This document shows positions 1 to 15,711 of a stretch of DNA of 15,711 bases, piece after piece. Every line of letters starts with the position of its first letter. Positions within the stretch are counted from its first letter, which is position 1. The notes beneath the pieces are model-generated. The model was not told the origin of the DNA. It saw nothing but the letters and a program-made list of their open reading frames with translations, and did not search any database. The position numbers and the translations under genes are program-made. Source of the stretch: Pseudomonadota bacterium (GTDB lineage: Bacteria; Pseudomonadota; Gammaproteobacteria; Burkholderiales; Thiobacillaceae); assembly GCA_021791235.1 (NCBI GenBank), contig JAJYXA010000577.1, positions 1 to 15,711 on the forward strand, written 5' to 3'.

Positions 1-24
1 ACGCACAAGGCAGGGTGAAGCCGC

Positions 25-30
25 TACAAT
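25..30 (+). promoter_or_regulatory. Likely -10 box of the tRNA-Ser promoter
   Basis: TACAAT lies ten bases before the first base of the tRNA and matches the sigma-70 -10 consensus at five of six positions. The -35 box would fall at the very edge of the window and is not clear. Transcription runs rightward and converges on the leftward genes of the element. Confidence 0.5.
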
Positions 31-39
31 GCGCGGCGT

Positions 40-129
40 GGAAGCGTGGCCGAGCGGTTTAAGGCACCGGTCTTGAAAACCGGCGATGGTGCAAGCCATC
101 CGTGAGTTCGAATCTCACCGCTTCCGCCA
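40..129 (+). tRNA. tRNA-Ser (anticodon UGA)
   Basis: A 90-nt class II tRNA. The acceptor stem pairs GGAAGCG (40-46) with CGCTTCC (119-125), followed by discriminator G and an encoded CCA (127-129). The anticodon stem CCGGT/ACCGG encloses the loop CTTGAAA, giving anticodon TGA at 74-76. A long variable arm, as in serine tRNAs, precedes a T-arm with loop TTCGAAT. Its 3' end is the integration site of the element. The element supplies an identical 14-bp end, so the tRNA stays intact after integration. Confidence 0.97.
116..129 (+). other. attL: attL core (3' end of tRNA-Ser)
   Basis: CACCGCTTCCGCCA covers part of the T-stem, the 3' acceptor strand and CCA. The same 14 bases occur at 15614-15627 beyond the integrase gene, and the flanking bases differ. 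This is the usual geometry of tyrosine-integrase insertion into the 3' end of a tRNA gene. The crossover must lie within this identity block. Confidence 0.92.
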
Positions 130-172
130 AAACACCAATAAAAACAATAACTTAAAAGTGTAGTGCGGGAAA

Positions 173-192
173 ACCCACCAGCAAACCCACCA
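173..192 (+). repeat. Paired ACCCACCA motifs, putative left integrase arm sites
   Basis: Two direct copies of ACCCACCA (173-180 and 185-192) start 12 bp apart, 44 bp inside the attL core. The same pair, same orientation and same 12-bp spacing, occurs near the other end (15462-15481). Direct repeats on both sides of a core are what arm-type binding sites of the integrase N-terminal domain look like. Binding by this integrase is inferred. Confidence 0.65.
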
Positions 193-216
193 CTAGCCGC
201 ACGCTTGAAAAACGTG

Positions 217-402
217 CTATTCGGGTAGCAGGTTCCCCGGTGTAAGCCCCCGCGCCTGCAGTATCCGGCGCAGTTTTCGCAGCGCCAGCCATTCGATGCG
301 GCGCACTTCCTGAACCGAAACCGGCCGCCCTTCCTCCGCGGACAATGCGGCCGCGATTTCTTCTTCCGTTGCGGTATCGATCGCCTCGGGCTGGTCTACC
401 AT
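217..402 (-). CDS. Small sigma-70 region 4-like DNA-binding protein
   Basis: This 61-residue protein has a region around residues 13-49 that resembles the helix-turn-helix of sigma-70 region 4: an acidic helix (EEEIAAAL), then SVQEVRRIEWLALRKLRRIL, close to the RIRQIEAKALRKLR signature of sigma factors. I chose the ATG at 402, which overlaps the TGA of the upstream gene (TGATG), implying translational coupling; a GTG one codon upstream is possible. It is the last gene before attL. A DNA-binding role is likely; whether it recruits RNA polymerase or merely shares the fold is unknown. It lacks region 2, so it is not a complete sigma factor. Confidence 0.6.
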   Translation of the reverse strand: MVDQPEAIDTATEEEIAAALSAEEGRPVSVQEVRRIEWLALRKLRRILQARGLTPGNLLPE

Positions 403-2846
403 CACTGCCCCACTGCGCTGGCCACGTCCGGCGCGCGCTCCGGCGCGAGTTCACCCGGCCGCCACCAGAAGTCTTGCCCCCAGTCCTCCTGCGCGCGGTC
501 GCGCATGCGGCTCAAATAGCCGGGGGAGAGCATTTCCTGCAGATCCTGCAGGCCCGCATGATCGAGCGCGGACTTGGCATACCACAGGTTGACGAATGGC
601 ATGTGCGAGCGGGCGAAGCGCACGGCCTCGGCGCCGGCGTGGGTGTCCTCTCCACGGATAGCCTGGCCGACGTTGCCGACCGTCAAATCCACAGCTTCGA
701 AGCCACTGCCGATCAGCGGGCCGGCAAGGTTCATCCAGTTGGGCACGCCCGCGCGGTTCTGGCCGCCCATGCCGGTGTAAAGGAAGTCGCCGAAGATGCC
801 CACCCCGCCGCCTTGGGCGAAAGCCGCGCCCCAAAACTTGGGCGTGGTCATGTCGCGCGGGTCTTTGCCGTTCACCATGTCCTTGAGTTCGACCGCCAGC
901 GCGCCAAAGATCGTCAGGGCGGTGCTGAGCCCCGCGCCGTAGGCCACGGATGAGGCCTTGTCGCCGGTACGCCACTGCTCGGCCATGCGTCCCCAATGCC
1001 GCGAAATCATTGCCATGGGGAAACCCTTGAACAGGGCGATGGAGCGCAGGAATTCGCCTTCGATGGTGCCTTTCTTGGTGCCACGGGTGACGGCCGCGCG
1101 GGTTTGCAAATCCTGCGACAGCGAGGCGAATTCGGATTCGTCGGCAATCGTGCCCAGCAGCCGGGAGACCGCCCTGTCCTGGTCGCGCAGCGACAGCCCC
1201 GCGGCCGTCAAGTCGGCTTCCGGGATCGCGCGCACGGCCTGCAGGGTCAGCATCTGGCTGCCGCGCCAGCTTTCCGGATGGGCCATCCGCCACACCTTGA
1301 AGTCGGTTTCGGTCACGCCCTTGGCGACCAGGCGCGCGCGGTCGCCCGCGTCGAGCGCCTGCCAGTCGGCGCGGGACATTTTGCCGAGCGCGCCCATCAT
1401 GGTGACGGAGAACCCGCGCCGCACGGCATCCGTCCAGGCTTCCAGCAGGCTGGCCTTCATCGTGGCGTTTGCCAGCTTGCCCGTCCACCCCTTGCCGACG
1501 TTGGCTTCCGCCCAGCGGTTCATGTCGGAAATCACGCTTTCCGCCACCAGGCCGGCGCGGTTGGCGTAGTCCGCCGAATCCTTGCCGAAGGCGCGCACCA
1601 GGTTGATGAGGGAATCGGCCACGCCCAGGCGGTTGAATCCCGTGGTGACGAAGTAGGTCGGCACGTCGGTGATGCTGGAAATCAGCGCCGAGCCGAGCTT
1701 GCCGAATACCTCAACATTGCGCGCGCCCTGGGCGACTTCGGCCAGCCTCACATTCGCCACCGTGCCGGTGTTGCCGTTGAGCACGTCCCACATGTTCTGC
1801 GTGCTGACCAGCCACGGGCCGACCATATCGGACGCACCCGTCCGCAGCGCGGTGTCGTGCAGGTAGCCCCACTGGGTGAGCGGGTTCGGGCCGAATTCCT
1901 CGACCAGGGCGATGTCGCGGGCAAGGCGCGAGACGTGCCCCTGCATCGCGGACAGGACGCCGCCCCGGTTGTAGTTCGCGGCATAGGTCAGATAGCTTTC
2001 AGCGTCCTTGAAGTGGATCGCCCGGTGCGCGCTGCCACGGTTCGCGCGCATGCCGGTTGTCTGGCCGGGCTCCGTCTTGTTCATGCCGCCGGTGGTGATG
2101 GTCTCCCATGCGCGGCTGAGCAGGTCGGTCATCTGCGCATCGTCGAGCCGTGCGCCGTTTTCGTCGACGTAGCGCGAGCGATCCAGCAGCGGCAGGATGT
2201 CGCCCACCCACTTGGACTGCCCCTCCTTGAGCACGCGCACGTCGTCGTGCGGCTGGGGCAGGTAACCGTAGTCGAGCTTCCCCACGTCGCCGCCGGATGC
2301 GTTGAACCGCTGCCGCATGGCCTCGACCGTGTTCAGCCACGCCTTGGCAGCCTTGGCCGCCAGCGGGTTGCCGGTCTGCTCGCCGAAAACCTCGCGCACC
2401 AGGTCGGCGGCCTGCCGCGCATCCTCCACCATGCCGAGGAACTTCGGGTTCACGGCGTTGAGAGTATCGATCAGGCCGGTAAAGTATTCGTTGGAAACCC
2501 CGCGCACGAAGCGGTGCGCATCGTCCAGCACGCGCGCCACCGCGTGGAACGGCTTCAGGCCGTCCGCCACCAGCGCGCTGTAGCGGTTCATCACCCGGTC
2601 ATGCGCCAGGATCGTCAGAGCCGTGCGCTGCTTGGCCTTGCCGGCTTCGTGCAGCAGGGCCTTGCCGGCTTCATCGGCGGCGGCGTTGAGCCTCGCCTCG
2701 CGGCTCATCTGCTGCCAGGCGGCGGGATCCTTGCGCGCCAGCTGCTTCATGCTGTCCACGATGCGGCCTTCGATGTTCTGGGCTTCCTGCTGGGTGACGC
2801 TGCGGCCGATGGCTTGCGCCACCGCCTGGATGCATTCGCTTCTCAT
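402..2846 (-). CDS. Large internal virion (ejection) protein, T7 gp16-like role
   Basis: An 814-residue protein typical of the large internal core protein of short-tailed phages, which leaves the capsid with the DNA and helps it cross the cell envelope. It is mostly alpha-helical. A hydrophobic segment lies near residues 636-654 (GLSTALTIFGALAVELKDM), followed by a Gly-rich stretch. A Trp-rich tail (QEDWGQDFWWRPGE) ends a conserved-looking C-terminal part. I chose the ATG at 2846 because it overlaps the upstream TGA (ATGA) and has a GAGG eight bases upstream; an ATG seven codons earlier is possible. The assignment rests on size, composition and position after a gp14-like gene and a murein-hydrolase gene. 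I see no enzymatic motif here. Confidence 0.6.
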   Translation of the reverse strand: MRSECIQAVAQAIGRSVTQQEAQNIEGRIVDSMKQLARKDPAAWQQMSREARLNAAADEAGKALLHEAGKAKQRTALTILAHDRVMNRYSALVADGLKPFHAVARVLDDAHRFVRGVSNEYFTGLIDTLNAVNPKFLGMVEDARQAADLVREVFGEQTGNPLAAKAAKAWLNTVEAMRQRFNASGGDVGKLDYGYLPQPHDDVRVLKEGQSKWVGDILPLLDRSRYVDENGARLDDAQMTDLLSRAWETITTGGMNKTEPGQTTGMRANRGSAHRAIHFKDAESYLTYAANYNRGGVLSAMQGHVSRLARDIALVEEFGPNPLTQWGYLHDTALRTGASDMVGPWLVSTQNMWDVLNGNTGTVANVRLAEVAQGARNVEVFGKLGSALISSITDVPTYFVTTGFNRLGVADSLINLVRAFGKDSADYANRAGLVAESVISDMNRWAEANVGKGWTGKLANATMKASLLEAWTDAVRRGFSVTMMGALGKMSRADWQALDAGDRARLVAKGVTETDFKVWRMAHPESWRGSQMLTLQAVRAIPEADLTAAGLSLRDQDRAVSRLLGTIADESEFASLSQDLQTRAAVTRGTKKGTIEGEFLRSIALFKGFPMAMISRHWGRMAEQWRTGDKASSVAYGAGLSTALTIFGALAVELKDMVNGKDPRDMTTPKFWGAAFAQGGGVGIFGDFLYTGMGGQNRAGVPNWMNLAGPLIGSGFEAVDLTVGNVGQAIRGEDTHAGAEAVRFARSHMPFVNLWYAKSALDHAGLQDLQEMLSPGYLSRMRDRAQEDWGQDFWWRPGELAPERAPDVASAVGQ

Positions 2847-4258
2847 ACTGGGAACCTCAAGGCGCAATTGACGGCCGCTTTGAATGCGGCGGTTTCGGTT
2901 CTGGCTTGGGCCTCGACCGTATCGGCGTGCTGGATCAGGTCGGCCATGCGCACGTCGGTGCCATCGTCCAGGCGGACAACGGCGTCGGGTGTGCGGGTTG
3001 CGATGTCGAGGGCGCGCACCTGTTCAGGGGTGGCGGGCTTGGCATCCGCCTGGCGCGCTGCCGGGTCTTGCCCGAGCATGCGCGTCATCACCTCGCGCAC
3101 CTGCTCGACGATCCTGTCCGGGATGCCGTCATCCGGCTGCAAAGCGGGTGTGGCGGGGCCGCCAGCGTCGGGCGGGGCCATCACCTCGGGCGGCGGGTTT
3201 AAGTCCATCCGGGTGGCTTCCAGCGCGTCGGGGGCCTCGCGTGCCACGGTCTCGCGCACACGCTGCGCGATGGTGCCGAGCTGGGCCGGGTCGGCGTCCA
3301 CCCGGTGGGCCACGTTGACCACCTCGCCGGCGTCCATCTGCTGGCGCGCGAGGATCTGCGCATCGTGTGCCTTGCCGGCCGCTGGCAGGTCTCCGGTACG
3401 CACCAGGGCGTCGCCGTCGCGCACCCGCACTTCGTTCATGGTCAGCAGGGCGGCGTGTTCGTCGGGGGACAGGCTCGCCGACTTGCCACGGTGGAACGCG
3501 CCGCCGAACGCCGCACCGGTCAGCGCGGCAATGGTGAGATTCACCGGGTCGAAGGGCTGGTACTGCGCCGCGATCTTGTCGTAATCCGCATGCTGCAGCA
3601 GCGCATGGATGCCGCCCACTTCCGCCACGGTCAGGGCCGGGTTCACCGCGCCGCCAATGGCCGCGCTCTGCAGTCGGGTCGCGCCCATCGCAGCGGGCAG
3701 GCGCATGCCCACGGCGGCGGACACCGCCGAGACCGTGCCGGCCAGTGCGGCGGTCTGGCCGTCCACGCCCTGGTCGCTCAATTCCTGCGCGCGGTTGATG
3801 CCCACATCCGCGCCGAACAGCACAGGCCCGGCAGGGCCAGCGGTCGAGTAGCCCACCGCCTTGCTGACGGTGGACAGCACGCCATGCGCGATCTGCCCGG
3901 CGATGCCGACCGCTTCCGGGTCGGGCGCGTAGTCCCTGGCCTTTTCCCGGAAGCCTCGCGCTACCGGGCTATTTCCCATCTGCTCGATCGTTTCGCGCTG
4001 CACCTTGCGCATATCCGGCGCGGGCTGCCCGTTGACGGCGGCCACCAGGGGCACGTCGCGGAATGCTGCCGCCTTGCCGTAGGCGTCGAGGATGGCCGAC
4101 CACGCGCTGGCCGTGGTGTATCCGGCATGCGGCAGCGAGTCCACCAGTGCGCTGCCGAAGCCCTGGAAGGTGCCCGGCGCGGGCTCCGGTTCGGGCGGGC
4201 GCTGCACCGACTGCGCGAGGGAGTTGTCGCGTTCTACGGGATAGAGTTCGTCGAACAT
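2843..4258 (-). CDS. Putative internal virion protein
   Basis: A 471-residue protein with a Pro-rich N-terminus (PPEPEPAPGTF, about residues 21-31). A central part, about residues 125-215, is rich in Ala, Gly and Val and contains several weakly hydrophobic stretches. The C-terminal half is charged and helical. Its ATG overlaps the stop of the hydrolase gene upstream (TAATG), and its TGA overlaps the start of the 814-residue gene downstream (ATGA). The three are therefore probably made in fixed ratio. I do not recognise a named domain. Position and composition suggest an ejection protein, perhaps corresponding to the N-terminal part of a protein that is single in other phages. Confidence 0.5.
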   Translation of the reverse strand: MFDELYPVERDNSLAQSVQRPPEPEPAPGTFQGFGSALVDSLPHAGYTTASAWSAILDAYGKAAAFRDVPLVAAVNGQPAPDMRKVQRETIEQMGNSPVARGFREKARDYAPDPEAVGIAGQIAHGVLSTVSKAVGYSTAGPAGPVLFGADVGINRAQELSDQGVDGQTAALAGTVSAVSAAVGMRLPAAMGATRLQSAAIGGAVNPALTVAEVGGIHALLQHADYDKIAAQYQPFDPVNLTIAALTGAAFGGAFHRGKSASLSPDEHAALLTMNEVRVRDGDALVRTGDLPAAGKAHDAQILARQQMDAGEVVNVAHRVDADPAQLGTIAQRVRETVAREAPDALEATRMDLNPPPEVMAPPDAGGPATPALQPDDGIPDRIVEQVREVMTRMLGQDPAARQADAKPATPEQVRALDIATRTPDAVVRLDDGTDVRMADLIQHADTVEAQARTETAAFKAAVNCALRFPV

Positions 4259-6828
4259 TACGGCGCCACCTTGAGCACGAAGGGTGCCCCCGTTGCATCG
4301 CGCACCACGTCGCTGCCGGTGCGGATCAGGTAGCTGCCCTGCCCGAAGGTCTGCAGCCGCGCGGCGGGGATGAACTTAGCCAGGTCGGCGCCGCTCAGCG
4401 CGACCCCGCCCGCGATGAACTTGCCGCCCTGTGCGGACAGGCGGGCGGGCACGGTCGAGCGCAGCGCATCGGCGAAGCGGCTGTCCGACCAGCCGTAGGG
4501 CTTGGCGATCCTGCCGCCGTTGTGCTCCACGATGCCGCCGGTGGCGATGTTCACTGCCTGCGCAACGTCGCCCCCGCCGTCCGCCCTGAACTTGGCGTAA
4601 ATCCCGAAAGCCGCTTCGGCGGCGGCATCGCGCCCCTGCGGGGTCTGGTAGACGCCTTCGAGGGCCTTGTAAATTTCCGCCTTGGTGCCGTACTCCTTCG
4701 CCTCGTCGATCTTGGCGCGCTTCTGCTCGATCGCTTCCTTGCCCTGCAGATAGAGCAACGCGGCATTGCTGCCCTCGGTTGTACGGTGCGCCGAGAGCAT
4801 CGCCGCCACGGCAAGGGTGCCGTGTTTGTCGTTGAGCTGGGTGGACAGCGACTGCACCCCGGCTGGCCCCGCCGCCGTGAAAACCTGCCCCAGCACGCGG
4901 GCCTTGTCCACGGCCTGAAGGCTGCCGAGGTACTGCCCGAAGGCGTCGGCCTCGGGGTCGGACATGATCGTCAGGCGAGTGCCGTAATCGACGGCCATCT
5001 GGCGCGCAGCACCGGCGCGTCGCGCGAGTTCCTGCGTCAGTCCCTTTGGGTCGTCGAACCGTTGCAACGGCTTGATGCCGTAGCTGCCTACGGCCATCGC
5101 GTAGCCCACCGGGTCGGTGGCGCGCGCCTGCTTCACCTGGTCAACGGCCTTGACCAGGATTTCATAGTTCTGCTGCCGCGCGGCGAAGCCCTCGCCGGGC
5201 GTCGGCTTGGCCGTTTCCAGCATATCGACCAGCGCGGCGGCGGGGAGGGTCTTGACCTGCTGCAGCGTCTGCCCCAGCTGGGCCACGCCCTTGAATTCCG
5301 CGAAGCGCTTCACGCCGTCCGCCTGCCCGTATGCCTGGATGAATTCGCCCTCGCTCGGCGCGTCGGGTGCGAAACCGTTGGTCAGGTAGGCGGACGACGC
5401 ATCCCGCACCCGGCTGCGCAGCGCATCGCGCGCTTCGGCCATGCCCTGGTTCGACTGCGCGCGGGCCAGCTGCATGACGTGCAGCCGCCAGTCGGCGGGC
5501 AAGGCATCCAGCATGGGGAATCCGGTTGCGGCCGTGGGGTCGCGTTGGGGACTGGCCGCCGTAGACGTGGGAATGGGTGTGCCTTCGGTCGCTGCGGCCA
5601 GCCCCGACGTGATCTGCTGGTCGGTGTACGGCTGCTGGCCGTTCTCGACGCGAATCATGGCGCGGGTCAGTTTGGTGAGGGTGGCGGTGTCGCGCAGGTT
5701 GAGCGGGTCGCCGGGCTTGACGCCCATTTCCTTCGCCACTGTGGTGGCATAGGCCACCGTGTTGTTCTCGGTCGCCGGTGCCCAGCGAACGAAGATGCCC
5801 TCCACGGTGTCAATGCCGTGCTTGTCCTGGTAGGTGAGCAGCGTCTTGCCCATGGCGCGGATACCTGCCTCGGGCGAGGAAAACGTCACGTAGCGCGGGT
5901 CGTTGCCCTGCACTTCGCCTTTCCAGCTGTCTCCCCCCTTCATCACGTTGCCGGGGTTGTTGTTGCGGATACCGCGCGGCTGCGAAGCGTCGCCGGGCGC
6001 CGAGGGCACGACACCCACCCCGCCGGCCTGGTTGAGCTGTGCCGCCAGCGCGGGCGCGGCGGCCTGGAAGAGCTGGCGGCCGATCTGCTCGCGCTTCAGT
6101 GGGCTGATCTGCTCGGCGTTGCGCTGGAAGTGGGCGAAAGCGCCCACCGGGTCTTTCATGCGCCATGCCTCGTAGCGCATTTCAAAGCCCGCATCCCGGT
6201 ACTTGGTCGCCTGCAGCTGCGCGGTGGCATCGTCCCAGCCGTTGAGCTTGGCGAGGGTCGCGGTTTCCTCCTGAGCCACCCCCACGGCCTGGGCGAAGCG
6301 CTGGTCGTCAGTGTAGTTGAACGCGGCATCCTGAATGCTCACGATGGCGCGCGAGTCGGCGGCCTGAATCTGGTATTTGCGCGATTCCTGCCCGGCGTGG
6401 CGGTTGACCGCATCCAGGGCGTTCTGCAAGCGGGCATTGACGACCGGCTCGACCATCTGGCGAACTGCCGGGTTCTGCACGCCGTCCAGCGCCTTCCGCT
6501 TGATGTCGTCGAAGCCCTTTATCACGGCTTCCGATCCGAGCACGGCGTCCTTGCCCTGCCGGATCATGAACCCGCTTTCCGGGTTGTAGAGCCGGTCGTT
6601 CAACCCCGCCGTCACCTGCGTGTCGATGTCCTTCGCCGCAGTGGCGTTGGCCTCGCGCTGCATGTCCACCGCGATGGCGCCGATGTGCTGGCCTAGATCG
6701 CTCAACCCCTTGCCGAGTTGCTGCGCCTGCGCGCCCGCCACGTCCGGCATGTTGGGCGCGGTCAGGCGGGATTGCGGCAGGCTGTTGGGGGTGGCCTGGA
6801 AGCCGTTGTACTGCGGTACGGTAGGCAC
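4258..6828 (-). CDS. Ejection protein with murein-hydrolase-like domain
   Basis: An 856-residue virion protein. Residues about 285-400 form a recognisable domain starting RGIRNNNPGNV, continuing with SPEAGIRAM (318-326) and RWAPATENNT (348-357). This pattern is common in phage structural proteins thought to open peptidoglycan during DNA entry. The rest is helical: N-terminal Gln/Ala-rich about 1-150, and a long C-terminal part after a Thr/Ser/Pro linker near 415-430. The start is GTG at 6828, supported by AAGGAG eight bases upstream; that motif overlaps the end of the preceding gene. T7 carries its comparable lytic domain in gp16; here it sits in a separate upstream gene. Peptidoglycan cleavage itself is inferred. 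Confidence 0.7.
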   Translation of the reverse strand: MPTVPQYNGFQATPNSLPQSRLTAPNMPDVAGAQAQQLGKGLSDLGQHIGAIAVDMQREANATAAKDIDTQVTAGLNDRLYNPESGFMIRQGKDAVLGSEAVIKGFDDIKRKALDGVQNPAVRQMVEPVVNARLQNALDAVNRHAGQESRKYQIQAADSRAIVSIQDAAFNYTDDQRFAQAVGVAQEETATLAKLNGWDDATAQLQATKYRDAGFEMRYEAWRMKDPVGAFAHFQRNAEQISPLKREQIGRQLFQAAAPALAAQLNQAGGVGVVPSAPGDASQPRGIRNNNPGNVMKGGDSWKGEVQGNDPRYVTFSSPEAGIRAMGKTLLTYQDKHGIDTVEGIFVRWAPATENNTVAYATTVAKEMGVKPGDPLNLRDTATLTKLTRAMIRVENGQQPYTDQQITSGLAAATEGTPIPTSTAASPQRDPTAATGFPMLDALPADWRLHVMQLARAQSNQGMAEARDALRSRVRDASSAYLTNGFAPDAPSEGEFIQAYGQADGVKRFAEFKGVAQLGQTLQQVKTLPAAALVDMLETAKPTPGEGFAARQQNYEILVKAVDQVKQARATDPVGYAMAVGSYGIKPLQRFDDPKGLTQELARRAGAARQMAVDYGTRLTIMSDPEADAFGQYLGSLQAVDKARVLGQVFTAAGPAGVQSLSTQLNDKHGTLAVAAMLSAHRTTEGSNAALLYLQGKEAIEQKRAKIDEAKEYGTKAEIYKALEGVYQTPQGRDAAAEAAFGIYAKFRADGGGDVAQAVNIATGGIVEHNGGRIAKPYGWSDSRFADALRSTVPARLSAQGGKFIAGGVALSGADLAKFIPAARLQTFGQGSYLIRTGSDVVRDATGAPFVLKVAP

Positions 6829-6833
6829 TTGGG

Positions 6834-7205
6834 TTACTCCTTGACGTGAATGCTGCGGATGCCGTGTTTTTGCATCAGGCGCTGGACGGATCGCTCTGTC
6901 GCGCCCAATGTCCGGGCGATCTTTGCCACGCCGACGCCCTGCGCGGCCATGGTCCGCACCTGTTCCAGTTCGGCATCGTCTACGCGGTAAACGGTCCTTC
7001 CCTCATGTGTCGCCCAGGTGAGTCCGATTGCGATGGATCTGGCGGTCTTGTGGTCAATGCCGAAGATGGCGCCCAGCTCGCGGTAGGGCAAACCCCTTTG
7101 CTGCCGAAGGCGGCGCAGTTCCTCGACCTTCTCGGGGTTCATCTTCGCGCGTGCATTGCTGGTGCCGTAGGCCTTGCCAGCGGGTGTAGTCGCTGCGGCT
7201 TCCAT
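6834..7205 (-). CDS. Double helix-turn-helix DNA-binding protein
   Basis: A 123-residue protein with two helix-turn-helix candidates. The first is around residues 28-62 (YRELGAIFGIDHKTARSIAIG, ending in LTWAT), a pattern seen in DNA-binding parts of phage HNH-type proteins. The second is around 78-116 (IARTLGATERSVQRLMQKHGI), resolvase-like. No nuclease motif is visible. Its ATG directly abuts the TAG of the gp14-like gene, and its end supplies the ribosome binding site of the next gene. It may be a regulator of the module, or a homing endonuclease that has lost its catalytic domain. Confidence 0.65.
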   Translation of the reverse strand: MEAAATTPAGKAYGTSNARAKMNPEKVEELRRLRQQRGLPYRELGAIFGIDHKTARSIAIGLTWATHEGRTVYRVDDAELEQVRTMAAQGVGVAKIARTLGATERSVQRLMQKHGIRSIHVKE

Positions 7206-7721
7206 CTATCGCACGCTGGGCTTGTTCATCGCATACCAGGATGAAGCCACTTGGCCCGCCCCGGTCAGCATCGACGATGCGCCGGCCATGAATGGGCTGA
7301 TGCCTGCTGCGGTGCCGCGCTTAGTGATGGCCTCGCTCTGGTAGTTGGCGCCTTGCGTACGCAAACCCCACGCGCTACGCACGGCGTTGGCTTCCAGCGT
7401 GTTCTTGTCGATCGCTTTCATGATGTCCGTGCTGGCCTGCAATTCGGCGGCGTTGCCCTCTCCAAGGTCGATTCCGTTTGCCGCCATCGACGCGCGCTGC
7501 CGGCTCTTGAGCTGGCCGGCTTGCAAGGTGAGCGCGCCGACCTGCTGCTGGCCGTTGAGCAGTTCCTGTTGCGCACCGAGTTCCGAGATGCGCGCGTTGA
7601 TGTCGGCCATCGCCGCGTCGAACTGCAACTGGCGCTTGGTCGATTTGGCCGCGTAGAAACCGCCGATGGCGCCTGAGACTGCGCCTGCGGCCTGCATGCC
7701 GAGTGAGAGAGCTGCGAACAT
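7206..7721 (-). CDS. Internal virion protein, T7 gp14-like
   Basis: A 171-residue protein; T7 gp14 is 196. Residues 5-25 are small and hydrophobic with Gly repeats (SLGMQAAGAVSGAIGGFYAA), followed by a helical, coiled-coil-like part (about 28-75). The segment SMAANGIDLGEGNAAEL is typical of this family, and a second Gly/Ala-rich stretch lies near the C-terminus. In T7, gp14 forms the outer-membrane pore of the ejection channel. The open frame extends further upstream to 7850, but the ATG at 7721 has a strong GGAGAA site and lies beyond the end of the preceding gene, so I start there. Confidence 0.75.
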   Translation of the reverse strand: MFAALSLGMQAAGAVSGAIGGFYAAKSTKRQLQFDAAMADINARISELGAQQELLNGQQQVGALTLQAGQLKSRQRASMAANGIDLGEGNAAELQASTDIMKAIDKNTLEANAVRSAWGLRTQGANYQSEAITKRGTAAGISPFMAGASSMLTGAGQVASSWYAMNKPSVR

Positions 7722-7731
7722 GGGTTCTCCT

Positions 7732-7959
7732 TCAGCGGTGGCAGCCTTGCCGCTCGGCCATGCCGTAGAGCACGTCCAGGTGGTCGGGCTGGTAGATGAG
7801 TTGCAGCGAGTAGACCGCCTGGCGCAGCTGCTCGTCGGGATGCCGCGCAAGCCAGCGGCGCACCACGGCGCGCTTTGATCTGGCGGCCATGTCCTGCATC
7901 TCCGGTGTGAGCGGCAGACCGTATTTCAGGCGGATGCGCATGCTCTGTTCGCTAGCCAT
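7732..7959 (-). CDS. Small hypothetical protein of the virion module
   Basis: A 75-residue basic protein with no domain I recognise; it has helical, amphipathic stretches (RSKRAVVRRWLARHPDEQLR). Its ATG lies inside the end of the upstream coiled-coil gene, an 8-base overlap ending in TAG, and the next gene starts 10 bases after its stop. The tight packing and good codon use support a real gene. The role is unknown. Confidence 0.55.
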   Translation of the reverse strand: MASEQSMRIRLKYGLPLTPEMQDMAARSKRAVVRRWLARHPDEQLRQAVYSLQLIYQPDHLDVLYGMAERQGCHR

Positions 7960-8629
7960 TGCCGCCGTCCGTCAGGCCCGCGGCTTCGGCAACGCGGTGC
8001 AGGGCGGCCAAGGCGTCCGCGCTGCACTGATCCGCAGCCTGGGCGATAGATCCCGGCGAGTCGGGGCAGTATCGGGTGAAGTTGAGAGAAATATTTCGGT
8101 GGGTGCTGAATCCTTGGGTTGCCCAATCGACGTTGTCGGCGAGCGCGTTACCGATCCCGTCTGACACGGACCCCAAACCTTCGATATAAGGCTGCGCGTG
8201 GGCGAAGCTACCCTTTGTGAGCCGGTAAAACCTAACCGCGTGGGCGCGCATCTTGGCATTAATGCCCACCCATTCCCGCATGGCCTCGGTCAAAGCGGCA
8301 AACGCCTTATCGAGGTCCACAGCAGTCTTCATCCGCTGGCCCGCCAGTTGGTCGACCTTCTTCAGCAGGGCGTCTGCCTCGCGCTTCCGGGCTTGGTTTT
8401 CCTCGTTCCGTTTCGCCTCCTCCGCATGGCTCCGCGCATCGCGCAGCAGCAGTGCATCCCCGCGCAGGTCGGCCAGGTGCAGCGATGCCGCCCGCGCCTT
8501 GCGGATGGCCGAATCGTCGTGCGGTGCCGATGCCAGGGCAAGAGACGCCGCCGCGTTGGCCTGCTCGGCGCGCTCGATGTCAATTTCCAGTTCTTCGAGG
8601 CGCTGGTTGAGTTCGTTCAAGGTGCTCAT
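7952..8629 (-). CDS. Coiled-coil hypothetical phage protein
   Basis: A 225-residue protein whose first 110 residues are strongly helical and charged, starting with a heptad-like stretch (LNELNQRLEELEIDIERAEQ), and likely form coiled coils. The C-terminal half is less charged, with Tyr/Phe-containing segments. I recognise no family. It starts 12 bases after the cement gene with a strong AGGGGG site. Its position between the cement and gp14-like genes suggests a virion or assembly role, which is inference. Confidence 0.6.
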   Translation of the reverse strand: MSTLNELNQRLEELEIDIERAEQANAAASLALASAPHDDSAIRKARAASLHLADLRGDALLLRDARSHAEEAKRNEENQARKREADALLKKVDQLAGQRMKTAVDLDKAFAALTEAMREWVGINAKMRAHAVRFYRLTKGSFAHAQPYIEGLGSVSDGIGNALADNVDWATQGFSTHRNISLNFTRYCPDSPGSIAQAADQCSADALAALHRVAEAAGLTDGGNG

Positions 8630-8641
8630 GGTGTCCCCCTA

Positions 8642-9082
8642 TCAGGCTACTGAGAAACCGGAGGGGTAATACGCGCCGGTGTTGATGCTGTGGTCAGTCA
8701 GGTGGCAGGTGAACTTGCCGGCGGTCAGCGGCCCAGTGGCGACGACATAGCGCATGCCGACGTAGCGATGGCCGGCGGGCATGTCGCTAAACGTAGTCTT
8801 GATGGGGATGGGCGCGCGTCCAGCCCCCAGGTCAGCCTTCGGGACCGCGCCGGATGATGCGAGCACGGTCGGGCTGGACAGGTCGGAGGCGGCCGAAGAG
8901 ACAATCTCGAACGCCACGGTGGCAGCACCAGCAGCAGCGACGGACTCGTCCACCGTGACAACGGCTGCCATCGGGTTACTGGCGCCGGGCGGCGGGGGGC
9001 CCATGTCGATATTGTTGACGGACATCGCCGTGGCGGTCACGGCCTGTGCATTGGACAGTTGCAGATTTGCGTCGAGAATCAT
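8642..9082 (-). CDS. Bbp16-type capsid cement protein
   Basis: A 146-residue protein with the look of the Bbp16 cement family of Bordetella phage BPP-1: N-terminus MILDANLQLSNAQAVTATAM, then a short Asp-Met-Gly-Pro turn, a beta-rich middle and an RYVGMRYVVATGP segment near the C-terminus. In BPP-1 this protein sits on the outside of the capsid and staples the HK97-fold subunits together. The ATG at 9082 is preceded by GAGAGG. In BPP-1 the major capsid gene is adjacent; here none is present, neither adjacent nor elsewhere in the element. Confidence 0.7.
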   Translation of the reverse strand: MILDANLQLSNAQAVTATAMSVNNIDMGPPPPGASNPMAAVVTVDESVAAAGAATVAFEIVSSAASDLSSPTVLASSGAVPKADLGAGRAPIPIKTTFSDMPAGHRYVGMRYVVATGPLTAGKFTCHLTDHSINTGAYYPSGFSVA

Positions 9083-9163
9083 GGTGGGCCTCTCCCGTTG
9101 AAAATGCCCCCATGCTCACGCGCGTTGCGCAGGGTGTGAATAGCCGTACAGGCTCGGTACAGG
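9083..9163 (-). promoter_or_regulatory. Leader of the virion module with a direct repeat
   Basis: This 81-bp gap precedes the cement gene and holds two direct copies of GTACAGGCT (9146-9154 and 9157-9165), 11 bp apart or one helical turn, the second running into the upstream stop codon. The rest is GC-rich, with the cement ribosome binding site at its left end. No clear -35/-10 pair is visible. The repeat could bind an activator of the virion genes, or mark an old deletion junction. Confidence 0.35.
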
Positions 9164-9715
9164 CTACAGGTGGAATTCGATTCGCCGGGTGATGGGCGGC
9201 GGGGTGATCGAGCCATCGCGCCCCACCTTGATGGCGCCGATGTAGCCGGCGAGGTCAAAGCATCCCGTCGCGTCCTTCACCCACTCGATAGCGGTTTTCA
9301 GGCGGCCGTGCAGGGCGTTGCCACTGCTGCCGAAGTCCGAGGCATGCAGCACACTGCCGGCAGTCGCGCCGTGCAGCAGGATCGCCCAGGCTTCATCAAT
9401 GCCGGGGTGGCCGGGATGGGCGCAGGCCTGCTCAAATCCCTTGTTGCCTATCCATACGTAATCAGCGCGCCACCCCGCGTGGGCGAACGCCGTACCCGAA
9501 GTCAGCAGCGAGCCGCCAGCAGGGTCGCCACCCCGCGCGGCGAGGGGCTGCAGCATGGCGAACACCAAGGGCGTGCGCTGCTCGGCGATACCCATGCGCT
9601 TCCAGGCTTCCTCTCGCAAGTTGCCCAGGTGGTCGCGCTGGGTTGAATCCTGCGCAGCGTTGGCGGCGTTGCGCAGTGCCGTGTGGGTTTGTCGGTAGAA
9701 CTCCAGGTCATCCAT
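9164..9715 (-). CDS. Hypothetical protein, 183 residues
   Basis: I do not recognise this protein. It starts MDDLEFYRQTHTALRNAANA, is helical for about 40 residues, then mixed, with a Gly/His-rich centre (FGSSGNALHGRLKTAIEWV) and a beta-type end (GAIKVGRDGSITPPPITRRIEFHL, split here as GAIKVGRDGS then ITPPPITRRIEFHL). It is too short and unlike an HK97-fold capsid protein. It lies just upstream of the cement gene, where phages of this type have the capsid gene. Upstream, 38 further codons are open in the same frame back to the TAG of the preceding gene. Confidence 0.55.
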   Translation of the reverse strand: MDDLEFYRQTHTALRNAANAAQDSTQRDHLGNLREEAWKRMGIAEQRTPLVFAMLQPLAARGGDPAGGSLLTSGTAFAHAGWRADYVWIGNKGFEQACAHPGHPGIDEAWAILLHGATAGSVLHASDFGSSGNALHGRLKTAIEWVKDATGCFDLAGYIGAIKVGRDGSITPPPITRRIEFHL

Positions 9716-9829
9716 TTGGGGGCCTTTCTGTGCGTCCTGTGGTGGGTAGGCTGGCGGGTACGGCAGCGGCGCGGCGTGCGAAGCCTTGGCGGGGCTGACT
9801 ATCTGGCGGAGTGGGTATCCGCATCGCGC

Positions 9830-10258
9830 CTAGACCAGGTCGCTCACGTCGCCAGGGTCCGCCGGTCTCTGGCGTGCGGCGCGCACGTAGTAGCTGGCAT
9901 CGATGATCTGCGTTTGCTCGGCTTCCCGTTGCTTAAACCGGGCGCGCAGTTCCTGCCGGCGTTGCTCGCGCTCGGCTGCGCGGCGCTCTTCCAGCTGGCG
10001 CAGCTTCTCGGCCCGCGCCTTCGCTCTTGCCTCGATCTGCTCCTTGGTCTTCCAGTAGGCTGGCGGCGGGGCCTTGACTTCGAGTTCAGCCAGCAGGGTT
10101 TCGAAGTTCTCGAAGCGACCACGCAGCACCCGCAGTGCCTCCTGGATCAGCGGCCAGCGTTTGAAGCGGATGTGATCGTTCGAAATCACCCACAGCAGGT
10201 AGGCGGTGCTCATGGCTTCCACCGGCTGGCCCTTGTGTGCGCCCATCGGCATTTTCAT
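9830..10258 (-). CDS. DUF3820-like protein with a coiled-coil tail
   Basis: A 142-residue protein. Residues 1-50 (MPMGAHKGQPVEAMSTAYLLW, followed by VISN) match the short motif of DUF3820 and of the C-terminal domain of exonuclease X: a Pro-x-Gly-x-x-Lys-Gly turn then Tyr-Leu-x-Trp. These domains are linked to nucleic-acid handling. Residues about 70-125 are a highly charged helix (EQIEARAKARAEKLRQLEER), probably a coiled coil. The ATG at 10258 has AAGGAG six bases upstream. It is the first gene after the palindrome region, so it may be the first product of the late transcript. Function unknown. Confidence 0.6.
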   Translation of the reverse strand: MKMPMGAHKGQPVEAMSTAYLLWVISNDHIRFKRWPLIQEALRVLRGRFENFETLLAELEVKAPPPAYWKTKEQIEARAKARAEKLRQLEERRAAEREQRRQELRARFKQREAEQTQIIDASYYVRAARQRPADPGDVSDLV

Positions 10259-10278
10259 GCGTTGCTCCTTGTATCGCC

Positions 10279-10298
10279 CACATCACGCGCGTGATGTG
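10279..10298. promoter_or_regulatory. Perfect 20-bp palindrome, operator candidate
   Basis: CACATCACGCGCGTGATGTG is a perfect palindrome with no loop, 20 bases upstream of the start at 10258. A further ATCAC half-site at 10310-10314 forms a spaced inverted repeat with GTGAT at 10291-10295. ACGTGC/GCACGT (10317-10322, 10325-10330) is another dyad. A palindrome without a spacer and without a following T-run suggests a protein-binding operator rather than a terminator. The regulator is unknown. A TTGACA hexamer lies upstream on the minus strand (10355-10360), but no good -10 follows it. Confidence 0.5.
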
Positions 10299-10427
10299 TA
10301 CGGATCTGTATCACCCACGTGCTCGCACGTACTGCGGCAAAACCCTTTTTCAGGTGTCAAAATCTGGCGCGCCACCCTCTTTGCAAAATCCTGCGGGTTC
10401 ATCCACACACCGCCACGCAAACCCCCA

Positions 10428-10535
10428 TGCCACACGCCACACCCCCTAAAGGGTGGTGTGGCAGATGTGGCATAAAAACGGGGTTTTGCCACATGCCTCA
10501 TGCGGCCACATGTGGCGCTTGTGTGGCGTGTGGCA
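10428..10535. other. Iteron-like cluster, candidate replication origin
   Basis: Within 108 bp there are four GCCACA (10429, 10436, 10488, 10505) and five TGTGGC (10457, 10466, 10511, 10522, 10529). They form nested dyads: a perfect 15-bp inverted repeat as outer arms (10428-10442 with 10521-10535), ATGTGGCA/TGCCACAT (10465-10472 and 10487-10494) around an A/T-rich loop, GCCACACC-type arms at 10436-10462, and the 12-bp palindrome GCCACATGTGGC (10505-10516). Phage and plasmid RepA/alpha-type replication proteins bind such iterons next to their gene. No T-run follows the stems, so a terminator is unlikely. Confidence 0.6.
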
Positions 10536-12591
10536 TCGTTACCTTGTCGTCCAGCACGTGAAAAAATGCAGATTTGCTAAGGGACTCGATAGCCCGCTTG
10601 GCGCATTCGCGTCGTCGATCACGTCCCCCCGCTGGATCGTGAGGCATGGTCCGCACCACGTTGTCGATGATCGCGCCGACAGTAAGCGGCTCGTCTCCCA
10701 GCCCGGCCAGCTCGTGCACCATCTGTAGCACCGCCTTTTCCCATGCGCCCTTCGGCTCACGGGCGGGCGGCGGGGCTTCGTTCTGGTACTCGACCACGCA
10801 CGACACGATGGCCTCGCCGTCTTCATCCTCGCCCACGCGCACCGGCAGCAGGCCGAAGGCAAAGACCGCGCCGTCCTCGCCGTCCTTCTGCTTGGTGATG
10901 CGGGCGGCGCGGGCATCGGCCAAGCGCGTTATCTCAATCTCGGCATCAACGGCGGCCCGGATTCCCGACCATCCGCGCGCCCCCTTGGTAGCGTCCTTGC
11001 CCGAGTGGTGGATCAGCACCACCAGGGCGCCCGTAGCGGCGTGCAGGCGCTTGCAGCGGGCCAGCACCTTGCTCATGTCCTCGCCGGCGTTCTCATTCGC
11101 CCCTGGTGTGCTTTGCGCCAAGGTGTCGACCACCACGATGGAGGCCCCGCCCGCCAGCTCGATCGCCTGGGCGAGCGCCTTGTCGTCGTCGGTAAGCAAG
11201 TTGGGGGCGCTGGCTACCACGCCCAGCGGCAGCGCGGCCAGGTCGATCTCGTGCGCCAGTGCATAAGCCGCCAGCCGCTTGCGGAATCCGCCGGCACCCT
11301 CGGCGGCGACGTAAACCACCGCGCCCTGTCGAACCCTGCAGCCGCGCCACTCGATACCGCGCGCGACGGCGGCCACCAGGTCAAGGGCAAAGAAGGATTT
11401 ACCGCTCGCCGACTCGCCGTAGATGACGGCGATCTCGGCGAGCGGTAGCACTCCCTTGACGATCCACGACGGCGGGGTGCCTGCGGCGAACTCTGCAGCG
11501 GGGATAACTTCGAACTTGGGGCGCTCGGCGGCAAGCGGTGCCCCCAGCAGGTCGGATATGTCCTCAATAAAAGAGAAGTCATTCTCTACCGCCTTATGCA
11601 CAACGGGCATCCAAGCTGCCTCCGCCGCTGCCTGGTCCCCGTTGTGGTCAAGCACCACGTAGGCCGTCCAGGCATCGAACGTGCCGCACAGCGGATCGCT
11701 GGCGTGGTCCGACTGCCACAGGCCATCTTTGTCCGGTATTTCGCGGACACCCGGCAAGCCGGTGGCAGTTGGCGGGGCAAACCGCACACCGTCGCCGACA
11801 TAGTCATGGCGTCCAAGGATTTCCAGCACGTTGTTCAATGCATTGAATCCCTCGCGCAGTGCCGACTTGAAAGCCAGGGTCTTGCCGTCTGATCCACTGA
11901 CGGCCTTGAACGCCTTGATACCGAGAATCTCGCCAGCGCGCTGCTGCTGCCCGCGCTTGAACTCAAGGTCGGTGGACATGCGCAGCCACCATGCAAGAAA
12001 ATCGGCGGGCAGGTCCGGGGCTTCGTCCAGGCGCAAATCGGATGCATAGCGCTGGGTGCAAATCTCGCCATGCTTGTCTGCGTAGATGAGGCCCGGAATT
12101 GCGTCCTGCAGGTTGGCCGAGTGCGCCCGCAGCTCCAGCACCGTCCCGACATCCTTGAACGAGAACACCACCTTGCGCAGGCCCAGGTCGGCTTTGAAGG
12201 CCGAGCGCCCCCCGCTTCCCGCTCGTGTGCTGATCGATCGCACGCCGGCATTCAACAGGTCGTCAAGGTCGAAACCAAAGCCCGCCAGCATCTTCGCGGA
12301 AAGCTCGGCGTTGTCAGGATCGACCGAGCACAGCCCATTCGTTGCGAGCATGACGCCGTATCCGGTGGCCTCATGGTCGAACTGCTGAACAGGGCGGTGG
12401 TTCCAGTTGTCGCCCTCCGGCCGCTTGGTGTTCGGCTGCAGCTTGCACAGGGCAAAACCGCTCTTGAACAGGCGGTGTGCTTCCGACAGGTCGGGGGTGT
12501 TGCTTATTTTTTGTGCTGCTATACTGGCGTCTGCTAGTTGTATTTCCTTTGTCGCCTCGGTTGCCGCCGGGGCGTTTGTTTTTTGGATCAT
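10498..12591 (-). CDS. Prim-Pol / RepA-type helicase replication protein
   Basis: A 697-residue two-domain replication protein. The N-terminal part (about 35-205) resembles the bifunctional primase-polymerase domain, with the acidic pair D91/D93 in SVDPDNAE. Residues about 360-600 form a RecA-like RepA/DnaB-type helicase: Walker A GESASGKSF (392-400, K398), Walker B VVVDT (486-490), and a LIHHSGKD motif (526-533). It probably primes and unwinds the element's own DNA. I chose the ATG at 12591: it overlaps the previous stop (ATGA) and follows AGGAGG at 8-base spacing. Its last codons run through the iteron cluster. Confidence 0.88.
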   Translation of the reverse strand: MIQKTNAPAATEATKEIQLADASIAAQKISNTPDLSEAHRLFKSGFALCKLQPNTKRPEGDNWNHRPVQQFDHEATGYGVMLATNGLCSVDPDNAELSAKMLAGFGFDLDDLLNAGVRSISTRAGSGGRSAFKADLGLRKVVFSFKDVGTVLELRAHSANLQDAIPGLIYADKHGEICTQRYASDLRLDEAPDLPADFLAWWLRMSTDLEFKRGQQQRAGEILGIKAFKAVSGSDGKTLAFKSALREGFNALNNVLEILGRHDYVGDGVRFAPPTATGLPGVREIPDKDGLWQSDHASDPLCGTFDAWTAYVVLDHNGDQAAAEAAWMPVVHKAVENDFSFIEDISDLLGAPLAAERPKFEVIPAAEFAAGTPPSWIVKGVLPLAEIAVIYGESASGKSFFALDLVAAVARGIEWRGCRVRQGAVVYVAAEGAGGFRKRLAAYALAHEIDLAALPLGVVASAPNLLTDDDKALAQAIELAGGASIVVVDTLAQSTPGANENAGEDMSKVLARCKRLHAATGALVVLIHHSGKDATKGARGWSGIRAAVDAEIEITRLADARAARITKQKDGEDGAVFAFGLLPVRVGEDEDGEAIVSCVVEYQNEAPPPAREPKGAWEKAVLQMVHELAGLGDEPLTVGAIIDNVVRTMPHDPAGGRDRRRECAKRAIESLSKSAFFHVLDDKVTMPHATQAPHVAA

Positions 12592-12821
12592 TGGCCGCCC
12601 TCCTGTGGCTTGCGTGCTGGCAGATAGCCCCACGCTGAGCGGATACCCTCGGCTTGAGCATTGATGACATCCTGGACAGATTCCTGGCGATAGAACCAGT
12701 GCCATTTGCCGTCCTTGTGCACCGTGTAGTCGGGCGGCCCAAAGGTCTTGATCGTGGTCTCGGGCAGGTGCACCTTCTTGGCGAATTCCTCAAGGGTGTA
12801 GTCGGTCGGGGCGCGCTTCAT
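12588..12821 (-). CDS. Small HTH-type protein, possible excisionase
   Basis: A 77-residue protein with an N-terminal helix-turn-helix candidate (TLEEFAKKVHLPETTIKTFG, residues 9-28) followed by a wing-like segment (YTVHKDGKWHWFYR). It resembles small MerR/Xis-type DNA-binding proteins. It is coupled on both sides by ATGA overlaps, between the AlpA-type gene and the replication gene. It could be the recombination directionality factor or a replication accessory; I cannot distinguish these. Confidence 0.5.
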   Translation of the reverse strand: MKRAPTDYTLEEFAKKVHLPETTIKTFGPPDYTVHKDGKWHWFYRQESVQDVINAQAEGIRSAWGYLPARKPQEGGQ

Positions 12822-13009
12822 GCCTGCCCCCGGCTTGCTGCCACGCGCTGCTTAATCCAGTTGTCGATTTCCTCAGCGACCCAACCAGTTGCGCGGACGC
12901 CCAGCTTGATGGGCGGCGGCATTTCTCCTTTTTTCACCTTCAGGAATACCGAGGACCGGGAAAGCCCTGTGCGGGACATCACATCAGGCAAGCGGATGAT
13001 GTTAACCAT
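12818..13009 (-). CDS. AlpA-family transcriptional regulator / excisionase-like
   Basis: A 63-residue protein with the AlpA pattern: RLPDVMSRTGLSRSSVFLKV as helix-turn-helix, then GEMPPPIKLGVRATGW as wing, then a helix with EEIDNWI. In the CP4-57 and P4 systems such proteins activate the integrase gene and promote excision. Here it is the first gene of the replication block and could also act on the inverted repeat before its own start or on the sites near the integrase promoter. It starts at ATG 13009 with GGAG eight bases upstream. Confidence 0.85.
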   Translation of the reverse strand: MVNIIRLPDVMSRTGLSRSSVFLKVKKGEMPPPIKLGVRATGWVAEEIDNWIKQRVAASRGQA

Positions 13010-13015
13010 CTTTAA

Positions 13016-13038
13016 GACTCCATAAATTTAAGGGAGTC
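13016..13038 (-). promoter_or_regulatory. Inverted repeat covering the alpA-type ribosome binding site
   Basis: GACTCC and GGAGTC arms (13033-13038 and 13016-13021) flank an 11-base A/T-rich loop just upstream of the AlpA-type start. The downstream arm contains the Shine-Dalgarno GGAG. In the minus-strand transcript the arms can pair (six pairs plus a G-U), hiding the ribosome site. The same dyad could be an operator. No convincing -35/-10 pair was found in the gap (13010-13136). Confidence 0.4.
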
Positions 13039-13136
13039 CAAAGACTATTTACGATTTTCCGAGGTACGCGCACCCCTCCCGGAAAGCCAGCAACGGCGCG
13101 GGTTTGTCCAAATTCGTCTCGCATGACGCTAAATAA

Positions 13137-13160
13137 AAAAGCCACCCGGAGGTGGCTTTT
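13137..13160 (-). terminator. Rho-independent terminator of the integrase/hicAB unit
   Basis: The stem AAAAGCCACC / GGTGGCTTTT with a 4-base loop is followed on the minus strand by more T residues (TTATTT). It begins 15 bases after the stop of the small gene at 13176. The plus strand also has a T-run, so it may act in both directions. It separates the integrase-hicAB unit from the replication block. Confidence 0.85.
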
Positions 13161-13175
13161 GCTCGTTCGCGCCAA

Positions 13176-13427
13176 TCACAGCGCGGGAAGTGGCATGTCA
13201 CGCACGAGGTCTTCGCACTCTTCCGAGAGCCGCAAGCACGCGAAGAAATAGGCGACCCGCGGCCCGGTATCCATGTCCTGTAGGCCGCCGCCACCTGCGG
13301 CGCACATCAGTAGGGCCGACAACTGGCCGAGGCGGGCGCACAGTTCGTCGGCGGCATCGTGCATGGCCTGCACGTCGGATTTACCTTCAACAGTCTTGAG
13401 TTTTTGAGCTACAGTTTGCAAAGCCAA
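13176..13427 (-). CDS. Small hypothetical protein, TTG start
   Basis: An 83-residue, mostly helical protein with a central Gly run (CAAGGGGLQ) and an acidic C-terminal part (LRLSEECEDLVRDMPLPAL). I do not recognise it. The open frame extends to an ATG at 13487, but that start lies in a stem-loop without a good ribosome site. A TTG at 13427 has AAGGAG at 7-base spacing, so I prefer it. It is the last gene before the terminator. Function unknown. Confidence 0.55.
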   Translation of the reverse strand: MALQTVAQKLKTVEGKSDVQAMHDAADELCARLGQLSALLMCAAGGGGLQDMDTGPRVAYFFACLRLSEECEDLVRDMPLPAL

Positions 13428-13459
13428 GGTGCATCTCCTTATCAGGTGCTTCGTGGTCA

Positions 13460-13494
13460 GGGCGGGGTGGGTGTTATCGGCACCCATCCTGCCC
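13460..13494 (+). other. GC-rich stem-loop after hicB
   Basis: Two 14-base arms (13460-13473 and 13481-13494) pair along their whole length on the plus strand with two G-U pairs, around a 7-base loop, and a short T-run follows (13497-13500). On the minus strand the same positions are A-C mismatches and no T-run follows. It therefore looks like a plus-strand terminator, although no plus-strand gene lies upstream. It could stop antisense transcription into hicB. Confidence 0.4.
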
Positions 13495-13496
13495 GC

Positions 13497-13523
13497 TTTT
13501 GCCTGAGACCGTCAGGCGGCGGT
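13497..13523. repeat. 27-bp direct repeat, copy at the 3' end of hicB
   Basis: Positions 13497-13523 match 14155-14181 in 25 of 27 bases, including the shared block GACCGTCAGGCGGC. This copy supplies the last Ala-Ala-stop of hicB and the bases after it. Together the two copies bracket the hicAB cassette. Confidence 0.85.
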
Positions 13524-13847
13524 AATACCCTTCTCGATCACGTCTGAAACCCAAGCATTCAGGCTCTTGCCATGCGACTCTGCCACCATGGCGGCGCGAG
13601 CATGAAGCTCCGGGGCAAGCCTCAATCGGAATTGCCCAGAGTAAGGGCGACTCGGCTCTCTGCCCACCTTCCTGCAGGTCTCCAGATAGTCCTCGACGGC
13701 CTCCTCGAAAGCGGCCTTCAACTCGGCAACGCTCTCGCCGTGGAAACCGATCACATCCTGTACGCCGGCAATGTGGCCGATGAAGCAGCCGTCCTCTTCG
13801 CTGTATTCGACCCGGGCAGCGAACCCTTTATGTGTCATCGTGCTCAT
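13512..13847 (-). CDS. hicB: HicB family antitoxin
   Basis: A 111-residue protein with the two-part HicB layout. Residues about 8-65 form the partial RNase H-like fold that binds HicA (FAARVEYSEEDGCFIGHIAG, then AFEEAVEDYLETCRKVGREP). Residues about 72-108 form a ribbon-helix-helix DNA-binding domain (GQFRLRLAPELHARAAMVAE, then LNAWVSDVIEKG). It neutralises the toxin and should repress its own promoter. Its ATG overlaps the hicA stop (ATGA). The last two codons and the stop lie in a direct repeat shared with the integrase gene end. Confidence 0.9.
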   Translation of the reverse strand: MSTMTHKGFAARVEYSEEDGCFIGHIAGVQDVIGFHGESVAELKAAFEEAVEDYLETCRKVGREPSRPYSGQFRLRLAPELHARAAMVAESHGKSLNAWVSDVIEKGITAA

Positions 13848-14098
13848 GGCTTTACTCCAAGATTTTCCAGGAACTGCCTTGCATCGCGCACCTGGTAGGG
13901 CTTCGCCTCCTTGGCGGGGTGTGGCCGGTGAAAGGTGGCGATATGGCCCGCCTTCTCAAAGCGAACGCGGGACCCGTTGCCCTCGATCACCTGGCAGCCA
14001 ACAGCCACCAGCAATGCCTCGATGCGACGCCACTCAAGCGTTTTGGAGACCGGGTCGGTAAAGACGGCGGCCAGTGTCTTGCGGTGGCTGGCATTCAT
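13844..14098 (-). CDS. hicA: HicA family toxin (mRNA interferase)
   Basis: An 84-residue protein of the HicA family: a helix with RRIEALLVAVGCQV, then EGNGSRVRF (GSR at 42-44), the HRPHP motif (57-61) and a C-terminal ARQFLENLGV helix. HicA toxins cleave mRNA in the absence of HicB. In the E. coli protein a His follows the Gly-Ser turn; here that place holds Arg and the histidines are in HRPHP, as I recall for one HicA subfamily. It is the first gene of the pair and is likely to stabilise the element in its host. Confidence 0.88.
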   Translation of the reverse strand: MNASHRKTLAAVFTDPVSKTLEWRRIEALLVAVGCQVIEGNGSRVRFEKAGHIATFHRPHPAKEAKPYQVRDARQFLENLGVKP

Positions 14099-14104
14099 GT
14101 TTGA

Positions 14105-14132
14105 ATGGTATCAAATAATGGAACCATGTAAA
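14105..14132 (-). promoter_or_regulatory. hicAB promoter with embedded dyad
   Basis: On the minus strand TTTACA (14127-14132) and TACCAT (14105-14110) are spaced by 16 bases, a fair sigma-70 promoter just before hicA. ATGGT (14105-14109) and ACCAT (14123-14127) form an inverted repeat that overlaps it and could be the HicB operator. The stretch is AT-rich compared with the surrounding GC-rich DNA. Confidence 0.55.
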
Positions 14133-14154
14133 GCATTATTTTTGAGCGTCCTGT

Positions 14155-14181
14155 TTTTGCCCGAGACCGTCAGGCGGCAGT
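14155..14181. repeat. 27-bp direct repeat, copy at the 3' end of the integrase gene
   Basis: This copy supplies the last codons and stop of the integrase gene and the bases after it. It matches 13497-13523 with two mismatches. The DNA between the two copies is exactly the hicAB cassette, with one repeat unit making a 658-bp period. Confidence 0.85.
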
Positions 14182-15435
14182 CTTACTCATCAGCGTCACC
14201 ACGTTGCCGGCCTTCTTCGGCTCGCACCACGCGGCCCAGTCGGCCATCAGCTGGCGCCGCTTCTCGAACATATCGCCGCGCCGGTAAGCCGCTTCCACCT
14301 TGTTGCCGACGACGTGCGCCAGCGCCATTTCCACCATGTCACGGTCGTAATGCGTGGTCTCAGCGGCCCAATCCCGGAAAGATGAGCGAAACCCATGAGG
14401 CACGATCGCCCTGCCGGATTGCGCGTCCACCCACTTTTCCAAGCCCTCTTTTACCCTGTGCGCGTTCATCCGCTTCAACGGCTGACCAAGGCCGCCACTG
14501 TCCACGGGTTCGCCAATGATCCTGCCGGGGAAGACGTATTCCCCTTGGCATATCTGCTTCGCTTTGGCGAGCACAGCCAGTGCGGCAGCCGAGAGCGGCA
14601 CCCTGTGTTCCCTGCGCGCCTTCATCCTATCCGCCGGGATGGTCCACACGCCCTTTTCCATGTCTATCTCGTTCCACTTCGCCTCACTGGCTTCGCTGCA
14701 GCGCGATGCTGTAAGAATCAGGAACTCCAGGCAAAGCAAGGTAGCGCCCTCATGCTGGCGCAGCTTGCCCATGAACTCGCGCATCTGAGTGTACGGCAGG
14801 GCAGGCTGGGGCTCGTGTCGCCCGATCTTGGGCAGCACGTTGTCGAGGTGGCCGCGCCACGCGGCGGGGTTCTCGCCCTGCCGGTAGCCCTTCACCTTGG
14901 CGTATGAGAGCACCCGCTCGATCCTGCCGCGCAGCCGCGTGGCTGTTTCCGTCTTGATAATCCAAATCGGGTTGAGCACTTCCAGCACCATGGCGGTGTC
15001 AATCTCGCCGACCGGCGTGTCACCGATGACGGGGTAAGCGTAGGTGGCAAGAGTGTTTTCCCACTGGCTGACGTGCTTGACGTTCTTCCAGCCGGCCCGG
15101 TTGGCCTCGATGTACTCTAGTGACACCTTTTTGAAGGTGATGGCCCCCGCGGCGATCTGCGCCGCGCGAGCTGCTGCTTCACTGGCTTGCTGCTTGCGGT
15201 ATTCCAGCGGGTCGATCTTGTTGTGCACCAGGGCGCGGGCCTCGGCAGCGCGCCGCCGGGCATCCTTCGCGCTCACGTCGACCAGTGAGCCCAAGCCCAT
15301 CTCGCGGCGCTTGCCGTTCAGCTGAAATCGGTAGATCCACGACTTCGCCCCCGACTGGCTGACCTGAAGGTACAGCCCATCACCGTCAAGCCAATAGCCA
15401 GGCTTGGCGTGTTTTATCTTCAGCTCAGTAAGCAT
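14170..15435 (-). CDS. int: P4-type tyrosine integrase
   Basis: A 421-residue site-specific recombinase. Residues 1-85 form the DUF4102 arm-binding domain (LTELKIKHAKPGYWLDGDGL, then MGLGSLVDVSAKDARRRA). A SAM-like core-binding domain covers about 100-195. The catalytic domain shows R245 (TASRCSEA), a Lys near 272, H347 and R350 (VPHGFRSSFRDW), H374 (ALAHVVGN) and nucleophile Y384 (EAAYRRGD). It inserts the element into the 3' end of tRNA-Ser and, with a directionality factor, excises it. The ATG at 15435 has GGAGG eight bases upstream. The gene lies at the attR end, distant from the tRNA gene in the integrated state. Confidence 0.95.
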   Translation of the reverse strand: MLTELKIKHAKPGYWLDGDGLYLQVSQSGAKSWIYRFQLNGKRREMGLGSLVDVSAKDARRRAAEARALVHNKIDPLEYRKQQASEAAARAAQIAAGAITFKKVSLEYIEANRAGWKNVKHVSQWENTLATYAYPVIGDTPVGEIDTAMVLEVLNPIWIIKTETATRLRGRIERVLSYAKVKGYRQGENPAAWRGHLDNVLPKIGRHEPQPALPYTQMREFMGKLRQHEGATLLCLEFLILTASRCSEASEAKWNEIDMEKGVWTIPADRMKARREHRVPLSAAALAVLAKAKQICQGEYVFPGRIIGEPVDSGGLGQPLKRMNAHRVKEGLEKWVDAQSGRAIVPHGFRSSFRDWAAETTHYDRDMVEMALAHVVGNKVEAAYRRGDMFEKRRQLMADWAAWCEPKKAGNVVTLMSKTAA

Positions 15436-15461
15436 GTTCGCACCTCCGCCACACCAGATTT

Positions 15462-15481
15462 ACCCACCACTGTACCCACCA
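15462..15481 (+). repeat. Paired ACCCACCA motifs, putative right integrase arm sites
   Basis: ACCCACCA occurs at 15462-15469 and 15474-15481, with the same orientation and 12-bp spacing as the pair near attL. It lies 132 bp inside the attR core and between the integrase promoter and its start codon. Integrase bound here would block transcription of its own gene. Confidence 0.65.
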
Positions 15482-15483
15482 TT

Positions 15484-15513
15484 ATTGTGCTGGATTTTCT
15501 TAAACGAAGTCAA
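15484..15513 (-). promoter_or_regulatory. Integrase promoter
   Basis: On the minus strand TTGACT (15508-15513) and CACAAT (15484-15489) are separated by 18 bases, a good sigma-70 promoter about 50 bases before the integrase start. An ACTACAG half-site (15515-15521) touches its -35 box. Confidence 0.6.
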
Positions 15514-15588
15514 ACTGTAGTGAACTTAAATTTTCAGAAAGCCGCGCCCTTGCTGGCTCTGGCGTTGCTGGTTTTGAACTTGGTTGAA

Positions 15589-15604
15589 CTGTAGTACACT
15601 ACAG
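15589..15604. promoter_or_regulatory. CTGTAGT palindrome, regulator or excisionase site candidate
   Basis: CTGTAGTACACTACAG has 7-base inverted arms around a central AC. A third copy of the arm lies at 15515-15521, next to the integrase -35 box. The palindrome starts 10 bases inside the attR core. Sites for AlpA or an excisionase would be expected in this arm; the assignment is inference. Confidence 0.45.
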
Positions 15605-15613
15605 ACAGGCGGA

Positions 15614-15627
15614 CACCGCTTCCGCCA
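15614..15627 (+). other. attR: attR core
   Basis: CACCGCTTCCGCCA is identical to the last 14 bases of the tRNA-Ser gene. It is the displaced original tRNA end, and chromosome sequence continues to its right. Confidence 0.92.
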
Positions 15628-15630
15628 GGC

Positions 15631-15711
15631 TTACGTCTCGCTGTCCTCGCCACGATGCCCGCTGTCCCGCAGCGGCCCGACCTCAAGGCGGGCGTTCTCC
15701 AGAAGCACGGA
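15631..15711 (-). CDS. C-terminal end of a host gene (partial)
   Basis: Outside the element, a minus-strand frame enters from the right edge and ends at TAA (15631-15633). The visible 26 residues include VLLENARLEVGPLRDSG and are hydrophilic towards the end. The family cannot be told from so little. The frame is open to the window edge, but 81 bases is weak evidence. Confidence 0.35.
   Translation of the reverse strand, partial: SVLLENARLEVGPLRDSGHRGEDSET

Follow-up and report, generated by a model that had tools for sequence, protein, structure and literature searches.

A 15.5-kb element at a tRNA-Ser gene is probably a phage satellite with cement and ejection proteins of its own

The element described here, 15,498 bp at a tRNA-Ser gene and bounded by two 14-bp att copies, is probably a phage satellite, complete and mobile, that belongs to a new family and encodes cement and ejection proteins of its own. 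The same unusual gene set recurs in several bacteria, which argues for a new satellite family and not a broken virus. Known satellites hijack the capsid assembly, packaging or tails of a helper. A satellite with its own cement and ejection genes was not found in the literature searched, in agreement with a first-pass annotation of this DNA, which knew of no described satellite with such a division of labour. The window, meaning the whole stretch that was analysed, comprises 15,711 nt (assembly GCA_021791235.1, contig JAJYXA010000577.1, positions 1 to 15,711, forward strand). Its features are as follows, L080 being a related, partial element in another genome.

40..129, plus strand: tRNA-Ser (TGA), integration site (ARAGORN)
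116..129, no strand: att core CACCGCTTCCGCCA at the tRNA-Ser 3' end; same core in the L080 attP
217..405, minus strand: 62-aa protein, 65% to its L080 counterpart
402..2846, minus strand: gp17-like ejection/virion protein (phrog_684, 5e-223)
2843..4258, minus strand: gp16-like ejection protein (phrog_1145 and profile match)
4258..6828, minus strand: gp15-like ejection protein (phrog_992, 2e-98; 7q47/9vvp matches)
6834..7205, minus strand: HTH DNA-binding protein (PHROGs and Pfam)
7206..7697, minus strand: internal virion protein (ivp), T7 gp14 family (PF24072, PHROGs)
7732..7959, minus strand: 75-aa protein, homolog in L090
7952..8629, minus strand: 225-aa coiled-coil protein (g7952) adjoining cement (AF2 model)
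8642..9082, minus strand: capsid cement protein, Bbp16 family (Pfam, PHROGs, structure-chain match)
9164..9715, minus strand: 183-aa protein (g9164), no assigned role; homologs found, low-confidence model
9830..10258, minus strand: 142-aa protein (g9830); homologs follow the Rep gene in L090, L092 and L093
10250..10497, no strand: non-coding, short repeats and palindromes, candidate origin
10498..12591, minus strand: replication protein (Rep), Pfam AAA_25 ATPase and sub-threshold Prim-Pol match
12588..12821, minus strand: 77-aa protein, no assigned function, conserved in L080
12818..13009, minus strand: AlpA regulator/excisionase (Pfam; 98% in L080)
13176..13487, minus strand: 103-aa protein, no assigned function, conserved in L080
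13512..13847, minus strand: HicB antitoxin (Pfam)
13844..14098, minus strand: HicA toxin (Pfam)
14170..15435, minus strand: tyrosine integrase (Pfam; 78% to L080)
15614..15627, no strand: att core CACCGCTTCCGCCA, integrase-side copy

As the first-pass annotation had proposed, the entire element lies inside the window, with att copies at both ends (116-129 and 15614-15627). The same 14-bp core occurs at positions 7298-7311 of L080 within a natural attP junction, the flanks of which match both ends of the window element (identities 82/97 and 164/184). Since L080 contains this junction, the core recombines. The attP arrangement in L080 may also reflect a tandem copy rather than a circle, a possibility that counts against the satellite reading.

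The annotated gene content held up. Pfam matched the integrase, AlpA and the element's own replication protein, and the cement protein matched the Bbp16 Pfam family at 6e-30 and the BPP-1 cement chain 3j4u_H at 9e-22. The ivp, gp15, gp16 and gp17 genes form a four-gene podovirus ejection module, and the murein-hydrolase-like domain noted among the internal virion proteins is an endolysin-like domain at about residues 281-421 of gp15. Short repeats and palindromes do lie at 10,250-10,510, but their role as an origin is only suggestive. Adjoining the cement gene, g7952 has an AF2 model with long helices (pLDDT 75.6), and its fold matches are generic coiled-coils only, with no P4 protein among the matches listed. 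Proteins of similar size lie near cement in L090, L092, L190 and L193; those of L090 and L092 showed no BLAST similarity to g7952. From its place and shape, our guess is that g7952 is a candidate size or scaffold factor with a Sid-like role. The structure model of g9164 is of low confidence (pLDDT 67.1), and the HTH protein at 6834-7205 gave one weak PHROG small-terminase match (2.8e-4) amid 32 HTH-type matches.

All 18 of the 18 ORFs are open, consistent with the earlier impression of intact genes, and no internal stops occurred in the 20 gene pairs compared. Values of dN/dS over the pairs ranged from 0.03 to 0.51, with 0.15, 0.09, 0.19 and 0.20 for gp17 and 0.22, 0.13 and 0.26 for gp15; constraint was weaker on the N-terminal part of Rep (0.51) and on the HTH gene (0.45). 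The genes for integration, replication, cement and ejection all have open frames and are under purifying selection.

The reported lack of capsid, portal, terminase, tail and lysis genes was borne out by profile searches, family scans and ORF sizes. Profiles from BPP-1, phiV10 and BcepC6B for TerL, portal, protease, MCP and tail tube A/B gave no match in the window. No capsid, portal or TerL family was matched in the 18 ORFs by Pfam (10 + 8 ORFs) or PHROGs (10 ORFs; the 8 from int to g9830 were scanned by Pfam only), and no lysis gene was recognised among the 18. A portal, TerL or MCP hidden in an unassigned ORF was ruled out because the largest ORF without an assigned function encodes only 225 aa, too small for any of these; long ORFs antisense to genes (up to 877 aa) were taken as spurious. 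No packaging signal was identified in the window, which counts against a satellite. A whole-window megablast against phages and plasmids returned only the tRNA-Ser among the matches listed. The att copies, the attP junction and the gene content together display the general satellite trait, mobility without particle-making genes.

The search of other genomes that the first-pass annotation had called for yielded 10 further elements of the same design, other genera included: nine in bacterial genomes (with L080 partial) and one on an IMG/VR contig (L105). They are spread over two bacterial classes, and carriers include laboratory strains of Azonexus hydrophilus, Magnetospirillum aberrantis and Aromatoleum toluolicum. 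In all five close gp17 relatives on genome contigs, ejection genes are linked to recombinase/replication genes; four of the five were seen whole, and L080 lacks the part that separates Rep from ivp. Another four element-bearing genomes emerged when 399, 395 and 76 genomes were searched. The annotation had also named the pattern expected of a deleted prophage, namely relatives with capsid, portal and terminase genes at 9083-9830 and the present gene order in one strain only, and this is not the pattern observed. Near-full-length gp17 relatives form 58 clusters at ≥67% identity, counting the window's own cluster and that of the phage-borne P0056, and partial matches occur in G398, G377 and G170. 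Plasmids gave 26 gp17 records, all <60% identity. Two IMG/VR scans gave none >69% among the matches listed, perhaps because the elements lack the hallmark genes used by virus finders. In the IMG/VR contrast set (82 loci, with gp17 relatives being the best 80 of 95 in one scan), 54 of the 55 gp17 loci with ivp >1.5 kb from an edge carry tail-tube genes, the exception being L105.

In the gp17 tree, the elements fall in three separate clades, and a single clade is rejected (AU p 1.3e-84); 48 of the 54 rows in the window's clade are without known genomic context. The element architecture therefore probably arose at least three times, as judged from these sequences. Ends were mapped for five elements with cement, which measure 15,498, 15,520, 15,623, 15,753 and 15,765 bp (CV 0.8%), a near-constant length despite different recombinases, and two cement-free elements measure 17,067 and 21,037 bp. 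Contigs of 15.5-16.1 kb make up 6 of the 48 below 60 kb (expected 0.6, p 3e-5), an excess that is only suggestive since the bin was picked post hoc.

These data bear on the leading alternative, which is that the element is a defective prophage, i.e., a podovirus minus its terminase-portal-capsid block, tail genes and fibre/lysis block. Deletion in a single strain was rejected in view of the recurrence, the recombined attP form, the signs of selection, the steady length and the three clades. Several points favour a defective prophage: removing those blocks from full phages would leave the gene order cement, ivp, gp15, gp16, gp17; 15 IMG/VR loci have Rep and Bbp16 homologs spaced 7-10 kb from each other (by distance only); and the TerL-like gene of L091 means that reduced phages could be among the elements. 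Searches for a helper in eight satellite genomes also found none. However, identical losses would be required in three gp17 clades, and neither the purifying selection on the ejection genes, the near-constant length of the cement-carrying elements nor the att copies and attP junction fit a decaying prophage. Moreover, the phages nearest by gp17 differ in head type from that implied by the cement, which a simple deletion does not account for. We therefore regard a defective prophage as unlikely.

If the element is a satellite, its cycle may begin once a podovirus helper multiplies in the host cell, whereupon Int and AlpA would excise the element and Rep would copy it. The helper would supply shell, portal, motor, tail and lysis, and the satellite's cement and coiled-coil protein may bind the helper shell and set its size or stability. 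The satellite's ivp, gp15, gp16 and gp17 would take the position of the helper's own ejection proteins behind the portal, so that the particle would eject satellite DNA via a satellite-made channel. One likely gain is a core fitting a small head; another is interference with the helper, whose DNA would be paired with the wrong ejection proteins.

What might the helper be? The satellite part of the first-pass reading is supported by recurrence, attP, selection, constant length and the three clades, but its BPP-1-like helper is inferred from the cement type alone. The co-resident BPP-1-like prophage that it anticipated did not appear, as a BPP-1-type MCP was detected in none of the eight satellite genomes searched (G801 was left out; this search had no positive control). 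A portal was matched in one of the eight; the L102 record gave a match. No non-satellite cement was found in the eight by a search of limited sensitivity, which matched 1/3 phage genomes (G115) as well as G002, G004 and G050, missed the L190 cement and left G544 unmatched despite a phrog_427 protein in its element. Tail tube B was detected in 1/8 (phage controls 3/3 positive), and that match belongs to a block without ejection genes. Of the phages nearest by gp17, those with heads checked (L103 and L104) have a phrog_3437 MCP, with a phrog_38 TerL in L103, and this head type differs from that implied by the cement.

The block in question, in Magnetospirillum aberrantis, is about 17 kb long, separate from element L090 in the same genome, and carries portal, MCP, tail tubes, fibres, TerL and endolysin; no ivp, gp15, gp16, gp17, integrase or replication gene was recognised in it. 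Its phrog_3437 MCP and phrog_38 TerL belong to the families of the gp17-near phages. It is conceivable that block and element are halves of a two-part phage, with heads and tails built by the resident podovirus block, ejection proteins, replication and integration contributed by the 15-kb element, and each dependent on the other. We consider this very improbable, given that only one of the eight satellite genomes has the block's MCP and tail tube, a result that also led us to reject the block as a general helper. In addition, gp16 or gp17 lies near a block-type MCP in 0/80 IMG/VR relatives within the DNA examined, so their lack looks like a family trait and not a fit to the satellite. Equally remote is a weapon island, itself unpackaged, whose ejection proteins enter or poison helper particles and block helper infection: action of such proteins in trans is conceivable, the element has HicAB and HTH genes, and PADLOC found no known defence gene among 10/18 proteins. 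Against it, a constant length is not something that this role requires, cement is retained with the ejection genes, and two bacterial classes harbour the elements.

Returning to the satellite reading, we put forward a fuller version tentatively, with doubt somewhat outweighing belief. Such satellites may form a class whose ejection proteins enter helper procapsids and replace the helper's ejection machine, so that cell entry by each particle follows the satellite's rules and helper DNA in those particles is disabled, with a small shell, built by cement and coiled-coil protein, that holds exactly one genome of about 15.6 kb, with at least three origins, and with elements that in some hosts may serve podovirus heads without ejection genes. 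If this is true, the delivery step is also open to takeover by a satellite with its own ejection proteins, and a genetic system becomes available that separates ejection proteins from the particle carrying them. The repeated origin and near-fixed length would make capsid-size control directly testable.

Among known systems, phiV10, BcepC6B and BPP-1 have homologous cement and gp14/gp15-type proteins, and gp16 and gp17 of the window are also in phiV10 and BcepC6B (phage ejection-protein lengths are approximate, the first ATG of each frame being taken). Unlike the window, these phages are 39-42 kb with TerL, portal, MCP, tail tubes, fibres and lysis genes; of the traits of a BPP-1/epsilon15-like prophage, the window thus has cement and ejection genes, and MCP, portal and TerL were not found in it. 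The P4-type label applies loosely. The window shares with P4-like satellites an integrase, AlpA, its own replication protein and a lack of capsid, terminase and tail genes, but no window protein matched Psu or Sid (Pfam and PHROGs; Pfam only for the int-to-g9830 ORFs), and Rep has other Pfam domains, with AAA_25 and a below-cut-off Prim-Pol as its matches bearing on an alpha primase-helicase. P4 likewise has a protein, Psu, that sits on the exterior of the helper capsid (PMC8628076), and the excerpted P4 account does not mention phage-derived cement or the four ejection genes. The cfPICI/PICI core genes, as excerpted, are integrase, AlpA and primase/helicase, and cfPICIs arose in three independent radiations (PMC11389934), so that the two groups are alike in such core genes and in several independent radiations. 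However, cfPICIs make their own capsids (PMC11389934), whereas the window has ejection and cement genes and no capsid, portal or terminase found. For a PICI-type small terminase or capsid-redirecting gene, the window gives just the one weak HTH-type PHROG match to a small terminase, with g9164 and g7952 left without assignment. EcCIMP1, in the excerpted account (PMC11773190), has no ejection or cement genes named, unlike the window. The Streptomyces Mulch/Flayer satellites, described in the excerpted account as encoding encapsidation machinery without key replication genes (PMC10690885), also bring structural genes, but with the split of labour reversed relative to the window.

The element in the 15,711-bp window lies between two copies of the attachment core CACCGCTTCCGCCA that are 15,498 bp apart, and all of its likely genes are on the minus strand. 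In the list below, g plus a number is an open reading frame named by its lower coordinate.

40-129, tRNA-Ser gene
116-129, att core CACCGCTTCCGCCA, copy 1, at the tRNA-Ser 3' end
15614-15627, att core CACCGCTTCCGCCA, copy 2
minus strand, genes: integrase, HicA, HicB, g13176, AlpA, g12588, Rep, g9830, g9164, cement, g7952, g7732, ivp (T7 gp14-type internal virion protein), HTH, gp15, gp16, gp17, g217

Identities are based on Pfam, PHROGs and solved structures, and the names of the ejection proteins gp15 to gp17 are taken from the podovirus BcepC6B. Of the proteins profiled from BPP-1, phiV10 and BcepC6B, the window has cement, ivp, gp15, gp16 and gp17; large terminase (TerL), portal, protease, major capsid protein (MCP) and tail tubes A and B were not found. 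The cement protein matches the BPP-1 cement chain 3j4u_H (9e-22) and phrog_427 (1.5e-28), and residues 281-401 of gp15 match the endolysin 7q47 (1e-22). The first-pass annotation had described an intact element with both attachment sites, an integrase, AlpA, its own replication protein, Bbp16-type cement and ejection proteins with a murein-hydrolase-like domain, but with no capsid, portal or terminase; this observation is confirmed, and all 18 reading frames are open. Selection on the genes is evident from comparison with L080, a relative in a Burkholderiaceae MAG (dN/dS of 0.15 for gp17, 0.23 for gp16, 0.22 for gp15, 0.23 for the integrase and 0.03 for AlpA, with higher values of 0.51 for the N-terminal part of Rep and 0.45 for HTH). 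Values for ivp and gp15 to gp17 between L091 and L092 are 0.09-0.15, and no internal stops occur across the 20 gene pairs compared.

The combination of integrase, replication and ejection genes seen at first in one contig recurs elsewhere. A gp17 search of genome contigs returned five loci that are 79-91% identical (L080 and L090 to L093), and in all five recombinase and replication genes are joined to ejection genes. L080 is a partial contig that does not include the Rep-to-ivp stretch; the four loci seen whole lack portal, MCP and tail tubes, and TerL is missing from all of these except L091. Neither ivp nor cement was recognised in L093. In overlapping genome sets, gp17 matched in 7 of 399 genomes of the order of G005, 6 of 395 of the family of G004 (at 1e-100) and 3 of 76 of the latter's genus. 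Four more elements were identified on inspection (L188, L190, L193 and L298, in G465, G544, G050 and G801), and the genome matches also included three phage loci (G574, G115, G024) and partial matches in three further genomes (G398, G377, G170).

Source, length, phrog_427 cement E-value and integration site of the elements. At the anticodon-loop sites both tRNA halves are present, with short repeats of 9-11 bp.
Window; 15,498 bp; 1.5e-28; tRNA-Ser
L090; Magnetospirillum aberrantis; 15,520 bp; 3e-16; tRNA-Leu anticodon loop
L092; Azonexus MAG; 15,623 bp; 8e-16; tRNA-Leu anticodon loop
L190; 15,753 bp; 6.5e-13; tRNA-Glu 3' end, 12-bp repeat
L193; 15,765 bp; 5e-17; tRNA-Leu anticodon loop
L188; 17,067 bp; cement-less; tRNA-Leu 3' end, 17-bp repeat
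L091; Azonexus hydrophilus; about 19.5 kb, ends set by a 12-bp repeat only; cement-less
L093; Aromatoleum toluolicum; 21,037 bp; cement-less; tRNA-Arg, 47-bp repeat

Among the IMG/VR gp17 matches listed, 55 of 82 loci have ivp more than 1.5 kb from an edge, and 54 of these 55 carry tail-tube genes. The remaining locus, L105, is a small element too, and the elements thus differ from phages in design. L105:1-10309 is even smaller: it has an integrase, a DnaB-like helicase, ivp and gp17 but lacks gp15 and gp16. The A. hydrophilus element has a TerL-like gene (L082:13375-15021; phrog_2, 1e-39) following an HTH gene and a 122-aa gene, and appears to be a cement-less variant with its own packaging motor.

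In L080 the order is gp17, g217, 279 bp, integrase, AlpA and Rep. The 279 bp contain the exact 14-bp core (at 7298) between sequences that match both ends of the window element (82/97 and 164/184 identities), and are thus an attP junction, which stems from a circle or a tandem copy. Recombinases vary among elements; there are tyrosine types, and that of L190, which also matches DNA invertases (phrog_95, phrog_125), looks like a serine type. Where an element occupies the anticodon loop of tRNA-Leu, it brings a tRNA-Leu(UAA) gene as replacement. In L092 (1847-2125) a group I intron splits this gene (RF00028 at 1851-2053, 39.9 bits, E 1.5e-8, below the gathering threshold of 50); the split gene of L193 (15928-16204) closely resembles it, and the copy in L090 is unsplit. 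HicA and HicB of the window (13512-14098) share 89% and 79% identity with their L091 counterparts, although the integrases next to them are about 27% alike and synonymous sites have nearly saturated; the two genes thus seem to travel together as a module.

In a 35-row gp17 tree, which includes the ten satellites with full gp17 and leaves out L105, the satellites form three groups: the window clade (six), L190 and L193 (with phiV10), and L188 and L298. A single satellite clade is rejected (AU p 1.3e-84) for a group defined by gene content after a 170-row tree was known, with long branches present. The window's clade in the larger tree comprises 54 rows with support 91; none has demonstrated phage context, and 48 are database proteins that lack context. 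The sister of this clade, L102, is part of a 28-kb record that includes a portal gene; there (IMG/VR 3300047277_000288) genes that read as RepA- and ParA-like adjoin gp17 and the portal is at the contig end, so that the record is perhaps a phage-plasmid. Records from Bordetella avium and Castellaniella contain gp17 relatives at 72-75% (P0038, P0031, P0046). In clades 1 and 2, satellite gp15 is long (850-869 aa) and satellite gp16 short (426-575 aa). In 53 phage loci the medians are 672 and 755, gp15 never reaches 840 and gp16 is at most 575 in six; phiV10 (837, 600) comes nearest. L188 and L298 are phage-like (gp15 685; gp16 739 and 836).

In P4 and the SaPIs, T=4 shells enclose DNA about one third as long as that of the helper. 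The five cement-carrying elements with mapped ends, spread over two gp17 clades, have a mean length of 15,632 bp (CV 0.8%; L298 and L105 left out of the comparison), as a fixed-size shell would impose, and they may be packaged in a small shell; 15.6 kb is 0.37-0.40 of the 39-42 kb of phiV10 and BPP-1. The Pfam Bbp16 model exceeds its cut-off in L090, L193 and the window, stays below it in L092, and misses L190. According to PMC3863775, the BPP-1 shell is T=7 and removal of the cement gene leaves no infectious particles. All five elements encode a 214-298-aa protein close to the cement, on its downstream side in the window and on its upstream side in the other four; kinship among these is at most tentative, as their PHROG matches are weak at best. 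The window's g7952 is modelled as long helices.

The BPP-1-like helper first proposed is suggested by the BPP-1/phiV10-type cement, but no co-resident helper was demonstrated: BPP-1-type MCP was found in none of eight satellite genomes, in a search without a positive control. Nor was cement found beyond the satellites' own, at limited sensitivity; portal and tail tube B (detected in 3/3 phage controls) each occurred in one genome. This is M. aberrantis, which has a ~17-kb block (L196:1-18735; G002 contig C38, about 150,000-168,700) of portal, MCP, tail tubes, fibres, TerL and endolysin, with no recognised ejection, integrase or replication gene and missing from the other seven genomes. Phages whose gp17 is related share its MCP family (phrog_3437; L103, L104, L077) and its TerL family (phrog_38; L075, L076, L077, L103, L106), in contrast to the BPP-1/phiV10 type of the cement. 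The head and the ejection proteins therefore point to different phages, and the window element is a mosaic. The block MCP has at least 80 IMG/VR relatives, many on 12-20 kb contigs; within the available DNA of the 80 listed, ivp occurs in 20, gp15 in one and gp16 or gp17 in none. The block may represent a family of reduced prophages or of gene-transfer-agent-like elements.

T7 ejection proteins assemble into an inner core and a periplasm-spanning channel. Gene layout, att sites, attP junction, selection, recurrence and length are observed for the elements, and the mode of action is predicted from these. Judging from protein families, Int and AlpA would excise the element, which would replicate with its own genes; its cement would bind a Bbp17-like shell, and its ejection proteins would form core and channel as in T7. 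It may further be that these proteins load into helper procapsids, with benefits.

We consider it probable that these elements are a new family of phage satellites, candidates for helper dependence, that bring their own cement and ejection machine. Among the papers listed in searches of the open PMC library, a scope outside which most subscription papers and preprints fall, none describes a satellite with ejection genes in its title or the opening of its abstract. The 4.6-kb Charybdis elements of PMC12324425 differ from the satellites described here.
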